A DNA stretch of 64,000 bases from Uliginosibacterium aquaticum (GTDB lineage: Bacteria > Pseudomonadota > Gammaproteobacteria > Burkholderiales > Rhodocyclaceae): the NCBI RefSeq assembly GCF_012972705.2, contig NZ_JABCSC020000003.1, forward strand, positions 620,001 through 684,000, given 5' to 3'. A model generated the notes under the pieces. The model was not told the origin of the DNA, ran no database searches, and saw only the letters and a list, made by a program, of their open reading frames with translations. Shown in pieces: positions 1 to 64,000 of this stretch. The stretch's first letter is position 1. Every line of letters begins with the position of its first letter. A program made the position numbers and the translations under genes.

Positions 1-712
1 CATCACGGATCAGCACATGCATCAGGGCCAGTGCCAGCGCGCCATCGGTGCCGGGCAGCGGTGCGAGGTGCCAGTCAGACTTCTCGGCGGTGAGGCTGCG
101 GACCGGGTCGATGCACACCACGCGGGCACCCTTGCGCTTGGCTTCAACGATGCGCGCCCACAGATGCAGATTGGAAACAACCGGGTTACTGCCCCAGATC
201 AGGATGTAAGGCGCGTCGGCAAAGGCTTCCGGATCAGTGCCGAGGGTTGCGCCGATGGTGGCCTTGTAGCCCTGATAGCCGGCTTCGGCGCAGATCGTGC
301 GATCAAGGAAACTGGCGCCGAGGCGGTGGAAGAAGCGCCGGTCCATCGAGCTGCCCTGCACCAGGCCCATGGTGCCGGCGTAGCTGTAGGGCAGGATGCT
401 GCGCGGATCGGTCGCGGCGAGCTGGCGAAATTTTTCAGCGATGGTGTCCAGCGCCAGTTCCCAGCTGATGCGCTCGAAGCGCCCTTCGCCTTTCTTGCCG
501 ACGCGCTTCATCGGATACAGCAGGCGCTGCTCGGAGTAAGTACGTTCCAGGTAGTGGGCGACCTTGCTGCACAGGGTGCCGCGCGTGATCGCCACGTCCG
601 GCGCACCGCGCACTGCGGTGGCTCGTCCGTCTTCAACCGTGACCTGCATCGCGCAGGTGTCAGGGCAATCATGCGGGCAGACGGCGCGGACACTGCGGCG
701 GCTGTCGCTCAT
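1..712 (-). CDS. Molybdopterin-dependent oxidoreductase, N-terminal part (runs off the window)
   Basis: Reading the minus strand from ATG at 712 gives 237 codons with no stop before the window edge. The product starts MSDSRRSVRAVCPHDCPDTC, and a fourth cysteine lies in GTLCSK at about residue 48. This C-x3-C-x3-C-x27-C arrangement is an N-terminal Fe4S4 motif of the DMSO reductase/formate dehydrogenase superfamily. Further on are ILIWGSNPVVSNLH (about residue 175) and VVCIDPVRSLTAEKSDWHL, both typical of the molybdopterin-binding core. Family members transfer electrons to or from small substrates through a bis-MGD cofactor. The substrate cannot be told from this part. There is no twin-arginine signal in the visible N-terminus, so it is probably cytoplasmic. 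It starts 4 bases after the stop of the preceding minus-strand gene, so the two are probably cotranscribed. Confidence 0.9.
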   Translation of the reverse strand, partial: MSDSRRSVRAVCPHDCPDTCAMQVTVEDGRATAVRGAPDVAITRGTLCSKVAHYLERTYSEQRLLYPMKRVGKKGEGRFERISWELALDTIAEKFRQLAATDPRSILPYSYAGTMGLVQGSSMDRRFFHRLGASFLDRTICAEAGYQGYKATIGATLGTDPEAFADAPYILIWGSNPVVSNLHLWARIVEAKRKGARVVCIDPVRSLTAEKSDWHLAPLPGTDGALALALMHVLIRD

Positions 713-716
713 GGCC

Positions 717-1334
717 TTACCTGTGCGGAACGACGGGGGTTTCGGTGAGTTCGACGTAGCGCTTGCGGTCGGCATCGAAGCTGGTCCGCAGTTGCTCGAT
801 CTCGCGGAGCTTGGAGGCGATCACCTGACGGATACCTTCAAGCTCCGAAGCATTCACGGCAATGTTTTCTGACAAGGTGCGCGGAATTGCTCCCTTGGCC
901 GGCTTCTGCTTTTCGAGCTGGGCGTTCTGGGCGACCAGGTCGGCTTCACGGGCACGCGCGGCGCGGATTTCGCCTTCGATGTTGCCGATGTCGCGATCGC
1001 GGCGGCGATCCAGCTCACCGACCGTGGCGTAGGAGTCCAGCAGCACCTGATCGCGGCGGCGGGCTTCGGCCTCCTTGGCAACCTTGGCGCGTTGGGCGCG
1101 CAGCTCAACCTCGCGCCTGGCTTTCTGCTCGGGCGTCAGTGGCGCCTCGACTTCACGTATCACCCGGCCGCCCAGAATTTCATAGTAAGCGCGGTCGTAA
1201 CAGATCTGCGGCAGGCTGTCACCACAGTTGCGGCGGCCGCTGCTGTCATTGCAGCAATACGTGCGCGTCTGAGCCTGTGCGGGCGCAGCCAGCATCAGCA
1301 GCAAGGGCAGCACGAGCAAGGCGCGCACGGGCAT
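717..1334 (-). CDS. Small secreted protein, DUF4124-like N-terminus with coiled coil
   Basis: The 205-residue product has a clear Sec signal peptide (MPVRALLVLPLLLMLAAPAQA, about 1-21). A short Cys-rich segment follows (YCCNDSSGRRNCGD ... CYDRAYYEI), resembling the DUF4124 proteins common in betaproteobacteria. Residues about 65-195 are very rich in Arg, Glu and Ala, with heptad-like spacing that suggests a long coiled coil. I do not recognise a defined function. It starts one base after the pyrE stop codon and ends just before the molybdoenzyme gene, so it lies in a minus-strand run behind pyrE. The DUF4124 assignment rests on the Cys pattern only. Confidence 0.8.
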   Translation of the reverse strand: MPVRALLVLPLLLMLAAPAQAQTRTYCCNDSSGRRNCGDSLPQICYDRAYYEILGGRVIREVEAPLTPEQKARREVELRAQRAKVAKEAEARRRDQVLLDSYATVGELDRRRDRDIGNIEGEIRAARAREADLVAQNAQLEKQKPAKGAIPRTLSENIAVNASELEGIRQVIASKLREIEQLRTSFDADRKRYVELTETPVVPHR

Positions 1335-1335
1335 T

Positions 1336-1983
1336 TCAACTCACTCCGTAGGTGGTCCGGTAGGTTTGCACCGCCGGCAGGTATTCGGTGAGACGAGCGT
1401 CATCGGCAATGAAAGCCATCAGATCGTCCAGCGTGGCGACGGCTACCACGGGTACGCCGAAGGCGTCACGCACTTCCTGGGCTGCGCTCTTGGCGCCGGT
1501 GCCGCGCTCCATGCGATCAATGGCGATCACCACGCCGGCCAGCTCGGCGCCATTGGCACGGATGATTTCCACGGACTCGCGTACCGAAGTGCCCGCCGAA
1601 ATCACATCATCGACCACGATCACGCGGCCTTTGAGCGGTGCGCCCACCAGGGTGCCCCCTTCGCCATGATCCTTGGCTTCCTTGCGGTTGAAGCAGAAGG
1701 GGATGTTGCGACCCTGGGCGGCCATCTGCATGGCGGTACCGGCAGCGAGCGGAATGCCTTTGTAGGCCGGGCCGAAGAGGGTGTCGAAAGCGATGCCGGA
1801 CGCGCCGATGGCCTGGGCGTAGAAGCGGCACAGCTCGCCGAAGGAGGCGCCGTCATCAAACAAGGCTGTATTGAAGAAGTACGGCGACAGGCGTCCGGCC
1901 TTGGTCTTGAATTCGCCAAAGCGTAAAACCCCCTTGCGCTCGGCAAGGGCGAGGAAATCACGGCTAAAATCCACGGCAATCAA
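1336..1983 (-). CDS. pyrE: Orotate phosphoribosyltransferase
   Basis: PyrE condenses orotate with PRPP to orotidine 5'-phosphate, the fifth step of UMP synthesis. The 215-residue protein shows the family N-terminus (GVLRFGEFKTKAGRLSPYFF at about 19-38), the conserved FGPAYKGIPL, and the PRPP-binding loop VIVVDDVISAGTSV at about 120-133. The length matches the bacterial family (about 213). The start is uncertain: a TGA lies directly upstream in frame, leaving TTG at 1983 or GTG at 1974 as candidates, with no ATG nearby. The gene is divergent from exodeoxyribonuclease III with only 23 bases between the two starts. Confidence 0.95.
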   Translation of the reverse strand: MIAVDFSRDFLALAERKGVLRFGEFKTKAGRLSPYFFNTALFDDGASFGELCRFYAQAIGASGIAFDTLFGPAYKGIPLAAGTAMQMAAQGRNIPFCFNRKEAKDHGEGGTLVGAPLKGRVIVVDDVISAGTSVRESVEIIRANGAELAGVVIAIDRMERGTGAKSAAQEVRDAFGVPVVAVATLDDLMAFIADDARLTEYLPAVQTYRTTYGVS

Positions 1984-2006
1984 TCATCCACAAGAAAACA
2001 CGCTGA

Positions 2007-2801
2007 ATGTTACGCATCATCACTGCCAACCTCAACGGCATCCGCTCCGCAGCGACCAAAGGCTTCTTTGACTGGCTGGCCTTGCAGGAGGCAGATGTGG
2101 TCTGCCTGCAGGAGCTCAAGGCGCAGGAAGCTGATCTGACGGCAGAGATGCTGAATCCGCACGGCTTGCAGGGGCATTTTCACTGTGCCGAGAAGAAAGG
2201 CTATAGCGGCGTGGGCATTTACACGCGCCAGCCCCCCGCGGCAGTGGCGAGCGGCATCGGGGTGGCCGAGTTCGACGCAGAGGGGCGCTATCTGCAGGCT
2301 GACTTCGATACGCCGGATGGGGGCTTGTCGGTCGTGGCGCTCTACCTGCCTTCCGGCTCCAGTTCGGAAGAGCGGCAGCAGGCCAAATTCCGTTTCATGG
2401 ACGAGTTCGCGCCCCGCATGGCCGCCTTGCGTAGCAGCGGGCGGGAGGTGGTGATCTGCGCGGACTGGAATATCGCTCAGCGCGAGATTGACCTGAAAAA
2501 CTGGAAGAGCAACCAGAAAAACTCCGGCTTTCTGCCCGAGGAGCGGAGCTGGATCGCGGCACGGCTGGCCGAGGGCTGGGTGGATGCTTATCGCCGCCTG
2601 CATCCCGAGGCGACTGACGAGTGCTACACCTGGTGGAGCAATCGTGGTCAGGCCTGGGCCAAGAACGTGGGCTGGCGGCTGGACTATCAGCTGGTCACGC
2701 CTGGCCTTGCTGGGCGGGTGGAGCAGGCCGCCGTTTACAAGGCGCAGCGCTTCTCGGATCACGCGCCGCTGAGCGTGGATTACCGTTGGAGCAACGCCTG
2801 A
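2007..2801 (+). CDS. xth: Exodeoxyribonuclease III (AP endonuclease)
   Basis: The 264-residue protein belongs to the exonuclease III / endonuclease-exonuclease-phosphatase family. It has MLRIITANLNGIRSA at the N-terminus, the metal-binding Glu in VVCLQELKAQ (about 31-40), CADWNIA (about 150) as the NAD-type motif, and SDHAPLSVDY near the C-terminus with the catalytic Asp-His pair. The enzyme incises AP sites and degrades 3' ends during base-excision repair. No strong Shine-Dalgarno precedes the ATG, and the gap to divergent pyrE is tiny, so the mRNA leader must be very short or start inside pyrE. Confidence 0.95.
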   Translation: MLRIITANLNGIRSAATKGFFDWLALQEADVVCLQELKAQEADLTAEMLNPHGLQGHFHCAEKKGYSGVGIYTRQPPAAVASGIGVAEFDAEGRYLQADFDTPDGGLSVVALYLPSGSSSEERQQAKFRFMDEFAPRMAALRSSGREVVICADWNIAQREIDLKNWKSNQKNSGFLPEERSWIAARLAEGWVDAYRRLHPEATDECYTWWSNRGQAWAKNVGWRLDYQLVTPGLAGRVEQAAVYKAQRFSDHAPLSVDYRWSNA

Positions 2802-2809
2802 CCCCTGAT

Positions 2810-2825
2810 TTGAACAAGAGTTCAA
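2810..2825. promoter_or_regulatory. Palindrome upstream of the pigment-cluster ACP, possible operator
   Basis: TTGAAC-AAGA-GTTCAA is a perfect inverted repeat with 6-bp arms, 56 bp before the ACP start. About 20 bp downstream, at 2847-2852, is TAAAAT, a plausible -10 box. The arrangement would suit a dimeric regulator controlling the plus-strand arm of the pigment cluster. I know of no specific regulator for it, and a chance palindrome of this size is possible. Confidence 0.35.
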
Positions 2826-2880
2826 CAGGCTGGGGCGAGGCTGGATTAAAATTCCGCAAATCCGCTTTACGAAGACAATC

Positions 2881-3132
2881 ATGGAAACTCTCGAACTGCT
2901 GCAGGAATTCATCAAGCGCCGGGTGCCGAATCCGCCGGAAAACGTGACGCTGGAAAGCAAGCTCGAAGAAGTCGGGGTGGACTCCTTGACCTTGCTGGAC
3001 CTGATGTTCGATATGGAAGACAAGTTCGGCGTGCGCATGCCGGACGATCTGCCGCGCCCGGAGACCGTGGGTGAATTGATCGAGATCTTCGAAAAACTCA
3101 AGCCGGCCGACGCTGCGATTCCGAATGAGTAA
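2881..3132 (+). CDS. Acyl carrier protein, first ACP of the aryl polyene cluster
   Basis: The 83-residue acidic protein has the ACP phosphopantetheine site in EEVGVDSLTLLDLMFDMED; Ser35 is the predicted attachment residue. It starts the plus-strand arm of the pigment locus and its end overlaps the start of the ketosynthase gene by 8 bases, which indicates translational coupling. Aryl polyene clusters typically carry two dedicated ACPs; the second is at 22556-22843. It is predicted to carry the aryl starter or the growing polyene chain in the cytoplasm. Confidence 0.92.
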   Translation: METLELLQEFIKRRVPNPPENVTLESKLEEVGVDSLTLLDLMFDMEDKFGVRMPDDLPRPETVGELIEIFEKLKPADAAIPNE

Positions 3133-4381
3133 TGCTGGCCGCCGCCGTGTGGCGGTGACTGGCGTCGGGCTGGTCAATCCCTTTGGCGGGATGGACGCTC
3201 AGGACTTCTTCGCGCGTCTGATGCGTGGCGAGTCTGCCGTTCGCCTCCATCAACATCCTGCTTCGCCTGCGCCACTGGCTCAGCCCGCAGGCGTGTGCAC
3301 CGGCTTTGACGCCGAAGCTGTACTCGGCCGCCCCCTGGCGGCCGTGACCGACCGTTACGCCCAGCTGGGTGTGGCTGCCGGTTTTGCGGCCTGGGACGAC
3401 GCGGGCATGCCACGCCAGGGTGAAGAGCGTGACGAATACGGCGTGTCCTGGGGCACCGGCATCGGCGGCACGATGAGCATGGAGAAGGGCTATAACGACT
3501 TCTTCGTGCACGGCAAGGACCGCGCCCATCCGCTATCGGTGGTGCTGGTCATGAACAATGCGGCTGCCTCGCATCTGGCCATCAATCTGGGCCTCGGTTC
3601 GGCTTGCCTGACCTATTCGGTGGCCTGTGCTTCCTCGGCGATTGCGATTGGTGAGGCGATGCGGCGGATCCAGAGCGGTGAGTCGCAGATGGTGATTGCC
3701 GGTGGCTCAGAGGCGCCGCTGTCTTTCTCGATCATGCGCGCCTGGGAAGCCATGCGCGTGGTGGCGCAAGGGAACGAAGAAACGGCTTTCATGGCTTGCC
3801 GCCCCTTTCAGGAAGGGCGTAGCGGTCTGGTCCTCGGCGAAGGTGCCGCGGCGCTGGTGCTGGAAGACTGGGCGCATGCCCAGGCGCGTGGCGCCCGTAT
3901 CTATTGCGAGCTGGCCGGCTATGGCCAGAGCTGCGATCACACGCATCTGGTCAAGCCGGATGCCTACGGCCAGACCCGCGCCATGAACCTGGCGCTGCGC
4001 GAGGCGGGCCTGGCGGCTGAAGAGATTGGCTATCTGAACGCCCATGGCACGGCAACCCGCGAGGGAGATCCCTCAGAGATCGAGGCGCTGCGTCAGGTCT
4101 TCGGGGTGCATGCGGAGCAATTGCTGGTCAGTGCCAGCAAATCCATGCATGGCCACTTGCTGGGCGCCACCGGTGCATTGGAGGCGCTGATCACTGTGCT
4201 GGCCCTGGCGCGTGGTGAAGTGCCGCCGACCGCGCATCTCGATCATGTGGCCGAAGATTGCCGCGGCGTGCGGCATGTGATGGGCGAGGGCCTGTGCAAC
4301 GTGCCCTTGCGCGCGGCCGTATCCAACTCTTTTGCTTTTGGCGGCAGCAATGCCGTGCTGGCGTTCAAGGCGGTGTCGTGA
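3125..4381 (+). CDS. Beta-ketoacyl-ACP synthase (FabF-like, aryl polyene type)
   Basis: The 418-residue ketosynthase has an intact Cys-His-His triad: C168 in SVACASSAIA, H307 in NAHGTATREGD and H344 in KSMHGHLLGATG, with K339 also present. It catalyses Claisen condensation of malonyl-ACP onto an acyl-ACP. Its place between a dedicated ACP and a chorismatase marks it as a pathway enzyme, not the housekeeping FabF. It overlaps the ACP gene by 8 bases and the next gene by 4 (GTGA), so the three are cotranslated. In the E. coli aryl polyene system an ApeR-type ketosynthase acts beside an ApeO-ApeC pair; this gene is the likely ApeR counterpart, by inference. Confidence 0.93.
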   Translation: MSNAGRRRVAVTGVGLVNPFGGMDAQDFFARLMRGESAVRLHQHPASPAPLAQPAGVCTGFDAEAVLGRPLAAVTDRYAQLGVAAGFAAWDDAGMPRQGEERDEYGVSWGTGIGGTMSMEKGYNDFFVHGKDRAHPLSVVLVMNNAAASHLAINLGLGSACLTYSVACASSAIAIGEAMRRIQSGESQMVIAGGSEAPLSFSIMRAWEAMRVVAQGNEETAFMACRPFQEGRSGLVLGEGAAALVLEDWAHAQARGARIYCELAGYGQSCDHTHLVKPDAYGQTRAMNLALREAGLAAEEIGYLNAHGTATREGDPSEIEALRQVFGVHAEQLLVSASKSMHGHLLGATGALEALITVLALARGEVPPTAHLDHVAEDCRGVRHVMGEGLCNVPLRAAVSNSFAFGGSNAVLAFKAVS

Positions 4382-5352
4382 GTTTTTTGTCCCTGAGTCT
4401 GCAGGTGCCGGATGTTGCTGCAGAGGCTTCCGGATGGCTGGGGGCGGCGGTTTATGGTGAGGCGCTGGCCTTGCCGGGGGCGGTGCATGTGCCGATGCCC
4501 CTGCTCGCCACTTCGCAAACCTCCTTGCTGCATGCCTGGCACTGTGATGGCACGCTCAGCGAGGGGCGTCTGGGGGCTGTGGCTTATCGCCGCAGCGAAG
4601 ATTTCCTGTTCGGAGTCCTGAGCCTGCCCGAGGCGGGGCGTGGCATGCAGGCTCTTGGCTTTGCCGCCTATCGCGACATCTTTGCCTGCCTCGAGCGTGA
4701 GGGCATGCCACAGTTGCTGCGTTTCTGGAATTACCTGCCGCGTATCAATGAGGCAGGGGGAGGCATGGAGCGCTATCGCGAGTTCAATGTCGGCCGTCAG
4801 GATGCCTTCATCGAAGGCAGTCATCCGCATCTGGCCGGTTCTCCCTCGGCGTGTGCGCTGGGCTGTGGTGGCGATGCGCTGGTGGTGTATTTCCTCGCTT
4901 CGCGGCATGCGCCACTGGCGATCGAAAATCCGCGCCAGCTCAGCGCCTGGAGCTACCCGCAGCAATACGGTCCGCGGGCTCCGACATTTTCGCGTGCCAG
5001 TCTGCTGCAGTTGCCCACGCAGGAGGTGCTGTTCATTTCCGGTACGGCCAGCATCGTTGGTCACGAGAGCGTGCATCCGGGCGAAGTGGCCGCGCAGACT
5101 CAGGAAACCCTGCGCAATGTCGAGGCTGTGCTGAGCGAGGCCAATCGCCGCGCCCGCCACGGACGCTTTGCGGCGCGTGATCTGACGCTCAAGGTTTTCG
5201 TCCGCCATGCGGAAGACGTCGTTGCCGTGCAGCGTGTGCTGGAGGCTGAATTGGGCAAGGATCTGAAAATCATGTATTTGCGCGCCGATGTCTGTCGTGC
5301 CGAGCTGCTGGTGGAAATCGAGGCTTTCGGTTTTCTCGGAGCGGGCGCATGA
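4378..5352 (+). CDS. xanB2: Chorismatase, XanB2-like (hydroxybenzoate synthase)
   Basis: The 324-residue protein resembles the chorismatase family (XanB2, FkbO, Hyg5), in which RidA-like folds hydrolyse chorismate. Recognisable segments are LLRFWNYLPRINE, ERYREFNVGRQDAF, AIENPRQLSAW-SYPQQYGPRAP, FISGTASIVGHESVHPGE and LKVFVRHAEDVVAV. XanB2 of Xanthomonas makes 3- and 4-hydroxybenzoate for xanthomonadin and ubiquinone. GTG at 4378 overlaps the ketosynthase TGA and was chosen because the homologous region begins there; upstream in-frame codons lie inside the ketosynthase. Its position in the operon suggests that 3-hydroxybenzoate (or 4-hydroxybenzoate) is the aryl head group here, in place of the tyrosine-derived unit of other aryl polyene clusters. 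The family call is strong; the exact product ratio is unknown. Confidence 0.85.
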   Translation: MSFLSLSLQVPDVAAEASGWLGAAVYGEALALPGAVHVPMPLLATSQTSLLHAWHCDGTLSEGRLGAVAYRRSEDFLFGVLSLPEAGRGMQALGFAAYRDIFACLEREGMPQLLRFWNYLPRINEAGGGMERYREFNVGRQDAFIEGSHPHLAGSPSACALGCGGDALVVYFLASRHAPLAIENPRQLSAWSYPQQYGPRAPTFSRASLLQLPTQEVLFISGTASIVGHESVHPGEVAAQTQETLRNVEAVLSEANRRARHGRFAARDLTLKVFVRHAEDVVAVQRVLEAELGKDLKIMYLRADVCRAELLVEIEAFGFLGAGA

Positions 5353-6170
5353 AGGCGCTGCTGCTGTTCTTGCTTCTCCTGGCGCTGCCCGCACAGGCCG
5401 AGCTCAAGCCGCGTTGGGAGCTGGGCATGGGGGTGGCCGCTGCGACCTTGCCGGATTACCGTGGCTCGGATGAAGCCAATGAGATGCTGCTGCCCTTTCC
5501 GTATGCGGCCTATCGCTTTGACTGGCTCAAGGCCGATCGCAATGGTGTGCGTGCAACGCTTTTTGATTCGGACAAGGTCGAGCTGAACCTGAGCGCCGGT
5601 GCCACGCCGCCGGTGAAGAGCAAGAATAACCAGGCGCGTCAGGGTATGAGCGATCTGAAGCCGATGATCGAATTCGGCCCCTCGCTCGATTTCAAGCTGT
5701 GGCAGAGCGACAACCAGGACACTCGGCTGGACCTGCGCCTGCCGGCGCGTGCGGCCTTCGAGTTGCGCGAGGGCATGCATTACAGCGGCTGGCTGTTCTC
5801 GCCGCGCCTGAATCTGGATTTCCTCAATGTGGGGCTACCCGAAGGCTGGCGCGTGGGGCTGGTGACCGGCCCGACCTTTCAGGACAAGCATCTGAACGCC
5901 TATTTCTACTCGGTCGACGAGCAATATGCGCGCGCTGACCGCCCGGCCTACTCGGCCAGCGGCGGTTATACCGGCTGGCAGTTTCTCGGCGCTGTGTCAC
6001 GCAAGTTCGGCAAGACCTGGGTGGGCGCCTACGCGCGCTGGGATACGCTGAAAGGCGCGGCTTTTGAGGATAGTCCGCTGGTCAGGCGCAAGACGTATTT
6101 TACCGCCGGTATCGGCGTGACCTGGACCCTGGCGCAATCCTCGGAGATGGTCGAAGTCGGCGACGACTGA
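5349..6170 (+). CDS. MipA/OmpV family outer membrane protein
   Basis: The 273-residue protein has a signal peptide (MKALLLFLLLLALPAQA, about 1-17). The mature part has alternating amphipathic strands and aromatic girdles. Early it carries MGVAAATLPDYRGSDEAN (the family usually has DYxGS) and it ends in a beta-barrel strand (YFTAGIGVTWTLA) followed by an acidic tail. MipA/OmpV proteins are outer-membrane beta-barrels of poorly defined role. The gene overlaps the chorismatase by 4 bases (ATGA), so it belongs to the pigment operon. It could help locate the pigment in the outer membrane; that is inference. Confidence 0.82.
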   Translation: MKALLLFLLLLALPAQAELKPRWELGMGVAAATLPDYRGSDEANEMLLPFPYAAYRFDWLKADRNGVRATLFDSDKVELNLSAGATPPVKSKNNQARQGMSDLKPMIEFGPSLDFKLWQSDNQDTRLDLRLPARAAFELREGMHYSGWLFSPRLNLDFLNVGLPEGWRVGLVTGPTFQDKHLNAYFYSVDEQYARADRPAYSASGGYTGWQFLGAVSRKFGKTWVGAYARWDTLKGAAFEDSPLVRRKTYFTAGIGVTWTLAQSSEMVEVGDD

Positions 6171-6174
6171 GGCG

Positions 6175-6945
6175 GTGCGCAAGATGAAGTCCCTGATTCT
6201 GTTGCTGCGCCGCGCGCATGCTTTCCTTGCCTTGCACCTCGGCCTGGGTTCGCTGGCTGCGGGTTGCCTGTTGTGGACCGCAGTGGCCCTGCCACTGAAC
6301 CTGCTCCTGCCCCGTCAGGGGGGCATCCGTCTCGGTCGCCGCATTGCCATGCTGGGGTTCCGCCTGTACCTGTGGTGGTTGCGCCGGCTCGGCATTGGCC
6401 ACTTCGATCTGCGGGCACTGGATGCCTTGCGCGAGGCCGGCCCGCTGATCATTGCGCCGAATCATCCAGGCCTGCTGGACGCGCTGATGGTGATCTCGCG
6501 CTTGCCCAATGTCGCCTGCGTGCTCAAGGCCAGCCTGCTGGACAACCCACTATGGGGGGCCGGCGCGCGCTTGGCCGGCTATGTGCGCAATGACTGGTTC
6601 ATCGGTTCGATCAATCTTGCCGTCGAGCAGTTGCGCGCTGGTAGCCAGTTGCTGCTGTTTCCTGAAGGCACGCGAACCGAAACGCCGCCGGTGCTGAATC
6701 CGTTCCGCGCAGGCACCGGTTATGTGGCCCATCGTGCCGGGGTGCCGATCCAGACCGTGATCATCGAGCAGGACACGCGCTTTCTCGGCAAGGGCTGGCC
6801 GCTGTTCCGCCCGCCCGTGATGCCGATGCATTTCCGCGTCCGCCTTGGTCAGCGCTTTGCTCCGCCGGATGACCCGGTTGCCTTCACGGCCGAACTGCAG
6901 GATTACTTTGCGCGCGAAATGCGCAGCCCGCCGCTTCCCGACTGA
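6175..6945 (+). CDS. 1-acylglycerol-3-phosphate acyltransferase-type enzyme (PlsC family)
   Basis: The 256-residue protein (253 if ATG 6184 is used instead of GTG 6175) has the LPLAT motifs: NHPGLLD at 96-102 (H-x4-D, block I) and FPEGTRTE at 162-169 (block III). A hydrophobic N-terminal segment at about 20-45 probably anchors it in the inner membrane. PlsC-like enzymes move acyl groups from acyl-ACP or acyl-CoA to glycerolipid acceptors. In aryl polyene clusters such enzymes are thought to attach or finish the lipid-like pigment, which is known to be membrane-bound. Next to it is a glycosyltransferase with a single-base gap. Its acceptor cannot be read from sequence. Confidence 0.88.
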   Translation: MRKMKSLILLLRRAHAFLALHLGLGSLAAGCLLWTAVALPLNLLLPRQGGIRLGRRIAMLGFRLYLWWLRRLGIGHFDLRALDALREAGPLIIAPNHPGLLDALMVISRLPNVACVLKASLLDNPLWGAGARLAGYVRNDWFIGSINLAVEQLRAGSQLLLFPEGTRTETPPVLNPFRAGTGYVAHRAGVPIQTVIIEQDTRFLGKGWPLFRPPVMPMHFRVRLGQRFAPPDDPVAFTAELQDYFAREMRSPPLPD

Positions 6946-6946
6946 C

Positions 6947-7705
6947 ATGCCGACGCCCTCCCAGACCCATCTCGTCCTGATTCCCAGCTACAACCCCGGC
7001 GCCAAGGTGTATGAAACCGTGCGTGCCGCGCGGGCGCAGTGGAGCCCGGTGTGGGTGGTGGTGGATGGCAGCACCGATGGCACGGATGCCGGCCTGCGCG
7101 AGATGGCGGCGACCGACCCCGAACTGCGCGTGATCGTGCTGGCGCAGAACGGCGGCAAGGGCGCGGCCGTGCTGCATGGGCTCGATGAAGCGGCGAAGCT
7201 CGGCTTCACGCATGCCTTGAGCATGGATTCCGACGGCCAGCATCCGGCGGAGCTGATCCCGGCCTTCATGGCGGCTTCGCAAGAAAACCCCACTTGCATG
7301 GTGCTGGGCAAGCCGGTGTTCGACGCCAGCGCCCCGGCGCTGCGCGTGAAGGGTCGCAAGATTTCCAATTGGTGGGCGAACCTCGAAACCCTTTGGATGG
7401 GCATCGGCGATTCGCTCTACGGTTTCCGCGTCTACCCGGTCGAGCCACTGAGATCCGTGATGCGCGGCCAGCGCTGGATGCGCCGCTTTGATTTCGATCC
7501 CGAAGCCGTGGTGCGCATGTGCTGGCGCGGCGTACGCCCGCTCAATCTCGATGCGCCGGTGAAATACCTCACGGCCGAGGAGGGCGGCGTGTCGCACTTT
7601 AATTACTGGCGCGACAACCGTTTGCTCACCTGGATGCACATCCGCCTGATGTTCGGTTTCGGCATGCGTTTGCCGTTGCTGGTTTGCCGCAAACTTTTTT
7701 CCTGA
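6947..7705 (+). CDS. Glycosyltransferase family 2
   Basis: The 252-residue protein has the GT-A fold signature: LVLIPSYNPG at the N-terminus, VVVDGSTDGTD (about 41-51), NGGKGAAVLHGL, and the metal-binding DxD-like DSDGQHP at about 93-99. ATG 6947 was chosen because it lies one base after the acyltransferase stop and begins the homologous sequence. It lacks the C-terminal transmembrane helices of dolichol-phosphate sugar synthases, although residues 220-245 are mildly hydrophobic. A family 2 glycosyltransferase next to an LPLAT gene is a common trait of aryl polyene clusters and suggests that a sugar is placed on the product or its lipid anchor. Confidence 0.88.
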   Translation: MPTPSQTHLVLIPSYNPGAKVYETVRAARAQWSPVWVVVDGSTDGTDAGLREMAATDPELRVIVLAQNGGKGAAVLHGLDEAAKLGFTHALSMDSDGQHPAELIPAFMAASQENPTCMVLGKPVFDASAPALRVKGRKISNWWANLETLWMGIGDSLYGFRVYPVEPLRSVMRGQRWMRRFDFDPEAVVRMCWRGVRPLNLDAPVKYLTAEEGGVSHFNYWRDNRLLTWMHIRLMFGFGMRLPLLVCRKLFS

Positions 7706-7730
7706 ATCAACTTCCTGACCCGAGGTCATC

Positions 7731-8504
7731 ATGTCCACCGATCCGAAACTCACGCCGGCCCATGCGCCGCACCAGCCGCTGACCGACTATTACGCCAACG
7801 AGGATGCGCGTGCCGGCTTCGTGCGCGAGATGTTCGATTCCACTGCGGAAGACTATGACCGCATGGAGACCATCCTCGGTCTCGGCACCGGCCCCTGGTA
7901 TCGCGGTCAGGCGCTCGAGCGTGCGGGCCTCAAGGCCGGCATGCGCGTGATCGACGTGGGCACCGGTACAGGCCTGGTTGCCAAGGAAGCCGCTCGCATC
8001 GTCGGCGATGGCGCACTGGTCACCGGCGTCGATCCCAGCCCCGGCATGATGGCCCAGGCCAAGTTGCCGGCCGGCGTGCAACTGGTGGAAGGCCGCGCCG
8101 AAGCGATTCCCTTCCCGGACGGCACGGCAGACTTCCTCTCCATGGGCTACGCGCTGCGCCACATCAGTGATCTGGAAGTCGCTTTCCGTGAGTTCTACCG
8201 CGTCATGAAGCCGGGCGCCAAGCTGTGTCTGCTCGAAATCACCCGCCCCGAGTCGTCCTGGGGCCGCTTCTTCCTCAAGATCTACATGAAGGGCATTGTG
8301 CCGCTGCTGGCTTTCGTGGTCGGCCGCCAGAAGAAGGGCACCTGCAAACTGTGGCGTTATTACTGGGACACCATCGAGGCCTGCGTGCCCGCCGCCCAGG
8401 TTGTCGCTACGCTGGAAGCCGCTGGTTTCGTGAATGCCCGTCGCTATATCGACACCAAGGGGCTGCCCATCCTGGCCGAGTACCAGGCCACCAAGCCGGA
8501 GTAA
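7731..8504 (+). CDS. Class I SAM-dependent methyltransferase, UbiE-like
   Basis: The 257-residue protein has SAM-binding motif I in RVIDVGTGTGLVAKEAA (about 70-86), an acidic residue in VTGVDPSPGMM, and UbiE-like segments: MFDSTAEDYDRME, GYALRHISDLEVAFREFYRVMKPGAKLCLLEI. Genuine UbiE/MenG methylates the benzoquinol or naphthoquinol ring. Here the gene stands in the pigment operon, 25 bases after the glycosyltransferase, with a GAGGT Shine-Dalgarno. It may methylate the hydroxybenzoate head group, as expected for a methoxy-aryl polyene. It might instead be the cell's real UbiE; I cannot exclude that without the rest of the genome. Confidence 0.85.
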   Translation: MSTDPKLTPAHAPHQPLTDYYANEDARAGFVREMFDSTAEDYDRMETILGLGTGPWYRGQALERAGLKAGMRVIDVGTGTGLVAKEAARIVGDGALVTGVDPSPGMMAQAKLPAGVQLVEGRAEAIPFPDGTADFLSMGYALRHISDLEVAFREFYRVMKPGAKLCLLEITRPESSWGRFFLKIYMKGIVPLLAFVVGRQKKGTCKLWRYYWDTIEACVPAAQVVATLEAAGFVNARRYIDTKGLPILAEYQATKPE

Positions 8505-8513
8505 GCGAGCTTT

Positions 8514-8561
8514 GTCGGGCGGTCTTCAGCCCGTCATGTGCGGCTGAAGCCGCACCTACAG
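8514..8561. repeat. REP-like double hairpin, copy A
   Basis: Two small hairpins lie in tandem between the methyltransferase and the RlmN-like gene. The second, GTGCGGC-TGAA-GCCGCAC, is followed by CTACA, the hallmark end of the repeat family. The same GTAGGTGCG-ended hairpin recurs at 9629, 11309 and 52117. The copies are intergenic, in both orientations, and resemble repetitive extragenic palindromes. Confidence 0.75.
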
Positions 8562-8572
8562 CGTCAAGCATC

Positions 8573-9628
8573 ATGCTCATCAGCCAGCTCCGTGATCACC
8601 TCCGCGCGCTCGGCGCCAAACCGGCGCACGAGCAGCGCATCCTGCGTGCCTGGCTGCAGGGCCAGCCGCTCACGGCCGGGCGCAAGAAGGCTGAAGACGT
8701 GCTGCCGCTGGCGGTGCGGGATGCCTTGCCCGGCATCGAGACCGAACTCACGGCGCTGGCCACGCTGCGCAGCAGCCACCCGGGCGAGGACAGCTCGGCG
8801 CGCCTGCTGGTGGGCCTGCTCGATGGTCAGACCGTGGAGAGCGTGCTGCTGCCGCGCGACGGTTTGTGTGTGTCGACCCAGGTCGGCTGCGCGGTCGGTT
8901 GCGTGTTCTGCATGACCGGGCAGGACGGTCTGCTGCGCCAGGTCGGCAGCGCCGAGATCGCCGCCCAGCTGGTGCTGGCTCGCCGCCAGCGCACGGTGAA
9001 GAAAGTCGTGTTCATGGGGATGGGCGAGCCGGCCCACAATCTCGACAATGTCATGGAGGCGATCGAAGTCTTTGGCCTCTATGGCGACATCGGCCACAAG
9101 AACCTCGTCTTCTCCACGGTGGGCGATCCGCGCGTCTTTGAGCGCCTGCCACAAGGCCCGGTGAAGCCAGCACTGGCGGTGTCGCTGCATACCACCGACG
9201 CCAAGCTGCGCGAGGAGCTGCTGCCGCGCGCGCCGCGTCTCGATCCGGCCTGGCTGGTCGAACAGGCCGAAGCCTATGCCCGCGCCACCGGCTATCCGAT
9301 CCAGTATCAGTGGACTCTGCTCGAAGGCATCAACGATTCCGAAGCCGAACTGGCAGGCATCGTGCGCCTCCTGGCTGGCAAGTACGGCCTGCTCAACATG
9401 ATTCCCTACAACACCAATGAAGGTCTGCCTTACCAGCGCCCCTCATGGGACAAGGCCCGCGCGATCGCCAGGCGCCTTACCGAGGCCGGCGTGCTCACCA
9501 AGCTGCGCGACTCGGCCGGGCAGGACGTGGATGGCGGTTGCGGCCAGCTGCGGGCACGCGAGAAGGAAAAGTTCGAGCCGGCCGTGGCCAAGGCGCAGCG
9601 GGTGGAGTGGCTGAAGCGCGGGATCTAG
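8573..9628 (+). CDS. Radical SAM RNA methyltransferase, RlmN-like
   Basis: The 351-residue protein has the radical SAM cluster motif C-x3-C-x2-C at C106-C110-C113 (GCAVGCVFC), VFMGMGEP, LAVSLHTTDAKLREELLPRAP, and the C-terminal DVDGGCGQL that holds the methyl-carrying cysteine of RlmN/Cfr enzymes. RlmN methylates C2 of A2503 in 23S rRNA and A37 of some tRNAs. ATG 8573 was selected because upstream codons read through the UbiE-like gene and a REP element. It is a little shorter than typical RlmN (about 370-390) and stands away from the usual ndk/pilF/ispG neighbourhood, so it may be a paralogue. The name rlmN is therefore withheld. Confidence 0.85.
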   Translation: MLISQLRDHLRALGAKPAHEQRILRAWLQGQPLTAGRKKAEDVLPLAVRDALPGIETELTALATLRSSHPGEDSSARLLVGLLDGQTVESVLLPRDGLCVSTQVGCAVGCVFCMTGQDGLLRQVGSAEIAAQLVLARRQRTVKKVVFMGMGEPAHNLDNVMEAIEVFGLYGDIGHKNLVFSTVGDPRVFERLPQGPVKPALAVSLHTTDAKLREELLPRAPRLDPAWLVEQAEAYARATGYPIQYQWTLLEGINDSEAELAGIVRLLAGKYGLLNMIPYNTNEGLPYQRPSWDKARAIARRLTEAGVLTKLRDSAGQDVDGGCGQLRAREKEKFEPAVAKAQRVEWLKRGI

Positions 9629-9681
9629 GGCCGACTTCAGTCGGCCATTCACGCGTGGCGTGCGACTGAAGTCGCACCTAC
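9629..9681. repeat. REP-like double hairpin, copy B
   Basis: GGCCGACT-TCA-GTCGGCC is followed 13 bases later by GTGCGAC-TGAA-GTCGCAC and CTAC. It lies between the convergent RlmN-like gene and yggL, where it may also act as a bidirectional transcript end. Its mirror orientation is seen at 11309-11365. Confidence 0.8.
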
Positions 9682-9690
9682 GACAATGGC

Positions 9691-10062
9691 TTACCAGCCG
9701 TACCACGCATCCTTCAGCGGACCGGCTTCCACTTCGCGCACGCTGGCCTGCGTCTTGAGCCAGTCCAGCACGGCTTGACGGGCTTCTTCGCTGACGGTGC
9801 CGGGGCCTTCGCTGCACACGAAGGCGTCGGTTTCGCTCAGCGGCAGCTGGCCGCCCAGCCCCACCAGCATCAAGCCCTCTTCGCGGGCACAGGCGCGCAG
9901 GCCTTCCCACACCGGCATGTAGGCGCGTGCATCGAGCGCTTCGCTGAATACGAGACGCAGTTCGAAGCCGGTCTCACGGTGTTCGCCCACGCGCAGCTTC
10001 TTGCGCTGACGCAGGTTCAGGCGATGCAGCCAGGTGGCAGAGGGGATGGGGCGATTGGTCAT
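9691..10062 (-). CDS. yggL: YggL family 50S ribosome-binding protein (DUF469)
   Basis: The 123-residue protein matches the YggL/DUF469 pattern: RLNLRQRKKLRVGEH near the N-terminus, FELRLVFSEALD, and a C-terminal half ending in VREVEAGPLKDAWYGW. E. coli YggL is about 108 residues and associates with the large ribosomal subunit. It is convergent with the RlmN-like gene across a REP element. Nothing else in the surroundings links it to the pigment genes; the RlmN-like and YggL genes look like a ribosome-related insert between the two pigment arms. Confidence 0.8.
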   Translation of the reverse strand: MTNRPIPSATWLHRLNLRQRKKLRVGEHRETGFELRLVFSEALDARAYMPVWEGLRACAREEGLMLVGLGGQLPLSETDAFVCSEGPGTVSEEARQAVLDWLKTQASVREVEAGPLKDAWYGW

Positions 10063-10104
10063 ATATCTTTACCAAGGCTGGTTTGCAGATATCAGAGGGC
10101 TTGA

Positions 10105-10452
10105 TCAAGGTTTGCAGAAGTCTGGTTTGAGGCCATTCTTTGGGCAGCTTTCAACCCTGTAATAAGGAGTTTGTACAGCCGAAAGCATCTGCAGAAGGAC
10201 TTTGGTGGAGCACTTGCCAGGAGCATCCTTGCAGCTTGGCTCCGGCTTTGCCTGCTGAGACTCTACGGCTGACTGCCGCATCGGTTCGCTGGGTTGCCGG
10301 GAAAAGTGGTTTTGCTCTTTCAGAACATCTGCCGGAATCGCCAGATTCAGATTCGTTGTCGGTTCCGCTAGATTCTGCGCGGGTACCTCCATGCAGGCCA
10401 GCGCAGCGACAGAGGCACATAGCAGGATGTGAAAAGTGCGAAAGCGTCCCAC
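10105..10452 (-). CDS. Small secreted protein of unknown function
   Basis: The 115-residue product begins MGRFRTFHILLCASVAALAC, a plausible signal peptide with possible cleavage near residue 25 (PAQN). The mature part has four cysteines (PSCKDAPGKCSTK, ESCPKNGLKPDFC) suited to two disulfides. GTG 10452 is preceded by GGAG at a good distance, which supports translation. The region is visibly poorer in GC than its neighbours. I do not recognise a family. Its place beside the pigment reductase may be accidental. Confidence 0.55.
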   Translation of the reverse strand: MGRFRTFHILLCASVAALACMEVPAQNLAEPTTNLNLAIPADVLKEQNHFSRQPSEPMRQSAVESQQAKPEPSCKDAPGKCSTKVLLQMLSAVQTPYYRVESCPKNGLKPDFCKP

Positions 10453-10566
10453 GTGCTTACTCCATTAGTGAAAGCTTGGAGTATAGATGCAGGGGGCTTT
10501 CTTGTTTTGTCGCTGCATGTCTTTGGTATGCGTGGCGGATCTTTGTCACTCTGCTTCTCTGATTTT

Positions 10567-11286
10567 TCAGATCATGCCGCCATTGATGGATATGACCTGC
10601 CCGGTGATGTAGGCCGCCGCATCCGAAGCGAGAAAGCCCACCAGGGCGGCGACTTCTTCCGGCTTGCCGGCGCGCTTCATCGGCACCAGCTGTTTGATGG
10701 TGTCGGCGTCGAACACATCCTTGGTCATGTCCGAAGTGATGATGCCGGGCGCCACCGCATTCACGGTGATGTTGCGGCTGGCGAGTTCCAGCGCCAGCGA
10801 TTTGCTCGCCGCGTGCAGGGCGCCCTTGGCCGCAGAGTAGTTCACCTGACCGCGGTTGCCGGTGATGCCGGCGATGGACGAGATGGTGATGATGCGTCCC
10901 CAGCGTGAGCGGATCATCGGCATGGTGAGTGGCTGGGTGACGTTGAAGAAACCGTTCAGCGACACGTCCAGCACGCGGCTCCATTGCTCGCGACTCATGC
11001 CAGGGAAGACGGCATCGTCGTGGATCCCGGCGTTGTTGACCAGCACCTGGATGGGGCCGGCTTCGAGCAGCTTCTCGAGGGCTGCAGTGGTGGCATCAGG
11101 GTTGGCCACATCGAACTGACAGGCTTCGGCGGAGAGGCCAGCAGCTGTGAGTTCGGCGACCAGTGCGGTGGCGGCGGCGAGATTGCTGTTGGCGTGGACG
11201 ATCACGTGCAGGCCATCGGTGGCCAGCTTGCGGGCGATTGCTGCGCCGATAGCGCCGCTACCGCCGGTGATGAGAGCGCGTTTCAT
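10567..11286 (-). CDS. 3-oxoacyl-ACP reductase of the aryl polyene cluster (FabG-like)
   Basis: The 239-residue short-chain dehydrogenase has the cofactor motif TGGSGAIGAAIA (7-18), NNAGI (about 88-92), the catalytic Ser in ISSIAG, Y-x3-K in YSAAK and the C-terminal GQVISINGGMI typical of FabG. It reduces 3-ketoacyl-ACP with NADPH after each condensation. The ATG has a strong AAGGAG upstream. It is the last core pigment gene of the minus arm and is separated from the dehydratase by a REP element. It corresponds functionally to ApeQ of E. coli-type clusters. Confidence 0.93.
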   Translation of the reverse strand: MKRALITGGSGAIGAAIARKLATDGLHVIVHANSNLAAATALVAELTAAGLSAEACQFDVANPDATTAALEKLLEAGPIQVLVNNAGIHDDAVFPGMSREQWSRVLDVSLNGFFNVTQPLTMPMIRSRWGRIITISSIAGITGNRGQVNYSAAKGALHAASKSLALELASRNITVNAVAPGIITSDMTKDVFDADTIKQLVPMKRAGKPEEVAALVGFLASDAAAYITGQVISINGGMI

Positions 11287-11308
11287 GGCTGACTCCTTGG
11301 TAGATAAC

Positions 11309-11365
11309 GTAGGTGCGACTTCCGTCGCACACCGCGCGTGGCTGGCCGATTGAGGTCGGCCCTAC
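11309..11365. repeat. REP-like double hairpin, copy C
   Basis: GTAGGTGCGACTTCCGTCGC begins a hairpin (GTGCGAC/GTCGCAC), followed after about 13 bases by GGCCGAT-TGAGG-TCGGCC and CTAC. It is the inverted form of copy B and lies between the dehydratase and FabG genes inside the minus-strand operon. An intra-operon hairpin of this kind could lower or uncouple FabG expression. Confidence 0.8.
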
Positions 11366-11371
11366 CGCAGT

Positions 11372-11809
11372 TCATGGGGTGTTGTCGGCATCCAGCATCA
11401 CGCTGGCACGCCCGCTGACCAGCGTTCGGCTGGCCGCTTTGATGCGGAATGCATACATGAGGTGGTTTCCCTCGCCGGAAAGGCACTCGGCGTGGATATC
11501 GAGCTGCTCGGCTTGATCAAGCCGGTCGGTATGGAATTCCACTTCGCGCACGCTGGTCAGGAAGCCCGCGCGTGGGGCGGTGTCCGCTCCGGCACGCAGG
11601 GCACCGTGTACGGCCATGGCCTGGGCCGCGTATTCGATGGCGTTGGCCGGGCCAAGGCGCTCGCCTGCGCGCAGCGGGTTATCTGCCAGGCACTGGCTGC
11701 TGGCCGTACAGTGGATCGCTTCCGGCGACCAGCGGGTGACGGCATCGAGCAGACACATGGCGCCGGCGTGCGGAATCCTGGCTACGATCCATGCCCGATC
11801 AAACATCAC
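11372..11809 (-). CDS. 3-hydroxyacyl-ACP dehydratase, ApeP-like hotdog protein
   Basis: The 145-residue protein has the signature IPHAGAMCLLDAVTRWS at about 12-28, with the catalytic His in PHAGAM. It also has AIEYAAQAMAVHGAL, the central helix of a hotdog fold. This pattern is seen in the beta-hydroxyacyl dehydratases of aryl polyene clusters. It would remove water from 3-hydroxyacyl-ACP to leave the conjugated double bond. It overlaps the end of the ketosynthase fusion gene by 4 bases. A second, shorter hotdog protein is at 20216-20509, so the cluster holds two dehydratase-like subunits, as the E. coli cluster does (ApeI and ApeP). Confidence 0.88.
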   Translation of the reverse strand: MMFDRAWIVARIPHAGAMCLLDAVTRWSPEAIHCTASSQCLADNPLRAGERLGPANAIEYAAQAMAVHGALRAGADTAPRAGFLTSVREVEFHTDRLDQAEQLDIHAECLSGEGNHLMYAFRIKAASRTLVSGRASVMLDADNTP

Positions 11810-13821
11810 CGGCTGACCTCGATCGTCAGCGAAAGATCATCGAAGCAGTCAATCACGACGCTGCCGGTTTCACGCCGGGCGAGCTTGTGCAGCAGCGGCA
11901 GAGCGCGGGCTGCAGGCACGCGCTGACGCAGCGTTTCGAGGGTGGCATCGGCCATGGCATCCGGCTGTGCTGTGCCGAGGCGGATGGCGAGTTCTGCCAG
12001 GTTTTTTTCGCTGGCTTGCGGTGTCAGCAGCAGGGCCACGCCGATGGCATGCGGGATCGGCCGGCAGGAATACAGCGGCTCGGGGTAAGCAGTGTCGTAG
12101 GTCAGCAGCAGGCAGGGCTGGCCGGTGGTGGCGACCTGGCTGGCGGCTTCGAGCAGGCCGGCGGCAAAGGTGGCGTCGTAGGCACACAAGCTGGTGGAAG
12201 GCGCCATGCAGTGGGTGGCGATGCCCCAGTAGCCGCTCGGGGCGTTGTGCACCGAGTTATGAAAGCGGGTCGGTGATACCGATCGATCGTCACTGGCCAG
12301 CACTTCGAGGATGGCGTGGCAATTGTCGCAATCGCCGCCGGTGGAGGAGAACACACTGGCGAGCTGACTGGCATCCACGCCGGCCTGTTTGATCGCATCG
12401 AAACCGATGGCCATCGACAGCTTGATCGGCAGGCCGACGCGGCGGCGCTCGGCCGGCGGCAAGGCTTCGGCCGGCGGAAGAGTGAGCGGCGTGAGTTCAA
12501 ACGGGGCGTTACTGGCCAGCAAGGCCTGCGCGGTTTCCCAACCATTCAGGCCGGGGCCGTAGAGGCCGATGCCGGCGACGCCGACGTTCAGGCTGTCCTG
12601 CCCGGCGCGGGCCGAAGGGGCGGCGGTGGGGGCTGCCAGCTTCGAGAGCACGATGCTGCTGTTGCTGCCGCCGAAGCCGAAGGAATTGCTGAGCGTGTGG
12701 CGCATCGGCTTTGCTTCGTTGGCGAGCAGGTAGTGGCTGGTGAGCTTCGGGTCGATTTCGCGGGTGCCGACGCCCCCCGGTGCGAAATCATGCGTGAGCG
12801 CCAGCGCGCAGATCACGACTTCGACACCACCGGCGGCGCCCAGGGTGTGGCCGGTGTGGCCCTTGGTCGAGCTGCACGGGGTTTGCGAGCCGAACAGGCT
12901 TGCCACGCCCTTGTCTTCGGCGGCGTCATTGCTGGGCGTCGAGGTGCCGTGCAGGTTGATGTAGTCGATGTCGGCCGGCTGGAGCCCGGCCATGTCCAGC
13001 GCGGCCTGCATGGCGAGCTTGGCGCCAAGGCCCTCCGGATGCGGCGAGGACATGTGGTGTGCATCGCTCGACTCGCCGATGCCGCTCATGACGATGTCGC
13101 CAGGCTGCGCCAGCTCGCCGCGCTCGACGAGGATGAAGGCGCCGGCTTCGCCGATCGAGATGCCGTCGCGGTTCGCATCGAAGGGCTTGCAGGGGTTGGG
13201 CGAGACCAGTTGCAGCGAGTTGAAGCCGTAGATGGTGGTCAGGCACAGCGAGTCGACGCCGCCGACGATGGCTGCGTCGATCAGGCCGCAGGCCATCATG
13301 CGCTGGGCGTCAGCGAAGACCTTGGCCGAGGACGAACAGGCGGTGGACACCACCCAGGCCGGGCCGTGCAGATCGAAATAGCTGCGCACGAAATCGCCCA
13401 CCGAATAGCTGTTGTGGGTGTGGCGATAGTCGTGGTTCTCCGGCCAGCCGCCGGCGGCCGGATCGCGGTGGCGGAAAGCGATTTCGGAACTCAGGATGCC
13501 TGAGGTGCTGGTGCCGAGGAACACGCCGATGCGGGTCTTGCCATAGCGGCCAATCGCGTCGCGCACGGCATCGGTGAAGCCGTCGCATTCGAGGGCGCGC
13601 TGGGCGAGGCGGTTGTTGCGGCAATCGAAGGCCGCCAGGTCGGCGCGTACCGGCGCATCATCCAGCCCGGCGACGGAACCGATGCAGGTATCGAGATCGA
13701 CAGTCTCCCAGTGCTGGCGCGCGAGGCCGCTGCGCTGCGCACGCAGCGCGGCGAGCGTGGCATCGAGGCCGCTGCCGAGGGCACTGGCGAGGGTGTAAGC
13801 GGTAAGGCGGAGGGGCTGCAC
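11806..13821 (-). CDS. Ketosynthase fused to a chain-length-factor-like domain (ApeO-ApeC type)
   Basis: The single open frame encodes 671 residues. Residues 1-395 form a complete ketosynthase with C162 (STACSSSAK), H291 (INLHGTSTPSND) and H325 (KGHTGHTLGAAGG), and the closing GFGGSNSSIVL. After an Ala-rich linker (about 396-412), residues 413-671 resemble the N-terminal-only ketosynthase-like family found beside aryl polyene ketosynthases (ApeC). That part has VGVAGIGLYGPG, FSSTGGDCDNCHAILEVL, FHNSVHNAPSGYWGIAT and STSLCAYDATFAAGLLEA, and lacks the downstream His residues. In E. coli these are separate genes whose products form a ketosynthase/chain-length-factor heterodimer. The fusion would fix the 1:1 ratio. 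The coding frame is uninterrupted, so it is not an assembly join of two frames. Confidence 0.9.
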   Translation of the reverse strand: MQPLRLTAYTLASALGSGLDATLAALRAQRSGLARQHWETVDLDTCIGSVAGLDDAPVRADLAAFDCRNNRLAQRALECDGFTDAVRDAIGRYGKTRIGVFLGTSTSGILSSEIAFRHRDPAAGGWPENHDYRHTHNSYSVGDFVRSYFDLHGPAWVVSTACSSSAKVFADAQRMMACGLIDAAIVGGVDSLCLTTIYGFNSLQLVSPNPCKPFDANRDGISIGEAGAFILVERGELAQPGDIVMSGIGESSDAHHMSSPHPEGLGAKLAMQAALDMAGLQPADIDYINLHGTSTPSNDAAEDKGVASLFGSQTPCSSTKGHTGHTLGAAGGVEVVICALALTHDFAPGGVGTREIDPKLTSHYLLANEAKPMRHTLSNSFGFGGSNSSIVLSKLAAPTAAPSARAGQDSLNVGVAGIGLYGPGLNGWETAQALLASNAPFELTPLTLPPAEALPPAERRRVGLPIKLSMAIGFDAIKQAGVDASQLASVFSSTGGDCDNCHAILEVLASDDRSVSPTRFHNSVHNAPSGYWGIATHCMAPSTSLCAYDATFAAGLLEAASQVATTGQPCLLLTYDTAYPEPLYSCRPIPHAIGVALLLTPQASEKNLAELAIRLGTAQPDAMADATLETLRQRVPAARALPLLHKLARRETGSVVIDCFDDLSLTIEVSR

Positions 13822-13937
13822 AAGGGCTCCGATCTGGGTTGGCGCGCGGATTTTACCTGATGGGCCGGGGCCCGCCCCTCTGTATTGTCAAAGCCAGGCT
13901 GGAGATGGCTGGATTGGGCCGCCGGAACCCGTTGCGG
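13822..13937. other. Intergenic leader before the ketosynthase fusion gene
   Basis: These 116 bases lie between the ketosynthase fusion start (minus strand, 13821) and the mobile-element-like repeat. I see no obvious promoter. The stretch 13862-13880 is a GC-rich run. If the inserted element blocks read-through from the upstream genes, a promoter for the ketosynthase-dehydratase-FabG part must lie here or within the element. Confidence 0.4.
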
Positions 13938-14209
13938 CTAGGGTCTGTTGACATTCATCCGCCGGTCGCGCTCGTGGCGCTTTGGTCGGGGGGCAAGGCG
14001 CTGCGCCGAAGTCAGGGTGGCCCCCTGCCGAGAAGCTGCAACGCAGCTCCACGTCCAAAGCGTCCGAGCCCGGAGGGGTGAAGCGTATGGCTCGCGCTAC
14101 TGCGTTGCACTCCTTGTGCGGGGGAGCCACCCCGCACTGCGTCGCGCGCCTTGTCCCGCAAGCCATACGCTTCACCGCGATCCGGCGAGTGAATGTCAAC
14201 AGACCCTAG
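13938..14209. mobile_element. MITE-like palindromic element, 272 bp
   Basis: The left end CTAGGGTCTGTTGACATTCA (13938-13957) is the exact reverse complement of 14190-14209. With two mismatches and one indel the terminal inverted repeats extend to about 30 bp, through CGCCGG-TCGCG. Internally, 14080-14096 (GTGAAGCGTATGGCTCGCG-like) pairs with 14158-14176. A module beginning CAAGGCGC and ending GCAACGCAG is present twice in opposite orientation (about 13997-14046 and 14104-14156). The whole element is thus nearly self-complementary. TA at both outer borders fits a TA target duplication as made by IS630/Tc1-type transposases. It contains no coding sequence for a transposase. One border falls in the stop codon of the methyltransferase gene. 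Confidence 0.8.
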
Positions 14210-14931
14210 GGCAGCACGCGGGCGATCAGCATCACGTTGGCGAAGGGGTTGTGGCCGTTCATGGGCAGACATTCCACCTTGAAGCCACGTGCCTCCAGTG
14301 CGGCCACCCAGGCCTTCACCGGGCGGCACCACATGCGCGGCAGGCGATGCCCCTGGACGAAGGAAATACCGCGATCCACCAACTGGCTGATGCGAAAGCG
14401 CAGGCCACCCTCGGCATCGCCCACGCGGGTCAGGAACAGCCCGCCGGCGGGCAGTGCTGAGCGAATCTTGTCGAGGAGGCGATCCTGCTCGGCGTAGTCG
14501 ATGTAGTGCAGTACATCGAGGATGGCTATGGCGTTCAGCCCGGAGAGGTCGGCCGCGCGCATGTCGCCGCCGGAGAGTTCGACGCGTCCCGGGTAGAGCG
14601 GCTGCAAGGCGCGGTTGCCGACTTCGGCTTCGCGGCCCATCAGCTCGCAGCCGCGAAAACGCAAGCCGCGGGGCGGTGGCGTGACGTCGTCGGGCCATTG
14701 CCCCTCATCGGCCAGGCGCTCGGCGGCGAGGAACCAGGCTGCGAGCAGGCCGCGGCCGCAGCCCAGATCGGTGATGCGTGCGCCGTCCGGAAAGATCTGG
14801 CGCTCCAGCAGGGCGCAGAAGATCGGATCATTGCCGAGCTTGCCGCGCCCCCAGCGGTAGTGGAACACGCCCAGCCCACGGTAGGGCGCGGTGGCGCGAT
14901 CGAGGAGATGGCGTTTGAGGCTGGACTTCAT
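14206..14931 (-). CDS. Class I SAM-dependent methyltransferase of the pigment cluster
   Basis: The 241-residue protein begins MKSSLKRHLLDRATAPYRGL and has motif I ITDLGCGRGLLAAW at about 52-65, an acidic post-I region (RFRGCELMGRE), and AIAILDVLHYIDYAEQDRLL with LPAGGLFLTRV, typical of Rossmann methyltransferases. ATG 14931 overlaps the deacetylase stop (ATGA), which fixes the start. The TAG stop lies at the border of the MITE-like element, so the C-terminus (LIARVLP) may have been altered by the insertion. The substrate is unknown; with the UbiE-like enzyme the cluster has two methyltransferases. Confidence 0.85.
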   Translation of the reverse strand: MKSSLKRHLLDRATAPYRGLGVFHYRWGRGKLGNDPIFCALLERQIFPDGARITDLGCGRGLLAAWFLAAERLADEGQWPDDVTPPPRGLRFRGCELMGREAEVGNRALQPLYPGRVELSGGDMRAADLSGLNAIAILDVLHYIDYAEQDRLLDKIRSALPAGGLFLTRVGDAEGGLRFRISQLVDRGISFVQGHRLPRMWCRPVKAWVAALEARGFKVECLPMNGHNPFANVMLIARVLP

Positions 14932-15716
14932 GGCAGACAGGAGCGCAGGGTGACCGGGGTGAGGCCGCGTGCGGCGAGGGTTTCGAGTAGCCGTGGCAGG
15001 ACGCCGAGAATGATCGGCTGGCCGGCCGCATCGCGCGCAGCGTGGCCATCGTGGAGGAGCAGGATGGCGCCGGGCTCTAGCCCTTTGCACAGGCGGGCGA
15101 GTACTTCGGCGGGATCGCTGCAGCGGGTGTCAAAGCCGCGCCGGCTCCAGGTGGCGAGATGCAGGCCCAAGGCTTGCAACACCGGGTCCAGGAAGGGATT
15201 GCGCAGCCCGGCCAGCGCCCGGTAGAAGCGTGGTGGCGTGCCGGCCAGTTCGCTGAGCGTGAATTGCGCGCTGCCGACCTCGCGGCGCCAGCCGCCAAAG
15301 CCGGAGAAGGCGAGGTGATTGCGGTGATGCATGCCGTGGTTCTCCACCGCATGACCCGCGGCCACCATGGCGCGCACGAGTTCAGGATGCCTGGCCGCGC
15401 GCTCGCCGATGCAGAAAAAACTGGCCACGGCGCCATGGGCGGCGAGGATCGCCAGCACCTGCGGGGTGACGGCGGGGTCGGGGCCGTCGTCGATGGTGAT
15501 CGCCACCTCGCGCCGCGCCGCGGCGTGCGCTGGCAGACGGGTGATGTTGGCACCGAGGAGTGTGCTCTGCGGCCACATGCCGGCCAGGCCCAGCACCAGA
15601 TGGTCCAGCACGAAGATCGCCAGCAGCACCGGCCACCAATCCGGGCGCAGCAGCAGGGCCACGGCCAGCGCGCCATGCAGGCCCAGCGAGAAACGCATGA
15701 AGGGGCTCAGCTTCAT
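14928..15716 (-). CDS. Polysaccharide deacetylase family protein (NodB domain), membrane-anchored
   Basis: The 262-residue protein has two hydrophobic segments at about 8-45 followed by a NodB-type deacetylase domain: AITIDDGPDPAV (motif 1, metal Asp pair), AVENHGMHHRNHLAF (motif 2 with H-x3-H) and ILLLHDGHAARD (motif 5). Such enzymes remove N- or O-acetyl groups from sugars. ATG 15716 overlaps the hydrolase stop by 4 bases. In this setting it may act on the sugar added by the family 2 glycosyltransferase at 6947. It is adjacent to a hydrolase and a methyltransferase, which together look like a tail- or glycan-modifying block. Confidence 0.85.
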   Translation of the reverse strand: MKLSPFMRFSLGLHGALAVALLLRPDWWPVLLAIFVLDHLVLGLAGMWPQSTLLGANITRLPAHAAARREVAITIDDGPDPAVTPQVLAILAAHGAVASFFCIGERAARHPELVRAMVAAGHAVENHGMHHRNHLAFSGFGGWRREVGSAQFTLSELAGTPPRFYRALAGLRNPFLDPVLQALGLHLATWSRRGFDTRCSDPAEVLARLCKGLEPGAILLLHDGHAARDAAGQPIILGVLPRLLETLAARGLTPVTLRSCLP

Positions 15717-16369
15717 GCGCGGCTCCAGGGGCCGTGGTCCAGCCAGTGTGCCCACTGCGCCTGCCAGGCCGGCCAGTCGTGCGCGCCGGGCAATTCGGTG
15801 CGGCAGGTGGCGGGCAGGGTGTCCATCAGCAGCCGCTGGCCGCGGATGAAGCGGTCTTCCGTGCCGGTGATGGCGTGAATCGGGCAGGGCCAGTGGTCGC
15901 TACGCTGGCATTCGGCGAGCCAGCGCCAGAACACGCGTTCGTCGCCTTGCTGAGCCTCGGGTGTCTCGAGCCAGCTTTGCGGACCGCCAGCGCTGCGGAT
16001 CTCGCCCAGGATGTCTCCGGTACCGGGGTAGGGCGAGAGCAGGCACAGACCGGCAAGTTCCGCTGCGTGCTGGCTGGCGTAGAGCAGGCTGTTGAAGGCG
16101 CCCAGCGAGATGCCGGCGAGCCAGATCTGGCGGTAGCCGGCGGTCTGGGCCGGCTGGATGACTTCGGTGTGCAGGGTGCTTTCCACCGTGCGCGCCATGA
16201 CGTGGGTGTAGTCCAGCGCGGCGCACTGGATGTCGAAGGCGTAGCCACGCTCGCGCACGGCGGCGATGAAGCCCTGGCGCGCGAAATCCTCCAGCGCGAT
16301 TTCGGCGCCGGGCAGCAGGATCAGCAGGCGCTCGCTGCCGCCCGGATGAGGGTCAGTGAGCAGACGCAT
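15713..16369 (-). CDS. Alpha/beta hydrolase (serine esterase-like)
   Basis: The 218-residue protein has RLLILLPGAEIALEDF near the N-terminus, the nucleophile elbow GISLGAF (Ser at about 98) and PGAHDWPAWQ with the likely catalytic His near the C-terminus; TGTEDRFI carries a probable acidic residue. ATG 16369 was chosen because the conserved fold begins there; it overlaps the end of the MMPL exporter gene by 17 bases. It has no signal peptide. In a pigment cluster it may act as a thioesterase that releases the chain from the ACP, or as an esterase on the finished lipid. Both are inference. Confidence 0.8.
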   Translation of the reverse strand: MRLLTDPHPGGSERLLILLPGAEIALEDFARQGFIAAVRERGYAFDIQCAALDYTHVMARTVESTLHTEVIQPAQTAGYRQIWLAGISLGAFNSLLYASQHAAELAGLCLLSPYPGTGDILGEIRSAGGPQSWLETPEAQQGDERVFWRWLAECQRSDHWPCPIHAITGTEDRFIRGQRLLMDTLPATCRTELPGAHDWPAWQAQWAHWLDHGPWSRA

Positions 16370-18701
16370 CCTGATCTCGTGCGAGGATGGCGGCCGACAC
16401 CAGTGCCAGGAAGGCGCCGGGGCCGACGGTGCAACCGAGGTAAGCGAGCACCGGCACCGAGGAGAAGGCCAGCACGCCGAAGCTGCCGACTGCCGTGAGG
16501 TTGGCAACCAGGATCGAGACTTGTACCTGGCGTTGCTGCTCGGCGTTGCCGGCGTGGCTGCCGGCGTCGAAAAACAGCGTGTAGTTGCGGCCGATTGCTA
16601 CGACCAGCAAGAGGCCGATCAGATGCAGGATGGTGAGACTGGTGCCGCTGGCGAGCAGGCCGGCAGTCACACCGATCACGGCGCAGGCCAGCGGTGCCAC
16701 GGCGCGCAGCGCACGCGGCAGGGAGCGCAGGGCGGCGAGCAGCAGCAGGAAGATCACGCCCATGCCGCAGGCCACCAGCAGCTTGGCTTCGGAGAGATAG
16801 CTGGCGAAGAGGCTGGTGGATTCTTCGAGGATGTCCAGCACCGTCACGCCGGATTGCCCGGCCCCCTGCAGGGCAGCTTCCAGCGCGCGGGTGTCGAGCT
16901 CTTCCTGGCCCGCCGGCGCCCGCAGCGGCAGCAGCACCAGCCAGTCCTGCTGGCGCTGGATCAGCAGCGAGTCAACGCCCAGCGCGGCGGAGCTGCCGGC
17001 GAGATCTGCCCGGCTCAGCAGGGGCTGCTGACGTGCTTTCTGCACATCGGCCACGAAGCCTTCGAGGCGCTCCGCACGCACCGGCAGCTCGCGCAGTGCG
17101 TCGCCGAGGCGGCTGCGCAGGCTGGCTTCATCCGGCAGGGCCTGCTGGCGGGCCTGCTGGGTCTGCCGGCTGGGCAGGAACTGGGCTGGCGAGGTGAAGC
17201 CACCGAGGCGCCCGGCCGCCACTTCGGCGCGCAGCACCTGGCCCACGGCTTCGGCCGCCTGCAGCGCGCGCTCGGCATCCGGCGCGGTGAGCGCGGCGAT
17301 GTAGCGCATGTCCGGCGCGCCCATGTCATTGCGCAGGGCCATGTCCAGATCCTGCTCGGCGCGCGTCACCGGGCTCAGGGCGTTGAGTTGGCGGTTCCAG
17401 ATGGTATCTCCCTGCCACAGGATCCAGGCCGTGGCGGCGAGCGCGCCGGCCAGCAGCAGCGGACGCAGGCGGCGCAGGCTGCGGAAGATGCGGTCGAGCA
17501 GGCGGGCCGGGGCGGACAGATCGCTGATCTGCAGTTGCTGCGGCATCAAGGCCGGCAGCACATGGCGGGCGACCAGCGCCGCACCGACCAGGCCGGCCAT
17601 CGAGAACACGCCAAGCTGGGCGAGGCCCGGGAAGCCGGAGACCAGCAACACAGCGAAGCCGGCCAGCGAACACAGTACGCCGAGCCACATGGTGCGCCAG
17701 AAGCGCGAGGCCTCGATGCCGGCAGCGCGCTGGATGAAGTAGTAGATCGAGTAATCGACTGATTCACCGATCAGGGTGGAGCCGAAGGCGAGCGTGAGGC
17801 CGTGGATGTTGCCGAAGACGAGGCTCACCGCAGCGATGCCAGCCACCAAGCCACTGGCCACCGGTAGCAGGCCCAGGCCGAGCAGGCGTGGCGAGCGATA
17901 GATCGCCAGCAGCAGGCCGATCACCAGGATGCTGCTGCCGATTGCAAGGCGGTGGATGTCGCTCTGGATACGCTCGCGCGACGTCACCGAGAACACCGCC
18001 GTGCCGCTCAGCAGCAGGCGATGTCCCGCCTGGTGCGCGGGCAGGCTGGCGAAGGTTTCGCGCACGCGCTCGAGGCTGGCGGCCTGGGCGTCGGTATCGG
18101 AGCCGTCGGCTCGGGTCTGGACCAGCAGCAGGGCGCGTGTGCCGTCGCGCGAGGCCCAGGCACCTTCGAGCTGGCGCGGCTGCTGGCCACCGGCGAACTG
18201 TTCGAGCAGGGCCAGGGTTTCACCGGTTGGATCGTGCGGCAGGAGCTTCTTGAGCATCAGACCGGCGTCGCCCGAAAGTTTCTCCACCGAGGCGCCGATG
18301 GCCGCCTGCAGGCCCTCGCTGCTGAAGCGCTCGGCACTCATCGCCGGGCTCAGCAGATAGCGGTTGTCGAAAAAGTAGCTGCGGTCGCGCGTCTCGACCG
18401 AGGCTTCGCCGTTCTGCACGCCGACGAAGGCCGGGTCCTGGCGCAGGCGGGCCGCCAGTTGGCGCGAGAGTTCGGCGCGGCTGGCCGCATCGCCGCCTTC
18501 GATGCCCACCATCACGAGGCGGGCAATGATGCCGTCACGCAGCTGCTCGATCAGCATCTGCTGACGGGCATTCGGGGCCTTGGGCATGAAGGCCGAGAGG
18601 TCGGCGATGAAGCGGGTGTGCAGGATCACCGTGACGCAGGCGGCCAGCGCCAGCAGCCACAGGCCCAGCGGCAGGGCGTGGGTGCGCAGGCGGGCGATCA
18701 C
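16353..18701 (-). CDS. MMPL-family (RND superfamily) exporter
   Basis: The 782-residue integral membrane protein has two repeats, each with a transmembrane helix, a large periplasmic domain and five further helices. The first cluster of helices is at about 245-405 (LAIGSSILVIGLLLAIYR, LTLAFGSTLIGESVDYSIYY), the second at about 630-775. GESVDY and IGRNYTLFF mark the two equivalent helix-4 positions. MMPL proteins move lipids and lipid-linked compounds across the inner membrane by proton motive force. Together with the adjacent LolA-like carrier it would export the aryl polyene to the outer membrane. The gene overlaps the LolA gene by 4 bases. Confidence 0.92.
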   Translation of the reverse strand: MIARLRTHALPLGLWLLALAACVTVILHTRFIADLSAFMPKAPNARQQMLIEQLRDGIIARLVMVGIEGGDAASRAELSRQLAARLRQDPAFVGVQNGEASVETRDRSYFFDNRYLLSPAMSAERFSSEGLQAAIGASVEKLSGDAGLMLKKLLPHDPTGETLALLEQFAGGQQPRQLEGAWASRDGTRALLLVQTRADGSDTDAQAASLERVRETFASLPAHQAGHRLLLSGTAVFSVTSRERIQSDIHRLAIGSSILVIGLLLAIYRSPRLLGLGLLPVASGLVAGIAAVSLVFGNIHGLTLAFGSTLIGESVDYSIYYFIQRAAGIEASRFWRTMWLGVLCSLAGFAVLLVSGFPGLAQLGVFSMAGLVGAALVARHVLPALMPQQLQISDLSAPARLLDRIFRSLRRLRPLLLAGALAATAWILWQGDTIWNRQLNALSPVTRAEQDLDMALRNDMGAPDMRYIAALTAPDAERALQAAEAVGQVLRAEVAAGRLGGFTSPAQFLPSRQTQQARQQALPDEASLRSRLGDALRELPVRAERLEGFVADVQKARQQPLLSRADLAGSSAALGVDSLLIQRQQDWLVLLPLRAPAGQEELDTRALEAALQGAGQSGVTVLDILEESTSLFASYLSEAKLLVACGMGVIFLLLLAALRSLPRALRAVAPLACAVIGVTAGLLASGTSLTILHLIGLLLVVAIGRNYTLFFDAGSHAGNAEQQRQVQVSILVANLTAVGSFGVLAFSSVPVLAYLGCTVGPGAFLALVSAAILARDQDASAH

Positions 18702-19306
18702 GGCCCCACCTTGCTGATCAGCATCTCGGAATGGTCGCCATCGGCCAGTGCGAACTCGATGCGCTGCACTTCACCCTGGCGGCCGCTGATCGCGATGCGG
18801 GTGAGGATGGCGCTCATGCTGGTGTATTTCGGCAGCAGGATCAGCTGCCATTTATCCGCCGAGCCCAGCAGGTTGAGCTGATAGCTGTTTTCGAGCGCCT
18901 TGCGGTCGCCGGCCAGGGTGGCGCGAATGCTGTCGACGAAGGCGGCCACTTCCGGATAGCTCGAAAGGTTCAGGTTGAGCGGGGCCTTGCCGGCCTGCTC
19001 GATGTAGAGCTTGTCGCCTTCCAGGCGCAGCAGCTCGGGGCGCGGCTTGAGGGTCCGTTTTTCAAGCTTGTCCGGCGCGGTGAAGGCCAGCGTGCCGGAG
19101 GATTCGACCGGCTTGTCGAGAATGCCGATGTATTTCTTTTCGATGTAACTGGCGCGGCCGGATTTTTGCTGGGCGAGCAGCTTGAAGAGCTCGGCCGCGG
19201 GCCATTCCGCGGCCTGGGCGGCGAGGGGGGCGAGCAGCAGGGCGGGCAGCAGCACCGCGCCAAGCAGACGGCGCAGGCGGGCGTGAAGATCAGGAGTGCT
19301 CGGCAC
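18698..19306 (-). CDS. LolA-like outer-membrane carrier protein
   Basis: The 202-residue protein has a signal peptide (LRRLLGAVLLPALLLAPLAAQA, ending near residue 32) and a LolA/LolB-type fold: KSGRASYIEKKYIGILDKPVESSG, TLKPRPELLRLEGDKLYIEQ, and a strand-rich C-terminus. GTG 19306 is proposed as start because it precedes the signal peptide, has GGAA upstream, and overlaps the acyltransferase gene by only 17 bases; no ATG is available. It is predicted to bind the hydrophobic pigment in the periplasm and pass it to the outer membrane, as proposed for LolA-like proteins of aryl polyene clusters. Confidence 0.85.
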   Translation of the reverse strand: MPSTPDLHARLRRLLGAVLLPALLLAPLAAQAAEWPAAELFKLLAQQKSGRASYIEKKYIGILDKPVESSGTLAFTAPDKLEKRTLKPRPELLRLEGDKLYIEQAGKAPLNLNLSSYPEVAAFVDSIRATLAGDRKALENSYQLNLLGSADKWQLILLPKYTSMSAILTRIAISGRQGEVQRIEFALADGDHSEMLISKVGP

Positions 19307-20219
19307 GGGCGGATTTCCAGAAGTCGAAGAAGTTGAACCAGTTGTGGGGCGCGGCGCGCACATGCTTTTCGAGCACCCGCACATAGCTTTCCATCGCAGC
19401 GCGGATGGCCGCATCGCGCTCGCGCGGGCCTACCTGGCTGAAGTCGGCAATCTGTTCGAAGTGCACGTCGTAGCGCTTGCCGCCACGGTACAGACCGATC
19501 ATGAAGAATACCGGGTGGCGCAGCATCGCCGCCATGCGGAAGGGGCCGCTCGGGAAGTGCGCCGGGCTGCCGAGGAAATCCAGTGTCTCGTAGGCGTCGT
19601 CACCGCTGGCGCGGTCAGCCAGGATGCCGACCATGGCGCCCTCGATCAGGCGGTTGTGTACCTCCAGCATCGAATCTAGGCGCCCCAGCGGAATGATGTC
19701 CTGCATGGCGTCCGGGTTGATGGCGGAGAGCGCCGAGTTGATCAGGCGGGCGTTGTCCGGGTACATCGCCATGCTCACCTTGAGCCTGGGGTTAGCGCGT
19801 GCCAGGCTGCGCATCACTTCGAAGCTGCCGACATGGGCGCCGAACAGGAAGAAGCCGCCGTCGCGGGCATGCAGTTCGTGGAGGACTTCGGCGCCGATCT
19901 GGCGCAGATCGAACTCCTCGAAGCAGTCGTTGAGCAGATAGGTGCGATCGTGGATGGTGCTGGCAAAAGCCAGGATGTGGCGGTACAGATCGAGCCAGCC
20001 GGCCGGGCGGCCGAGTACGCGCGGCAGGAACTCGCGCAGGGCGGCGCGGGCCGGGGCCACGGCAAGCAGGAAGTAGAGGGCGATGCCGTACACGATCAGG
20101 CGCGAGGCGCTACGCCCGAAAGTTAGCGAGATCCAGCGCATCACGCGCAGCCAGAACATGGAGCCGCGCTCCTTGCGCTGCATCCACTCGGGCGTGCGCT
20201 TGTCGGCCATGGCACTCAC
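19290..20219 (-). CDS. LpxL/HtrB-type acyltransferase
   Basis: The 309-residue protein has an N-terminal hydrophobic anchor (about 40-58) and the lysophospholipid acyltransferase motif GAHVGSFEV (H-x4-E) at about 128-136. Later GILADRASGDDAY matches the conserved block of lipid A late acyltransferases. It probably transfers the polyene or a fatty acyl group from ACP to a lipid acceptor at the inner membrane. The start overlaps the upstream hotdog gene (ATGA). In-frame ATG 20210 is an alternative. Confidence 0.88.
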   Translation of the reverse strand: MSAMADKRTPEWMQRKERGSMFWLRVMRWISLTFGRSASRLIVYGIALYFLLAVAPARAALREFLPRVLGRPAGWLDLYRHILAFASTIHDRTYLLNDCFEEFDLRQIGAEVLHELHARDGGFFLFGAHVGSFEVMRSLARANPRLKVSMAMYPDNARLINSALSAINPDAMQDIIPLGRLDSMLEVHNRLIEGAMVGILADRASGDDAYETLDFLGSPAHFPSGPFRMAAMLRHPVFFMIGLYRGGKRYDVHFEQIADFSQVGPRERDAAIRAAMESYVRVLEKHVRAAPHNWFNFFDFWKSARAEHS

Positions 20220-20509
20220 GCCCTGGGCTCCAGCGTGAAGCGGCCGCTCGCCACCTTGCGCTCGGCGCAGCGGATTTCGAAGCGGGCGCCGCCTTCGCTG
20301 GCGCTGAAATCGAGCTCCAGCGCCTCGCCAGGCACGGCCGGGCTGAGGAACTTGGCCATGGCCAGGCCGCTCACGCGCTGCCCGCAGGCGGCTTCGATGG
20401 CGAGCTGGGCCTGATCGAGCAGGACCACGCCCGGCACGATGGGGCGGCCGGGGAAGTGGCCGGCAAAGGCGGGGTGGTCGGCAGGAATCGTGAGTGGCAG
20501 GGCGGGCAT
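20216..20509 (-). CDS. Short FabZ-like hotdog dehydratase (ApeI-like)
   Basis: The 97-residue protein holds the FabA/FabZ active-site region DHPAFAGHFPGRPIVPGVV at about 12-30 (catalytic His in GHFPGRP), then LLDQAQLAIEAACG and a beta-rich end. It is shorter than FabZ (about 150 residues) because the N-terminal helix is missing. Similar small dehydratases occur in aryl polyene clusters, where they pair with an ApeP-type partner; that partner is at 11372-11809. It starts one base after the AMP-ligase stop codon. Confidence 0.85.
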   Translation of the reverse strand: MPALPLTIPADHPAFAGHFPGRPIVPGVVLLDQAQLAIEAACGQRVSGLAMAKFLSPAVPGEALELDFSASEGGARFEIRCAERKVASGRFTLEPRA

Positions 20510-20510
20510 G

Positions 20511-21896
20511 TCAGCGATCGTGTTGGGCCCCGCGCGGTGGCGAGGAAAGTCCTGGTGCGGACCGGCGACTTTCCTGGGGCTTGAGGTGTTGCTCGATCAA
20601 GGCTTGCAGTTCGGCGGCCGGGATCTTGCCGGTGGCATTGCGTGGCAGGCTGTCGAGGAAGACCAGCGGGCGTGGCAGGAACAAGGGGTCGAGATAGGGG
20701 CGCAGGGCGCTGTTGATCGCGGCCGCGCTGAGCCCGGGGGCCACTACGAAGGCGGCGAGACGCCCGGCTTCGCTTTCGTCCGGCAGGCAGAAGGCCGCGT
20801 CGCGCACTCCCGGCAGCTTGCACAGGATGTGATTGAGGTAGGCCAGAGAGGAGCGCTTGCCGGCAATATTGATCATGTCGGCATGGCGGCCGATCAGGCG
20901 GAAGCGGCTTTCATCGAGCAATTCCAGCACATCGCCAAGCTGCTGGCGCTGCTCCAGAAAGGCGCCGTCGGCCCAGGTGTAGTCGCCTTCCTGCTCCAGG
21001 CTGAGGCCTTCGAACAAGGCCCAGTCAGGGCCGGCGGTGGTGCGGCGGGTGGCGATCTGGCCGGTTTCGGTGGAGCCGTAGATCTCCAGCAGCGGCGCGC
21101 CGAGCTGGGCTTCCGCACGCGTGGCCAGCTCGGTGGCAAGCGGCGCGGTGGCGGACAGCAGGGCCGCCAGCGGTGGCAGGGCAATTTCGGCGTCGAGCAG
21201 ATTGCGCAGATGGAAGGGCGTGGTGACGAGGAAGCGCGGCGCTGGCAAGTCCGCCAATGCCGAGGCCACGTCGGCCGGGAAGAAGGGGCGCTCGCCGCAC
21301 AGGATGCCGCCGCCGAAAATCGGTAGCAGCACGGTCGACTCCAGTCCGTACATATGCTGGAAAGGCACTGTGCCGAGCACCGCACAGGGCCCGCCCGTGG
21401 TGGCCCAGATGCGCCGGGCCTCGGCTTGGGCACAGGCAAAGAGGCGGCCAAAGGTCTTGATATGGGGCTGGGGCTGGCCAGTCGAGCCGGAGGTGAATAC
21501 GCAGGCCACCACCTGTTCTGGAGGGATCTGCGGCATGGCTGGCGTGGCCGTTGCGATCTCCGGGGCGGTGATGCGCAGGGTGGGCAGGCCAAAGGGCGGT
21601 TCCTGCTGGTCGCTGAGGCAGAGCAGATCCGGGTGCGCGGCGTGCAGCGCGGCGATGTTTTCTGGTGCGGTGCTGTTCGGCAGTAGGCTCAGGTTGCCGT
21701 GCGCGATGGCAGCGAAGAGTCCGAGCGCGAAGTGGTAGCGATCATTGCAGAGATTCAGCAGGGGCCGGCCTGCAGGCAGCGCTGCGGCCAGTGCCAGCAC
21801 CTGGGCAAGGAACTCGTCCTGGCTGATGGCGCGCCCCGCGTGCAGGGCGAGAACATGTCCGGCAGGGGCGGGCGGGAGCAGGGGCAGGGATGACAT
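20511..21896 (-). CDS. AMP-ligase (adenylate-forming enzyme) for the aryl head group
   Basis: The 461-residue protein belongs to the ANL superfamily. It shows CVFTSGSTGQPQPHIKT (P-loop, about 152-168), IYGSTETGQIATR (A5), FRLIGRHADMINIAGKRSS (A8) and PRNATGKIP with the catalytic Lys (A10) near the C-terminus. ATG 21896 begins the conserved fold; the open frame upstream lies inside the membrane-protein gene. It would adenylate an aryl acid (here probably hydroxybenzoate from the chorismatase) and load it on an ACP, the role of XanA2 in xanthomonadin and ApeH in E. coli. The gene sits eight bases after the COG4648 membrane protein gene. Confidence 0.92.
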   Translation of the reverse strand: MSSLPLLPPAPAGHVLALHAGRAISQDEFLAQVLALAAALPAGRPLLNLCNDRYHFALGLFAAIAHGNLSLLPNSTAPENIAALHAAHPDLLCLSDQQEPPFGLPTLRITAPEIATATPAMPQIPPEQVVACVFTSGSTGQPQPHIKTFGRLFACAQAEARRIWATTGGPCAVLGTVPFQHMYGLESTVLLPIFGGGILCGERPFFPADVASALADLPAPRFLVTTPFHLRNLLDAEIALPPLAALLSATAPLATELATRAEAQLGAPLLEIYGSTETGQIATRRTTAGPDWALFEGLSLEQEGDYTWADGAFLEQRQQLGDVLELLDESRFRLIGRHADMINIAGKRSSLAYLNHILCKLPGVRDAAFCLPDESEAGRLAAFVVAPGLSAAAINSALRPYLDPLFLPRPLVFLDSLPRNATGKIPAAELQALIEQHLKPQESRRSAPGLSSPPRGAQHDR

Positions 21897-21904
21897 GCAG
21901 CTCC

Positions 21905-22549
21905 TCACTGCTTGCGCTGAGAGTATTCGCGGTAGGCCTTGATGGTCTGCGCGATGCTGGCGTGGCGATCGCGCGGCAAGGCGCGCTGGCGGATCGCGAA
22001 CTCGATCACGAAGATCGCCCCGATGATCACCGGGGTCAGCAGGTTGGCAAATACCGACCACCACGCCAGCGGCCCTAGCCAGAACAGCAGCACCGAGAGC
22101 AGGGTGGTGAGTGCGAAATAGGCGGTCCACACCACGGTGACGCGCCAGGTGTAGAGGTAGAAAGCGGCATCCAGATCGTTGCCATACACCACGCGCGAAA
22201 CCTGCGAGCACAGTGCAGCCGAGTGATCGTGCCCGAGCGTGCGGCCGAACATCACCCCGAGCATGGCGTGCATGCCCGCATGCTGGATGAAGTAGACCCA
22301 GGCCGTATTGGCGCGCAGGACATCCAGCTTCAGCAGCATGGCGAGCAGCGCTGCCACACACAGCCCGAGCAGCCACGGCGAGCGGCTGGCCCAAGCCAGC
22401 AGCAGGGCGCTGACCGACAGCGGCGCCAGCCCGATCAGCAGACTCAGCAGCGGCGGGTCGCTGGAAATCGAAGCCTGGTGCCCCAGCCACAGGTAAGCAG
22501 CGCCCACCACGACGATCAGCCCGGTGCGCAGCCACTGCATGCCGCTCAT
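21905..22549 (-). CDS. COG4648-type membrane protein of the aryl polyene cluster
   Basis: The 214-residue protein has about five hydrophobic helices: 8-24, 33-53, 57-75, 125-150 and 155-185. ATG 22549 is taken; GTG 22552 directly before it is an alternative. The length, hydropathy and position between ACP and AMP-ligase fit the uncharacterised COG4648 membrane proteins that accompany aryl polyene clusters. The family has no established activity. An inner-membrane role in assembly or lipid attachment is plausible. Confidence 0.75.
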   Translation of the reverse strand: MSGMQWLRTGLIVVVGAAYLWLGHQASISSDPPLLSLLIGLAPLSVSALLLAWASRSPWLLGLCVAALLAMLLKLDVLRANTAWVYFIQHAGMHAMLGVMFGRTLGHDHSAALCSQVSRVVYGNDLDAAFYLYTWRVTVVWTAYFALTTLLSVLLFWLGPLAWWSVFANLLTPVIIGAIFVIEFAIRQRALPRDRHASIAQTIKAYREYSQRKQ

Positions 22550-22555
22550 CACGAC

Positions 22556-22843
22556 TTACTTCGTACGCTTGGCGGCAATATGGCCCGCGAGGCTGCGCAA
22601 GGAGGAGAAGATGCGGAAGTTGTCTTCACTGTCCGCCTTGAGTTGGAAACCGTAGCGTTTGGACACGACCAGCGCCACTTCGAGGATGTCGATCGAATCC
22701 AGGCCGAGGCCGTCATCGCCATAGAGTGCCTCTTCGGCCTTGATCTCGTCTGCGCTGATCTCAAGATTCAGGGCTTCGACGATCATGCCGGCCACCTCGC
22801 GTTCGAGGGCGGCATCGCTGGCTGCGGGTTCTTGCTGGCTCAT
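22556..22843 (-). CDS. Acyl carrier protein, second ACP of the cluster
   Basis: The 95-residue protein carries GLGLDSIDILEVALVVSKRY, the phosphopantetheine site with Ser50. The GLDSID form is typical for the ACPs of aryl polyene clusters. It is the first gene of the minus-strand arm and sits 30 bases downstream of a consensus -10 hexamer. It is 37 percent or less identical by eye to the plus-arm ACP, so the two probably have distinct partners, such as starter loading and elongation. Confidence 0.92.
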   Translation of the reverse strand: MSQQEPAASDAALEREVAGMIVEALNLEISADEIKAEEALYGDDGLGLDSIDILEVALVVSKRYGFQLKADSEDNFRIFSSLRSLAGHIAAKRTK

Positions 22844-22873
22844 GGTGCAAAAGGAAGTAAAAGGTCAATCAGC

Positions 22874-22879
22874 AATTAT
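22874..22879 (-). promoter_or_regulatory. Consensus -10 box of the minus-strand pigment arm
   Basis: The minus strand reads TGTATAATTG here: a perfect TATAAT preceded by TGT (a near extended -10). The start codon of the ACP is 31 bases downstream, leaving an mRNA leader of about 24 bases. A good -35 is not visible; ATCTGG about 17 bases upstream is the best candidate. Confidence 0.6.
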
Positions 22880-22983
22880 ACAGGCGGCGGGCTGAGCCAG
22901 ATCAGCCAAGCGTGGTCAGGCGCAGCCAGCGCCGGCAGGCGCAGGGTAGAATCGGCTGCTTTCCGGATTTGAGGGCAGACCCC

Positions 22984-23550
22984 ATGGACAAGCACAACGA
23001 AAACCTGCGCGATGCAAAGCTGGCGATGGCCGAGGCGGATTGCCTGGTCGATAACGCGCAAGTTGAAGCCGCGCTGGACGCCCTGGCCGGGCGCATTACC
23101 GAGAAGCTGGGCGAGAGCGATCCGCTGGTCTTCACCGTGATGAATGGCGGCCTGGTGCTCGCCGGGCGCCTGCTGCCCAAGCTCCACTTCCCGCTCGAAG
23201 TGGCCTACCTGCATGCCTCGCGCTACGGCCATGCTCTCAACGGCACCCTGCTCGACTGGCGTGTGCGCCCCACCCAGGATCTGCGTGGTCGCACCGTGCT
23301 GATCCTCGATGACATCCTCGACGAAGGCTTCACCCTGAAGGCCATTCTCGAGCACCTCAAGGCCGAAGGCGCCGCTGAGGTGTATTCCGCGGTGCTCGTC
23401 CATAAGCTCCACGAGCGCAAGGCCTACCCCGGCATGCGCGCCGACTTTACCGGGCTGGACGTGGCTGACCGCTTCCTCTTCGGTTGCGGCATGGACTACA
23501 AGGGCTACTGGCGCAATGCGCCGGGGATCTACGCGCTCAAGGGGCACTGA
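22984..23550 (+). CDS. Hypoxanthine-guanine phosphoribosyltransferase-like protein
   Basis: The 188-residue protein has the PRPP loop TVLILDDILDEGFTLKAI at about 104-121, VFTVMNGGLVLAGRLL, and VADRFLFGCGMDYKGYWRNAPGIYAL near the C-terminus, the purine-contact region of HPRT proteins. The reaction is salvage of hypoxanthine or guanine with PRPP. ATG 22984 was chosen because it starts the conserved part; a possible -10 (TAGAAT, 22947-22952) lies upstream. It is divergent from the pigment arm and ends in a strong terminator, so it is a single-gene transcript. Confidence 0.88.
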   Translation: MDKHNENLRDAKLAMAEADCLVDNAQVEAALDALAGRITEKLGESDPLVFTVMNGGLVLAGRLLPKLHFPLEVAYLHASRYGHALNGTLLDWRVRPTQDLRGRTVLILDDILDEGFTLKAILEHLKAEGAAEVYSAVLVHKLHERKAYPGMRADFTGLDVADRFLFGCGMDYKGYWRNAPGIYALKGH

Positions 23551-23576
23551 GCGTCAGGATGCCCCCAAATGCGGGG

Positions 23577-23615
23577 TAAAAAACAAACGCCGGCTTTTGT
23601 CGGCGTTTGTTTTTT
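23577..23615 (+). terminator. Rho-independent terminator after the phosphoribosyltransferase
   Basis: ACAAACGCCG and CGGCGTTTGT form a 10-bp stem around GCTTTTGT, and the downstream arm runs into TTTTT. An A-run on the upstream side makes it usable in the other direction too. Confidence 0.92.
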
Positions 23616-23746
23616 ACAACGTTTTTAATGGTTTTGTGCTTTTTTGTTGATTTTTGTGGGCAGGAGCCCGCGGGTGACTTGCTACTGTGCGGCCGCGCAA
23701 GTGCGTGACTGCGCCTGAGTAAAACTATCAATAAATTGGAGAAACC

Positions 23747-24193
23747 ATGATTCGCCGCATTCTTACCTGTTCCTTCCTCGCTGCCGCCGCTCTCCTGACT
23801 GGCTGTGCTTCCGTGCCGATGGCTACGCCCGAGCAGGATGCCGCTGCCAAGAGTTTTGCTGTGACCGCAGACAAGGCAAACGTCTATATCTACCGCAATG
23901 AGAGCTTTGGCGGCGCAGTCAAGATGCCGGTGGTTGTTGATGGCAAGATCGTGGGCGACACGCTTGCAAAGACCTACATCAAGCAGGAAGTTGCTCCGGG
24001 CTCGCATACCATCATCTCCAAGGCTGAGAACGATGCCGAACTGAAGTTTGATGTAGCCGCCGGGAAGAACTACTTCGTGTGGCAGGAAGTGAAGATGGGC
24101 ATCTGGATGGCTCGCTCGGCACTGACCCTGGTGGATGAAGCCCAAGGCAAAGAAGGTGTTGCCGAGTGCAAGCTGATCGAAGGCGCGAAGTAA
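23747..24193 (+). CDS. DUF2846 family lipoprotein
   Basis: The 148-residue protein has a lipoprotein signal ending in LLTGC at Cys20. The mature part has NVYIYRNESFGGAVKMPVVV, GKIVGDTLAKTYIKQEVAPG and KNYFVWQEVKMG, the pattern of DUF2846 (PF11008), a small beta-sandwich family of unknown role. Residues after the Cys (ASVP) do not include Asp at +2, so Lol export to the outer membrane is expected. A paralogue with the same layout is at 61397-61855. It is monocistronic, framed by two terminators. Confidence 0.85.
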   Translation: MIRRILTCSFLAAAALLTGCASVPMATPEQDAAAKSFAVTADKANVYIYRNESFGGAVKMPVVVDGKIVGDTLAKTYIKQEVAPGSHTIISKAENDAELKFDVAAGKNYFVWQEVKMGIWMARSALTLVDEAQGKEGVAECKLIEGAK

Positions 24194-24216
24194 GGCCTCG
24201 CTGAGCGCTGGCAGGG

Positions 24217-24250
24217 AAAAGGGGCTCCTGTTGCAGGAGCCCCTTTTGTT
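24217..24250 (+). terminator. Rho-independent terminator after the DUF2846 gene
   Basis: AAAAGGGGCTCCTG-TTG-CAGGAGCCCCTTTT is a perfect 14-bp stem followed by GTTT. The A/T flanks make it bidirectional, and it would also end the transcript of the minus-strand glpM that converges on it. Confidence 0.93.
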
Positions 24251-24290
24251 TATGGAGCGCCTCTCGCGCCCTGCGTGGTCAATATGCCGC

Positions 24291-24626
24291 TCAGCGCGCC
24301 TGCCAGATCGCCAGTAGGGCGCCAGCCAGCACGAACCAGGCGAGGGTGGCGCTGATCAGGGTGGGCGCAAGCGCCAGGCGCGGGCTCAGCCAGTACACCA
24401 CTAGCAGATAGCCCGCATAGGGCAGCAGCGAGCACAGCCCGAACAGGGCGGTGGTCTGCAGGTCGGCTGCCGAGCGCTCGGAGCCGACGATGTAGTGGGC
24501 GATCAGGGCGAAGGTCGGGAATAGCGGCACCAGCCCGGCCACAAAAAAATGCTGCGAGCGCGACAGCAGAGCGATCAGCAGGACTGCGGCGGCACCGAGA
24601 AGGCTTTTGAGGAGCAGGGCAAGCAT
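24291..24626 (-). CDS. glpM: GlpM family membrane protein
   Basis: The 111-residue protein consists almost wholly of four hydrophobic helices (about 2-22, 28-50, 58-80, 88-108). SRSQHFFVAGLVPLFPTFALIAHY is the conserved block of GlpM proteins. GlpM was named for an effect on alginate production in Pseudomonas and has no defined biochemical role. It lies 15 bases after the rlmA stop on the same strand. Confidence 0.8.
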   Translation of the reverse strand: MLALLLKSLLGAAAVLLIALLSRSQHFFVAGLVPLFPTFALIAHYIVGSERSAADLQTTALFGLCSLLPYAGYLLVVYWLSPRLALAPTLISATLAWFVLAGALLAIWQAR

Positions 24627-24641
24627 GGTGTTGAACAGCCT

Positions 24642-25502
24642 TTAAGCTTCCCGTCCGAAGCGGGTCAGCCGTACATCCACCGTCAGCGAGATTTCGGTCA
24701 GCGCCGCGGCGCGGGCACGGCCTTCCGCCGTGGCGCGGTAGAGGTGTGGCGTCATGGCCAGCAGGTCGGCGATCTGCTCGGCGCCACAAACCTCCACGCG
24801 GTAGCTGAGGGCTTCGCTGGTGGGCGCAGCGAAACCTGCCGGGGTGAGGGTTTCGCCGTTGCGGGGCGGTTTGAGGCTGGGGTAGATGACTTCACGCAGC
24901 TCGCGCAGATGATCCGGCCCAGCATCCACCTGCAACAGGAAGCCGCCGGGTTGGAGGACGCGTGCGAACTCGGCGTAGACCGGGAAGCCGAACATGCACA
25001 GCACCCGATCCAGCGTGGCGGGTAGCACAGGCAGGGCGGCATTGCTGCCGACCACCCAGGTCGATTGCTTGTCCCGCTTGGCTGCCGCCAGCACGGCCCA
25101 CTTCGAGATGTCGAGGCCCAGCAGGGCCAGCGTCTGCCCTTCGCGCTCCGCTGCTGCTGCTAGTTGGCGCAGGTAATAGCCCTCACCGCAGCCTGCATCC
25201 AGACAGCTCAGTACACCCGCCTGAACCCCGGCCAGCGTAGCCTGGCTGACCGCTGCGGCAATCGGGGCGTAATGGCTGGACTCCAGGAAGCGCCGGCGTG
25301 CGGCGACCATTTCCTTGCTGTCGCCCGGATCCAGCGAGCGTTTGTTCTGCACCGGCAGCAGATTGGTATAGCCCTGGCTGGCGATATCGAAGCTGTGGCC
25401 AGCGGCGCAGCACAGGGCGGCGCCCTGGCGCTGAAGGGGATTGCCGTCGAGGGGACAGGCGAGCGCCTGGAAGGGGAGGGTGGTCATCGGGTTCTGGTTC
25501 AT
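24642..25502 (-). CDS. rlmA: 23S rRNA guanine-N1 methyltransferase (RlmA-like)
   Basis: The 286-residue protein has an N-terminal zinc finger (LACPLDGNPLQ, LCCAAGHSFD), followed by HSFDIASQGYTNLLPVQ and a SAM-binding domain with CLDAGCGEGYYLRQL at about 100-114, LGLDISKWAVLAAAK and QVDAGPDHLRELREVIYP. This architecture is that of RlmA/RrmA, which methylates G745 (or G748) of 23S rRNA. Length agrees with E. coli RlmA (269). ATG 25487 is a possible alternative start. Confidence 0.88.
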   Translation of the reverse strand: MNQNPMTTLPFQALACPLDGNPLQRQGAALCCAAGHSFDIASQGYTNLLPVQNKRSLDPGDSKEMVAARRRFLESSHYAPIAAAVSQATLAGVQAGVLSCLDAGCGEGYYLRQLAAAAEREGQTLALLGLDISKWAVLAAAKRDKQSTWVVGSNAALPVLPATLDRVLCMFGFPVYAEFARVLQPGGFLLQVDAGPDHLRELREVIYPSLKPPRNGETLTPAGFAAPTSEALSYRVEVCGAEQIADLLAMTPHLYRATAEGRARAAALTEISLTVDVRLTRFGREA

Positions 25503-25553
25503 GGCAAGCAGGTTGCCAGGATGCAGCGGTGAAGGTGGCGGGCGGAGAGGATT

Positions 25554-26753
25554 TTACTCGGCGCGCAGCGCTTCCACCGGATCCAGTCTTGCTGCGCGTC
25601 GCGCCGGCCATACGCCGGCGATCAGGCCGATGCCGATTGCGATGCCCTCGGCCAGCAGCACATACAGCAATGGGGTGTGCACCGGCATGGCCGGGGCCGC
25701 CAGCTGCAGCAGCCGGGCGACGCCGATGCCGGCCGCCAGTCCGATCACACCGCCTGCGGCCGAGAGCATCACGGCCTCGCCGAGAAACAGCGCCAGGATG
25801 CTGCGCCGGGTAGCGCCGAGGGCCACCAGCAGGCCGATTTCCTGGGTGCGCTCGGCCACCGCGATGCTCATGATGGTGACGATGCCGACGCCGCCCACCA
25901 GCAGTGAGATGCTGCCGATGGCCGCGACGGCGGCGGTCAGTACATCGAGGATCTTGCCGAGCGTGCGCAGCATGTCTTCCTGGGTAGTGAGCGTGAAGTC
26001 CTCGCGGCCGTGGCGGGCCTTGAGCAGTTCGCTGACGCGGCCAGCGATCAGGGCTGAGGGCGTGCCTTCGCGATAGGTGAGGTCCACCTTCATCATGCCG
26101 TCGCGGTTGTAGAGCGCCAGGGCCTGGCTGGCCGGGATGTAGGCGGTGTCGTCCAGATCCATGCCGACGAACTGGCCCTTGCTCTCCATCACGCCGATTA
26201 CGCGAAAATGCTGGCCGGCAATGCGCACCCGCGCGCCGAGCGGGTTGCGGCTGCCGAAGAGTTCCTGCTTGAGTTTCGAGCCGAGTACCACGAAGGCGCG
26301 CGCCGCAGCGGCATCGTCCTGCGGCAGGAAGCGGCCGCTGCGCACGGCCATGCGGAACACCTCGGCCATGTTGGCGCCGACGCCATACACCATGCTGCGG
26401 CGCAGCCGGCCTTCGGCTTCGACTTCGGAATTGCCCCACACGATGGGTGTGACGCCGCTGACGCCGGGCAGGCGTGCCAGCGCCGCCACATCTTCCTGGG
26501 TGATCGGCCGCGCCGAACTGGGCAGGCCTTGTGGCGCGCCACCGGTGGAGACCTTGCCGGGCGTGAGCTCGATTACGTTGGTGCCGAACTGGGTGAATTG
26601 CGCCAGCACGAACTGATGCACGCCTTCACCGATCGAAGTCAGCAGGATCACGGCAGCGATCCCGACGGCGATCCCCAGCAGGGTCAGTGCGCTGCGCAGG
26701 CGGTGAGCGGTGATGGCGCGGATGGCCAGGCGGAGGAAATCGGGCCAGAGCAT
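25554..26753 (-). CDS. MacB-type ABC transporter permease without adjacent ATPase
   Basis: The 399-residue protein has one N-terminal helix (LLGIAVGIAAVILLTSIGEG, about 25-44), a MacB-PCD periplasmic domain (about 60-265) and three C-terminal helices of the FtsX domain; VAERTQEIGLLVALGATRR and WPARRAARLDPVEALRAE are typical. Such permeases work in mechanotransmission exporters with a LolD-like ATPase and often a membrane-fusion protein. Neither is next to it: upstream is a 318-base gap with a repeat fragment, downstream rlmA. It is either served by an ATPase elsewhere or is a remnant of a broken operon. ATG 26753 begins the conserved N-terminus. Confidence 0.88.
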   Translation of the reverse strand: MLWPDFLRLAIRAITAHRLRSALTLLGIAVGIAAVILLTSIGEGVHQFVLAQFTQFGTNVIELTPGKVSTGGAPQGLPSSARPITQEDVAALARLPGVSGVTPIVWGNSEVEAEGRLRRSMVYGVGANMAEVFRMAVRSGRFLPQDDAAAARAFVVLGSKLKQELFGSRNPLGARVRIAGQHFRVIGVMESKGQFVGMDLDDTAYIPASQALALYNRDGMMKVDLTYREGTPSALIAGRVSELLKARHGREDFTLTTQEDMLRTLGKILDVLTAAVAAIGSISLLVGGVGIVTIMSIAVAERTQEIGLLVALGATRRSILALFLGEAVMLSAAGGVIGLAAGIGVARLLQLAAPAMPVHTPLLYVLLAEGIAIGIGLIAGVWPARRAARLDPVEALRAE

Positions 26754-26775
26754 GCGGCAGGGTCGCGCGCGGGGC

Positions 26776-26795
26776 TGGCGAGTGTCAACAGACCC
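26776..26795. repeat. Fragment of the MITE terminus
   Basis: GGCGAGTGTCAACAGACCCT matches the right end of the element at 13938-14209 except for a four-base deletion. Only one terminus is present here and no TA follows. It lies 23 bases upstream of the permease start. Confidence 0.7.
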
Positions 26796-26811
26796 TGCCC
26801 GGCGTGCGGGC

Positions 26812-26843
26812 AAAAAAGTGGCCGTTACCGGGCGGTAACGGCC
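26812..26843 (-). terminator. Terminator-like hairpin on the minus strand upstream of the permease
   Basis: GGCCGTTACC-GGGC-GGTAACGGCC is a perfect 10-bp stem. On the minus strand it is followed by CAC and six Ts. It would end a minus-strand transcript before the permease gene, although no gene lies upstream on that strand. Confidence 0.75.
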
Positions 26844-27071
26844 AAATAGGACAGATTGGAGACAGACCCGTAGCGGCCTCTGTGAAAACCGGAACGGCAG
26901 CACTACACGTGGTCGGCACGCCGGGCGCCCCGGCCACGTGCTTTACTTCGGATTCAGGAGCATTCTGCCTTGAATTCGTTTCGCCCGTAAACTAAGTGGG
27001 GTGATTTTGGTGAATTCTATGGCTTTCTTGTCAGACAACAAATTCCAATTACGTGCCAGCAGGGGTGAGAT
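26844..27071. other. Intergenic stretch before msrA
   Basis: No gene is supported here. A GC-rich inverted repeat (CACGTGGTCGG at about 26907 with CCGGCCACGTG at about 26930) can form a hairpin. The segment from about 26940 to 27060 is poorer in GC and probably holds the msrA promoter; the start codon of msrA has GGGTGAG upstream as Shine-Dalgarno-like sequence. Confidence 0.5.
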
Positions 27072-27653
27072 ATGACGAGTGGAGCGTTTTCCGGGACCAG
27101 CGCTAGCCTTCCAGGCGAATTCGCGATCCTGGCGGGAGGCTGTTTTTGGTGTACTGAGGCGGTATTTGCGCCCTTGCGTGGGGTGCTGGCGGTGGAGCCG
27201 GGCTATATCGGTGGTGAGTTGTCAGACACCGCCAACTACGAAGCCGTCTGCAGTGGCCAAACTGGCCATGCGGAGGCGGTGCGGGTGCGTTTTGATCCCG
27301 TTTTGCTCACTTATCGCGACTTGCTCGAAGTTTTTTTTGCCACGCATGACCCGACCCAGCTCAATCGCCAAGGCAATGACGTGGGTAGCCAGTACCGCTC
27401 GGCGATCTTCTGGCTGGACGAGGCGCAGCGGACCACGGCGCAAGCCTTGCTGGACGGGCTGCAGCAGTCGGATGCCTATGGCGCGCCGATCGTGACGGAA
27501 GTCGTGGCGGCCGGCGAATTCTTCCCGGCCGAGGCTTATCATCACGACTACTATCGCCGCAATCCGCAGCAGGGCTACTGCGCCTTCGTGATTGCGCCCA
27601 AGCTTGGCAAACTCCGCGCGAAATTCGCGAATCTCCTGAAAAACGACGCATGA
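27072..27653 (+). CDS. msrA: Peptide-methionine (S)-S-oxide reductase
   Basis: The 193-residue MsrA has the catalytic GGCFWCTEAVF (Cys24 nucleophile), GYIGG, YEAVCSGQTGHAEAVRVRFDP, FFATHDPTQLNRQGNDVGSQYRS and HHDYYRRNPQQGYC, covering all family blocks. It reduces the S epimer of methionine sulfoxide in proteins using thioredoxin. It is the first of four overlapping or abutting genes, and it overlaps the metallo-hydrolase gene by 4 bases. Confidence 0.96.
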   Translation: MTSGAFSGTSASLPGEFAILAGGCFWCTEAVFAPLRGVLAVEPGYIGGELSDTANYEAVCSGQTGHAEAVRVRFDPVLLTYRDLLEVFFATHDPTQLNRQGNDVGSQYRSAIFWLDEAQRTTAQALLDGLQQSDAYGAPIVTEVVAAGEFFPAEAYHHDYYRRNPQQGYCAFVIAPKLGKLRAKFANLLKNDA

Positions 27654-28597
27654 AGGATCTCGAAGCGCTCGGGATGGGCATTTACGCCATCGATAGCGGC
27701 TATCAGCGCCCGCGCATGGACGCGTTGCACCTGATCGTCGAGGGCGGCCGCGCCGCGCTGATCGAGAGCGGCACCGCGCACTCGGTGCCGCATGTGCTGG
27801 CAGCGCTGGAGGCGCTTGGTTTGGCGCCAGAGGCGGTGGACTGGCTGCTGTTGACGCATGTCCATCTGGATCACGCTGGTGGTGCCGGGGCGCTGATGCA
27901 GGTCTTGCCGAACGCCCGTCTGGTGGTGCATCCGCGCGGGGCGCGGCACATGATCGAGCCTTCGAAGCTGTGGGCAGGTACGGTCGCCGTGTATGGCGAA
28001 GCCTTTGCGCGTGAGGCCTATGGCGAACTGGTTCCGGTGCCGGCCGAGCGCATCGTGGATGCCACGGATGGGTTACTCATCAAGCTGGCCGGCCGGCACA
28101 TCGAGGTGATCGACGCGCCGGGGCACGCGCGCCACCATGTGTGTTATTTCGATACGCGCACGCAAGGCTGGTTTTCCGGTGACGCCTTTGGCCTCTCCTA
28201 TCGCGAGACGGATCGCGCAGGTCGGGCCTTCATTTTCCCGGCGACCACGCCGGTGCAGTTCGAGCCGGCCGCGATGCATGCCACGATTGCGCGCATGCTG
28301 GCACGGCAGCCGGCCTGCATGTATCTCACGCATTACAGCCGGGTGACGGATCTGAGCCGGTTGGCGGCCGATCTGCAGCGTCTGATCGACGCCTTTGTGG
28401 AGATCGCCGAAGCCGCTGCCAATGTGGCGGAAGACATGCAGCGGGCGCTGATCCGCGCCGCGCTGGAAGCCCTGCTGCGGCGTGAGGCTGCGGAGCAGGG
28501 CTGGGCGCAGCAAGGCAATGAGGCGGTGGCACTGTATGCCACCGATCTGGAATTGAACGCACAGGGTTTGCAGGTATGGCTGAAGAACAGGGCCTGA
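27650..28597 (+). CDS. Metallo-beta-lactamase fold hydrolase
   Basis: The 315-residue protein has the di-metal motif THVHLDHAGG (His70, His72, Asp74, His75), HPRGARHMI, APGHARHHVCYF and GDAFGLSYRE, as in the glyoxalase II/MBL superfamily. The C-terminal 100 residues are helical and less typical. The substrate is not predictable; many relatives cleave thioesters. It is translated with msrA (ATGA overlap) and its end overlaps tcdA by 22 bases. Confidence 0.88.
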   Translation: MKDLEALGMGIYAIDSGYQRPRMDALHLIVEGGRAALIESGTAHSVPHVLAALEALGLAPEAVDWLLLTHVHLDHAGGAGALMQVLPNARLVVHPRGARHMIEPSKLWAGTVAVYGEAFAREAYGELVPVPAERIVDATDGLLIKLAGRHIEVIDAPGHARHHVCYFDTRTQGWFSGDAFGLSYRETDRAGRAFIFPATTPVQFEPAAMHATIARMLARQPACMYLTHYSRVTDLSRLAADLQRLIDAFVEIAEAAANVAEDMQRALIRAALEALLRREAAEQGWAQQGNEAVALYATDLELNAQGLQVWLKNRA

Positions 28598-29358
28598 ACG
28601 GGGCCGATCAGGCACGCCGTTTCGGCGGTGTGGGGCGCCTTTATGGCGAGGCCGCGGCGCAGCGTTTTGCGGCGGCGAAAGTGTGTGTGGTGGGCATTGG
28701 CGGAGTCGGCTCATGGGTCGCCGAAGCCCTGGCGCGTAGCGCCGTGGGCCAGCTGACTCTGATCGACCTGGACATGGTGGCCGAATCGAATGCCAATCGG
28801 CAGATCCATGCTCTGGACCCGGTATGGGGGATGGCCAAGGTGGAGGCGATGCGCGCGCGCATCCTTGCCATCAATCCGGCCTGCGAAGTGCGCTGCGTGG
28901 AGGATTTCGTCACACCGGAAAATCTCGCGGAGTTGCTTGGCGGGCATGATCTGATCGTCGATGCGATCGACCAGACCCGCGTCAAGGTGGCGATGGCCGC
29001 CTGGTGCGTGGCGCAGGGCGTGCCGCTGGTGATGGCCGGTGGTGCCGGCGGCAAGCAGGATCCCGCGCTGATCTGCAGTGCGGATCTATCTCGTACTGAG
29101 CAGGATCCGCTGCTGGCCCGGGTGCGCGCCCAGTTGCGCAAGGAGCATGGTTTTCCAAAGGATCCCAAGCGCAAGTTCGGTATCACCGCGATCTATTCCA
29201 GAGAGCCGCTGCAGCGTCCGGTAGTCTGCGAGAGCGGTGATCCGGCCGACGCGCCACAAGGCCTGTCCTGCGCGGGTTACGGCTCCGCGGTGTGCGTCAC
29301 GGCGCCGTTCGGTTTTTTTGCCGCAGCAGCGGCTTTGCGTCTTCTTACTCAGGTTTGA
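28576..29358 (+). CDS. tcdA: tRNA threonylcarbamoyladenosine dehydratase (TcdA/CsdL)
   Basis: The 260-residue E1-like protein has the ATP-binding GIGGVGSWVAEALARS at about 40-55, LIDLDMVAESNANRQIHAL, DAIDQTRVK and KFGITAIYSREPL, all diagnostic for TcdA (formerly YgdL/CsdL). It cyclises t6A37 in tRNAs to ct6A in an ATP-dependent reaction. It overlaps the hydrolase gene by 22 bases. E. coli TcdA has about 268 residues. Confidence 0.93.
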   Translation: MAEEQGLNGADQARRFGGVGRLYGEAAAQRFAAAKVCVVGIGGVGSWVAEALARSAVGQLTLIDLDMVAESNANRQIHALDPVWGMAKVEAMRARILAINPACEVRCVEDFVTPENLAELLGGHDLIVDAIDQTRVKVAMAAWCVAQGVPLVMAGGAGGKQDPALICSADLSRTEQDPLLARVRAQLRKEHGFPKDPKRKFGITAIYSREPLQRPVVCESGDPADAPQGLSCAGYGSAVCVTAPFGFFAAAAALRLLTQV

Positions 29359-29361
29359 ACC

Positions 29362-29721
29362 ATGCACAGCATCATCCTGTTTGCTCATGGCGCCCGTGAT
29401 CCGGAATGGGCGCGTCCGCTCCAGCGCCTGCGTGAAGCGGTGCTGGCGCGCCGCCCGGAGGCGGACGTGCGTCTGGCCTTCCTTGAGTTCATGACGCCCA
29501 GCCTGCCCGAGGCGATCGATGCCGCGGCGGCAGTGGGGGCCACCGATGTTGCGGTGGTGCCGGTATTCCTGGCCCAGGGCGGCCATGTGCGGCGGGATGT
29601 GCCGGCCATGCTGGAAACGGCCTGTGCTCGCCATCCTGCGCTGGAGATCCGCCTGCAACCGGTGCTCGGCGAGGCGCAGTCCGTGCTTGATGCGATGGCC
29701 GAGGTCGTGCTCGCCGGCTAG
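29362..29721 (+). CDS. cbiX: Sirohydrochlorin cobaltochelatase-like protein (CbiX short form)
   Basis: The 119-residue protein has LFAHGARDPEW (metal and substrate His10), LAFLEFMTPSLPEAI and VVPVFLAQGGHVRRDVP, the CbiX/SirB chelatase pattern, in the single-domain length that dimerises. It inserts cobalt (or iron or nickel) into sirohydrochlorin. It starts three bases after tcdA. No other cobalamin or siroheme genes are in the window. Confidence 0.9.
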   Translation: MHSIILFAHGARDPEWARPLQRLREAVLARRPEADVRLAFLEFMTPSLPEAIDAAAAVGATDVAVVPVFLAQGGHVRRDVPAMLETACARHPALEIRLQPVLGEAQSVLDAMAEVVLAG

Positions 29722-29783
29722 TCGGCGTCCCTTGGGGGCAGGTTCAGGCGACCCGCTCCCGGCCGTATTACCGTACTCAGCCC

Positions 29784-32700
29784 ATGCAGAACTTCTGCTC
29801 CCGATCCGCCTCTTGCCCCGTCAGCGCATCTGCCTCTTGCCGTGCGCGCGGCTGGGTGCGTGCGGCTTATGCGGGAGCGGTTTTCGGCGGGGGCGTGCTG
29901 GGTTGGCTGACAGGTCCGGCCTGGGGTTTGCTGTTTGCGCTGGGCGCTGGAGGTGCCGCACTGCTGTACTGCCAGCGCCTGCAGTTGCGTGCGACAGAGG
30001 CTCGCGTGGTGCGTCTCGAGGCTGATCTTTCCCTGGCCCAGCCGCGGTTGGGGCGGGTGATCGAGGCGACTCAGGATGGCGTGTGGGAATACGATGCCCA
30101 GGATCGCGCGCTGTTCTGTTCCGAGCGCGCGCTGGAGTTGCTCGGGCGGCGCGTGAGCGGCGAAGGCTCGCCGATCCGTGTGCTGCTGCGCCAGCTTAAC
30201 CGCGAGCAGCGCCGCCGCCTGATCTGGGCGGTGCGGGATGCCTGGCAGGAAGGCGGGCGCTTCGACGAGCTGTTCCCGATCACCCCCAAGGGCGCGCGCA
30301 AGCGCTGGTTGCGGGTGCAGGCCAGCGTGGCGCCGGATCGCCGCTTCTTTACCGGTGCCTTGTCTGATGTAACCGAAGAGGTCGAGCTGTCGCGCGAACG
30401 CGCCCTTTATCAGACCTTCATGGAGGGTGTGATCGACGCCTTGCCCTTGCCGGTATCGGTGAAGGACGAGAACGGCCTGATCATGCTGGCCAACGGGGCA
30501 TTCTGCCAGGCTTTGGATTTGCGTCCGGGCGAGGCCAATGGCAAGCGCGCCGCGCAACTGGTGGGCGGGCATCTGGCCGAGCGCCTCGAAGCGCTGGATC
30601 GCCTCACCCTGGAAACCGGCCGCTCGCATGCGCTGGAGGACTGGGTCGAACTCAGCCGTGTGCACCGTCGTGAATTCCTGCGTATCACCAAGAGTCGCTG
30701 CGTAGACCGCAATGGTCGCCGTGTGGTGGTAACCGCCTATGAGGACCAGACCGCCGTGCGGGACTACGCCCGCCGCATGGGCGAGCTCTCGATGAACGTG
30801 GAAGCCTTTGTGCAGCGGCTGATTCGCACCATGCCTCATCCGGTGTATGTGAAGGATGCCGAGAGCCGTTACCTGATGGTCAATGATGCGATCGCCGAGC
30901 AGTGGGGCCTGCATGCCGAAGACATGATCGGGCTATCCTCCAGCGAGCTGTTCGGCGCTGAAATCGGCAGCGAGATCGAAGCCGAGGATCAGCGTGTGCT
31001 GGCAGGCGAAGTGATCTACAAGGAAGACTGCATCCCGGACAAGCGCACCGGCATGAAGCGTTACTGGACGGTGACCAAGGCGGCCTGTACCAATGTGGAT
31101 GGCAGCCGCATCATCGTTGGATCCAACTTCGAGATCACCGGTGTGCGCCGTGCTGAGGTCGAACTGCGCGAGGCACTGGCGCAGCAGACGCGCTTGCGCG
31201 AGTTCCTGCAGCAGGTCTTTGACGCGCTGCCGCACCCGCTCTTTGTCAAGGATGCGCAGCATCGCTACCTGATGACCAACCGCGCTCATGCCCAGTTTCA
31301 TGGCTGCAGTGTGCAGCAGATCATTGGCAGCCGCTCAGCCGATTACGCCATGCCCGGCGTGGCCGAAGCCGTTGAGCGTGAGGAGGCGTCCATCTTCAGC
31401 GGCCTGGCCGAAGGCGCCGTGATCGAGAGCGAACACGTGCTCTACGATGCCTCGGGTCATCCGCACCAGACCCTGATCCGCAAGGTCGCGGGTGTAGGGG
31501 CCGAGGGCGAACCGGTGGTGATCGGGGTGACCTTCGATGTCAGCGAAATGCGGGCGCTGGAGAGCGAGTTACGCGAGGCGCTGGCCCGCCAGTCGCGCAC
31601 CCGGGGCTATCTGCAGGAAGTCTTCGATGCCCTGCCGCATCCGGTGGCGGTGAAGGATCACGCCCATCGCCATGTGATGTGCAACCGTGCCTATGCCCGC
31701 ATGCTCGATCTGTCGGCCGGTGAGATTCTCGGCACCCAGACCAGCGAACTCTTCGATGCCACCCTGGGGGCGGCCATCGAGCAACTGGAGGCTGAACAGC
31801 TGGGCCGGCCCGCCGGGCAGATCGGCGAGGTGGAGCAGAACATGCGCTGGCCCGATGGTCACGCACGGCGCATGCGGCTCTTCGTGCGGGTGTGCCGCGA
31901 TCCGGAAGGGCAGCCACTGGTGGTCAGCGCCTTTCTCGATGTGTCGGCCCAGCATCGCCACGAGGAGCGTCTGCAGCGCATCAACCGCTTCATGCAGGAT
32001 GTGTTCGACGCCATTCCCAACCCGATCGCGGTGAAGAATCGTCAGCATGTCTACGTCATGGCCAATCGGGCGCTCGGGTTGGCCAACGGCCTGCGGCCGG
32101 AGGAAATGGTCGGGCGCACGACCTGGGACTTCAACCTGCCTGAAGTGGCTGAACAAACCGTGCAGGCGGACGATGAGCTGTTCGCCTTGGGGCCGGGCAT
32201 CACCACCGAGCGCGAAGTGCCGCTGCGCTATGCGGATGGCAAGCTGCACCGGGTATTGCTGCGCAAGGTCGTGTGCCTCGATCCGGATGGCGGCTCGCTG
32301 ATCATTGCTTCCAACAGCGATGTGACCGAGCTGGCCGAGAAGGAGGCCGAGCTCACCGCCAGCCTGGCCCGCCAGACACGTATGCGTGAGTTCCTGCAAA
32401 CGGTCTTCGATATGCTGCCGTTTGCCACCTATGTGAAGGATGAGGCGCTCACCTACGTGATGGTGAATCAGGCCTACGCCGAGCAGCTCGGCCAGGCGCG
32501 CAGTGCGATTGCCGGTCAGCGCCTGGGCGCTTTTGTGCCGGCAGCGCAGGCGCAGGCGGTGGAGGCCTTCGATGCAGAGTTGCTGGCCCGCGATGGCGGC
32601 GAGGTGTTCAGTGTCGAGGTGGAACTCAGCTATGCCGAGGGACACAGCCGCCAGGTCATGTTGCACAAGAAGCTGGCGCGGGATGTGGATGGACGCCGCG

Positions 32701-33962
32701 TGATCATCGGCATCAACCAGGATCTCACCGCTTTACGTGCGGCCGAGTTGCAGTCGCGCAAGACTCTGGCGCGGCTCGACACCCTGGTGCGCAATGCCCC
32801 GCTAGGGATTGCGCGCTGTGACAGTAAAGGTCGCTTCCTGCAGGTCAATCCCTTCCTGCAGCAGTTCATTGGCCTGCCCGAGGCGGGGCTGCTCGGGCGG
32901 GACTATCGCAGTTTGTTGCCCGCTGCCGAGCGCGAGCGGATCGAAGCCCACCTGCAGGAGTTTCGCCGCAAGGGCGTGCTTCAGCCACTGGAGCTGGTGC
33001 TCCAGCACAGTGATGGACACAGTCTGCCGGTGAGTCTTTCCGGCGTAATGGTGGGGGCCGGTGCAGAAGAGGAAAACTATTGGGTACTGATTTCGGATCA
33101 GAGCGCACGCAAGCAGGCCGAGGCCGAGCTTCTGCGCCATCGTGATCAGTTGCGCGAGCTGGTGCTGGAGCAGACGGCAGACCTGCTGCGCGCCAAGGAG
33201 CTGGCCGAGCGCGCCAGTGCGGCGAAGTCGGACTTTCTCGCGCACATGTCGCACGAGCTGCGTACGCCACTGCACGCCATTCTGAGCTTCGCGCGGCTTG
33301 GCAACGCGCGCTGCGGGGAAGTGCCGCCCGAGCGTCTGCAGGAGTACTTCAGTCGGGTCGCAGACGGCGGCGAGCGCTTGCTGTGCCTGCTCGATGAATT
33401 GCTCGATCTGGCCAAGCTCGAAGCCGGGCGCATGCATCTGGAGCTACGGGTACAGTCGCTGGCGCGCCTGCTGGATGACGCCGCGCGGGAGTTTGAAGCC
33501 TTGCTGGCGGCCCGGCGCATGAGTCTTGTACGCGATTACGCCAGTGGGCTGCCTCCGCTGGCGGTAGATGCGGTGCGCATGGGTCAGGTGCTGCGCAATC
33601 TGCTTTCGAATGCCTCCAAGTTCGCGCCTGAAGGCAGCTGCATTACCATGAGCATCCGCTCCGCCCGGCTGGGAGGGGCGCCCGGAGTGGCTGGGCTGGA
33701 ATTCGTGATCGCCGATGAAGGGCCGGGCATCCCGGCCGGCGAGCTGGAGCAGGTGTTCGACAAATTCGTGCAGAGCAGCCGTAATCGCGCGGCTGCCGGA
33801 GGTACTGGACTGGGGCTGGCCATCTGCCGCGAGATCGTGCAGGCGCATGGCGGGCAGATCCGGGCCTGCAATCGGGTGGGGGGAGGCAGCGAATTCATTG
33901 TCTGCCTGCCGCTGGAGAGTCAAGCGCTGCCGCCTGCGGCAGCCAATGAGGAGGATGCATGA
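29784..33962 (+). CDS. Membrane sensor histidine kinase with eight PAS domains
   Basis: The 1392-residue protein begins with two probable helices (about 27-63). Then come eight PAS-like units with spacing of about 125-150 residues, opening at about 90, 215, 345, 470, 610, 735, 870 and 995. Units 2-7 share a theme such as VFDALPHPLFVKDAQHRYLM and a following GVR or QTR-REFLQ linker, so they arose by tandem duplication. The kinase core has HisKA with AHMSHELRTPLHAIL (His1157) and an HATPase with RNLLSNASKFAPEG, DEGPGIPAGEL and GTGLGLAICREIV. There is no receiver or HPt domain in the same chain. The start overlaps no gene and has no strong Shine-Dalgarno. It overlaps the next gene by 4 bases and should phosphorylate its receiver partners. 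Confidence 0.93.
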   Translation: MQNFCSRSASCPVSASASCRARGWVRAAYAGAVFGGGVLGWLTGPAWGLLFALGAGGAALLYCQRLQLRATEARVVRLEADLSLAQPRLGRVIEATQDGVWEYDAQDRALFCSERALELLGRRVSGEGSPIRVLLRQLNREQRRRLIWAVRDAWQEGGRFDELFPITPKGARKRWLRVQASVAPDRRFFTGALSDVTEEVELSRERALYQTFMEGVIDALPLPVSVKDENGLIMLANGAFCQALDLRPGEANGKRAAQLVGGHLAERLEALDRLTLETGRSHALEDWVELSRVHRREFLRITKSRCVDRNGRRVVVTAYEDQTAVRDYARRMGELSMNVEAFVQRLIRTMPHPVYVKDAESRYLMVNDAIAEQWGLHAEDMIGLSSSELFGAEIGSEIEAEDQRVLAGEVIYKEDCIPDKRTGMKRYWTVTKAACTNVDGSRIIVGSNFEITGVRRAEVELREALAQQTRLREFLQQVFDALPHPLFVKDAQHRYLMTNRAHAQFHGCSVQQIIGSRSADYAMPGVAEAVEREEASIFSGLAEGAVIESEHVLYDASGHPHQTLIRKVAGVGAEGEPVVIGVTFDVSEMRALESELREALARQSRTRGYLQEVFDALPHPVAVKDHAHRHVMCNRAYARMLDLSAGEILGTQTSELFDATLGAAIEQLEAEQLGRPAGQIGEVEQNMRWPDGHARRMRLFVRVCRDPEGQPLVVSAFLDVSAQHRHEERLQRINRFMQDVFDAIPNPIAVKNRQHVYVMANRALGLANGLRPEEMVGRTTWDFNLPEVAEQTVQADDELFALGPGITTEREVPLRYADGKLHRVLLRKVVCLDPDGGSLIIASNSDVTELAEKEAELTASLARQTRMREFLQTVFDMLPFATYVKDEALTYVMVNQAYAEQLGQARSAIAGQRLGAFVPAAQAQAVEAFDAELLARDGGEVFSVEVELSYAEGHSRQVMLHKKLARDVDGRRVIIGINQDLTALRAAELQSRKTLARLDTLVRNAPLGIARCDSKGRFLQVNPFLQQFIGLPEAGLLGRDYRSLLPAAERERIEAHLQEFRRKGVLQPLELVLQHSDGHSLPVSLSGVMVGAGAEEENYWVLISDQSARKQAEAELLRHRDQLRELVLEQTADLLRAKELAERASAAKSDFLAHMSHELRTPLHAILSFARLGNARCGEVPPERLQEYFSRVADGGERLLCLLDELLDLAKLEAGRMHLELRVQSLARLLDDAAREFEALLAARRMSLVRDYASGLPPLAVDAVRMGQVLRNLLSNASKFAPEGSCITMSIRSARLGGAPGVAGLEFVIADEGPGIPAGELEQVFDKFVQSSRNRAAAGGTGLGLAICREIVQAHGGQIRACNRVGGGSEFIVCLPLESQALPPAAANEEDA

Positions 33963-34861
33963 GTGCATCGATCATGGTGCTCGATGACGAGCCCCTGAAT
34001 CTGGAAATCATCGGTGAGTACCTCGCCGATACGGGCTATCAGCTGAGTTTCTATGAAGACCCCGAGTTGGCCTGGGCCACGCTTGACGCACGCCCCTACG
34101 ATTTCGATCTGGTTCTGATGGATCGCATGATGCCCAGGCTGGACGGGCTGTCGATGCTCAAGCGGATCAAGGCTGATTCGCGCATGAAGCATCTGCCGGT
34201 GATCATGCAGACCGCGGCTGCCGGACCCGAGCAGGTCAGCGAAGGCCTCGCCGCCGGCGCCCATTACTATCTGACCAAGCCCTTCCGCTCCGAAGCCCTG
34301 CTCGCCATCGTGCGCGCTGCCCTGCACGATCGCGCACGCTGGGCCGACGTTTCGCAGCGCATGGCCAACCATTCGCGCGCGGTGCTGTTGCTCAACGAGG
34401 CGCAGTTCGTGCTGCACACGCTGGAAGAAGCGGAGTCGGTCGCCGGTTTGCTGTCACTGTCGGCCAAGGAGGCCGATGCGGTGGCCATGGGGCTGGCTGA
34501 ACTCCTGGTCAATGGCATCGAGCACGGCAATCTGGGGATCGATTTCAATACCAAGGCCCGTTTGAAGAGCGAGGATCGCTGGTTGGAGGAAGTGTTGCGC
34601 CGCCAGGCGCTGCCTGAGAACCAGGGCAAGCGCGTAAGCGTGCAGTTGCGTCAGGAGGCCGAACACACCCGGGTAGTGATCGAGGATGAGGGCGAGGGCT
34701 TCGACTGGGAGCCCTTCCTGCATATCGCACCGGATCGCGCCTTCGCACCGAACGGGCGCGGGATTGCCGTTTCGCGCCAGGTGGCCTTTACCGAGCTGCG
34801 CTATACGGGCAAGGGTAATGTGGTCGAAGTGCTTTTTGTACGTGGGCAGGACGAGGAGTGA
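33959..34861 (+). CDS. Response regulator fused to an RsbW-like HATPase domain
   Basis: The 300-residue protein has a receiver domain (acidic pair 9-10, phospho-acceptor Asp55 in LVLMDRMMP, Lys107 in YYLTKPF). The C-terminal domain begins at about 165: GLAELLVNGIEHGNLGI is an N-box as in anti-sigma kinases, DEGEGFDWEP a G1-box, and NGRGIAVSRQ a G2-box. Such output suggests a phosphorylation-controlled serine kinase or anti-sigma activity. It is coupled to the histidine kinase (ATGA) and followed by a phosphatase, with a SpoIIAA-like gene close by. Confidence 0.9.
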   Translation: MSASIMVLDDEPLNLEIIGEYLADTGYQLSFYEDPELAWATLDARPYDFDLVLMDRMMPRLDGLSMLKRIKADSRMKHLPVIMQTAAAGPEQVSEGLAAGAHYYLTKPFRSEALLAIVRAALHDRARWADVSQRMANHSRAVLLLNEAQFVLHTLEEAESVAGLLSLSAKEADAVAMGLAELLVNGIEHGNLGIDFNTKARLKSEDRWLEEVLRRQALPENQGKRVSVQLRQEAEHTRVVIEDEGEGFDWEPFLHIAPDRAFAPNGRGIAVSRQVAFTELRYTGKGNVVEVLFVRGQDEE

Positions 34862-34863
34862 AC

Positions 34864-36432
34864 ATGCTCGACCTCACTCTGGAACCCGCCAACGCCCAGC
34901 GTTCCTTCCGTGTTCTGATCGCGGACGATACTCAGGCCAACCGTGCCCTGCTGCGCGCCTACCTGGTCCGTCTGGGCTTCGAAACCCTGATGGCGGAGGA
35001 CGGCGAGCAGGCGCTTGAACTCTTCGAACGTGAGCGCCCGGACATCGTGCTGATGGACCTGATGATGCCCAAGATGGATGGTTTCGAGTCCATCGAACGC
35101 ATCCGCATGCTGCGCAGCGACCGCTGGGTGCCGATCGTGATCGTTTCGGCGATGGATGCCGAGTACGACATTACGCGCGGGCTGGAGGCTGGTGCGGATG
35201 ATTTCATGACCAAGCCGCTGTCCTACCAGATGTTCGCGGCCAAGATGCGCAACCTGTCGCGGGCGCTGGAGTTCCAAGTCAGCCGCGAAGAGTCGCAGCG
35301 CAGGGAGGCCGCGATCGCCGACGCCGTGATCGACGGCATCATCACCTTCGATGCTGGTTTCTGTGTAGTGGACGCCAACCGCGCGGCAGCCACCATTTTC
35401 GGGCGTAGTGAAGGTGAGTTGCCAGGTTCGGATCTGCGCAACCATCTGCGTGAGCCGAGTGGTGAAGGTAGCTGGGAGCGCCATTTCCGTGCCTGCGTTG
35501 AGGGGCGCGACCCTGATTTTATCGGCAGCCTGCAGGAACTGATGGGGCGGCGTGCCGATGGCCGCATGTTCCCCTGCGAAATCTGCGTCACCGAACTGCC
35601 GCTGGCCGAAGAGCGACTCTTCATTGCTGTGGTGCGCGACATCAGCGAACGCAAGCGCGTCGGCCGCCAGCTCACCGAAAACGCCGCGCGCCTGCAGCAG
35701 TATCACGACGAAGCCGAAGCCGAGGCCGAACTGGCCAAGGACATCATGGAACGCCACATCCGCCGTGACGCCCTGGAGCAGAGCGGCGTGCAGCAGGCGG
35801 TGATTCCCACTCAGCGCTTCTCGGGCGATATTGTGCTGGCTGCCCGCTCGCGCAGCGGCAAGCTCTACGCGATGCTCGCCGATGCCACCGGCCACGGCCT
35901 GGCGGCGGCGATGAGCGGGCTGGCGATCGTGAACGATTTCTATCGTGCCGTGGAGGATGACGTTCCCCTGCGGCGCATGATCCTGATGCTCAACAACACC
36001 CTGGCTGAATTGCTGCCGCGCGGGCGTTTCGTGTCGGCTGCGGTGCTGGTGCTGGACCAGAAGCATCGGCGTGGCGAGATGTGGCAGGGCGGCGTGCCGG
36101 ACGTGCTGCAGGTTGCTCCGGACGGCCAGTTGCTGGCGCGCTATCGGGCGGACCAGCTGCCGCTGGGCATCGAAGTCTGGCAAGCCGAAGAAGTGAGCAT
36201 CACACCGCTGGAGTGGGATACGGCGTCGCAGCTTCTGCTGTGCTCGGACGGCCTGATCGAGGCCTGTTCCGGCAAGGGGGAAGAGTTCGGCTACGAGGGT
36301 GTGCTCGCAGCGCTGGCTTCCAGCCGGGTCGAGGGACGTCTGGATGCCCTGCAGGTGGAGCTGCGCCGGCATCTGGACGTGCTCGCCGGGCACGACGATA
36401 TCTCGATGCTGTTGCTGGACCTGCCGGTCTGA
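34864..36432 (+). CDS. Response regulator with PAS and PP2C (SpoIIE-type) phosphatase domains
   Basis: The 522-residue protein has a receiver (DD 21-22, Asp65 in VLMDLMMPKMDG, KPLSYQMF), a PAS domain with PAC-like end (about 145-260; AVVRDISERKR), a short coiled coil (about 265-305) and a PP2C-like phosphatase (about 310-520; MLADATGHGLAAAMSGL, LLLCSDGLIEA, GHDDISMLLL). This is RsbU/SpoIIE architecture, dephosphorylating an anti-anti-sigma-like partner. ATG 34864 has GAGGAGTG upstream. It follows the receiver-HATPase gene by two bases. Confidence 0.92.
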   Translation: MLDLTLEPANAQRSFRVLIADDTQANRALLRAYLVRLGFETLMAEDGEQALELFERERPDIVLMDLMMPKMDGFESIERIRMLRSDRWVPIVIVSAMDAEYDITRGLEAGADDFMTKPLSYQMFAAKMRNLSRALEFQVSREESQRREAAIADAVIDGIITFDAGFCVVDANRAAATIFGRSEGELPGSDLRNHLREPSGEGSWERHFRACVEGRDPDFIGSLQELMGRRADGRMFPCEICVTELPLAEERLFIAVVRDISERKRVGRQLTENAARLQQYHDEAEAEAELAKDIMERHIRRDALEQSGVQQAVIPTQRFSGDIVLAARSRSGKLYAMLADATGHGLAAAMSGLAIVNDFYRAVEDDVPLRRMILMLNNTLAELLPRGRFVSAAVLVLDQKHRRGEMWQGGVPDVLQVAPDGQLLARYRADQLPLGIEVWQAEEVSITPLEWDTASQLLLCSDGLIEACSGKGEEFGYEGVLAALASSRVEGRLDALQVELRRHLDVLAGHDDISMLLLDLPV

Positions 36433-36461
36433 TCGGCGACGGTATCCCACTGTTTGGATCA

Positions 36462-36481
36462 GCGCCGGCCTTAGCCGGCGC
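36462..36481. terminator. Hairpin between convergent genes
   Basis: GCGCCGGC-CTTA-GCCGGCGC forms an 8-bp GC-only stem 29 bases after the phosphatase stop. There is no U-tract in either direction, so it may stabilise 3' ends without acting as an intrinsic terminator. Confidence 0.45.
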
Positions 36482-36500
36482 GGCCGGGGGCAGGCGCGGC

Positions 36501-36884
36501 TTAGTGCAACTCGCCATCCGCGAGATCTTCGAGCTGGCTGTCCTTGTCCAGCCAGCGGCGGGCGGAGCGTTCGCTCTCGAAGATGCGGATGTCGGCCTCG
36601 GTGAAGAATTGCGATACCCAGGCAGACCAGCTCACCAGCTGATCGTCGGTCAGCAGGGCGATCTTGCCGAAGTCGCTCTGGTGGGCGCGCACATAGCGCC
36701 ACTCTTCCATCGCCACATCCAGTGAACAGCCGGTCATGCTGCGCAGATCGATCAGCAGGTCGACCGGATGATTGAAGCGTACGCGGTAATCCGAGAGTTC
36801 CTCGAAAGCCTTGCAATCGGCCAGGGTCAGGGTGCCATAGGCTCGCATCTCGACGCGGTCAGGCAGAACGTCGGTGGTGATCAT
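36501..36884 (-). CDS. SpoIIAA-like (STAS-fold) protein
   Basis: The 127-residue protein has the layout of SpoIIAA-like proteins (PF11964): an N-terminal strand (VEMRAYGTLTLADCKAFEEL), VDLLIDLRSMTGCSLDVAMEEW, the KIALLTDDQLVSWSAWV block and FTEADIRIFESERSARRWL. It is convergent with the PP2C phosphatase. A STAS-type target is what a receiver-HATPase and a PP2C phosphatase would act on in a partner switch; relatives of this exact family are less studied than RsbV. The link is inferred from context. Confidence 0.8.
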   Translation of the reverse strand: MITTDVLPDRVEMRAYGTLTLADCKAFEELSDYRVRFNHPVDLLIDLRSMTGCSLDVAMEEWRYVRAHQSDFGKIALLTDDQLVSWSAWVSQFFTEADIRIFESERSARRWLDKDSQLEDLADGELH

Positions 36885-36959
36885 GGTGGGCTCCTCGGGC
36901 AGTTTCTTGTGCGGAGCATCACGCTCGGTGAGGGGCTCCTGTCCTGACTATAGAAATGC

Positions 36960-37829
36960 TCAGGAGCCCTTGCCATGCGCGTCTTGCGCCTTTGCCCAAG
37001 TGGCCGGACGGGTGATGACAAGGCTGGTAACGATGATCAGTAGCATGCCCAGCCACGAGAGTGGCGGGATGTGTTCATGCCATAGCAACGCACCGTACAG
37101 GCTGGAGAAGATCACCGTTGTGTAGCCAAGGCTGGCGGTGATGATGGCGCGTCCGAGCTTGAAGGCGCGGGTGAGCGCAAGCTGCCCGAGTCCGCCGCAC
37201 AGACCTACGGTCAGCAGGAAGCCCCATTCAATCGGGCCTGCCGCCAGCGGACTGGAAGGTTGCAGCATGGCCAGCGGCGCGGCCAGCAGGACATTGCTTG
37301 CGGACAGGAAGAGCACCGTGCGCCACTCGGGTTCGCCGGCGCGTCCCAGCTCGCGCAGATTGAGCTGGGCGATGCTGGCGAAGATGGCCGAGCCCAGCCC
37401 GAGCAGGCCGCCGGCCCATTGCTCGGGGGTGAAGGTTGGTCGCAGTACCAGCACCACCCCGGCAAAGCCCAGCAGTAGCGCACCACTCACGGCACGCGGA
37501 GGCGGCTGGCGCAGGGCGACTGCCGCCGCCACGAACAATGCCGAGCAGTTGTTGAGGGTGACGGCGGTGGCCAGCGGCAAGCGCGCGATGGCCGCGAAAT
37601 ACATCAGCATGGCGATACTGCCGGCGGTGGAGCGGTACAGGTGGCTCTTCCAGTGCGGGCTAGCCAGGCTGAGGCGATGCCAGAAGACCCAGGCGCCGAT
37701 CAGCAGCAAAGGCAGCAGGCCGCGCATGCCAACCGCCTGCCCGGCATTGAAATGCTCGCCGGCCAGTTTGACACAGGCGCCCATGGTGGCAAACAGGAAA
37801 CAGGCAGACAGCATCCACAGCGCGTGCAT
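36960..37829 (-). CDS. DMT superfamily (EamA) transporter
   Basis: The 289-residue protein has ten hydrophobic helices in two EamA repeats. The first repeat starts MHALWMLSACFLFATMGACVK, the second near residue 150 (GLLGLGSAIFASIAQLNLREL). SLYGALLWHEHIPPLSWLGM is the conserved end of repeat two. Family members export amino acids or other metabolites; the substrate is unknown. The stop codon lies in the distal arm of a 9-bp hairpin (about 36932-36968). Confidence 0.88.
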   Translation of the reverse strand: MHALWMLSACFLFATMGACVKLAGEHFNAGQAVGMRGLLPLLLIGAWVFWHRLSLASPHWKSHLYRSTAGSIAMLMYFAAIARLPLATAVTLNNCSALFVAAAVALRQPPPRAVSGALLLGFAGVVLVLRPTFTPEQWAGGLLGLGSAIFASIAQLNLRELGRAGEPEWRTVLFLSASNVLLAAPLAMLQPSSPLAAGPIEWGFLLTVGLCGGLGQLALTRAFKLGRAIITASLGYTTVIFSSLYGALLWHEHIPPLSWLGMLLIIVTSLVITRPATWAKAQDAHGKGS

Positions 37830-37854
37830 TGTGATTGATCCGGGGGAAACGGAA

Positions 37855-37879
37855 ACGGCGCCGGAGTGCCCGGCGCCGT
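37855..37879 (-). terminator. Terminator-like hairpin after aceA
   Basis: ACGGCGCCGG pairs with CCGGCGCCGT around a five-base loop. On the minus strand TTCCGTTTCC follows, a weak U-tract. It lies 60 bases after the isocitrate lyase stop and just before the EamA gene. Confidence 0.6.
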
Positions 37880-37938
37880 GGAAAGGATAGCGCGTTCAGA
37901 TGGAGCAGCAAGCTGCTCCGGTCAGGCGCTGCAGGGGC

Positions 37939-39243
<1,305 letters not shown>

Positions 39244-39388
39244 GGCGGCTCTCCTGTCGGGTGAAGCGGCCGGCCATGGGTGTTGGGGTGAAGGCCGGCG
39301 CTCATCCACTATAGGAAAGCGTATTGTGCATGGCAGCAAATCCGGCCTTATGGCTTTCCCTGATCGGGTTGCGCCGCAGCACAATAGA

Positions 39389-39412
39389 AAAGGGCCGCTT
39401 GCGCGGCCCTTT
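39389..39412 (-). terminator. Terminator after clpA
   Basis: AAAGGGCCGC-TTGC-GCGGCCCTTT is a 10-bp stem. On the minus strand the distal arm runs into TTTCTATTGT. It lies between the end of clpA and the aceA leader. Confidence 0.85.
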
Positions 39413-39437
39413 CAGATCAGTCATCAGGATCGAAACC

Positions 39438-41720
39438 TTAAGCGTGGGCCTCTTCCTCGTCGAAGATCAGCGCCACCTTGCCATCTTTGCCTAGATCAAT
39501 GGTTACCCGGCCGCCATTGGCCAGGCGGCCGAACAGCAGCTCGTCGGCCAGCGCCGAGCGGATCGTGTCCTGGATCAGGCGGGCCATCGGGCGAGCACCC
39601 ATCAGCGGATCGAAGCCTTTGTCGGCGAGCCAGCTCTTGAGTTCTTCGGTGAAGCTGGCTTCGACCTTCTTCTCCTGCAGCTGACCTTCGAGCTGGAGCA
39701 GGAACTTGTCCACCACCCGCATGATGACTTCGCGATCCAGCGCCTTGAAGGAAATCACTGCATCCAGCCGGTTGCGGAACTCCGGCGTGAAGTGGCGCTT
39801 GATTTCGCCCATCTCGTCGCCGGCTTCGCGTGTGGCGGTGAAACCCATGGTGCTCTTCTGGATGGTTTCCTGGCCCGCGTTGGTGGTCATGATGATGATC
39901 ACGTTGCGGAAGTCGGATTCGCGGCCGTTGTTGTCGGTCAGCTTGCCGTGGTCCATCACCTGCAACAGGATGTTGTAGATATCCGGGTGAGCCTTCTCGA
40001 TTTCATCCAGCAGCAGCACGCAATGCGGCTTCTTGTTGATCGCTTCGGTGAGCAGGCCGCCCTGGTCGAAACCGACGTAGCCCGGAGGCGCGCCGATTAG
40101 GCGGCTCACGGCATGGCGCTCCATGTATTCGGACATGTCGAAGCGCTGCAGCTCGATGCCCAGGGTGTAGGCGAGCTGGCGGGCGACCTCTGTTTTGCCA
40201 ACGCCGGTGGGGCCGGAGAACAGGAAGCAGCCGATCGGCTTGGCCGGGTTGCCAAGGCCCGAACGACTCATCTTGATGGCCTTGGTCAGTGCATCGATGG
40301 CCGGATCCTGACCGAAGACCAGGTTTTTCAGGTCGCGATCGAGCTTTGCGAGGGCCGCGCGGTCATCGTTGGAGACCGAACGCGGCGGGATCCGTGCAAT
40401 GCGGGCCACGATCTCTTCGATCTCACCCTTGCCGATGGTTTTCTTCTGCTTGCTCTTGGGCAGGATGCGCTGAGCAGCGCCAGCCTCGTCGATCACGTCG
40501 ATGGCCTTGTCCGGCAGATGGCGGTCGTTGATGTAACGCGCGGCCAGTTCGGCGGCACTGGTGATCGCGGCAGCCGAATACTTGATCCCGTGGTGCTCCT
40601 CGAAACGGCTCTTGAGGCCCTTGAGGATCTCGATGGTTTCCGGCACCGAGGGCTCGTTTACATCGATCTTCTGGAAGCGCCGCGACAGGGCGTGATCCTT
40701 CTCGAAGATGGTGCGGAACTCGGTATAGGTCGTCGCGCCGATGCATTTGAGCTGCCCCGAGGACAAGGCGGGCTTAAGCAGGTTGGAGGCGTCCAGCGTG
40801 CCGCCGGAGGCTGCACCGGCGCCAATCAGGGTGTGGATCTCGTCGATGAAGAGGATCGCGTTCTGATTGTCGACCAATTGTTTCAAAACTGCCTTCAGGC
40901 GTTGTTCAAAATCGCCACGATATTTCGTGCCGGCGAGCAGGGCGCCCATGTCCAGCGCGTAGACCTGAGCATCGGCCAGTACTTCAGGCACACGCCCCTC
41001 GATGATGTGGCGGGCGAGGCCTTCGGCGATCGCCGTCTTGCCCACGCCGGCTTCGCCGACCAGCAAGGGGTTGTTCTTGCGGCGGCGGCAGAGGGTCTGG
41101 ATCACGCGCTCCAGTTCTTTGTCGCGCCCGATCAGGGGATCGATCTTGCCCACCAGCGCCTGCTGATTGAGGTTCTGGGTGTAGTTCTCGAGCGCGCCGC
41201 CGGGGCCACCGCTCTCGCTCTCACCCTGTTCGCCATGCTCACCATCCGGCGCCTTGCGCTCGATGGATACCGGCTTGTCGCTGCCGCCCGGCTTGGTCAC
41301 GCCGTGGGAGATGAAGTTCACTACATCCAGGCGTGAAATGCCTTGCCGCTGCAGGAAATACACGGCGTGTGAATCCTTCTCGCCGAAGATCGCGACCAGC
41401 ACGTTGGAGCCGTTCACTTCCTTCTTGCCAGAAGACTGCACATGCAGGATCGCACGCTGGATCACACGCTGGAAACCCAGCGTGGGTTGTGTGTCGATCT
41501 CGTCGGAGCCGGAAACGGTGGGCGTGTGCTCGGTGATGAAATTGGAGAGCTCACGGCGCAGCTCTTCAAGATTCGCGGCACACGCACGCAGTACTTCGGT
41601 GGCCGAAGGATTGTCGAGCAGGGCCAGCAGCAGGTGTTCCACGGTAATGAATTCGTGGCGTTTCTGACGGGCTTCGACAAAGGCCATGTGGAGGCTGACT
41701 TCGAGTTCCTGGGCAATCAT
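39438..41720 (-). CDS. clpA: ATP-dependent Clp protease ATP-binding subunit ClpA
   Basis: The 760-residue AAA+ unfoldase has a Clp N-domain (about 1-145), D1 with Walker [14 protein letters not shown] at about 215 and [12 protein letters not shown], and D2 with [13 protein letters not shown] at about 495 and [12 protein letters not shown]. It lacks the long coiled-coil middle domain of ClpB, so ClpA is the right call. It feeds substrates to ClpP, with ClpS as adaptor for N-degrons. ClpS is encoded directly upstream with no gap. clpP is not in this window. A charged, Gly/Ser-rich linker (about 148-170) joins the N-domain and D1. Confidence 0.97.
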
Positions 41721-42029
41721 TTAGGCTTCCTCCATCACGCAGGCCAGCGGGTGCTGACTCTGACGCGCAAAACTGCAGACCTGCTCGACCTTGGTGGCTG
41801 CCAGGTCGCGCGGAAAAACACCACAGACCCCCTTGCCGTCGTGATGCACCTGCAGCATCACACGGGTGGCCTGCTCCCGATCCAGCGCGAAGAACTTCTG
41901 CAGCACATGCACCACGAAGTCCATCGGAGTGAAATCGTCGTTCAGTAACAGCACCTTGAAGAGGGGCGGCGGCGCAACTTTCGCGCGTTCTGCTTCAAGG
42001 ATAGCTTCGGTTTGTTTACGGGTTGGCAT
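41721..42029 (-). CDS. clpS: ATP-dependent Clp protease adaptor ClpS
   Basis: The 102-residue protein has the ClpS core [21 protein letters not shown] with NDD-TPM for N-degron binding, VLQKFF, and [24 protein letters not shown]. It delivers N-end-rule substrates to ClpA. The stop codon directly abuts the clpA start, so the two are coupled. The gene is divergent from the cold-shock gene. Confidence 0.96.
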
Positions 42030-42403
42030 GCGACCAATTTTAATGACTTCGCTTTGGACTACAAACTATCACGACGGTTGCAAAAACCTTTCTGTTCCGG
42101 CGATCAGGCCGGATGTGCTGCAGCGCACCGATTCCTGCTTAACGACAAGCAATCCATGTGCCTGAATGGCGGCACGGAAAACATCTGTGCGTCATGTGTC
42201 GCATCCTTGCCACGATCAGGGCCCGGCCCGCTTGACGCTGCGCGGCGCCTTGGCGTAAAAGCCGAAGGTGCTCCACCGTGGTGCAGGGGTTTGCAAAAGC
42301 CCAGGTGTCGCGGTTCCGGCATTCCGCCGGGCAGACCAAGAAGCACCCCGCGCAAGCGGGAAAGTTACAGATAAACCAGAGGAAGAAGGAAGAGGTAAAG
42401 GGA
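42030..42403. promoter_or_regulatory. Divergent clpS / cold-shock gene intergenic region with a long cold-shock leader
   Basis: These 374 bases hold no supported gene. The part next to clpS (42030-42110) is relatively A/T-rich and probably carries promoters. The remaining 250 bases or so up to the cold-shock start would form a long mRNA leader with several possible hairpins (for example around 42342-42362, CCCCGCGCAAGCGGG). Long structured leaders are known for cspA-type mRNAs as temperature-sensing elements. A clear AGGAAGAAGGAAGAGG purine-rich block precedes the start codon. Confidence 0.5.
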
Positions 42404-42610
42404 ATGGCAACTGGTACCGTGAAGTGGTTCAACGACGCCAAGGGTTTTGGTTTCATCACCCCGGACGACGGCAGTGAAGATCTGTTTGCGCATTTTTCCG
42501 CCATCAACATGAACGGCTTCAAGTCGCTCAAGGAAGGCGAGAAAGTTTCGTTCGAAGCCACGCAAGGCCCGAAGGGCAAGCAGGCGGCGAACATTCAGCG
42601 CGCATCCTGA
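42404..42610 (+). CDS. Cold-shock protein (CspA family)
   Basis: The 68-residue protein starts [20 protein letters not shown] and has RNP1 (KGFGFI) and the RNP2 equivalent DLFAHFSAI, the OB-fold nucleic-acid-binding surface. Typical CspA-type RNA chaperones have 66-70 residues. ATG 42404 is the start because it begins the domain; the upstream in-frame codons belong to the leader. Confidence 0.95.
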
Positions 42611-42634
42611 TCGCGTCCGCGCAAGCGGATCCCG

Positions 42635-42675
42635 AGGCCTGCCAGACTCTGGCGGGCCTTTTTGTTTGTTTTTCC
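42635..42675 (+). terminator. Rho-independent terminator after the cold-shock gene
   Basis: AGGCCTGCCA-GACTC-TGGCGGGCCT forms a 10-bp stem with one T-G pair, followed by TTTTTGTTTGTTTTT. Confidence 0.92.
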
Positions 42676-42708
42676 TGCATTTTCCAGTTTTCAGCGACCT
42701 AACCTGCC

Positions 42709-43245
42709 ATGAGCCGCATCCTTCTGCTCAACAAACCTTTCGGCGTGCTCAGCCAGTTCACGGGTGAGCCGGGCCAGCGCACGCTGGCCGAATGTGTGAC
42801 CGAAAAAGGCGTGTATGCCGCCGGCCGACTGGATGCTGACAGCGAGGGCCTGCTCCTGCTGACTGACGACGGTGCCTTGCAGCATCGTCTGGCCGATCCG
42901 CGCCACAAGCAGGTGAAAGTCTATCTGGCGCAGGTCGAGGGCTTGGTGACGCCCGAGTCGCTGGCACGCCTTCAGGCGCCGCTGGATCTGGGGGATTTCG
43001 TGACCCAGCCCTGCCGGGCTCGCGAAGTGGCCGAACCGGCCTGGCTGTGGCCGCGCACCCCGCCGATCCGGGAGCGCAAGGCGATCCCGACCAGCTGGTT
43101 ACGCATCGAGCTACGCGAAGGCAAGAACCGCCAGGTACGGCGCATGACGGCCAAGGTCGGCCTGCCCACCCTGCGCCTGATCCGCGAGGCAATCGGTGAG
43201 TGGTCGCTGGGCGATCTGCAGCCGGGTGAATGGAGAGTCGGTTGA
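42709..43245 (+). CDS. rluE: 23S rRNA pseudouridine synthase, RluE type
   Basis: The 178-residue RsuA/RluB-family protein starts with [14 protein letters not shown], has the catalytic [17 protein letters not shown] (Asp at about 44), and ends with [30 protein letters not shown]. It has no S4 domain, and its short form fits RluE, which modifies U2457 of 23S rRNA. Assignment to RluE over RluF or TruC is based on length and missing S4 domain. Confidence 0.88.
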
Positions 43246-43291
43246 TCCTCGGGCACAATGCCCGCTTTCCTGAATGTTTGCGGAGCGATTC

Positions 43292-43714
43292 ATGTTGCGT
43301 GCCCTGTGGCTGAGCTGTCTTGTTTTCACCAGTGGTGCTGCGCTGGCGCAGCAAAGCTTGCGCACCGTCGAGCTGCGAGCTGGCATGTATCGCATCGAGG
43401 CGGAAGTGGCCTCCACTGAAAAGCAGCACGAGATCGGCCTGATGCATCGCGCCAGCATGCCCGCCCATGCCGGGATGCTCTTCGTATTCGATCAGGCGCA
43501 GGAATACTGCTTCTGGATGAAGAACACTCAGATTCCTCTCTCCATTGCCTTTCTGGACGAGGCCGGCAAGATCGTGAACATTGCCGACATGCAGCCGCAG
43601 AGCGAGGAAAACCACTGTGCGGCAAAGCCCGTGCGCTATGCCCTGGAGATGAATCAGGGCTGGTTCCGGAGCAAGGGCATCAAGGCCGGCTCCAGCATCC
43701 AGGGGATCAAATGA
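43292..43714 (+). CDS. DUF192 family secreted protein
   Basis: The 140-residue protein has a signal peptide (MLRALWLSCLVFTSGAALA, about 1-19) and the DUF192 core: EVASTEKQHEIGLMHRASMP, GMLFVFDQAQEYCFWMKNTQIPLSIAFLD, and GKIVNIADMQP. The role of the family is unknown. ATG 43292 was chosen over 43274 because it starts at the signal peptide. Stop overlaps the base of a terminator hairpin. Confidence 0.88.
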   Translation: MLRALWLSCLVFTSGAALAQQSLRTVELRAGMYRIEAEVASTEKQHEIGLMHRASMPAHAGMLFVFDQAQEYCFWMKNTQIPLSIAFLDEAGKIVNIADMQPQSEENHCAAKPVRYALEMNQGWFRSKGIKAGSSIQGIK

Positions 43715-43739
43715 AAAAAGCGCCCAAAGGCGCTTTTTT
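43714..43739. terminator. Bidirectional terminator between DUF192 and rhlE
   Basis: AAAAAAGCGCC-CAAA-GGCGCTTTTTT is a perfect hairpin with A and T tracts. It serves both convergent genes. Confidence 0.93.
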
Positions 43740-43758
43740 CATGGGGTGCTGAAAGCGT

Positions 43759-45234
43759 TCAGCCCTTGCGAGCGCCGCCGAGCAGGAAGGCGACACGGGA
43801 TTTCTGCTTGCCACCGGCCTGCTCCTGCGCAGCTGCCTTGCTCGCCTCGGCCTTGTCTGCCGCGGCGGACTTGGCGACATAGGGGGCGCTGAAGTCAAAG
43901 CCGTCCGCAGCGATTTGCGGCTTGCTGGCAGGTTTGCTGGATGCACGGGGCGGGCGGGGCTTGCTGCCAGGCTTGAGTTCGCTGGCGCTGTCGTAGGGGC
44001 GGTTGAAATCAAAACCGTCCTCGGCTACCTGAGCGCGCGGGCGGCCATGGCCGTTGCGATAGCGACGCAGTTCTTCAACAGTGGTTTCCGGGCCGTAGCC
44101 GGGCACTTCTTGCTGGGTGATCTTGAGCTTGATGAGCTTTTCGATGGCCACCAGCTTGTAGTTCTCTTCCGGCGCCACCAGTGACACCGCGGCGCCCTGT
44201 TTGCCGGCGCGGCCGGTGCGGCCGATGCGGTGCACATAGTCTTCCGGCGTGCCAGGGATCTCGAAGTTCACAACATAGGGCAGGTCGTCCACATCCAGAC
44301 CGCGTGCGGCCACGTCGGTGGCGACCAGTACACGGATCGCTCCACTCTTGAAGGCTTCCAGCGCTGCGCTGCGCTCCAGCTGGCTCTTGTCGCCGTGGAT
44401 GGCGTCGGCCGAGATGCCTTCTTTTTGCAGGTGGCGGGCGAGGCGTGCGCAGCCGAACTTGGTGTTCACGAACACCAGGGTCTGGCCCAGACCATCCGCG
44501 CCGGCGTTCAGGATGTCGGCGAGCAGATCGCGCTTCACATGGCTGGAGACCGGGTGCACCAGGTGGGTGATGTTCTCCGACACCGCATTGCGGCGCGCCA
44601 CTTCGATCAGCTGCGGCTGGCGCAGCATGGTGTCGGCGAGCTTCTTGATCTCGTCCGAGAAGGTGGCTGAGAACAGCAGGCTCTGGCGCTTGGCCGGCAG
44701 CAGCGCGAGGATGCGGCGGATGTCCGGGATGAAGCCCATGTCGAGCATGCGGTCGGCTTCGTCGAGGATCAGGAATTCGACGTTCTGCAGCAGGATGGTC
44801 TTCTGCTCGACGTGATCGAGCAGGCGGCCCGGCGTGGCGACCACGATCTCGATGCCGCGCTTGAGTTCGGCCACCTGGGCCTTCATGTCCACGCCGCCAT
44901 AGATGCAGGTGGAGCGCAGCGGAACGTACTTGCTGTAGGTCTTGACCGACTCATGCACCTGCACGGCCAGCTCGCGGGTCGGCGCAATGATCAGCGCGCG
45001 CACTGGATGCTTGGCCGGCGAGGTGCTGGTGCTGGCATAGGGTTGCAGGCGCTGCAGCAGCGGCAGGGTGAAGCCAGCGGTCTTGCCGGTGCCGGTCTGG
45101 GCGCCACCCATCACGTCCTTGCCGGCCAGTACGACCGGGATGGCCTGGGCCTGGATGGGCGTGGGCTCGGTGTAGCCGGCTTCGGTGACGGCGCGGAGCA
45201 GTTCGGGGCTGAGCCCCAGATCGGCAAAACTCAT
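43759..45234 (-). CDS. rhlE: DEAD-box RNA helicase RhlE
   Basis: The 491-residue protein has FADLGLSPELLRAVTEAGY (Q motif), AQTGTGKT, PTRELA, TPGRLLDHV, DEADRMLDMGF, SATF, and HRIGRTGRAGK. RhlE-type helicases remodel rRNA precursors and mRNA. The C-terminal tail (about 385-491) is low-complexity and contains the short motif AEDGFDFNRPYD at about 415 and again as AADGFDFSAPYV at about 448. That tail likely mediates RNA or protein binding. The end of the gene lies 20 bases from a bidirectional terminator. Confidence 0.93.
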   Translation of the reverse strand: MSFADLGLSPELLRAVTEAGYTEPTPIQAQAIPVVLAGKDVMGGAQTGTGKTAGFTLPLLQRLQPYASTSTSPAKHPVRALIIAPTRELAVQVHESVKTYSKYVPLRSTCIYGGVDMKAQVAELKRGIEIVVATPGRLLDHVEQKTILLQNVEFLILDEADRMLDMGFIPDIRRILALLPAKRQSLLFSATFSDEIKKLADTMLRQPQLIEVARRNAVSENITHLVHPVSSHVKRDLLADILNAGADGLGQTLVFVNTKFGCARLARHLQKEGISADAIHGDKSQLERSAALEAFKSGAIRVLVATDVAARGLDVDDLPYVVNFEIPGTPEDYVHRIGRTGRAGKQGAAVSLVAPEENYKLVAIEKLIKLKITQQEVPGYGPETTVEELRRYRNGHGRPRAQVAEDGFDFNRPYDSASELKPGSKPRPPRASSKPASKPQIAADGFDFSAPYVAKSAAADKAEASKAAAQEQAGGKQKSRVAFLLGGARKG

Positions 45235-45309
45235 GGATGCAGGTGGCCGGGCAGCAGGCGCGGCAGGTCTCGGGTCATTGAAGCTCGCGAGTATACCCGC
45301 CTCGCTGCG

Positions 45310-46425
45310 CTAACGTCTTGACGGTTTTGGAGTTTCCACCACCGGGACGTGGATTTTCGCCAGGTAAGCGGTGACTTCTTCGCGGTCGTGATAGAGATGG
45401 CGGATGCGCAACACATAGCTGTCGCCATGCAGCTTGAAGCGCGCGTCGATCACCTGGCGGCACTTCTTGAGCTCCTCGAAGCGTTTTTTCATCGGCAGCT
45501 TGAGGTTGAAGATGCAGCGTTTGGCCTTGCCGGAGGCGATCCAGTCCGACACCAGCTGGGCCACGCGAGCCGGCTGCTCGACCATGTCGCAGACCAGCCA
45601 TTCGACCTGTTTGCGCGGCGCGCGCCAGGAGAAGCCGTCGGCCTTCACGTGTTCGACCATGCCGGTGGCAACCAGCGAATCGGCCAGCGGGCCGTTATCG
45701 ACGGCGAACACATGCATGCCGCGCTCGGCAAACTGGAAGCTCCAGCCGCCCGGCGCTGCACCGAGGTCGACCGCGTAGAGGCCGGCCTTGAGGCTCTGGG
45801 CGCGTTCTTCCTCGGTCATCAGCGCGTCGAAGGCTTCCGCGAGCTTCAGCGTGGAGCGGCTTGGCGCATTGCGCGGCATGCGCAGGCGGGCGATGCCCAT
45901 CGGCCAGGGCGACGCATCATCCGGGCGCGAGAGGCCCAGGTCGACCTGGCTGGAGTCCTTGAAGAACAGGTGCAGGGTGGGCAGTTCGGGCTTGTTCTCG
46001 CGCAGGAAACCGGTGGCCTTGAGATGGCGTTCGATGTGCGGGATGAAGCGCTTGAGAAAGCCTGCCAGCGATTTGGCGTCGTTGGTGTCGGCCGTCTCGA
46101 CTTCCAGGCGGCCGAAGCGTACGCCCTGGCCGAGGATGGTCTGCACCAGCGGGGTCACGCGGTCGTCTTCCGGCATCTCGGCGACGCGCTCGATCCACAC
46201 GCTGCGCTGGCGGGTGAAGACAAGGGCGTGGAAAGGCGCAACCTCAAGGGCCTCCTTCCAGTCGATCAGTTCGTCAAACACGTAGTGCACGCTGCCTGCG
46301 TTCTGCGCGGTGCGGGCGCGCCCGCTGATACCGGCGTGCTTGGCCAGCAACTCGGCCTCGGCGGCGCATTCATTCTCGAAGCCGGGACGGCACAGCAGGA
46401 TCAGGCCCTTGGCAGTGGGGGACAT
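45310..46425 (-). CDS. rlmM: 23S rRNA 2'-O-ribose methyltransferase RlmM
   Basis: The 371-residue protein has an N-terminal THUMP-like half starting ILLCRPGFENECAAEAELLA, a conserved middle (WPMGIARLRMPRNAPSRSTLKLAEA), and the SAM domain with GLYAVDLGAAPGGWSFQFAERG and MVEHVKADGFSWRAP. The catalytic Lys-Asp-Lys type pattern includes DLGAAPGGW and WLVCDMVEQP. RlmM methylates C2498 of 23S rRNA. E. coli RlmM has 366 residues. Confidence 0.95.
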   Translation of the reverse strand: MSPTAKGLILLCRPGFENECAAEAELLAKHAGISGRARTAQNAGSVHYVFDELIDWKEALEVAPFHALVFTRQRSVWIERVAEMPEDDRVTPLVQTILGQGVRFGRLEVETADTNDAKSLAGFLKRFIPHIERHLKATGFLRENKPELPTLHLFFKDSSQVDLGLSRPDDASPWPMGIARLRMPRNAPSRSTLKLAEAFDALMTEEERAQSLKAGLYAVDLGAAPGGWSFQFAERGMHVFAVDNGPLADSLVATGMVEHVKADGFSWRAPRKQVEWLVCDMVEQPARVAQLVSDWIASGKAKRCIFNLKLPMKKRFEELKKCRQVIDARFKLHGDSYVLRIRHLYHDREEVTAYLAKIHVPVVETPKPSRR

Positions 46426-46447
46426 CGTGGTGAAACCGGAAATTTTC

Positions 46448-47407
46448 TCAGCCCGGATGGTAACGGAATGAGGCCGTGGCTGCAGGAGTGAGCGTGCTGC
46501 CCAGCGCCAGCTGTTGCCGAATGGCCTCTGCCTGCTGGCGCAGGGCGCTGGCGAAATCCTCGCTCAGCGGGGTTGAAGGGCGGTACTCGGGGCGCACCAG
46601 ACTTACCCGAAAGGGGATCGAGATCGAGAAGGGGCGCAGGACCAACGCGGCGCTGGCGTATTCGAGTGCGCTGAGCGGATTGACGATGGCCAGCCCGAGG
46701 CCTTCGCGCACCAGGGCGCAGACTGAAGCGGCGGTCTGGGTTTCGAGCTGTAGCCGACGCTCCACGCCTAGTTCGCGGAACACGCTGTCGAGCTGGCGGC
46801 GGTAGGGGTCGCCAGGGGCGAGGCTCACGAAGGGCTGGCCGGCGAAATCCTGCGGGCTGAGCAGGGCTTTGGCTGCGAGTGGATGCGCGGCGGGCAGCAC
46901 GCAGACCTCGTCGGCTTCGAGCAGCACTTCGAGCTGGGTGCCGGGCGGTGCCGTGTCCTGCTCGGTAAGGCCCAGATCAAAGCGCTGGGCGCTGAGCCAT
47001 TCCTCCAGCAGCGGTGATTCCGCCGGGGTGATGGCCAGATTGACGCCCGGATGCAGGGCCAGAAAGTGGCGGCAGGCAGCAGGCAGCAAGGCTTGGGCGA
47101 AAGCCGGCACGCAGACGACAGCCAGCGAGGCGGCGGAAAACTCACGCAGGCCGCTGGCGGTGGCGACGATGCGCTCGAGGCCGAGCCAGGAGCGCTGCAC
47201 TTCTTCGAACAGGCTCAAGGCGCGGGCGGTGGGCTGGAGTCGACCACGCACCCGGTCGAAGAGGGCGAAGCCGAGCAATTGTTCGAAGCGGGCGAGGTCG
47301 CGGCTGACGGTGGGCTGCGAGGTGAACAGGCGGGCGGCGGCGGCGGTGACGCTGCCGGCCAGCATTACGGCCCGGAAAACCTCGATATGGCGGTGTTCGA
47401 TATTCAT
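46448..47407 (-). CDS. LysR-family transcriptional regulator
   Basis: The 319-residue protein has an N-terminal winged HTH (HIEVFRAVMLAGSVTAAAARLFTSQPTVSRDLARFEQLL, in segments at about 7-45) and a substrate-binding domain (about 90-300). It is the last gene of a minus-strand operon with an antiporter, a carboxylate-amine ligase and an amidotransferase, overlapping the preceding gene by 4 bases. LysR genes are usually divergent from their targets; the cotranscribed position here is less usual and suggests feedback on its own operon or control of a distant target. Confidence 0.93.
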   Translation of the reverse strand: MNIEHRHIEVFRAVMLAGSVTAAAARLFTSQPTVSRDLARFEQLLGFALFDRVRGRLQPTARALSLFEEVQRSWLGLERIVATASGLREFSAASLAVVCVPAFAQALLPAACRHFLALHPGVNLAITPAESPLLEEWLSAQRFDLGLTEQDTAPPGTQLEVLLEADEVCVLPAAHPLAAKALLSPQDFAGQPFVSLAPGDPYRRQLDSVFRELGVERRLQLETQTAASVCALVREGLGLAIVNPLSALEYASAALVLRPFSISIPFRVSLVRPEYRPSTPLSEDFASALRQQAEAIRQQLALGSTLTPAATASFRYHPG

Positions 47408-48252
47408 GTGCGTTCCTGATCGGCACGTTTGCGCGCAGCGCGCAAAAACTCCTGCAGCAGCGGCCCGCTGTCGAGCAGGCCCTGGTCATGGGCTGGATGG
47501 AATTCCGGGTGCCACTGTACGCCGTAGACGAAGCTGCTTCCCTCCCAGCGGATGGCTTCCACTACGCCATCAACGGCGGAGCGGGCTTCGATATGGAGGC
47601 CATTGCCCAGGCGGTTTACGGCCTGGTGGTGGATGCTGGAGATCCGGGCGCTGAGGGCGTTGTGTGGATAGAGGCGGGCGAGCAGGGAGTTTTCGCTGAA
47701 GGCGACCGGATGGGTGTGGGCGTCGTAGGCCTCGGCATCCACATGGCGGATGGCGTCGGGCAGCTGGGTGCTGATGTCCTGATACAGGCTGCCGCCGAAG
47801 GCCACGTTGAGCAACTGGCAGCCGCGGCAGATGCCCAGCACCGGTTTGCCCTGGAAAATGCATTCCCAGATCAGATCCAGTTCGTAGAGATCGCGCACAC
47901 GGTCGCCGCTCCATTCCGGGCGCAGCGGGAATTCGCCGTAGCTGTTGGGGCTCACGTCCATGCCGCCCTGCAGGAGCAGGGCATCGATGGCATGCACATA
48001 GTCGCGCAACTGTATGGCCGAGCGGTGCAGGCTGCTGGCCCCTTCCACGGTCGGAATCATGAAGGCCAGCGCGCCTTCGGACAGTACCCAGTGGGCGATG
48101 TTCTGCTCCAGGTATTGCAGGGTCTTGTTGCGAAAGCCCAGTTCGGCCGGCGGCTTGTGCATCAGCCGGGCTGAAATGCCGATCCGCAGGGGCTGTTTGC
48201 GCAGCGCCGGCTTGAGGCCGGCGGGCTGGCCCGGCCTGCTCGCCGCAGTCAC
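47404..48252 (-). CDS. Class I glutamine amidotransferase-like hydrolase (PuuD family, peptidase C26)
   Basis: The 282-residue protein has LLLQGGMDVSPNSYGE (substrate binding), the nucleophile elbow LGICRGCQLLNVAFGG with Cys142, and YGVQWHPEFHPAHD with the catalytic His. This is the pattern of gamma-glutamyl-gamma-aminobutyrate hydrolase PuuD. GTG 48252 overlaps the YbdK stop codon. Next to a gamma-glutamyl ligase-type enzyme it suggests a make-and-break cycle for a gamma-glutamyl amide; the substrate is inferred. Confidence 0.88.
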   Translation of the reverse strand: MTAASRPGQPAGLKPALRKQPLRIGISARLMHKPPAELGFRNKTLQYLEQNIAHWVLSEGALAFMIPTVEGASSLHRSAIQLRDYVHAIDALLLQGGMDVSPNSYGEFPLRPEWSGDRVRDLYELDLIWECIFQGKPVLGICRGCQLLNVAFGGSLYQDISTQLPDAIRHVDAEAYDAHTHPVAFSENSLLARLYPHNALSARISSIHHQAVNRLGNGLHIEARSAVDGVVEAIRWEGSSFVYGVQWHPEFHPAHDQGLLDSGPLLQEFLRAARKRADQERT

Positions 48253-49367
48253 GGCGTGTCACGCCACTTGCGGGCCTGCTGCCAGACCAGGTCTGGCAGC
48301 GAGCCCTGGCGGGCATACACTTCGCGCATCCAGCTGGCGTCGTTGCCCGCCTGCAGGGCGCTGCGCAGCGAGGCGAGCAGTTCGCTGGTGCCCAGCTCGG
48401 CTGCATGCGGGGCAAGCAGCTCGAAAGTCGCGAGAATGTCCTCGCGCAGCACCAGGCGCTGCTGGCTGACCGGATCGAGCAGGCCCCCATCGAGGCCGAA
48501 GCGGGCGGCCTGGAAGCGGTTGAAGGTGTACACCGCATACAGCGTTTCGTTGATGACGAAGGGTCGCTCGACCAGCAGATAGCGGCACAGGGTTTGGGCG
48601 TAGGCCGTGAGTTCGGTGGCGCGGCGCACGGTGAGCGGGGTGTCACAGATGCGGATTTCGACGGTGCCGAATTCGGGCTTGGGCCGGATGTCCCAGTAGA
48701 AGTCCTTCATGCTTTCGACCACGCCGGCGGCCTGCATGTTTTCGTAGTAGGCGACGAAATCATCCCAGCGATGCACCAGCGGTGCCCGGCCCGAGAGCGG
48801 GAAGGCCGACACGGCGGTCAGGCGCGAGCTGTCGAAGGCCGTATCCACGCCCTGGTAGTAGGGCGAGGCGGCGGACATAACGATGAAGTGCGGCAGATAG
48901 CGCGACAGGCTGTGAAGCAGGAACAGTGCTTCGTCTCCGTTCGGGCAGCCGATGTGGATGTGCTGGCCGAACACCGTGAACTGCTTGGCGAGATAGCCAT
49001 ACATTTCGTTGAGCTGGTGAAAGCGCGGCTTGTCGAAGATCTTGCGCTCGGCCCAGTGCTGGAAGGGGTGGGCACCGCCACCGCTGATCAGCAGGTTGAG
49101 GCGGTCTGCCGCCGCCAGCAGGGTCTGGCGGATGTCATCGAGTTCGGCACCGAGCTCCGTGCAGCTGTGGTGCACCGAGGTCGATACCTCTATCATGCTC
49201 TCGGTCATCTCGGGCTTGAAGTCGCCACGATGCGGCTTGCGCTCCACCAGCCCCAGCAGTTCGCTGGCACCGCCGGTGAGATCGCCGTCGAGGCGACTGA
49301 TGATCTGCAGTTCGAGTTCGACGCCGAGGGTCAGTGGCGTGGAGGCGGGAAAATCTAGGCTACTCAT
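48249..49367 (-). CDS. ybdK: YbdK-type carboxylate-amine ligase (GCS2 family)
   Basis: The 372-residue protein has LTLGVELELQIISR near the N-terminus, FKPEMTESMIEVST, HPFQHWAE, FGQHIHIGCPNGDEAL and KPEFGTVEIRICDTPLTV, the glutamate-cysteine ligase type 2 blocks. E. coli YbdK shows weak glutamate-cysteine ligase activity; its true substrate is unknown. The gene is second in the operon and overlaps both neighbours by 4 bases. Confidence 0.92.
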   Translation of the reverse strand: MSSLDFPASTPLTLGVELELQIISRLDGDLTGGASELLGLVERKPHRGDFKPEMTESMIEVSTSVHHSCTELGAELDDIRQTLLAAADRLNLLISGGGAHPFQHWAERKIFDKPRFHQLNEMYGYLAKQFTVFGQHIHIGCPNGDEALFLLHSLSRYLPHFIVMSAASPYYQGVDTAFDSSRLTAVSAFPLSGRAPLVHRWDDFVAYYENMQAAGVVESMKDFYWDIRPKPEFGTVEIRICDTPLTVRRATELTAYAQTLCRYLLVERPFVINETLYAVYTFNRFQAARFGLDGGLLDPVSQQRLVLREDILATFELLAPHAAELGTSELLASLRSALQAGNDASWMREVYARQGSLPDLVWQQARKWRDTP

Positions 49368-50584
49368 GTCGGGTCTCCGGCTTCGTTGGCACGGCGCAGC
49401 GCAAACTGCAGTGCGGGCGGGGCGAGGAATTCCATGATCAGCAAGGCTGTGAGCACCACGGCGGCCAACTGGCCGCCCAGCTCAGGCCATACCAGGGCGG
49501 TGCGTTCGGTCCACAGCAGGGCCGCGCCGGACATCGGCAGCATGCCGATCGCCAGCAGCGAAGCCTTGCGCAGCGACAGGCCGCTCGGGCGGGCAAAGGC
49601 GAACACGGCTACGCCCTTGGCCAGTGCGCGCGCCGCGAGCAGACCGATGGCCGGCAGGGCTGCGCTGGCGAAGCTGTCCGGGTTCAGCAGCGAACCGGTG
49701 GCGACGAACATTACGATCAGTGCGACCCGGCTGAGCAGGCCGAAATCCATCGGCTGCAGGCGATGTTCGCGATCCAGGCTGCGGCTCAGGATGCCTGCCA
49801 TCAGCATGGCCAGCACCACCGAGAGATCGAGGGTGTGTGCCAGCGCCACACTCACCATGATCACTGCGATGGCGGCCAGGGTCTGGCTGTAATGGCCCAC
49901 GCGAATCCTTGCCAGCAGGCGCAGCACGGTCCAGGCCGCAAGCGCACCGAGCAGTGAGGAGCCGGCCACCAGATACAGGGGATGCAGCAGGATGGTGGTG
50001 AGTGGTGCGGCCGTCTCGCCATGCAGCACTCCGTAGCACACGCCGAGGATCAGGAAGCTGTGGCAGGTGGATAGCGCCGCGAGCAGGCCCAGGCGATCGG
50101 TGACCTGGCCGCGGGCTGCGCAATCCTTGCTCACGGCGAGGATCACGATCGGCCCGGTTGAGCAGGCGATAGCGCCGATCAGCACGGCCAGCATCGGCGG
50201 CTGCTGGAACAGCAGCATCAGTGCGGCCACGGCGACAAAGGCCAGTGCGGATTCGGCCAGGCTGGTGACCAGCAGCCAGGGATTGCGCCGCAGCCAGCCC
50301 AGATCGATGCGCTGACCCAGCTCGAAGAGCAGCAGCGCGAAGGCGAATTCGAAGATCTGGTGAGCGACCGGACGCAGCCCGGTGAGGCTGGGCTCATCGC
50401 GCAGCAGGCTCAGTAGCACGCCGGTGAAAATGTAGGCGCTGATGCGTGGCAGGTGCAGACGGCTGAAGAGCTCGCCCAGGGCGATGGCAAGGAATAGCAA
50501 CAGGCCGAACAGGAGCAGGGGATGGGCTTCGGGCGGCCAGGCGGGCAGGAATGGCAGGGCTTGCAGGGGCTGCAGAATCTCCAT
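49364..50584 (-). CDS. Cation:proton antiporter, CPA2 family
   Basis: The 406-residue protein has about 11-12 hydrophobic helices. HLPRISAYIFTGVLLS is the first conserved block, AIACSTGPIVILAVSKD the discontinuous helix with the family Thr-Gly-Pro, and RALAKGVAVFAFARPSGLSLRKA follows later. It has no C-terminal TrkA-N domain, so it is a short CPA2 member. ATG 50584 was chosen over upstream codons because hydrophobic sequence starts there. It leads an operon with glutathione-like ligase genes; in KefB/KefC relatives glutathione adducts gate transport, so a gamma-glutamyl link is conceivable. Confidence 0.9.
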   Translation of the reverse strand: MEILQPLQALPFLPAWPPEAHPLLLFGLLLFLAIALGELFSRLHLPRISAYIFTGVLLSLLRDEPSLTGLRPVAHQIFEFAFALLLFELGQRIDLGWLRRNPWLLVTSLAESALAFVAVAALMLLFQQPPMLAVLIGAIACSTGPIVILAVSKDCAARGQVTDRLGLLAALSTCHSFLILGVCYGVLHGETAAPLTTILLHPLYLVAGSSLLGALAAWTVLRLLARIRVGHYSQTLAAIAVIMVSVALAHTLDLSVVLAMLMAGILSRSLDREHRLQPMDFGLLSRVALIVMFVATGSLLNPDSFASAALPAIGLLAARALAKGVAVFAFARPSGLSLRKASLLAIGMLPMSGAALLWTERTALVWPELGGQLAAVVLTALLIMEFLAPPALQFALRRANEAGDPT

Positions 50585-50870
50585 GAGGTGGGTTCCCTTC
50601 GTGGATGGCGTGAGCGCGGATGATCGCCGGCGCGGGTGAAAAGCTGGCTGCGCGCGGACTGCGGTTTTATGGCAGTGCTGCCGGAGCGGCACTGGAAGTC
50701 TGACGCGGCTGAGGCCCGAGGGTTCCCTGATTGATGGTTTGTATATCAAAAACGGATTGATTATGTATTTTTAAGTATTTTACTGAATCAACTTCGGGTG
50801 ACATGCTTCGCCCTTCTTCAGCCGCTGCGGCCATTGCCCGCAACTGCGGCAACTCGACGGAGTTCTCTGC

Positions 50871-52109
50871 ATGCAAAAGCCCCTGGACCAAGCCCGCCTG
50901 TGCCGCCTCTCCACCGAATTCGGCACCCCGCTGTGGCTTTACGATGCTGCCGTGATTCGCGCGCGCATCGCCGCGCTACGCGCCTTCGACCATATCCGCT
51001 TCGCGCAGAAGGCCTGTTCGAACACCCACATCCTGCGCCTGATGCGGGAAGAGGGCGTGGTGGTGGATGCGGTGTCGCCGGGCGAGATCGCGCGCGCCCT
51101 GGTCGCCGGCTTCAGCTCGAAAAATGGCAAGAGCGAGATCGTGTTCACGGCCGATCTGGCCACCGAAGAGACGCTGGATCTTGTCGTGCGCGAAGAGATT
51201 CCGATGAACGCCGGTTCGATCGACATGCTGCGCCAGTTGGGCGCGAAGGCGCCGGGCCATCGCGTGTGGCTGCGCATCAACCCCGGCTTCGGCCACGGCC
51301 ACAGCAACAAGACCAACACCGGCGGTGAGCACAGCAAGCACGGCATCTGGCACACCGACCTGCCGGCCGCGCTGGCGGTGATCGCGCAATACGGCCTCAA
51401 GCTCGTCGGCCTCCACATGCACATCGGTTCCGGCGTGGATTACGGCCACCTGCAGCAGGTCTGTGGCGCGATGGTGCAGCTGGTGAAGGACGCGGGTCAG
51501 GACATCGAAGCCATCTCGGCCGGCGGCGGCCTGTCGATTCCCTATCGCGAGGACGACGCGCAGATCGATACCGCGCACTACTTCGGCCTGTGGGACGCAG
51601 CGCGCAAGGAAGTCGAGGCTCACCTCGGCCATCCGGTGAAGCTGGAAATCGAGCCAGGCCGCTATCTGGTGGCCGAATCCGGTCTGCTGCTGAGTGAAGT
51701 GCGCGCCACCAAGGACGTGGGTTCAAACCACTTCGTACTGGTCGACGCCGGTTTCACCGAACTGGTGAGGCCAAGCATGTACGGCAGCTATCACGCCATC
51801 AGCGTGCTGCCGCGCGATGGTAGTGATGTGGCCAAGCGCCCGTTGCGCGACAGCGTGGTCGCCGGCCCGCTGTGCGAATCCGGTGACGTGTTTACCCAGG
51901 CGGAAGGCGGCGTGGTCGAAACGCGCAGCCTGCCAGCCGCTGAGGTGGGCGATCTCTTGGTGCTGCACGACACCGGCGCCTATGGCGCGAGCATGTCCTC
52001 GAACTACAACAGCCGCCCGCTGATTGCCGAAGTGCTGCTGGAGGGCGAGGCTGCGAAGCTGATCCGCCGCCGCCAGACGATGGATGAGCTGCTGGCACTG
52101 GAGGCTTGA
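50871..52109 (+). CDS. lysA: Diaminopimelate decarboxylase
   Basis: The 412-residue PLP enzyme has FAQKACSNTHILRLM with the Schiff-base Lys47, VDAVSPGEIARAL, LHMHIGSGVDYGHLQQ, AISAGGGLSIPY (phosphate-binding Gly-rich loop), LEIEPGRYLVAESG, and GPLCESGDVFTQ with the active-site Cys. It converts meso-diaminopimelate to lysine. The sequence is the E. coli-type LysA. Upstream (50700-50800) is an A/T-rich stretch likely holding the promoter. A REP-like element follows the stop. Confidence 0.95.
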   Translation: MQKPLDQARLCRLSTEFGTPLWLYDAAVIRARIAALRAFDHIRFAQKACSNTHILRLMREEGVVVDAVSPGEIARALVAGFSSKNGKSEIVFTADLATEETLDLVVREEIPMNAGSIDMLRQLGAKAPGHRVWLRINPGFGHGHSNKTNTGGEHSKHGIWHTDLPAALAVIAQYGLKLVGLHMHIGSGVDYGHLQQVCGAMVQLVKDAGQDIEAISAGGGLSIPYREDDAQIDTAHYFGLWDAARKEVEAHLGHPVKLEIEPGRYLVAESGLLLSEVRATKDVGSNHFVLVDAGFTELVRPSMYGSYHAISVLPRDGSDVAKRPLRDSVVAGPLCESGDVFTQAEGGVVETRSLPAAEVGDLLVLHDTGAYGASMSSNYNSRPLIAEVLLEGEAAKLIRRRQTMDELLALEA

Positions 52110-52116
52110 TCTTGGC

Positions 52117-52204
52117 CTGTAGGTGCGGCTTCAGCCGCACACCGGGCTTGGCGGCGGACTGAATCCGCCCTGCATTCGAGGCTGGCTTCAGCCGCACGCC
52201 GACC
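52117..52204. repeat. REP-like cluster, copy D
   Basis: CCTGTAGGTGCGGCTTCAGC begins a GTGCGGC/GCCGCAC hairpin; then GGCGGACTGAATCCGCC and GGCTGGCTTCAGCCGCAC-like arms follow. It holds about three hairpins in place of two, between convergent lysA and the CapA-family gene. Confidence 0.75.
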
Positions 52205-52224
52205 CCGTACCTGTTGCCCTTCGA

Positions 52225-53184
52225 TCAGCGTGTGCTGCACAGGCGGGGTGTTTTATCCCCGCGCTGGCCGCAAGGCGTTTTCGCTTCGGGGTTTGGGTGG
52301 GGCGTGCCGTCGTCATCCATGCGTGCTTCCACCGTATCCCAACTCACGACGCCAGCCTTGTCGAGCGTGAGGCGCAGCAGCCAGCCGGTACGGCCGGGGG
52401 CCTCGTCAAAACCGTCAAACACGAAGTTGCCGAGGCTGTAGATGACCGGCTTGCCACGATAGATCTCGGCGCCTTGCGTGACATGCGGATGCCCGCCGAT
52501 CACCGCATCGGCGCCGGCATTGATCATCAGGCGGGCGAGCTGGCGCTGGCGGGCGTCGGCTTCGCGCACGTTTTCCCAGCCCCAGTGCATGAAGGGGATC
52601 ACCAGATCGGCCCCGGCCTTGCGCGCGGCGCGGATGTCGGCGACGATGCGGCTATCCTCGCTCCACGCAATGCCGGGCCAGTCGGCGCCGGCTTCGAAGC
52701 TGCGCGGCTTGTACTCGTTGTAGGCGAGCACGGCGATCTTCAGACCCTTCTGTTCGATCCACAGCGGGCGATGCGCTTCGGCCAGATTGCGGCCGCCGCC
52801 GAAATAGCGGATGCCAGCTGCGTCCAGTAGCGTCATTGTTTCGACGAAGGCGGCCTGACCGTAATCGCCGGAATGGTTATTGGCCAGCGACACCGCATCG
52901 AAACGCCCTTGCAGTGACCTCAGTACGGCCGGCGCCGAGCGGAAGGTGACAATCTTGCTGGCGTTGGCCTTGCCGCTTGTGGCGACTGGGGTTTCGAGAT
53001 TGCCGATGCGGTAGTCCACCTGCCGCAGGATGCTTTCAAAAGGCTTGAGCGGATCGCCGCCGCGCGCGATGAGGCGCCCGGGGCCGTCGTCTAGCATGAG
53101 GTCACCGGCGAAGACCAGACTCAGCGTTTCCGCAGCGTGGGCGGAGCCGGTAAGCAGTAGCAGGCAGGCGAGCAGGCGCTTCAT
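52225..53184 (-). CDS. CapA/PgsA-family periplasmic protein (PGA_cap domain)
   Basis: The 319-residue protein has a signal peptide (MKRLLACLLLLTGSAHA, about 1-17) and a metallophosphatase-like CapA domain: LVFAGDLMLDDGPGRL, YRIGNLETPVATSG, VSLANNHSGDYG, VIPFMHWGWEN and VIGGHPHVTQGAEIY. CapA proteins are tied to poly-gamma-glutamate capsules in Bacillus, but many proteobacterial members have no proven role. It is the last gene of a four-gene overlapping operon divergent from the cyanophycin synthetases, which hints at a link to that polymer. ATG 53184 overlaps the previous stop by 4 bases. Confidence 0.88.
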   Translation of the reverse strand: MKRLLACLLLLTGSAHAAETLSLVFAGDLMLDDGPGRLIARGGDPLKPFESILRQVDYRIGNLETPVATSGKANASKIVTFRSAPAVLRSLQGRFDAVSLANNHSGDYGQAAFVETMTLLDAAGIRYFGGGRNLAEAHRPLWIEQKGLKIAVLAYNEYKPRSFEAGADWPGIAWSEDSRIVADIRAARKAGADLVIPFMHWGWENVREADARQRQLARLMINAGADAVIGGHPHVTQGAEIYRGKPVIYSLGNFVFDGFDEAPGRTGWLLRLTLDKAGVVSWDTVEARMDDDGTPHPNPEAKTPCGQRGDKTPRLCSTR

Positions 53185-53579
53185 CGGTGAGTCTCCCGGG
53201 GGCCTTGAATCTCGCACCAGTAGACCAGCTCGCTGTCACGGATCGGTTCATACACACGCTGTTCGCCGGTGAAGCCGAACTTGTCTTGCGAACGCGTGGC
53301 GGCCGGGTAGGCGTAGCGCGCCACATGCAGCGGCAATGGGCCATCCGGGTGGTCGGTGAGGCTGTAGAGCTTTACTTCCGTGGGCTCGAAAACCGGCCGG
53401 AACAGGAAGTAGGAGCCGATGGCGAGCGGCTTCTGCGTGTAGGCCGCCTGTGCGCTGGCGAGCTGAGGCTGCCGGACGCTGCGGGTTTCGCCGCCGTAGC
53501 TGTAATGGCAGACCAGCTCGGGTGAAGCGGCCATGGACGTCTGGCAAGCGACAGCCAGCAGCAGGGCTGCGCGCCTCAC
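53181..53579 (-). CDS. Small periplasmic protein of unknown function
   Basis: The 132-residue product starts at GTG 53579 with MRRAALLLAVACQTSMA as signal peptide. Mature sequence contains two Cys (ELVCHYSY, LVYWCEIQ), which could form a disulfide, and many aromatic residues in strand-like segments. I do not recognise a family. It overlaps both neighbours by 4 bases (GTGA and ATGA), so it is an obligate member of the cyanophycin-linked operon. Confidence 0.78.
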   Translation of the reverse strand: MRRAALLLAVACQTSMAASPELVCHYSYGGETRSVRQPQLASAQAAYTQKPLAIGSYFLFRPVFEPTEVKLYSLTDHPDGPLPLHVARYAYPAATRSQDKFGFTGEQRVYEPIRDSELVYWCEIQGPRETHR

Positions 53580-54058
53580 AGGAAGCGATCCAGCAGCTTG
53601 CGCGAATGGCGATCCAGCGCGGAGAGCTGACGGATCATGAACTGAATGCCATGCGCATCAGCAATCAGCAGGATGCCGCCGGGTAGGCGGCGAATGTCTT
53701 CTTCGCCCTTGAGCACGAAGCTGGCGGTGCCGCGATCCGTCTCCACTTCCCAGGTGCTGGGCGTGGCGAAGCTGGAGACCTTGTTCAGGCGCTGGATCTC
53801 GGGCATGAATTCGCGCGTGCTGAGCTCTTCCTCGATCAGCGCGCGCAGTGGAGCAGGCACCCAGGCCAGCAGCTCGATCCAGGCCACTTCATGGCCTTCC
53901 GTGCTCATCAGGGCGATGCCTTCGAGCGGTGCCGAGATCGGGTTGGCGCGGACCGGGGTCACGCCTTCATGGCGAATGCCATTGGCATCGATCAGCACGA
54001 GCTGGCCGAAGGCGTTGCGTTCGAGCGAGAAATTGACGTTTAGCGGCGCGCTCATCAT
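53576..54058 (-). CDS. Cyanophycin metabolism-associated DUF1854 protein
   Basis: The 160-residue protein has LERNAFGQLVLIDANGIRHEGVTPVRANPISAPLEGIALMS in segments at about 12-52, followed by HEVAWIELL and FMPEIQRLNKVSSFATPSTWEVETDRG, the pattern of DUF1854. Members of this family are commonly encoded beside cyanophycin synthetases and an ABC transporter, as here. No biochemical role is known. It starts in ATGATG overlapping the ABC transporter stop. Confidence 0.85.
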   Translation of the reverse strand: MMSAPLNVNFSLERNAFGQLVLIDANGIRHEGVTPVRANPISAPLEGIALMSTEGHEVAWIELLAWVPAPLRALIEEELSTREFMPEIQRLNKVSSFATPSTWEVETDRGTASFVLKGEEDIRRLPGGILLIADAHGIQFMIRQLSALDRHSRKLLDRFL

Positions 54059-56304
54059 TCGCCTCCTTCGAGAAGATTCTGTTCGGCATTGCGTAGCTGG
54101 GCCTGATACAGGCGCCAGTAAGCGCCCTCGGCGGCCATCAGTTCGTCGTGGTTGCCGACTTCGACGATCTGGCCACGGTCCATCACCACAAGGCGGTCGG
54201 CCTTGCGCAGGGTGGACAGGCGGTGGGCAATGGCGATGGTGGTGCGGCCTTGCACCAGGTTATCCAGCGCGCGCTGGATTTCCTTCTCGGTTTCGGTATC
54301 CACCGCCGAGGTGGCTTCGTCCATGATCAGGATGGCCGGGTCGATCAGCAGCGCGCGGGCAATCGACACGCGCTGGCGTTCGCCACCGGAGAGGCCCTGA
54401 CCACGCTCGCCGACGATGGAGTCGTAGCCTTGCGGCAATCTCAATATGAATTCGTGAGCGTGGGCAGCGCGCGCGGCGGCGATGATCTCGGCGCGGGTCG
54501 CGTCCGGCTTGCCGTAGGCGATGTTCTCGGCAATCGTGCCGAAGAACAGGAAGGGCTCTTGCAGCACCAGGCCGATGTTGCGACGGAAGTCGGCGATGGC
54601 CACGCTGCGGATATCCACCCCGTCGATCATGATCGCGCCTTCCGATACGTCGTAGAAGCGGCAGATCAGATTGACGAGCGTACTCTTGCCCGAGCCGGAA
54701 TGGCCGACCAGCCCGATCATTTCGCCGGGCTTGATGTCCAACGATAGGTTACGGATCACCGAGCGATTGCCATAGCGGAAGCCGATCTCGCGCATCTGGA
54801 TGCTGCCTTGCACGCTGGGCAGCGGCACCGGTTTGACCGGCTCGGGCACGCTGGAGACGTGATCGAGAATGTCGAAGATGCGCTTGGCGCCGGCGGCGGC
54901 TTTCTGGGTCACCGAAACGATGCGGCTCATCGAATCGAGGCGGGTGTAAAAACGCCCGATGTAAGCGAGGAAGGCCACCAGCACGCCGACGGTGATGTCG
55001 TTCTTCGACACTTGCCAGATGCCGAAGGCCCATACCACCAGCAGACCGATTTCGGTGAGCAGGGTCACGGTGGGCGAGAACAGCGACCAGGTCTTGTTGA
55101 TCCGGTCATTCACCGCGAGGTTATGCGCATTGGCTTCGCGGAAGCGCTGGGTTTCGCGCTTTTCCTGCGCGAAGGCCTTCACCACGCGGATGCCGGGGAT
55201 GGTGTCGGCGAGGATGTTGGTAACTTCACCCCAGACACGGTCGATCTTCTCGAAGCCGGTGCGCAGGCGGTCGCGCACGGTGTGGATCATCCACATGATC
55301 AGCGGCAGCGGTAGCAGGGTCACCAGTGCCAGCCAGGGGTTGATCGAGAACAGGATCACCGTGGTCATGGCGATCATCAGCACGTCGGTGATGAAGTCCA
55401 GCGCATGCATCGAGAGGAACACGCTGATCCGGTCCGATTCCGAACCGATCCGCGCCATCAGGTCGCCGGTGCGCTTGCCGCCGAAATACTCCAACGACAG
55501 CTTGATCAGGTGCTCGTAGGTGGTGGTGCGCAGGTCGGCTGAAATGCGTTCGGACACCAGCGCCAGAATGTAAGTCTTGGCCCAGCCCAGCGACCATGAG
55601 AGCAATGCGGCACCGAAGAGGCCGGCAAGCAGCTTGATTTCGAGCGCGGTGTTCAGGGGCTGGCCGTTCTGATACGGGATCAGCACCTTATCCATCAGCG
55701 GCATGGTCAGATAAGGCGGCACCAGGGTGGCGGCGGTGGCGCCGGTCATCAGTGCGAAGCCCGAAACCAGTTGCCAGCGGTACGGTTTGGCGAAGCGCCA
55801 GAGGCGGAACAGGGTCCAGGTGGAAGGCGCTTCATGCAGCTCGCGCGCGCAGATCGGGCATTCGTCTTCGCCCGGTGGCAGTGGCGCCTTGCAGGTGGCA
55901 CAGACCTCTTCTTCCGGCGTGGCCGGCGGCTGGCCGGTGAGGAGCGCTTCGACATGGCGCTCGAATTCGCTGATCAGCCTCAGTGCAGCGAGGTTCTGGC
56001 TCAAGGTGTAGCGCCAGTGGGCGAGGCGGCCACTGGTGTCGACCAGTTCCAGCGATCCGACGCCGGCATGATCCGAGTGGCGTAGGGTGAGGCCGGCAGC
56101 GAGCGGCCACTCCTGCCAGGACAGGTCCGGGCTGCAGGCCAGCAGGCGGCAGGGCGTGAGCAGCAGCAGGCCACGCGCAAACTGCAGGCGGGCGTCGAGA
56201 TCCAGCTCCAGTGCGGCCAGTACGGTTTCACCGGGCATCAGGCGGGCGAGGGCGTCGGCTTGCCAGGTGGCAGGGAGCTTGGGCTCGGAAATCGGCAGCA
56301 GCAT
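54055..56304 (-). CDS. Cyanophycin-associated ABC transporter (fused permease-ATPase) with zinc ribbon
   Basis: The 749-residue protein has an unusual N-terminal region (about 1-130) without membrane helices, then a CxxC-x10-CxxC zinc ribbon at Cys135, Cys138, Cys149 and Cys152. A six-helix exporter-type membrane domain (about 175-475) and an ATPase domain follow: Walker A GLVGHSGSGKSTLVN, signature LSGGERQRVS, Walker B ILIMDEATSAVD and switch His in AHRLSTL. This is a type IV exporter half-transporter. Its position, with DUF1854, divergent from the two CphA genes, matches the known cyanophycin-associated transporter group. Whether it moves the polymer, its dipeptides or something else is unknown. 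Confidence 0.9.
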   Translation of the reverse strand: MLLPISEPKLPATWQADALARLMPGETVLAALELDLDARLQFARGLLLLTPCRLLACSPDLSWQEWPLAAGLTLRHSDHAGVGSLELVDTSGRLAHWRYTLSQNLAALRLISEFERHVEALLTGQPPATPEEEVCATCKAPLPPGEDECPICARELHEAPSTWTLFRLWRFAKPYRWQLVSGFALMTGATAATLVPPYLTMPLMDKVLIPYQNGQPLNTALEIKLLAGLFGAALLSWSLGWAKTYILALVSERISADLRTTTYEHLIKLSLEYFGGKRTGDLMARIGSESDRISVFLSMHALDFITDVLMIAMTTVILFSINPWLALVTLLPLPLIMWMIHTVRDRLRTGFEKIDRVWGEVTNILADTIPGIRVVKAFAQEKRETQRFREANAHNLAVNDRINKTWSLFSPTVTLLTEIGLLVVWAFGIWQVSKNDITVGVLVAFLAYIGRFYTRLDSMSRIVSVTQKAAAGAKRIFDILDHVSSVPEPVKPVPLPSVQGSIQMREIGFRYGNRSVIRNLSLDIKPGEMIGLVGHSGSGKSTLVNLICRFYDVSEGAIMIDGVDIRSVAIADFRRNIGLVLQEPFLFFGTIAENIAYGKPDATRAEIIAAARAAHAHEFILRLPQGYDSIVGERGQGLSGGERQRVSIARALLIDPAILIMDEATSAVDTETEKEIQRALDNLVQGRTTIAIAHRLSTLRKADRLVVMDRGQIVEVGNHDELMAAEGAYWRLYQAQLRNAEQNLLEGGE

Positions 56305-56577
56305 TGTGTTTGTCAGGTGCAGTGGTGTCAGTTTTTTGTCAGCAGCAGGCCGGATGCGGGGCGCCGGCCGGCACGGAAGTCCGGTAAACTCGCCGCTGGC
56401 AAGGCGGGATCGGCCGGGCAGAGGATGATAAACGCTGCAGGCTGGTTCAAGTTTACAGGGATCGTGGCAGGTGTCCGCCTTGTCCGGCCGGGTGTACTTC
56501 GTGCCCGTTCGTAAACCTTTCGCTGCCTGCGTCGTTTACCGGGCATTGGCGGAAGCCGGCAGGCACCCGCCCACTAC
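56305..56577. promoter_or_regulatory. Divergent promoter region of the cyanophycin locus
   Basis: The 273 bases between the ABC transporter start (minus) and the first synthetase start (plus) must carry both promoters. GTCAGTTTTTTGTCAG (about 56327-56342) is a short repeat of GTCAG around a T-run. I could not find convincing -35/-10 pairs. Confidence 0.4.
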
Positions 56578-58734
56578 ATGGCTGACATGAGCAAAGACAT
56601 CCGCATCCTCGGCGTGCAATATTTGCGCGGCCCCAATATCTGGACCTACCGCCCGGCCGTCGAGGCCCTCGTCGATATTGGCGATCTCGAAGACTGCCCC
56701 TCCAACACGATTCCCGGTTTTTACGAGCGCCTGTCGGCCTGGCTGCCTGGGCTGATCGAGCACAAGTGCAGCTACGGCGAGCGCGGCGGCTTCCTGCGCC
56801 GCGTGCAGGAGGGCACCTGGCCTGCGCACATCCTCGAACACGTCACCCTCGAGTTGCAGACCCAGGCGGGCCAGCGCACCAGCTTTGGCAAGGCGCGCAG
56901 CACCTCGCAGCGCGGCGTTTACAAAGTGGTGGTGCGCTCGCGCCAGAAGGATGTGACCATTGCCTGCCTCGAAGCGGCACGCGATCTGGTGATGGCAGCG
57001 ATTGAGGACAAGCCCTTCGATGTGCCCGGAAACATCGCCCGTCTGCATGATCTGGCCGACTCCCTGTGCCTCGGCCCCTCCACGGCTTGCATTGTGGATG
57101 CTGCCACCGATGCCAGCATTCCATCGATCCGCCTGACTGATGGCAATCTGGTCCAGCTTGGCTGGGGCTGCCGCCAGCGCCGCGTTTGGACGGCCGAAAC
57201 CGACCGTACCAGCGCGATCGCCGAAAGCATTGCCAGCGACAAGGATCTGACCAAGAGCCTGCTGGTGCCTTGCGGTGTTTCGGTGCCGGAAGGCCAGATC
57301 GTGAATAGCCCTGAGGAAGCCTGGGAGGCTGCGCAGGACATCGGCCTGCCAGTGGTCGTGAAGCCTTCAGACGCCAATCATGGGCGCGGCGTGTCGCTCG
57401 AGCTGATGACCGAGGACGAGGTGAAAGCCGCCTTCCCGGTGGCGGATGCCGAAGGCAGTGACGTGATCGTCGAGCGCTTCATCCGTGGCAACGAACACCG
57501 CCTGCTGGTAGTGGGCGGCAAGCTGGTGGCGGCCGGGCGCGGCGAGAATATTTTCGTGACCGGCGACGGCAAGTCGAGCGTGCGCGAACTGATTGACAGC
57601 CAGCTCAATACCGATCCGCGGCGCGGCGAAGCCGAGGAGTTCCCGCTCGAAACCATCAAGATCGATTCCGACCGCACCATGCAGCTCCTGATCGAGCGCC
57701 AGGGCTGCACTGCCGAATCGGTGCTGGCAGCCGGGCGCAAACTCACTGTGCAACGCAACGGCAATGTGTCGATTGATTGCACCGACGAAGTTCACCCCGA
57801 AGTCGCCGCCGCCGCCTCGCTGGCCGCGCGCATCGTCGGGCTGGATATCGCCGGCATTGATCTGGTGACCGAAGATGTATCGCTGCCGCTGGAGAAAACC
57901 GGTGGTGCGATCGTTGAAGTGAATGCAGGCCCCAGCTTGCTGATGCATCTGAAGCCGGCCCAGGGTCAGCCGCGCCCGGTGGGGGAAGCCATCGTGGCCC
58001 ACCTGTTCCCGGGCGAGGGTAATGATGGCCGCATTCCGGTGGTGGGGGTTGCGGGGTGCGACGACAGTACCCGCATCGCCCGTCTGCTCGGCTGGCTGCT
58101 CCATGTGGGGGGCTACCATGCCGGCCTCGCCTGCCGTGAGGGCTTGTTCCTCGATCAGCGTGCCGTCGAGCGTTGCGATAGCGCCAATTTCGCCGCAGGT
58201 CAGCGCCTGCTGATGAATCGCCAGGTCGATGCGGCGGTGTTTGAGACGCCTGCGGCCAACATCCTCAGCGAAGGCCTGCCTTACGACCGTTGTGATGTGG
58301 GGGTGCTGACCAGCATCCGCGTGCTGCCCGAGCTGGAAGCTTTCGATGTGCGTGAGCTGGAGCAGGTGCGCAATGTGCTGCGTACCCAGGTCGACGTGGT
58401 GAGCGAATCTGGCGCTGCCGTGCTCAATGCCGATGACCCTGAAGTGGCCGGACTGGCCGAGCTGTGCGATGGCGAGGTGGTGTTCTACGCCAGCAGTGGC
58501 ACGGCGCCCGCACTGGCCGCGCATCTGGCCACAGGCGGCCGCGCGGTGTATGCCGAGGCTGGCCAGCTGGTGCTAGCCAGTGGTGACAAGCGTCAGGTGC
58601 AAGCCAGCGATTTGCCGGCCGGCCGAGCGCTTGGGGCCGAACTGGCGGCAGTGGCCGCCGCTTGGGCGCTGGGTATTTCGCCGGATCTGATCAATAGCGG
58701 CATCGAGAGCTTCGAAGCCAGCCTGGCCCGCTGA
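56578..58734 (+). CDS. Cyanophycin synthetase paralogue (CphA'/CphA2 type), degenerate Mur-ligase domain
   Basis: The 718-residue protein has a complete N-terminal and ATP-grasp part: ILGVQYLRGPNIWTYRPAVE, HILEHVTLELQTQAG, VVVKPSDANHGRGVSLEL, GGAIVEVNAGPSLLMHLKP. In the following Mur-ligase-like domain the P-loop of CphA1 (GTNGKTTTVR) is replaced by GCDDSTRIAR at about 493-502, and the C-terminal domain is missing; the protein ends after ISPDLINSGIESFEASLAR. In betaproteobacteria a shortened CphA' often precedes CphA; in cyanobacteria CphA2 polymerises dipeptides. This protein may do the latter, or act as a partner of CphA1. It is followed by cphA1 after 26 bases. Confidence 0.9.
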   Translation: MADMSKDIRILGVQYLRGPNIWTYRPAVEALVDIGDLEDCPSNTIPGFYERLSAWLPGLIEHKCSYGERGGFLRRVQEGTWPAHILEHVTLELQTQAGQRTSFGKARSTSQRGVYKVVVRSRQKDVTIACLEAARDLVMAAIEDKPFDVPGNIARLHDLADSLCLGPSTACIVDAATDASIPSIRLTDGNLVQLGWGCRQRRVWTAETDRTSAIAESIASDKDLTKSLLVPCGVSVPEGQIVNSPEEAWEAAQDIGLPVVVKPSDANHGRGVSLELMTEDEVKAAFPVADAEGSDVIVERFIRGNEHRLLVVGGKLVAAGRGENIFVTGDGKSSVRELIDSQLNTDPRRGEAEEFPLETIKIDSDRTMQLLIERQGCTAESVLAAGRKLTVQRNGNVSIDCTDEVHPEVAAAASLAARIVGLDIAGIDLVTEDVSLPLEKTGGAIVEVNAGPSLLMHLKPAQGQPRPVGEAIVAHLFPGEGNDGRIPVVGVAGCDDSTRIARLLGWLLHVGGYHAGLACREGLFLDQRAVERCDSANFAAGQRLLMNRQVDAAVFETPAANILSEGLPYDRCDVGVLTSIRVLPELEAFDVRELEQVRNVLRTQVDVVSESGAAVLNADDPEVAGLAELCDGEVVFYASSGTAPALAAHLATGGRAVYAEAGQLVLASGDKRQVQASDLPAGRALGAELAAVAAAWALGISPDLINSGIESFEASLAR

Positions 58735-58760
58735 GGCCGGAAACAACAGGAATACGTTCA

Positions 58761-61331
58761 ATGGAAGTTTCCCGCATCCGCGCGCTGCGTGGCCCCAATC
58801 TGTGGAGCCGTCACACCGCCATCGAAGCCATCGTGACCTGTGAGTCCGGCGAGCGTTCGCTGGCAGACCTGCCCGGTTTCGATGCCCGCCTGCGCGAGCT
58901 GTTTCCGCAGATCGGCGAGATCCGTTCCACCGATCACGGTGAAACCCAATCCATGGCTCATGCCCTGGAGTTCGCTGCGCTTGGTTTGCAGGCTCAGGCT
59001 GGCTGCCCGGTAACCTTTAGCCGTACCACCACTACGACCGAGATCGGGGTGTACTTGGTTGTAGCGGAGTACAGTGAGGAGGCGGTCGGCAAGCGTGCGT
59101 TCGAACTGGCCCAGCAGCTCGTGCATGCCGCTGCGCACGGCGGCGAGTTCGATGTGGAAGCCGCGCTGGCCGAGTTGCGCGAGCTGGATGAAGACGAGCG
59201 CCTTGGCCCCTCCACCGGCTCCATCGTGTATGCCGCTGTGGCCCACAACATCCCCTTCCGCCGCCTCACGACCGGCAGCCTGGTGCAGTTCGGCTGGGGC
59301 AGCAAGCAGCGTCGCATCCAGGCGGCCGAGATCGATTCCACCAGTGCGATCGCGGAATCCATTGCGCAGGACAAGGATCTCACCAAGAAGCTGCTTGAAG
59401 CTGCCGGCGTGCCAGTGCCCAAGGGACGCCCGGCCACTGGCCTGGAAGACGCCTGGCTTGCGGCAAACGAGATCGGCTTCCCGGTGGTAGTAAAGCCGCA
59501 GGACGGCAATCAGGGTAAGGGTGTGGCGGTGAACATCACCACCCGCGAACAGTTCGAGATCGGCTATCGCGCGGCCAACGAAATCAGCGATGAAGTGCTG
59601 GTCGAGAAGTACCTGCCTGGCCATGATTTCCGCATGCTGGTGGTGGGCGACAAGCTGGTTGCCGCCGCTCGTCGCGAGCCGCCGCTGGTGATTGGCGATG
59701 GCACGCACACAGTGCGTCAGTTGGTTGAAGAGGTGAACAAGGATCCGCGTCGCGGCACCGGCCATGCCACCTCGCTGACCAAGATCCGTTTTGATGACAT
59801 TGCACTGTCCAAGCTCGCCGACCAAGGGCTCAATGCTGAAAGCATCCCAGCCAAGGGCCAGCGGGTGATCCTGCGCAACAACGCCAATCTGTCTACCGGC
59901 GGCTCGGCTACCGATGTGACCGATGATGTACATCCGGACATGGCCGCGCGCGCGGTGGCCGCCGCGCAGATGGTTGGCCTCGATATCTGCGGTGTGGATG
60001 TGGTGTGCGATAGCGTGCTGCGGCCGCTCGAAGAGCAGTCTGGCGGTATCGTCGAAGTGAATGCCGCGCCGGGCCTGCGTATGCACCTGTCGCCCTCTTA
60101 CGGCAAGGGCCGTAACGTGGGCGAGGCGGTGATCTCCACCATGTTTACACCGGGCGATGACGGCCGCATTCCGGTGGTAGCGGTGACCGGCACAAACGGT
60201 AAGACCACCACCGTGCGCCTGATCGCTCACCTGCTGATCAAGAGTGGTCTGCGTACCGGCATGACCAATACTGATGGCGTGTATGTGCAGGGCAAGCAGA
60301 TCGACAGCGGTGATTGCTCCGGTCCGCGTAGTGCGCGCAGCGTGCTGATGCATCCGGATGTTGATGCCGCCGTGTTTGAAACCGCGCGCGGCGGCTTGCT
60401 GCGCGAAGGCCTTGCTTTTGATCGTTGCAAGGTGGCAGTCGTCACCAACATCGGCATGGGCGATCACCTCGGGCTGAACTACATCACCACCCTGGATGAT
60501 CTGGCCGTGCTCAAGCGCGTGATCGTGCAGAACGTGGCTGACAACGGTTACGCCGTGCTCAATGCTGCTGACCCGATCGTGGCCGGCATGGCTGCCAATT
60601 GCCCGGGCCAGATCATTTACTTCGCCGCGGATCGCAATAACCCGGTGATGGCCACCCATCGTGCTCAGGGCAAGCGCGTGGTTTATGTCGAGAACGACGC
60701 CATCGTGTGTACCGAAGGCAAGAAATCACAGCGCATCTCGTTGGCCGGCGTGCCGATCACGCGTGATGGCACGATCAGCTTTCAGGTTGAGAACGTGATG
60801 GCGTCGGTGGCAGCGGCTTGGGGCGTCGGTCTTGAGTGGGATGTGATCCGCGCGGGTCTGGCCAGTTTCGTGGCCGATAGCGATAACGCGCCAGGGCGTT
60901 TCAACGTCTTCGATTACAAGGGTGCAACCATTATTGCTGACTACGGGCATAACCCGGACGCCATGCTGGCGCTGGTCAAGGCAGTCGAGGCCATGCCGGC
61001 CAAGCGTCGCTCGGTAGTGATCTCGGGCGCTGGGGATCGCCGCGATGAAGATATTCGTCAGCAAACCGAAATCCTCGGCGCTGCGTTTGATGGTGTGATC
61101 CTGTACCAGGATGCCTGTCAGCGCGGTCGTGCCGATGGTGAAGTGATCGGCCTCTTGCGCGAAGGGCTCAAGGGGGCTGTGCGTACTGCCGTGGTTGAGG
61201 AAATCAATGGTGAGTTCATCGCTATCGACCGGGCTTTGGAACTGCTTCAGCCGGGCGATCTGTGCCTGATCCTGATCGATCAGGTTGAAGAAGCGTTGGC
61301 GCATATTCGCCAGCGTGTGGCAGCGCAGTAA
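58761..61331 (+). CDS. cphA: Cyanophycin synthetase
   Basis: The 856-residue protein has the three-domain architecture of CphA1: N-domain (RIRALRGPNLWSRHTAIEA), ATP-grasp (VVVKPQDGNQGKGVAVNI; DVVCDSVLRPLEEQSGGIVEVNAAPG) that adds aspartate to the backbone, and a Mur-ligase part with P-loop GTNGKTTTVR at about 477-486, DNAPGRFNVFDYKG and ISGAGDRRDEDI that adds arginine. It makes the Asp-Arg polymer that stores nitrogen as cytosolic granules. No cyanophycinase is in the window. The second gene of the pair is probably cotranscribed with the CphA paralogue. Confidence 0.96.
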   Translation: MEVSRIRALRGPNLWSRHTAIEAIVTCESGERSLADLPGFDARLRELFPQIGEIRSTDHGETQSMAHALEFAALGLQAQAGCPVTFSRTTTTTEIGVYLVVAEYSEEAVGKRAFELAQQLVHAAAHGGEFDVEAALAELRELDEDERLGPSTGSIVYAAVAHNIPFRRLTTGSLVQFGWGSKQRRIQAAEIDSTSAIAESIAQDKDLTKKLLEAAGVPVPKGRPATGLEDAWLAANEIGFPVVVKPQDGNQGKGVAVNITTREQFEIGYRAANEISDEVLVEKYLPGHDFRMLVVGDKLVAAARREPPLVIGDGTHTVRQLVEEVNKDPRRGTGHATSLTKIRFDDIALSKLADQGLNAESIPAKGQRVILRNNANLSTGGSATDVTDDVHPDMAARAVAAAQMVGLDICGVDVVCDSVLRPLEEQSGGIVEVNAAPGLRMHLSPSYGKGRNVGEAVISTMFTPGDDGRIPVVAVTGTNGKTTTVRLIAHLLIKSGLRTGMTNTDGVYVQGKQIDSGDCSGPRSARSVLMHPDVDAAVFETARGGLLREGLAFDRCKVAVVTNIGMGDHLGLNYITTLDDLAVLKRVIVQNVADNGYAVLNAADPIVAGMAANCPGQIIYFAADRNNPVMATHRAQGKRVVYVENDAIVCTEGKKSQRISLAGVPITRDGTISFQVENVMASVAAAWGVGLEWDVIRAGLASFVADSDNAPGRFNVFDYKGATIIADYGHNPDAMLALVKAVEAMPAKRRSVVISGAGDRRDEDIRQQTEILGAAFDGVILYQDACQRGRADGEVIGLLREGLKGAVRTAVVEEINGEFIAIDRALELLQPGDLCLILIDQVEEALAHIRQRVAAQ

Positions 61332-61354
61332 GCACAACTCAAGGCGCGAGCATC

Positions 61355-61376
61355 AAGGGCGGCTGCGGCCGCCTTT
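61355..61376 (+). terminator. Terminator-like hairpin after cphA
   Basis: GGCGGC-TGCG-GCCGCC followed by TTTCAGCTTTC, 24 bases after the stop. The U-tract is interrupted, so termination is probably partial. Confidence 0.55.
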
Positions 61377-61396
61377 CAGCTTTCTGGAGGGCGATC

Positions 61397-61855
61397 ATGA
61401 AGATCAAGCATCTGAGTGCTTTGTTGGTATCCGGGCTTTTGCTGCTTGCCTGTTCCACGCCGCAGATTCCTGTGGCCGGCACCCCGCAGATGGATGCACA
61501 GGCCAAAACCTTTGCAGTGCATCCGGCCCGCGCCCGGATCTATGTATATCGCAATCTCAGTAGTCTCAGCGAAGAGTTGCGGGTGAATGGTGTCGCAGTC
61601 GGCACGCTCATGGGCCGCAGTTATCTGCCGCTTGAAGTCTCTCCGGGTACTTATCGCCTGCAGGCCAAGCGTGAGCGCGAGACGATTCTGGAGTTGAATG
61701 TGCTGGCCGGGCGTAATTACTTCGTGCTGCTGGAGGCGATCGAATCGCCCATGAACTACCGCAGTTCGTTGCGAGAGGTGAGTGAGGCCGAGGCGCGCGA
61801 GGCGATCAAGAGCAGCCAACTGCTGCTGTCGTCGGTTTATCCGCTCAGCCCCTGA
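61397..61855 (+). CDS. DUF2846-like lipoprotein, second copy
   Basis: The 152-residue protein has a lipoprotein signal ending LLLLAC at Cys19. Mature part: MDAQAKTFAVHPARARIYVYRNL, NGVAVGTLMGRSYLPLEVSPG and GRNYFVLLEAIE. It aligns by eye along its length with the lipoprotein at 23747-24193 (QDAAAKSFAVTADKANVYIYRN; KNYFVWQE). It follows cphA after 65 bases with GGAGGGCG upstream of the start and ends in a strong terminator, so it could be partly cotranscribed with the cyanophycin genes. Function unknown. Confidence 0.82.
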   Translation: MKIKHLSALLVSGLLLLACSTPQIPVAGTPQMDAQAKTFAVHPARARIYVYRNLSSLSEELRVNGVAVGTLMGRSYLPLEVSPGTYRLQAKRERETILELNVLAGRNYFVLLEAIESPMNYRSSLREVSEAEAREAIKSSQLLLSSVYPLSP

Positions 61856-61873
61856 GGGGACGTCACGTCGACG

Positions 61874-61900
61874 AAAAAGAGCGCCCGCGGGCGCTTTTTT
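61874..61900. terminator. Bidirectional terminator
   Basis: AAAAAGAGCGCCCGCGGGCG continues into CTTTTTT: a GC stem with A and T tracts, between convergent genes at 61855 and 61922. Confidence 0.9.
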
Positions 61901-61921
61901 CGCGTTCTGCTGCGAGGCGAA

Positions 61922-62509
61922 TTACTTCTTGGTTTTAGGGGCTGCCTGCGCCGTGACGGTGATGGCCAAGGCCTGGCTGAACACGCCTTCGACCTGATCA
62001 CCGACCTTCACTTCCGCCAGCTTGGCCGGATCTTCCACCTTGAGTTCCACGATGCGACCAGCGGCGCCCTTTACAGTCACGAGTTTCTTGACGCTATCCA
62101 CGGCAATCACGTCTGCCACGAACTGCACTTCGCGTTCGAACAGGGCGCCTGGCTTCTTGCCCTTGGGGGTACGGCCGACCATGGCTCCTGCCGTGGTGTG
62201 GGCTTCGCCTTTGACTTTCTTGAGCTGCATGGCAATGGCTTCAAAGTACTCGGCACTGACTTGATCACCTGCGCGCAGATTGTCCAGGTTACGGGCTTCC
62301 GCACCCGCGACCAAATCGAAAGTCTCGCCATCTTTGCTGCGCAGGGTCACCTTGCGGGATTTCAGGTTGACGGTGACCACCGTTGCTTCGAACTTGGCAG
62401 AAACCGCCATGCCGCCACCAGGCACACTGGCTGCTGCCGGCTCGGCAGCGAAGATCGGCGTGGCGAAGAGGCTAACGGTGAGCAGGGAGAGAGTGCAGAG
62501 TGCGCGCAT
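61922..62509 (-). CDS. Periplasmic protein with two similar small beta domains
   Basis: The 195-residue protein has a signal peptide (MRALCTLSLLTVSLFATPIFA, about 1-21). Two similar halves follow: FEATVVTVNLKSRKVTLRSK with AGDQVSAEYFEAIAMQL, and VADVIAVDSVKKLVTVKG with VGDQVEGVFSQALAITV. Each looks like a small OB- or SH3-type barrel. I know no activity. The C-terminal TKK tail is basic. It appears monocistronic. Confidence 0.75.
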   Translation of the reverse strand: MRALCTLSLLTVSLFATPIFAAEPAAASVPGGGMAVSAKFEATVVTVNLKSRKVTLRSKDGETFDLVAGAEARNLDNLRAGDQVSAEYFEAIAMQLKKVKGEAHTTAGAMVGRTPKGKKPGALFEREVQFVADVIAVDSVKKLVTVKGAAGRIVELKVEDPAKLAEVKVGDQVEGVFSQALAITVTAQAAPKTKK

Positions 62510-62677
62510 GTGACGATCCTTGTGGTCAGAGTGAGAAACGGGAAGCGCTGGCGCATCGTTGAATGCCTTGATGGCCGGCGTATGGCGCTACGATCCGTGG
62601 GAACATAGCATGGATCAGATTCGTATTTTTTGCCCGCAGGGGCGGCTGCCGCCGCGCCCGGCCATCGGAGAGTTCTC

Positions 62678-62779
62678 ATGCCTGGATCTGCCCGACTCGC
62701 CTTGCGTCTGATGCTTCTGTGCTATGCAATACGGGCCGCCGCCCCTTGTTCCGAGCTGAAGCTAGGTGGCGCGCAATGA
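62678..62779 (+). CDS. Short ORF coupled to the phospholipase D-like gene
   Basis: ATG 62678 opens a 33-codon frame (MPGSARLALRLMLLCYAIRA and 13 more) with GGAG placed eight bases upstream. Its TGA overlaps the ATG of the next gene (ATGA at 62776-62779). The product would be a small basic protein with a hydrophobic central stretch. It may be a leader for translational coupling or a small membrane protein; evidence is positional only. Confidence 0.4.
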   Translation: MPGSARLALRLMLLCYAIRAAAPCSELKLGGAQ

Positions 62780-64000
62780 AGTTCTTGCGTGGTGTGCTGC
62801 TGGCGTGCGTGTTGCTCATTGGTGCTTGTGCCACGCCGCGCCGCGATCCTGCGCGTAGCGAACTGCCCTTGCCGGAGCCCAACGATCCAACTCGGCTGGA
62901 GCAATTGGCGGAACAGGAACTGGGTACGAGCCCACAACTGAATGCCTTCCGTTTGCTCCCCGAGAGTGTCGAGGCTCTGCTGGCCCGCCTGATGCTGGCC
63001 CGCACCGCCGGACGCTCGCTGGACCTGCAGTACTACATCTGGCGCGATGACCTTACGGGGCGACTGTTGACCCAGGCATTGCTCGAAGCTGCCGATCGGG
63101 GTGTAAGGGTTCGCGTGCTGCTGGACGATGTGGGGAGCAGCGCCAATGACAAACTATTGCTGGCGCTGGATGCGCATCCACTGGTGGAAATCCGCCTGTT
63201 CAACCCCGTCAGCTCACGCTCCTTCCGTACCCTGGGCATGGTGCAGGACTTCTCGCGCATCAACCGGCGCATGCATAACAAGGCTTTCCTGGCTGATCGT
63301 AAGATGGCCATCGTGGGTGGGCGCAATATTGGTGATGAGTATTTCGGGGCCTCGAACGAGATTGCCTTCGGTGATCTTGATGTGCTGACCTTTGGCCCAG
63401 TGCTGTCGGAATTACAGGACTCCTTTCAGCGGTACTGGGATTCTCCGGCCGCTATTCCGATCGAGGATCTTCTGAACGACGTGGCGGGCCCTAATGAACT
63501 CGATGCCCTGCGCCGTGATCTGACTGGCTTTCTGAGCACACAGCGCGATAGTCCCTATGCGCAGCTTGGCAGCAGCATTCTGGCGACCTGGTTTGGCGAT
63601 GCATCGATCACTTTTCACCGCGGTGATGCGCGCGTTCTGCAGGATGATCCTGCCAAGATCAGCCGCCCGCCGGGCAACATGGCTGGCACCCTGATCACCC
63701 AGTTTGGCTATTCGTTGGTTCAGCCTGCAGAAGAAGTCTTGCTCGTATCGCCCTACTTTGTGCCGGGCAAGGCCGGACTGGAGTGGTTTCGAGGCCTCAC
63801 TGCGCGTGGCATACGGGTGACCGTACTGACCAATTCGCTGGCGGCTAGCGATGTGGCTGCGGTGCACTCCGGCTATGAACGCTATCGCAAGGAACTGCTG
63901 GCTGCCGGCGTGCGCCTGTACGAAATGCGCCCGGAATCGGACCCGGACGGTGAGCGCAAGCACACCCACATGTATCTAGGTTCTTCACGCGCTTCGCTGC
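62776..64000 (+). CDS. Phospholipase D / cardiolipin synthase-like lipoprotein, 5' part
   Basis: The open frame starts at ATG 62776 and runs off the window after about 408 codons. A lipoprotein signal (MKFLRGVLLACVLLIGAC, Cys18) is followed by FRLLPESVEALLARLMLA, RSLDLQYYIWRDDLTGRLL and the first HKD motif MHNKAFLADRKMAIVGGRN (H-x-K-x4-D at about 175). The second half begins with LVSPYFVPGKAGLEWFRGL; the second HKD motif is only entered at the edge (KHTHMYLGSSRASL). This layout fits the ClsC-type phospholipase D family, which makes cardiolipin or transfers phosphatidyl groups. The lipid anchor predicts a periplasmic face location. Confidence 0.9.
   Translation, partial: MKFLRGVLLACVLLIGACATPRRDPARSELPLPEPNDPTRLEQLAEQELGTSPQLNAFRLLPESVEALLARLMLARTAGRSLDLQYYIWRDDLTGRLLTQALLEAADRGVRVRVLLDDVGSSANDKLLLALDAHPLVEIRLFNPVSSRSFRTLGMVQDFSRINRRMHNKAFLADRKMAIVGGRNIGDEYFGASNEIAFGDLDVLTFGPVLSELQDSFQRYWDSPAAIPIEDLLNDVAGPNELDALRRDLTGFLSTQRDSPYAQLGSSILATWFGDASITFHRGDARVLQDDPAKISRPPGNMAGTLITQFGYSLVQPAEEVLLVSPYFVPGKAGLEWFRGLTARGIRVTVLTNSLAASDVAAVHSGYERYRKELLAAGVRLYEMRPESDPDGERKHTHMYLGSSRASL

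Follow-up and report, generated by a model that had tools for sequence, protein, structure and literature searches.

The locus at positions 2881 to 22843 of the 64-kb (64,000-nucleotide) stretch of Uliginosibacterium aquaticum DNA analysed here (the window) is, judging from its gene content, a xanthomonadin/arcuflavin-type aryl polyene gene set for a yellow, light-protecting membrane pigment. Its product is very probably a non-brominated, xanthomonadin-like aryl polyene that would be placed in the cell envelope. Aryl polyenes rank among the most common pigments of bacteria. Apart from an apparent fusion of the elongating ketosynthase (KS) with its chain-length factor (CLF) and a gap at UbiC, the locus is conserved and ordinary for a pigment cluster. 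Taking the two features together, it is possible, though less likely than not, that the KS and CLF are naturally fused, with the heterodimer fixed at 1:1, and that the chorismatase is also the sole 4-hydroxybenzoate source for ubiquinone in a genus devoid of UbiC. If so, respiration would depend on a gene within a "secondary" pigment locus.

Gene content and layout of the locus

Two arms converge, one on the plus strand from acyl carrier protein (ACP) 1 at 2881 and the other on the minus strand from ACP 2 at 22843; adjacent genes in each arm mostly overlap or lie 25 nt or less apart, with exceptions. The arms are probably two operons arranged end to end, as in relatives. An earlier note on this DNA had described a full aryl polyene set, and Pfam and NCBIfam profile searches confirmed all the parts it named (two ACPs, FabG, an AMP-ligase, a LolA-like carrier, an MMPL exporter, two acyltransferases and a family 2 glycosyltransferase among them) except one of two hotdog dehydratases and a "COG4648" protein.

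In the plus-strand arm, ACP 1 (2881..3132; PF00550, 34.6 bits; DSL serine motif) is followed by a FabF-like KS (3125..4381; PF00109/PF02801) with C168/H307/H344, which we take to be its catalytic residues; this enzyme may be an ApeR-like initiating or helper KS. The downstream genes encode the chorismatase at the XanB2/ArcB position (~4378..5352; PF21168, 124.3 bits; TIGR04444, 246.6 bits, below the cut-off of 325), a MipA-type outer membrane protein (5349..6170; PF06629, 137.7 bits; ArcC position), a PlsC-type acyltransferase (6175..6945; PF01553, 66 bits; ArcD position), and the glycosyltransferase (~6947..7705; PF00535, 64.7 bits; ArcE position), the start of which is uncertain, with a frame open from 6845 and an ATG at 6947. 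The last gene of this series encodes a divergent UbiE-like methyltransferase (7731..8504; PF01209, 109.4 bits, below the UbiE equivalog cut-offs), a candidate head-group methylase; the genuine UbiE is encoded elsewhere in the genome (282.4 bits). The UbiE-like gene adjoins the glycosyltransferase gene in loci L054-L058 and L073 of relatives and is a recurring locus part that the earlier note had overlooked, as it had the MipA-type protein, the ArcM-position methyltransferase, the NodB-like deacetylase and the ArcO-position protein. The upstream neighbour of the arm, the exodeoxyribonuclease III gene xth (2007..2801, plus strand; TIGR00633, 242.8 bits), is probably not a pathway gene; xth was also matched beside the ACP 1 gene in L054, L055, L057 and L073.

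As previously described, an RlmN-like RNA methyltransferase gene (PRK14464; ~8573..9628, plus strand; NF011034, 595.9 bits, cut-off 422; match beginning at the ATG at 8573) and yggL (9691..10062, minus strand; PF04320, 84.3 bits) occupy the meeting point of the arms, the former 68 nt downstream of the UbiE-like gene. Among 36 loci, the RlmN-like gene was matched only in L073 and YggL in none, and both look like passengers with no evident pathway part. No promoter or terminator was predicted at 9500-10700, and neither tRNA genes nor Rfam families (at the gathering threshold) were detected in the 64-kb window.

The minus-strand arm begins with ACP 2 (22556..22843; PF00550, 25.7 bits; DSI motif; ArcV position) and the membrane protein formerly labelled COG4648 (21905..22552), which had no match in Pfam, NCBIfam or solved structures; it is conserved at the same place in relatives (32-67% identity), which is the ArcU position in Azoarcus. 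These are followed by the AMP-ligase for aryl starter loading (~20511..21911, exact start uncertain; PF00501, 67.1 bits; PF13193, 28.8 bits; TIGR02372, 121.1 bits, below cut-off; ArcT position), a FabA-like dehydratase (20216..20509; PF07977, 25.4 bits, cut-off 23; ApeI-like, 20.1 bits, below cut-off; ArcS position), an LpxL-type acyltransferase (19290..20219; PF03279, 47.7 bits; ArcR position), the LolA-like carrier (18698..19414, start uncertain; PF19574, 76.9 bits; flexirubin LolA2 model, 45.9 bits, below cut-off; ArcQ position) and the MMPL exporter (16353..18701; PF03176, 53.3 bits; ArcP position). Next are a weakly alpha/beta-hydrolase-like protein at the ArcO position (15713..16369; best 18.3 bits, below cut-off), which is kept in relatives and is a possible release enzyme, a NodB-like polysaccharide deacetylase (14928..15716; PF01522, 82 bits; TIGR04243, 113.2 bits, below cut-off; ArcN position) and the ArcM-position methyltransferase (14206..14931, ATG at 14931; PF13489, 22.8 bits, below cut-off). 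A MITE-like insertion without assigned strand (13938..14209; 272 nt, 28-nt inverted ends, CTAG at each end) lies between the last of these and the fused KS-CLF gene (11806..13821). The arm ends with a putative hotdog dehydratase at the ArcI position (11372..11809) and a FabG-type ketoreductase (10567..11286; PF13561, 183.3 bits; ArcH position). While the PF07977 match upheld the other dehydratase, this one had no match in Pfam or NCBIfam and resembled the FabA/FabZ-type dehydratase structure 6qsr_B only weakly (E 0.012); it is found at the same place in relatives with 48-74% identity.

The set of AMP-ligase, ACP, ketoreductase, dehydratase, exporter and LolA typical of a xanthomonadin/arcuflavin-type cluster is present, one of the two dehydratases by a weak match only, as are an ApeO/ORF17-like KS with its half-size CLF partner, in a single chain, and a chorismatase of the FkbO/Hyg5/XanB2 family within the locus. 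The PlsC- and LpxL-like, glycosyltransferase, LolA and MMPL parts are common to general lipid export and might instead belong to a locus for a non-pigment envelope lipid. We regard this as highly improbable, since the KS/CLF, chorismatase, AMP-ligase and dehydratases have counterparts in pigment clusters, where mutating such genes has led to colour loss (PMC3949708; PMC3691225, in the sections available).

The facing-arm layout also occurs in Uliginosibacterium sp. 31-16, Rhodocyclus tenuis and metagenome-assembled genomes. In L054 and L055, the arms face each other with all searched genes except rlmN and yggL; besides these two, L057 lacks a match to the ArcM-position methyltransferase. L056 and L058 also have facing arms, the right one holding fewer genes; in L073 the left arm is within reach only at its KS-to-FabG end. 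The split, converging arrangement is as the earlier note described it, but because it recurs in several relatives it is not odd; this recurrence also places the locus beyond chance. PMC6463064, on D. carminicum, makes no mention of polyene, xanthomonadin, polyketide or ubiquinone.

An apparent single-chain ketosynthase and chain-length factor

Both ketosynthase genes of the earlier note stand, but the second encodes more than had been remarked: a single 671-residue protein that reads as the elongating KS plus its CLF. In the assembled sequence, the KS occupies residues 1 to ~395 (C162/H291/H325) and the CLF residues ~411-671, joined by an Ala/Pro/Thr/Ser spacer (~396-410). The best match of the KS half was ApeO (6qsp_A), and the CLF half matched 7f28_A and ApeC (6qsp_B) in sequence. 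The predicted fold of the CLF half (pLDDT 88.1) retrieved ApeC first (Foldseek E 7.2e-15, TM 0.65/0.72). MAFFT placed CLFs on the KS half in alignments A1 and A5 and misplaced one row in A3; A4 was good, but the full-length fusion model obtained with it was poor (pLDDT 59.9), and therefore we make no claim on the docking of the two halves.

The fusion was found in no other genome among the 74 matching, of 321 class-wide, and none of 19 adjacent KS-CLF pairs from relatives is fused. The consistent separation in relatives would fit an error of sequencing or assembly, the true genome having two overlapping genes; so would five consecutive C at 12628-12632 and a TGA at codon 410 in a neighbouring frame, which overlaps a CTG near the usual ATGA site of many relatives. 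This explanation is unlikely, however. The CLFs of relatives have an ATG 8-12 residues ahead of a GIGLxGPG-type anchor in 24/24 cases (two of the rows by visual reading of the translation, four rows with more than one ATG candidate), whereas the window has CAG there. In addition, no in-frame ATG, GTG or TTG lies between codons 385 and 430, and the linker is spacer-like. The loss of both stop and start is consistent with a true fusion.

No mention of a fused aryl polyene KS-CLF was found in the texts searched for it: the accessible portions of PMC8358021 and PMC3691225 contain no mention of fusion and no "fused", respectively, and the sole "fused" in PMC3949708 refers to a cloning step. The cooperation of the KS with its half-size partner in aryl polyene elongation is still under study, and a natural single-chain KS-CLF could be used directly as a construct in kinetic and structural studies.

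Chorismatase, head group and ubiquinone

The earlier note's proposal that a chorismatase supplies the head group, as in the xanthomonadin type, is supported by PF21168 and by matches, at E 4e-50 to 1e-48, to structures of Hyg5 (aligned residues 38-316) and FkbO (43-316). According to the part of PMC7170507 that was available, CH-Hyg5 (CH-II) is marked by Gly164, Gly231, Cys318 and the catalytic Glu325 (Nat-hyg5 numbering). The window enzyme has A160/G222/C306/E313 at these sites, keeping the last three; Ala replaces Gly164 in 18 of the 19 distinct chorismatases compared, window included. The enzyme would convert chorismate to 3-hydroxybenzoate (3-HBA) and probably 4-HBA; given this Ala, the 3-HBA/4-HBA assignment is tentative.

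The genome has UbiA and no match to PF04345 (UbiC), a model that, among 14 control genomes, matches E. coli alone and is blind to other routes to 4-hydroxybenzoate; the chorismatase may therefore feed ubiquinone too. XanB2 of Xanthomonas supplies ubiquinone as well. Within the genus, a strong chorismatase without a PF04345 match was found in 7/8 genomes, including this one, and the remaining genome (G006) has UbiC and a divergent chorismatase. A family-wide association of chorismatase with UbiC loss was rejected: PF04345 was absent from 11/36 chorismatase genomes versus 31/124 others (Fisher p = 0.52; 160 genomes, part of the UbiC-lacking set being genomes absent from a list of 118 UbiC genomes). 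In a set of 61 genomes, PF04345 was missing from 9/15 with chorismatase versus 13/46 without (p = 0.034), or 9/16 versus 13/45 when G006 was counted as chorismatase-bearing (p = 0.07). In both sets the genomes are not independent. Since the family-wide test shows no general link, we keep the dual role for this genus only. The UbiC gap makes the supply of the ubiquinone ring by a pigment locus directly testable outside Xanthomonas.

Proposed pathway

Gene identities, synteny and catalytic residues are observed directly, and from them we infer every chemical step and the product. Chorismatase would yield 3-hydroxybenzoate (probably 4-hydroxybenzoate also) from chorismate, and the AMP-ligase would load 3-hydroxybenzoate on ACP. 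The fused KS-CLF protein would add malonyl units, with the separate FabF-like KS as a helper, and FabG and the two small dehydratases would finish each round, leading to a conjugated chain. One or both methyltransferases (ArcM position, UbiE-like) may cap the aromatic head. The two acyltransferases and the glycosyltransferase would join the polyene acid to lipid, for export via the MMPL, LolA-like and MipA proteins.

Comparison with known pigment clusters

The ape cluster of E. coli CFT073, Xenorhabdus and Acinetobacter shares with the window an ApeO-ApeC type KS:CLF, a second KS (ApeR), two ACPs and two dehydratases. The sections of PMC8253772 at hand describe genes in one direction, an ApeC gene far from ApeO and a 4-HBA starter predicted to come from the ubiquinone pathway; in contrast, the window has two directions and its own chorismatase, in agreement with the earlier note's distinction from the E. 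coli type.

As far as the available text of PMC3691225 goes, the Xanthomonas xanthomonadin cluster and the Lysobacter enzymogenes OH11 yellow locus share with the window a KS with an adjacent half-size CLF (ORF17/ORF16), a chorismatase homologue (ORF5/XanB2), ACP, ketoreductase, two dehydratases, LolA-like carrier and exporters, but their KS and CLF are separate neighbours and the gene order differs. In the same text, halogenase genes occur in selected clusters and are absent in L. enzymogenes and Xylella. The flavin-dependent PF04820 halogenase, the mark of brominated xanthomonadin, had no match in the genome with a model that matches 5/14 controls.

The nearest published cluster found is the arcuflavin loci arcA-L and arcM-X of Azoarcus sp. 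BH72 (PMC3949708), which are unlinked. The window matches arcB-E, arcH-K and arcM-V gene by gene in nearly the same order (PMC3949708 Table 1): chorismatase, MipA, acyltransferases, glycosyltransferase, ketoreductase, dehydratases, CLF, KS, methyltransferase, deacetylase, ArcO, exporter, LolA, AMP-ligase, ArcU and ACP. In Azoarcus, ArcB made 3-HBA, ArcT activated 3-HBA, and insertion mutants of arcK and arcT lost colour (PMC3949708). In Azoarcus alone, the KS and CLF are encoded separately and a dialkylresorcinol cluster, the halogenase gene arcA and the two-component system arcW/X are present (PMC3949708), whereas the window has a single locus, an ACP and a KS beside the chorismatase, the UbiE-like gene and the fused KS-CLF.

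Since the Azoarcus product is a polyene-dialkylresorcinol hybrid (PMC3949708), the window could likewise direct a true arcuflavin-like hybrid, in which the polyene acid forms an ester with a dialkylresorcinol encoded outside the locus. This is improbable: the genome holds a single ACP_syn_III_C (PF08541) gene, which precedes a FabF-like gene by ~2.1 kb, the position expected for FabH, and no dar-like gene was seen among 20 selected window proteins at 22.9-52.1 kb. DarB is presumably KAS III-like, and no such cyclase besides FabH was found with PF08541. As judged from this single KAS III family, the dialkylresorcinol half of an arcuflavin system is probably absent. With one KAS III gene and no PF04820 halogenase in the genome, we expect a non-brominated, xanthomonadin-like pigment.

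Content and layout of the aryl polyene locus

The locus at 2881-22843 is a real and, by content and layout, ordinary xanthomonadin-type aryl polyene locus, apart from a single unusual protein; it also raises one side question that can be tested. The genome that holds it (4.09 Mb, 13 contigs) belongs to the order Rhodocyclales. Nearly all of the members listed in the earlier note were borne out by family searches, the exceptions being two small proteins. The second of two proposed hotdog dehydratases (11372-11809) found no match in the family searches and gave a weak hit (E 0.012) to a dehydratase structure in the solved-structure search; the protein named COG4648 (21905-22552) matched no family and no solved structure. 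Both are kept in relatives.

The right-pointing arm runs ACP, ketosynthase, chorismatase, MipA, acyltransferase, glycosyltransferase and UbiE-like methyltransferase (7731-8504, +), and its neighbors, with the adopted starts, overlap by at most 8 nt or are separated by at most 25 nt. The RlmN-like gene follows 68 nt past the UbiE-like gene, with a REP-like palindrome in the gap. The left-pointing arm, from ACP 2 at 22843 to FabG at 10567, is tightly packed, several of its starts being uncertain, apart from two wider gaps: 384 nt ahead of the ketosynthase, which contains a MITE-like insertion, and 85 nt ahead of FabG. Its end is marked by a phosphoribosyltransferase gene (22912-23550; PF00156, 85.4 bits), which points away from ACP 2 and overlaps an antisense open frame. 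Between yggL and fabG, a 115-aa open frame (10105-10452, −) has no Pfam match. Further along, 29784-36432 holds the gene of a histidine kinase 1392 residues long and rich in PAS domains, and after it those of a receiver/kinase-like protein and of a receiver-PAS-SpoIIE phosphatase.

The window's proteins were searched against 36 loci of other organisms, and in six of these (L054, L055, L056, L057, L058 and L073) the two arms face each other likewise. Every gene save rlmN and yggL was matched in L054 (Uliginosibacterium sp. 31-16) and L055, L057 also gave no match to the methyltransferase at the ArcM position (named after the Azoarcus arcuflavin genes), and ACP 1 and MipA were without a match in L056 (Rhodocyclus tenuis) and L058 (a Rhodoferax MAG). 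In L073 (a Dactylopiibacterium MAG), the 10 kb leading up to the ketosynthase (1-9991) gave no match from ACP 2 through the ArcM-position gene, and the left arm there appears, from sequence, to be broken or moved. The remaining 30 loci were cut short, arranged otherwise or reduced to the core. The UbiE-like gene adjoins the glycosyltransferase in all six facing-arm loci and was matched in L071 too. RlmN was matched in L073 only and YggL in none of the 36. The converging arms are therefore a layout shared with relatives, and RlmN and YggL are likely passengers.

Several repeats accompany these genes. The MITE-like element (13938-14209, 272 nt) has inverted ends of 28 nt, 93% complementary, with CTAG at each end, the right one containing the methyltransferase stop codon. 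Its exact 14-nt end occurs, among the fetched loci, only in two from the window's own genome (L003 and L005), and a lone end resembling it is at 26780-26795. REP-like palindromes occur at 8538, 9660, 11313 and 52123 (6 pattern matches in the window, counting both strands, versus 0.12 expected). An inverted pair of 57 nt (9626-9682 and 11308-11364, 88% complementary) lies on either side of yggL and fabG, and the segment between might flip.

A probable fusion of ketosynthase and chain-length factor

The unusual protein is encoded at 11806-13821 (−, 671 residues), which is stop-free through both a ketosynthase (KS; residues 1 to about 395) and a chain-length factor (CLF; about 411 to 671). The KS half carries C162, H291 and H325, whose roles we take from comparison with FabF, and its best solved-structure match is ApeO (6qsp_A). 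Those of the CLF half are 7f28_A and ApeC (6qsp_B), and ApeC is also the top structural match of its predicted model (pLDDT 88.1). PfaC is part of a type I system. A single KS-CLF chain is known in PfaC, according to the title of entry 6riw. At Q562 the fused protein has a glutamine that at least 90% of 19 aligned CLFs share, and we infer that it corresponds to the conserved glutamine described as essential in the CLF protein of Lysobacter (PMC3691225). The same paper reports that KS and CLF invariably occur together.

KS and CLF genes are adjacent in 19 of the 36 loci and fused in none of these; the CLF lies elsewhere in five and has no match in 12. The frame offset of the adjacent pairs is two in 17 and one in another, and in L053 (the insect symbiont Ca. 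Dactylopiibacterium carminicum) both genes share a frame with a stop between. There (10001-11887), the KS end (residues 339-397) is in another frame, with a shift after about residue 312; as the contig coverage is about 7, this change is decay or error. No other single stop-free match over residues 1-671 was found among the matches listed from 61 genomes of relatives, nor in a class set of 321 genomes (74 of them matched at E 1e-60; no more than three candidates scored in each). In G234, G330 and G157, the match continues in frame but holds stops.

The fusion could instead be an assembly artefact, in which one missing or extra base joined two overlapping genes. A run of five C at 12628-12632 and a TGA in another frame at codon 410, overlapping CTG, would suit such an error. 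However, all 24 surveyed relatives have the CLF ATG 8-12 residues before the GIGLxGPG-type motif (judged by eye on the translation for L063 and L071; more than one candidate ATG in L066, L068, L070 and L072), whereas CAG stands there in the window, whose CLF frame offers no ATG, GTG or TTG in codons 385-430. We consider it quite probable that the KS-CLF fusion is true.

The chorismatase and a possible role in ubiquinone supply

The chorismatase (4378-5352, +) matches the Hyg5 and FkbO structures. Of the three residues marking 3-HBA-forming CH-Hyg5 chorismatases, as given in PMC7170507, it has two (Gly and Cys), along with the catalytic Glu, and Ala in place of the third, Gly, with the Hyg5 numbering obtained by counting along the structure alignment. 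Among 19 distinct chorismatases including that of the window (23 rows, four of which duplicate another; ArcB and XanB2 not included), 18 have Ala and one has Thr at the third site, all have the equivalents of Gly240 and Cys327, and Glu334 is present in every one of the 18 sequences that extend to it. Judged from these residues, the pattern fits a common pigment-type chorismatase, a type to which Azoarcus ArcB belongs.

The side question is whether this enzyme also supplies ubiquinone, like XanB2 of Xanthomonas, which is described in PMC5069965 as feeding both pigment and ubiquinone. In the window genome, UbiA scores over the curated threshold and a true UbiE is encoded elsewhere (282 bits, versus 109 for the window copy), but UbiC (PF04345) gave no match. 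A strong chorismatase without a UbiC match was found in seven of the eight genomes searched in the genus; in the eighth, G006, UbiC is present and the chorismatase is divergent. The pattern agrees with the part that XanB2 plays in Xanthomonas. Against a dual role, within the set of 61 genomes of relatives, six other genera of the family have both enzymes (G019, G024, G031, G032, G034 and G036), and 13 chorismatase-less genomes likewise gave no UbiC match; family-wide, chorismatase and UbiC loss were not linked (p = 0.52). The dual role is thus plausible in this genus only. Separately, all three genomes of a genus labeled g333 have a chorismatase; G417 is listed as lacking UbiC, and G464 and G498 are absent from the list of 118 UbiC genomes, so g333 may be a second genus where the chorismatase feeds ubiquinone.

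Comparison with the arcuflavin genes of Azoarcus

The closest published cluster is that of Azoarcus BH72. PMC3949708 gives arcA-L as a halogenase, chorismatase (ArcB, shown to form 3-HBA), MipA, acyltransferase, glycosyltransferase, two other-type genes, reductase, dehydratase, KS N-terminal-domain protein, ketosynthase and ArcL, and arcM-X as a methyltransferase, deacetylase, ArcO, exporter, LolA, acyltransferase, dehydratase, AMP-ligase, ArcU, ACP and two-component system. The window genome contains one ACP_syn_III_C gene, most likely FabH, as a FabF-like gene follows about 2.1 kb after it, and no PF04820 halogenase; on these grounds, neither a dialkylresorcinol hybrid nor a brominated xanthomonadin is a likely product. 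The window genes stand in nearly the order of the Azoarcus list, with an ACP and a FabF-like ketosynthase beside the chorismatase where Azoarcus has arcA. Whereas the arcuflavin color requires two unlinked loci (PMC3949708), the window holds a single locus.
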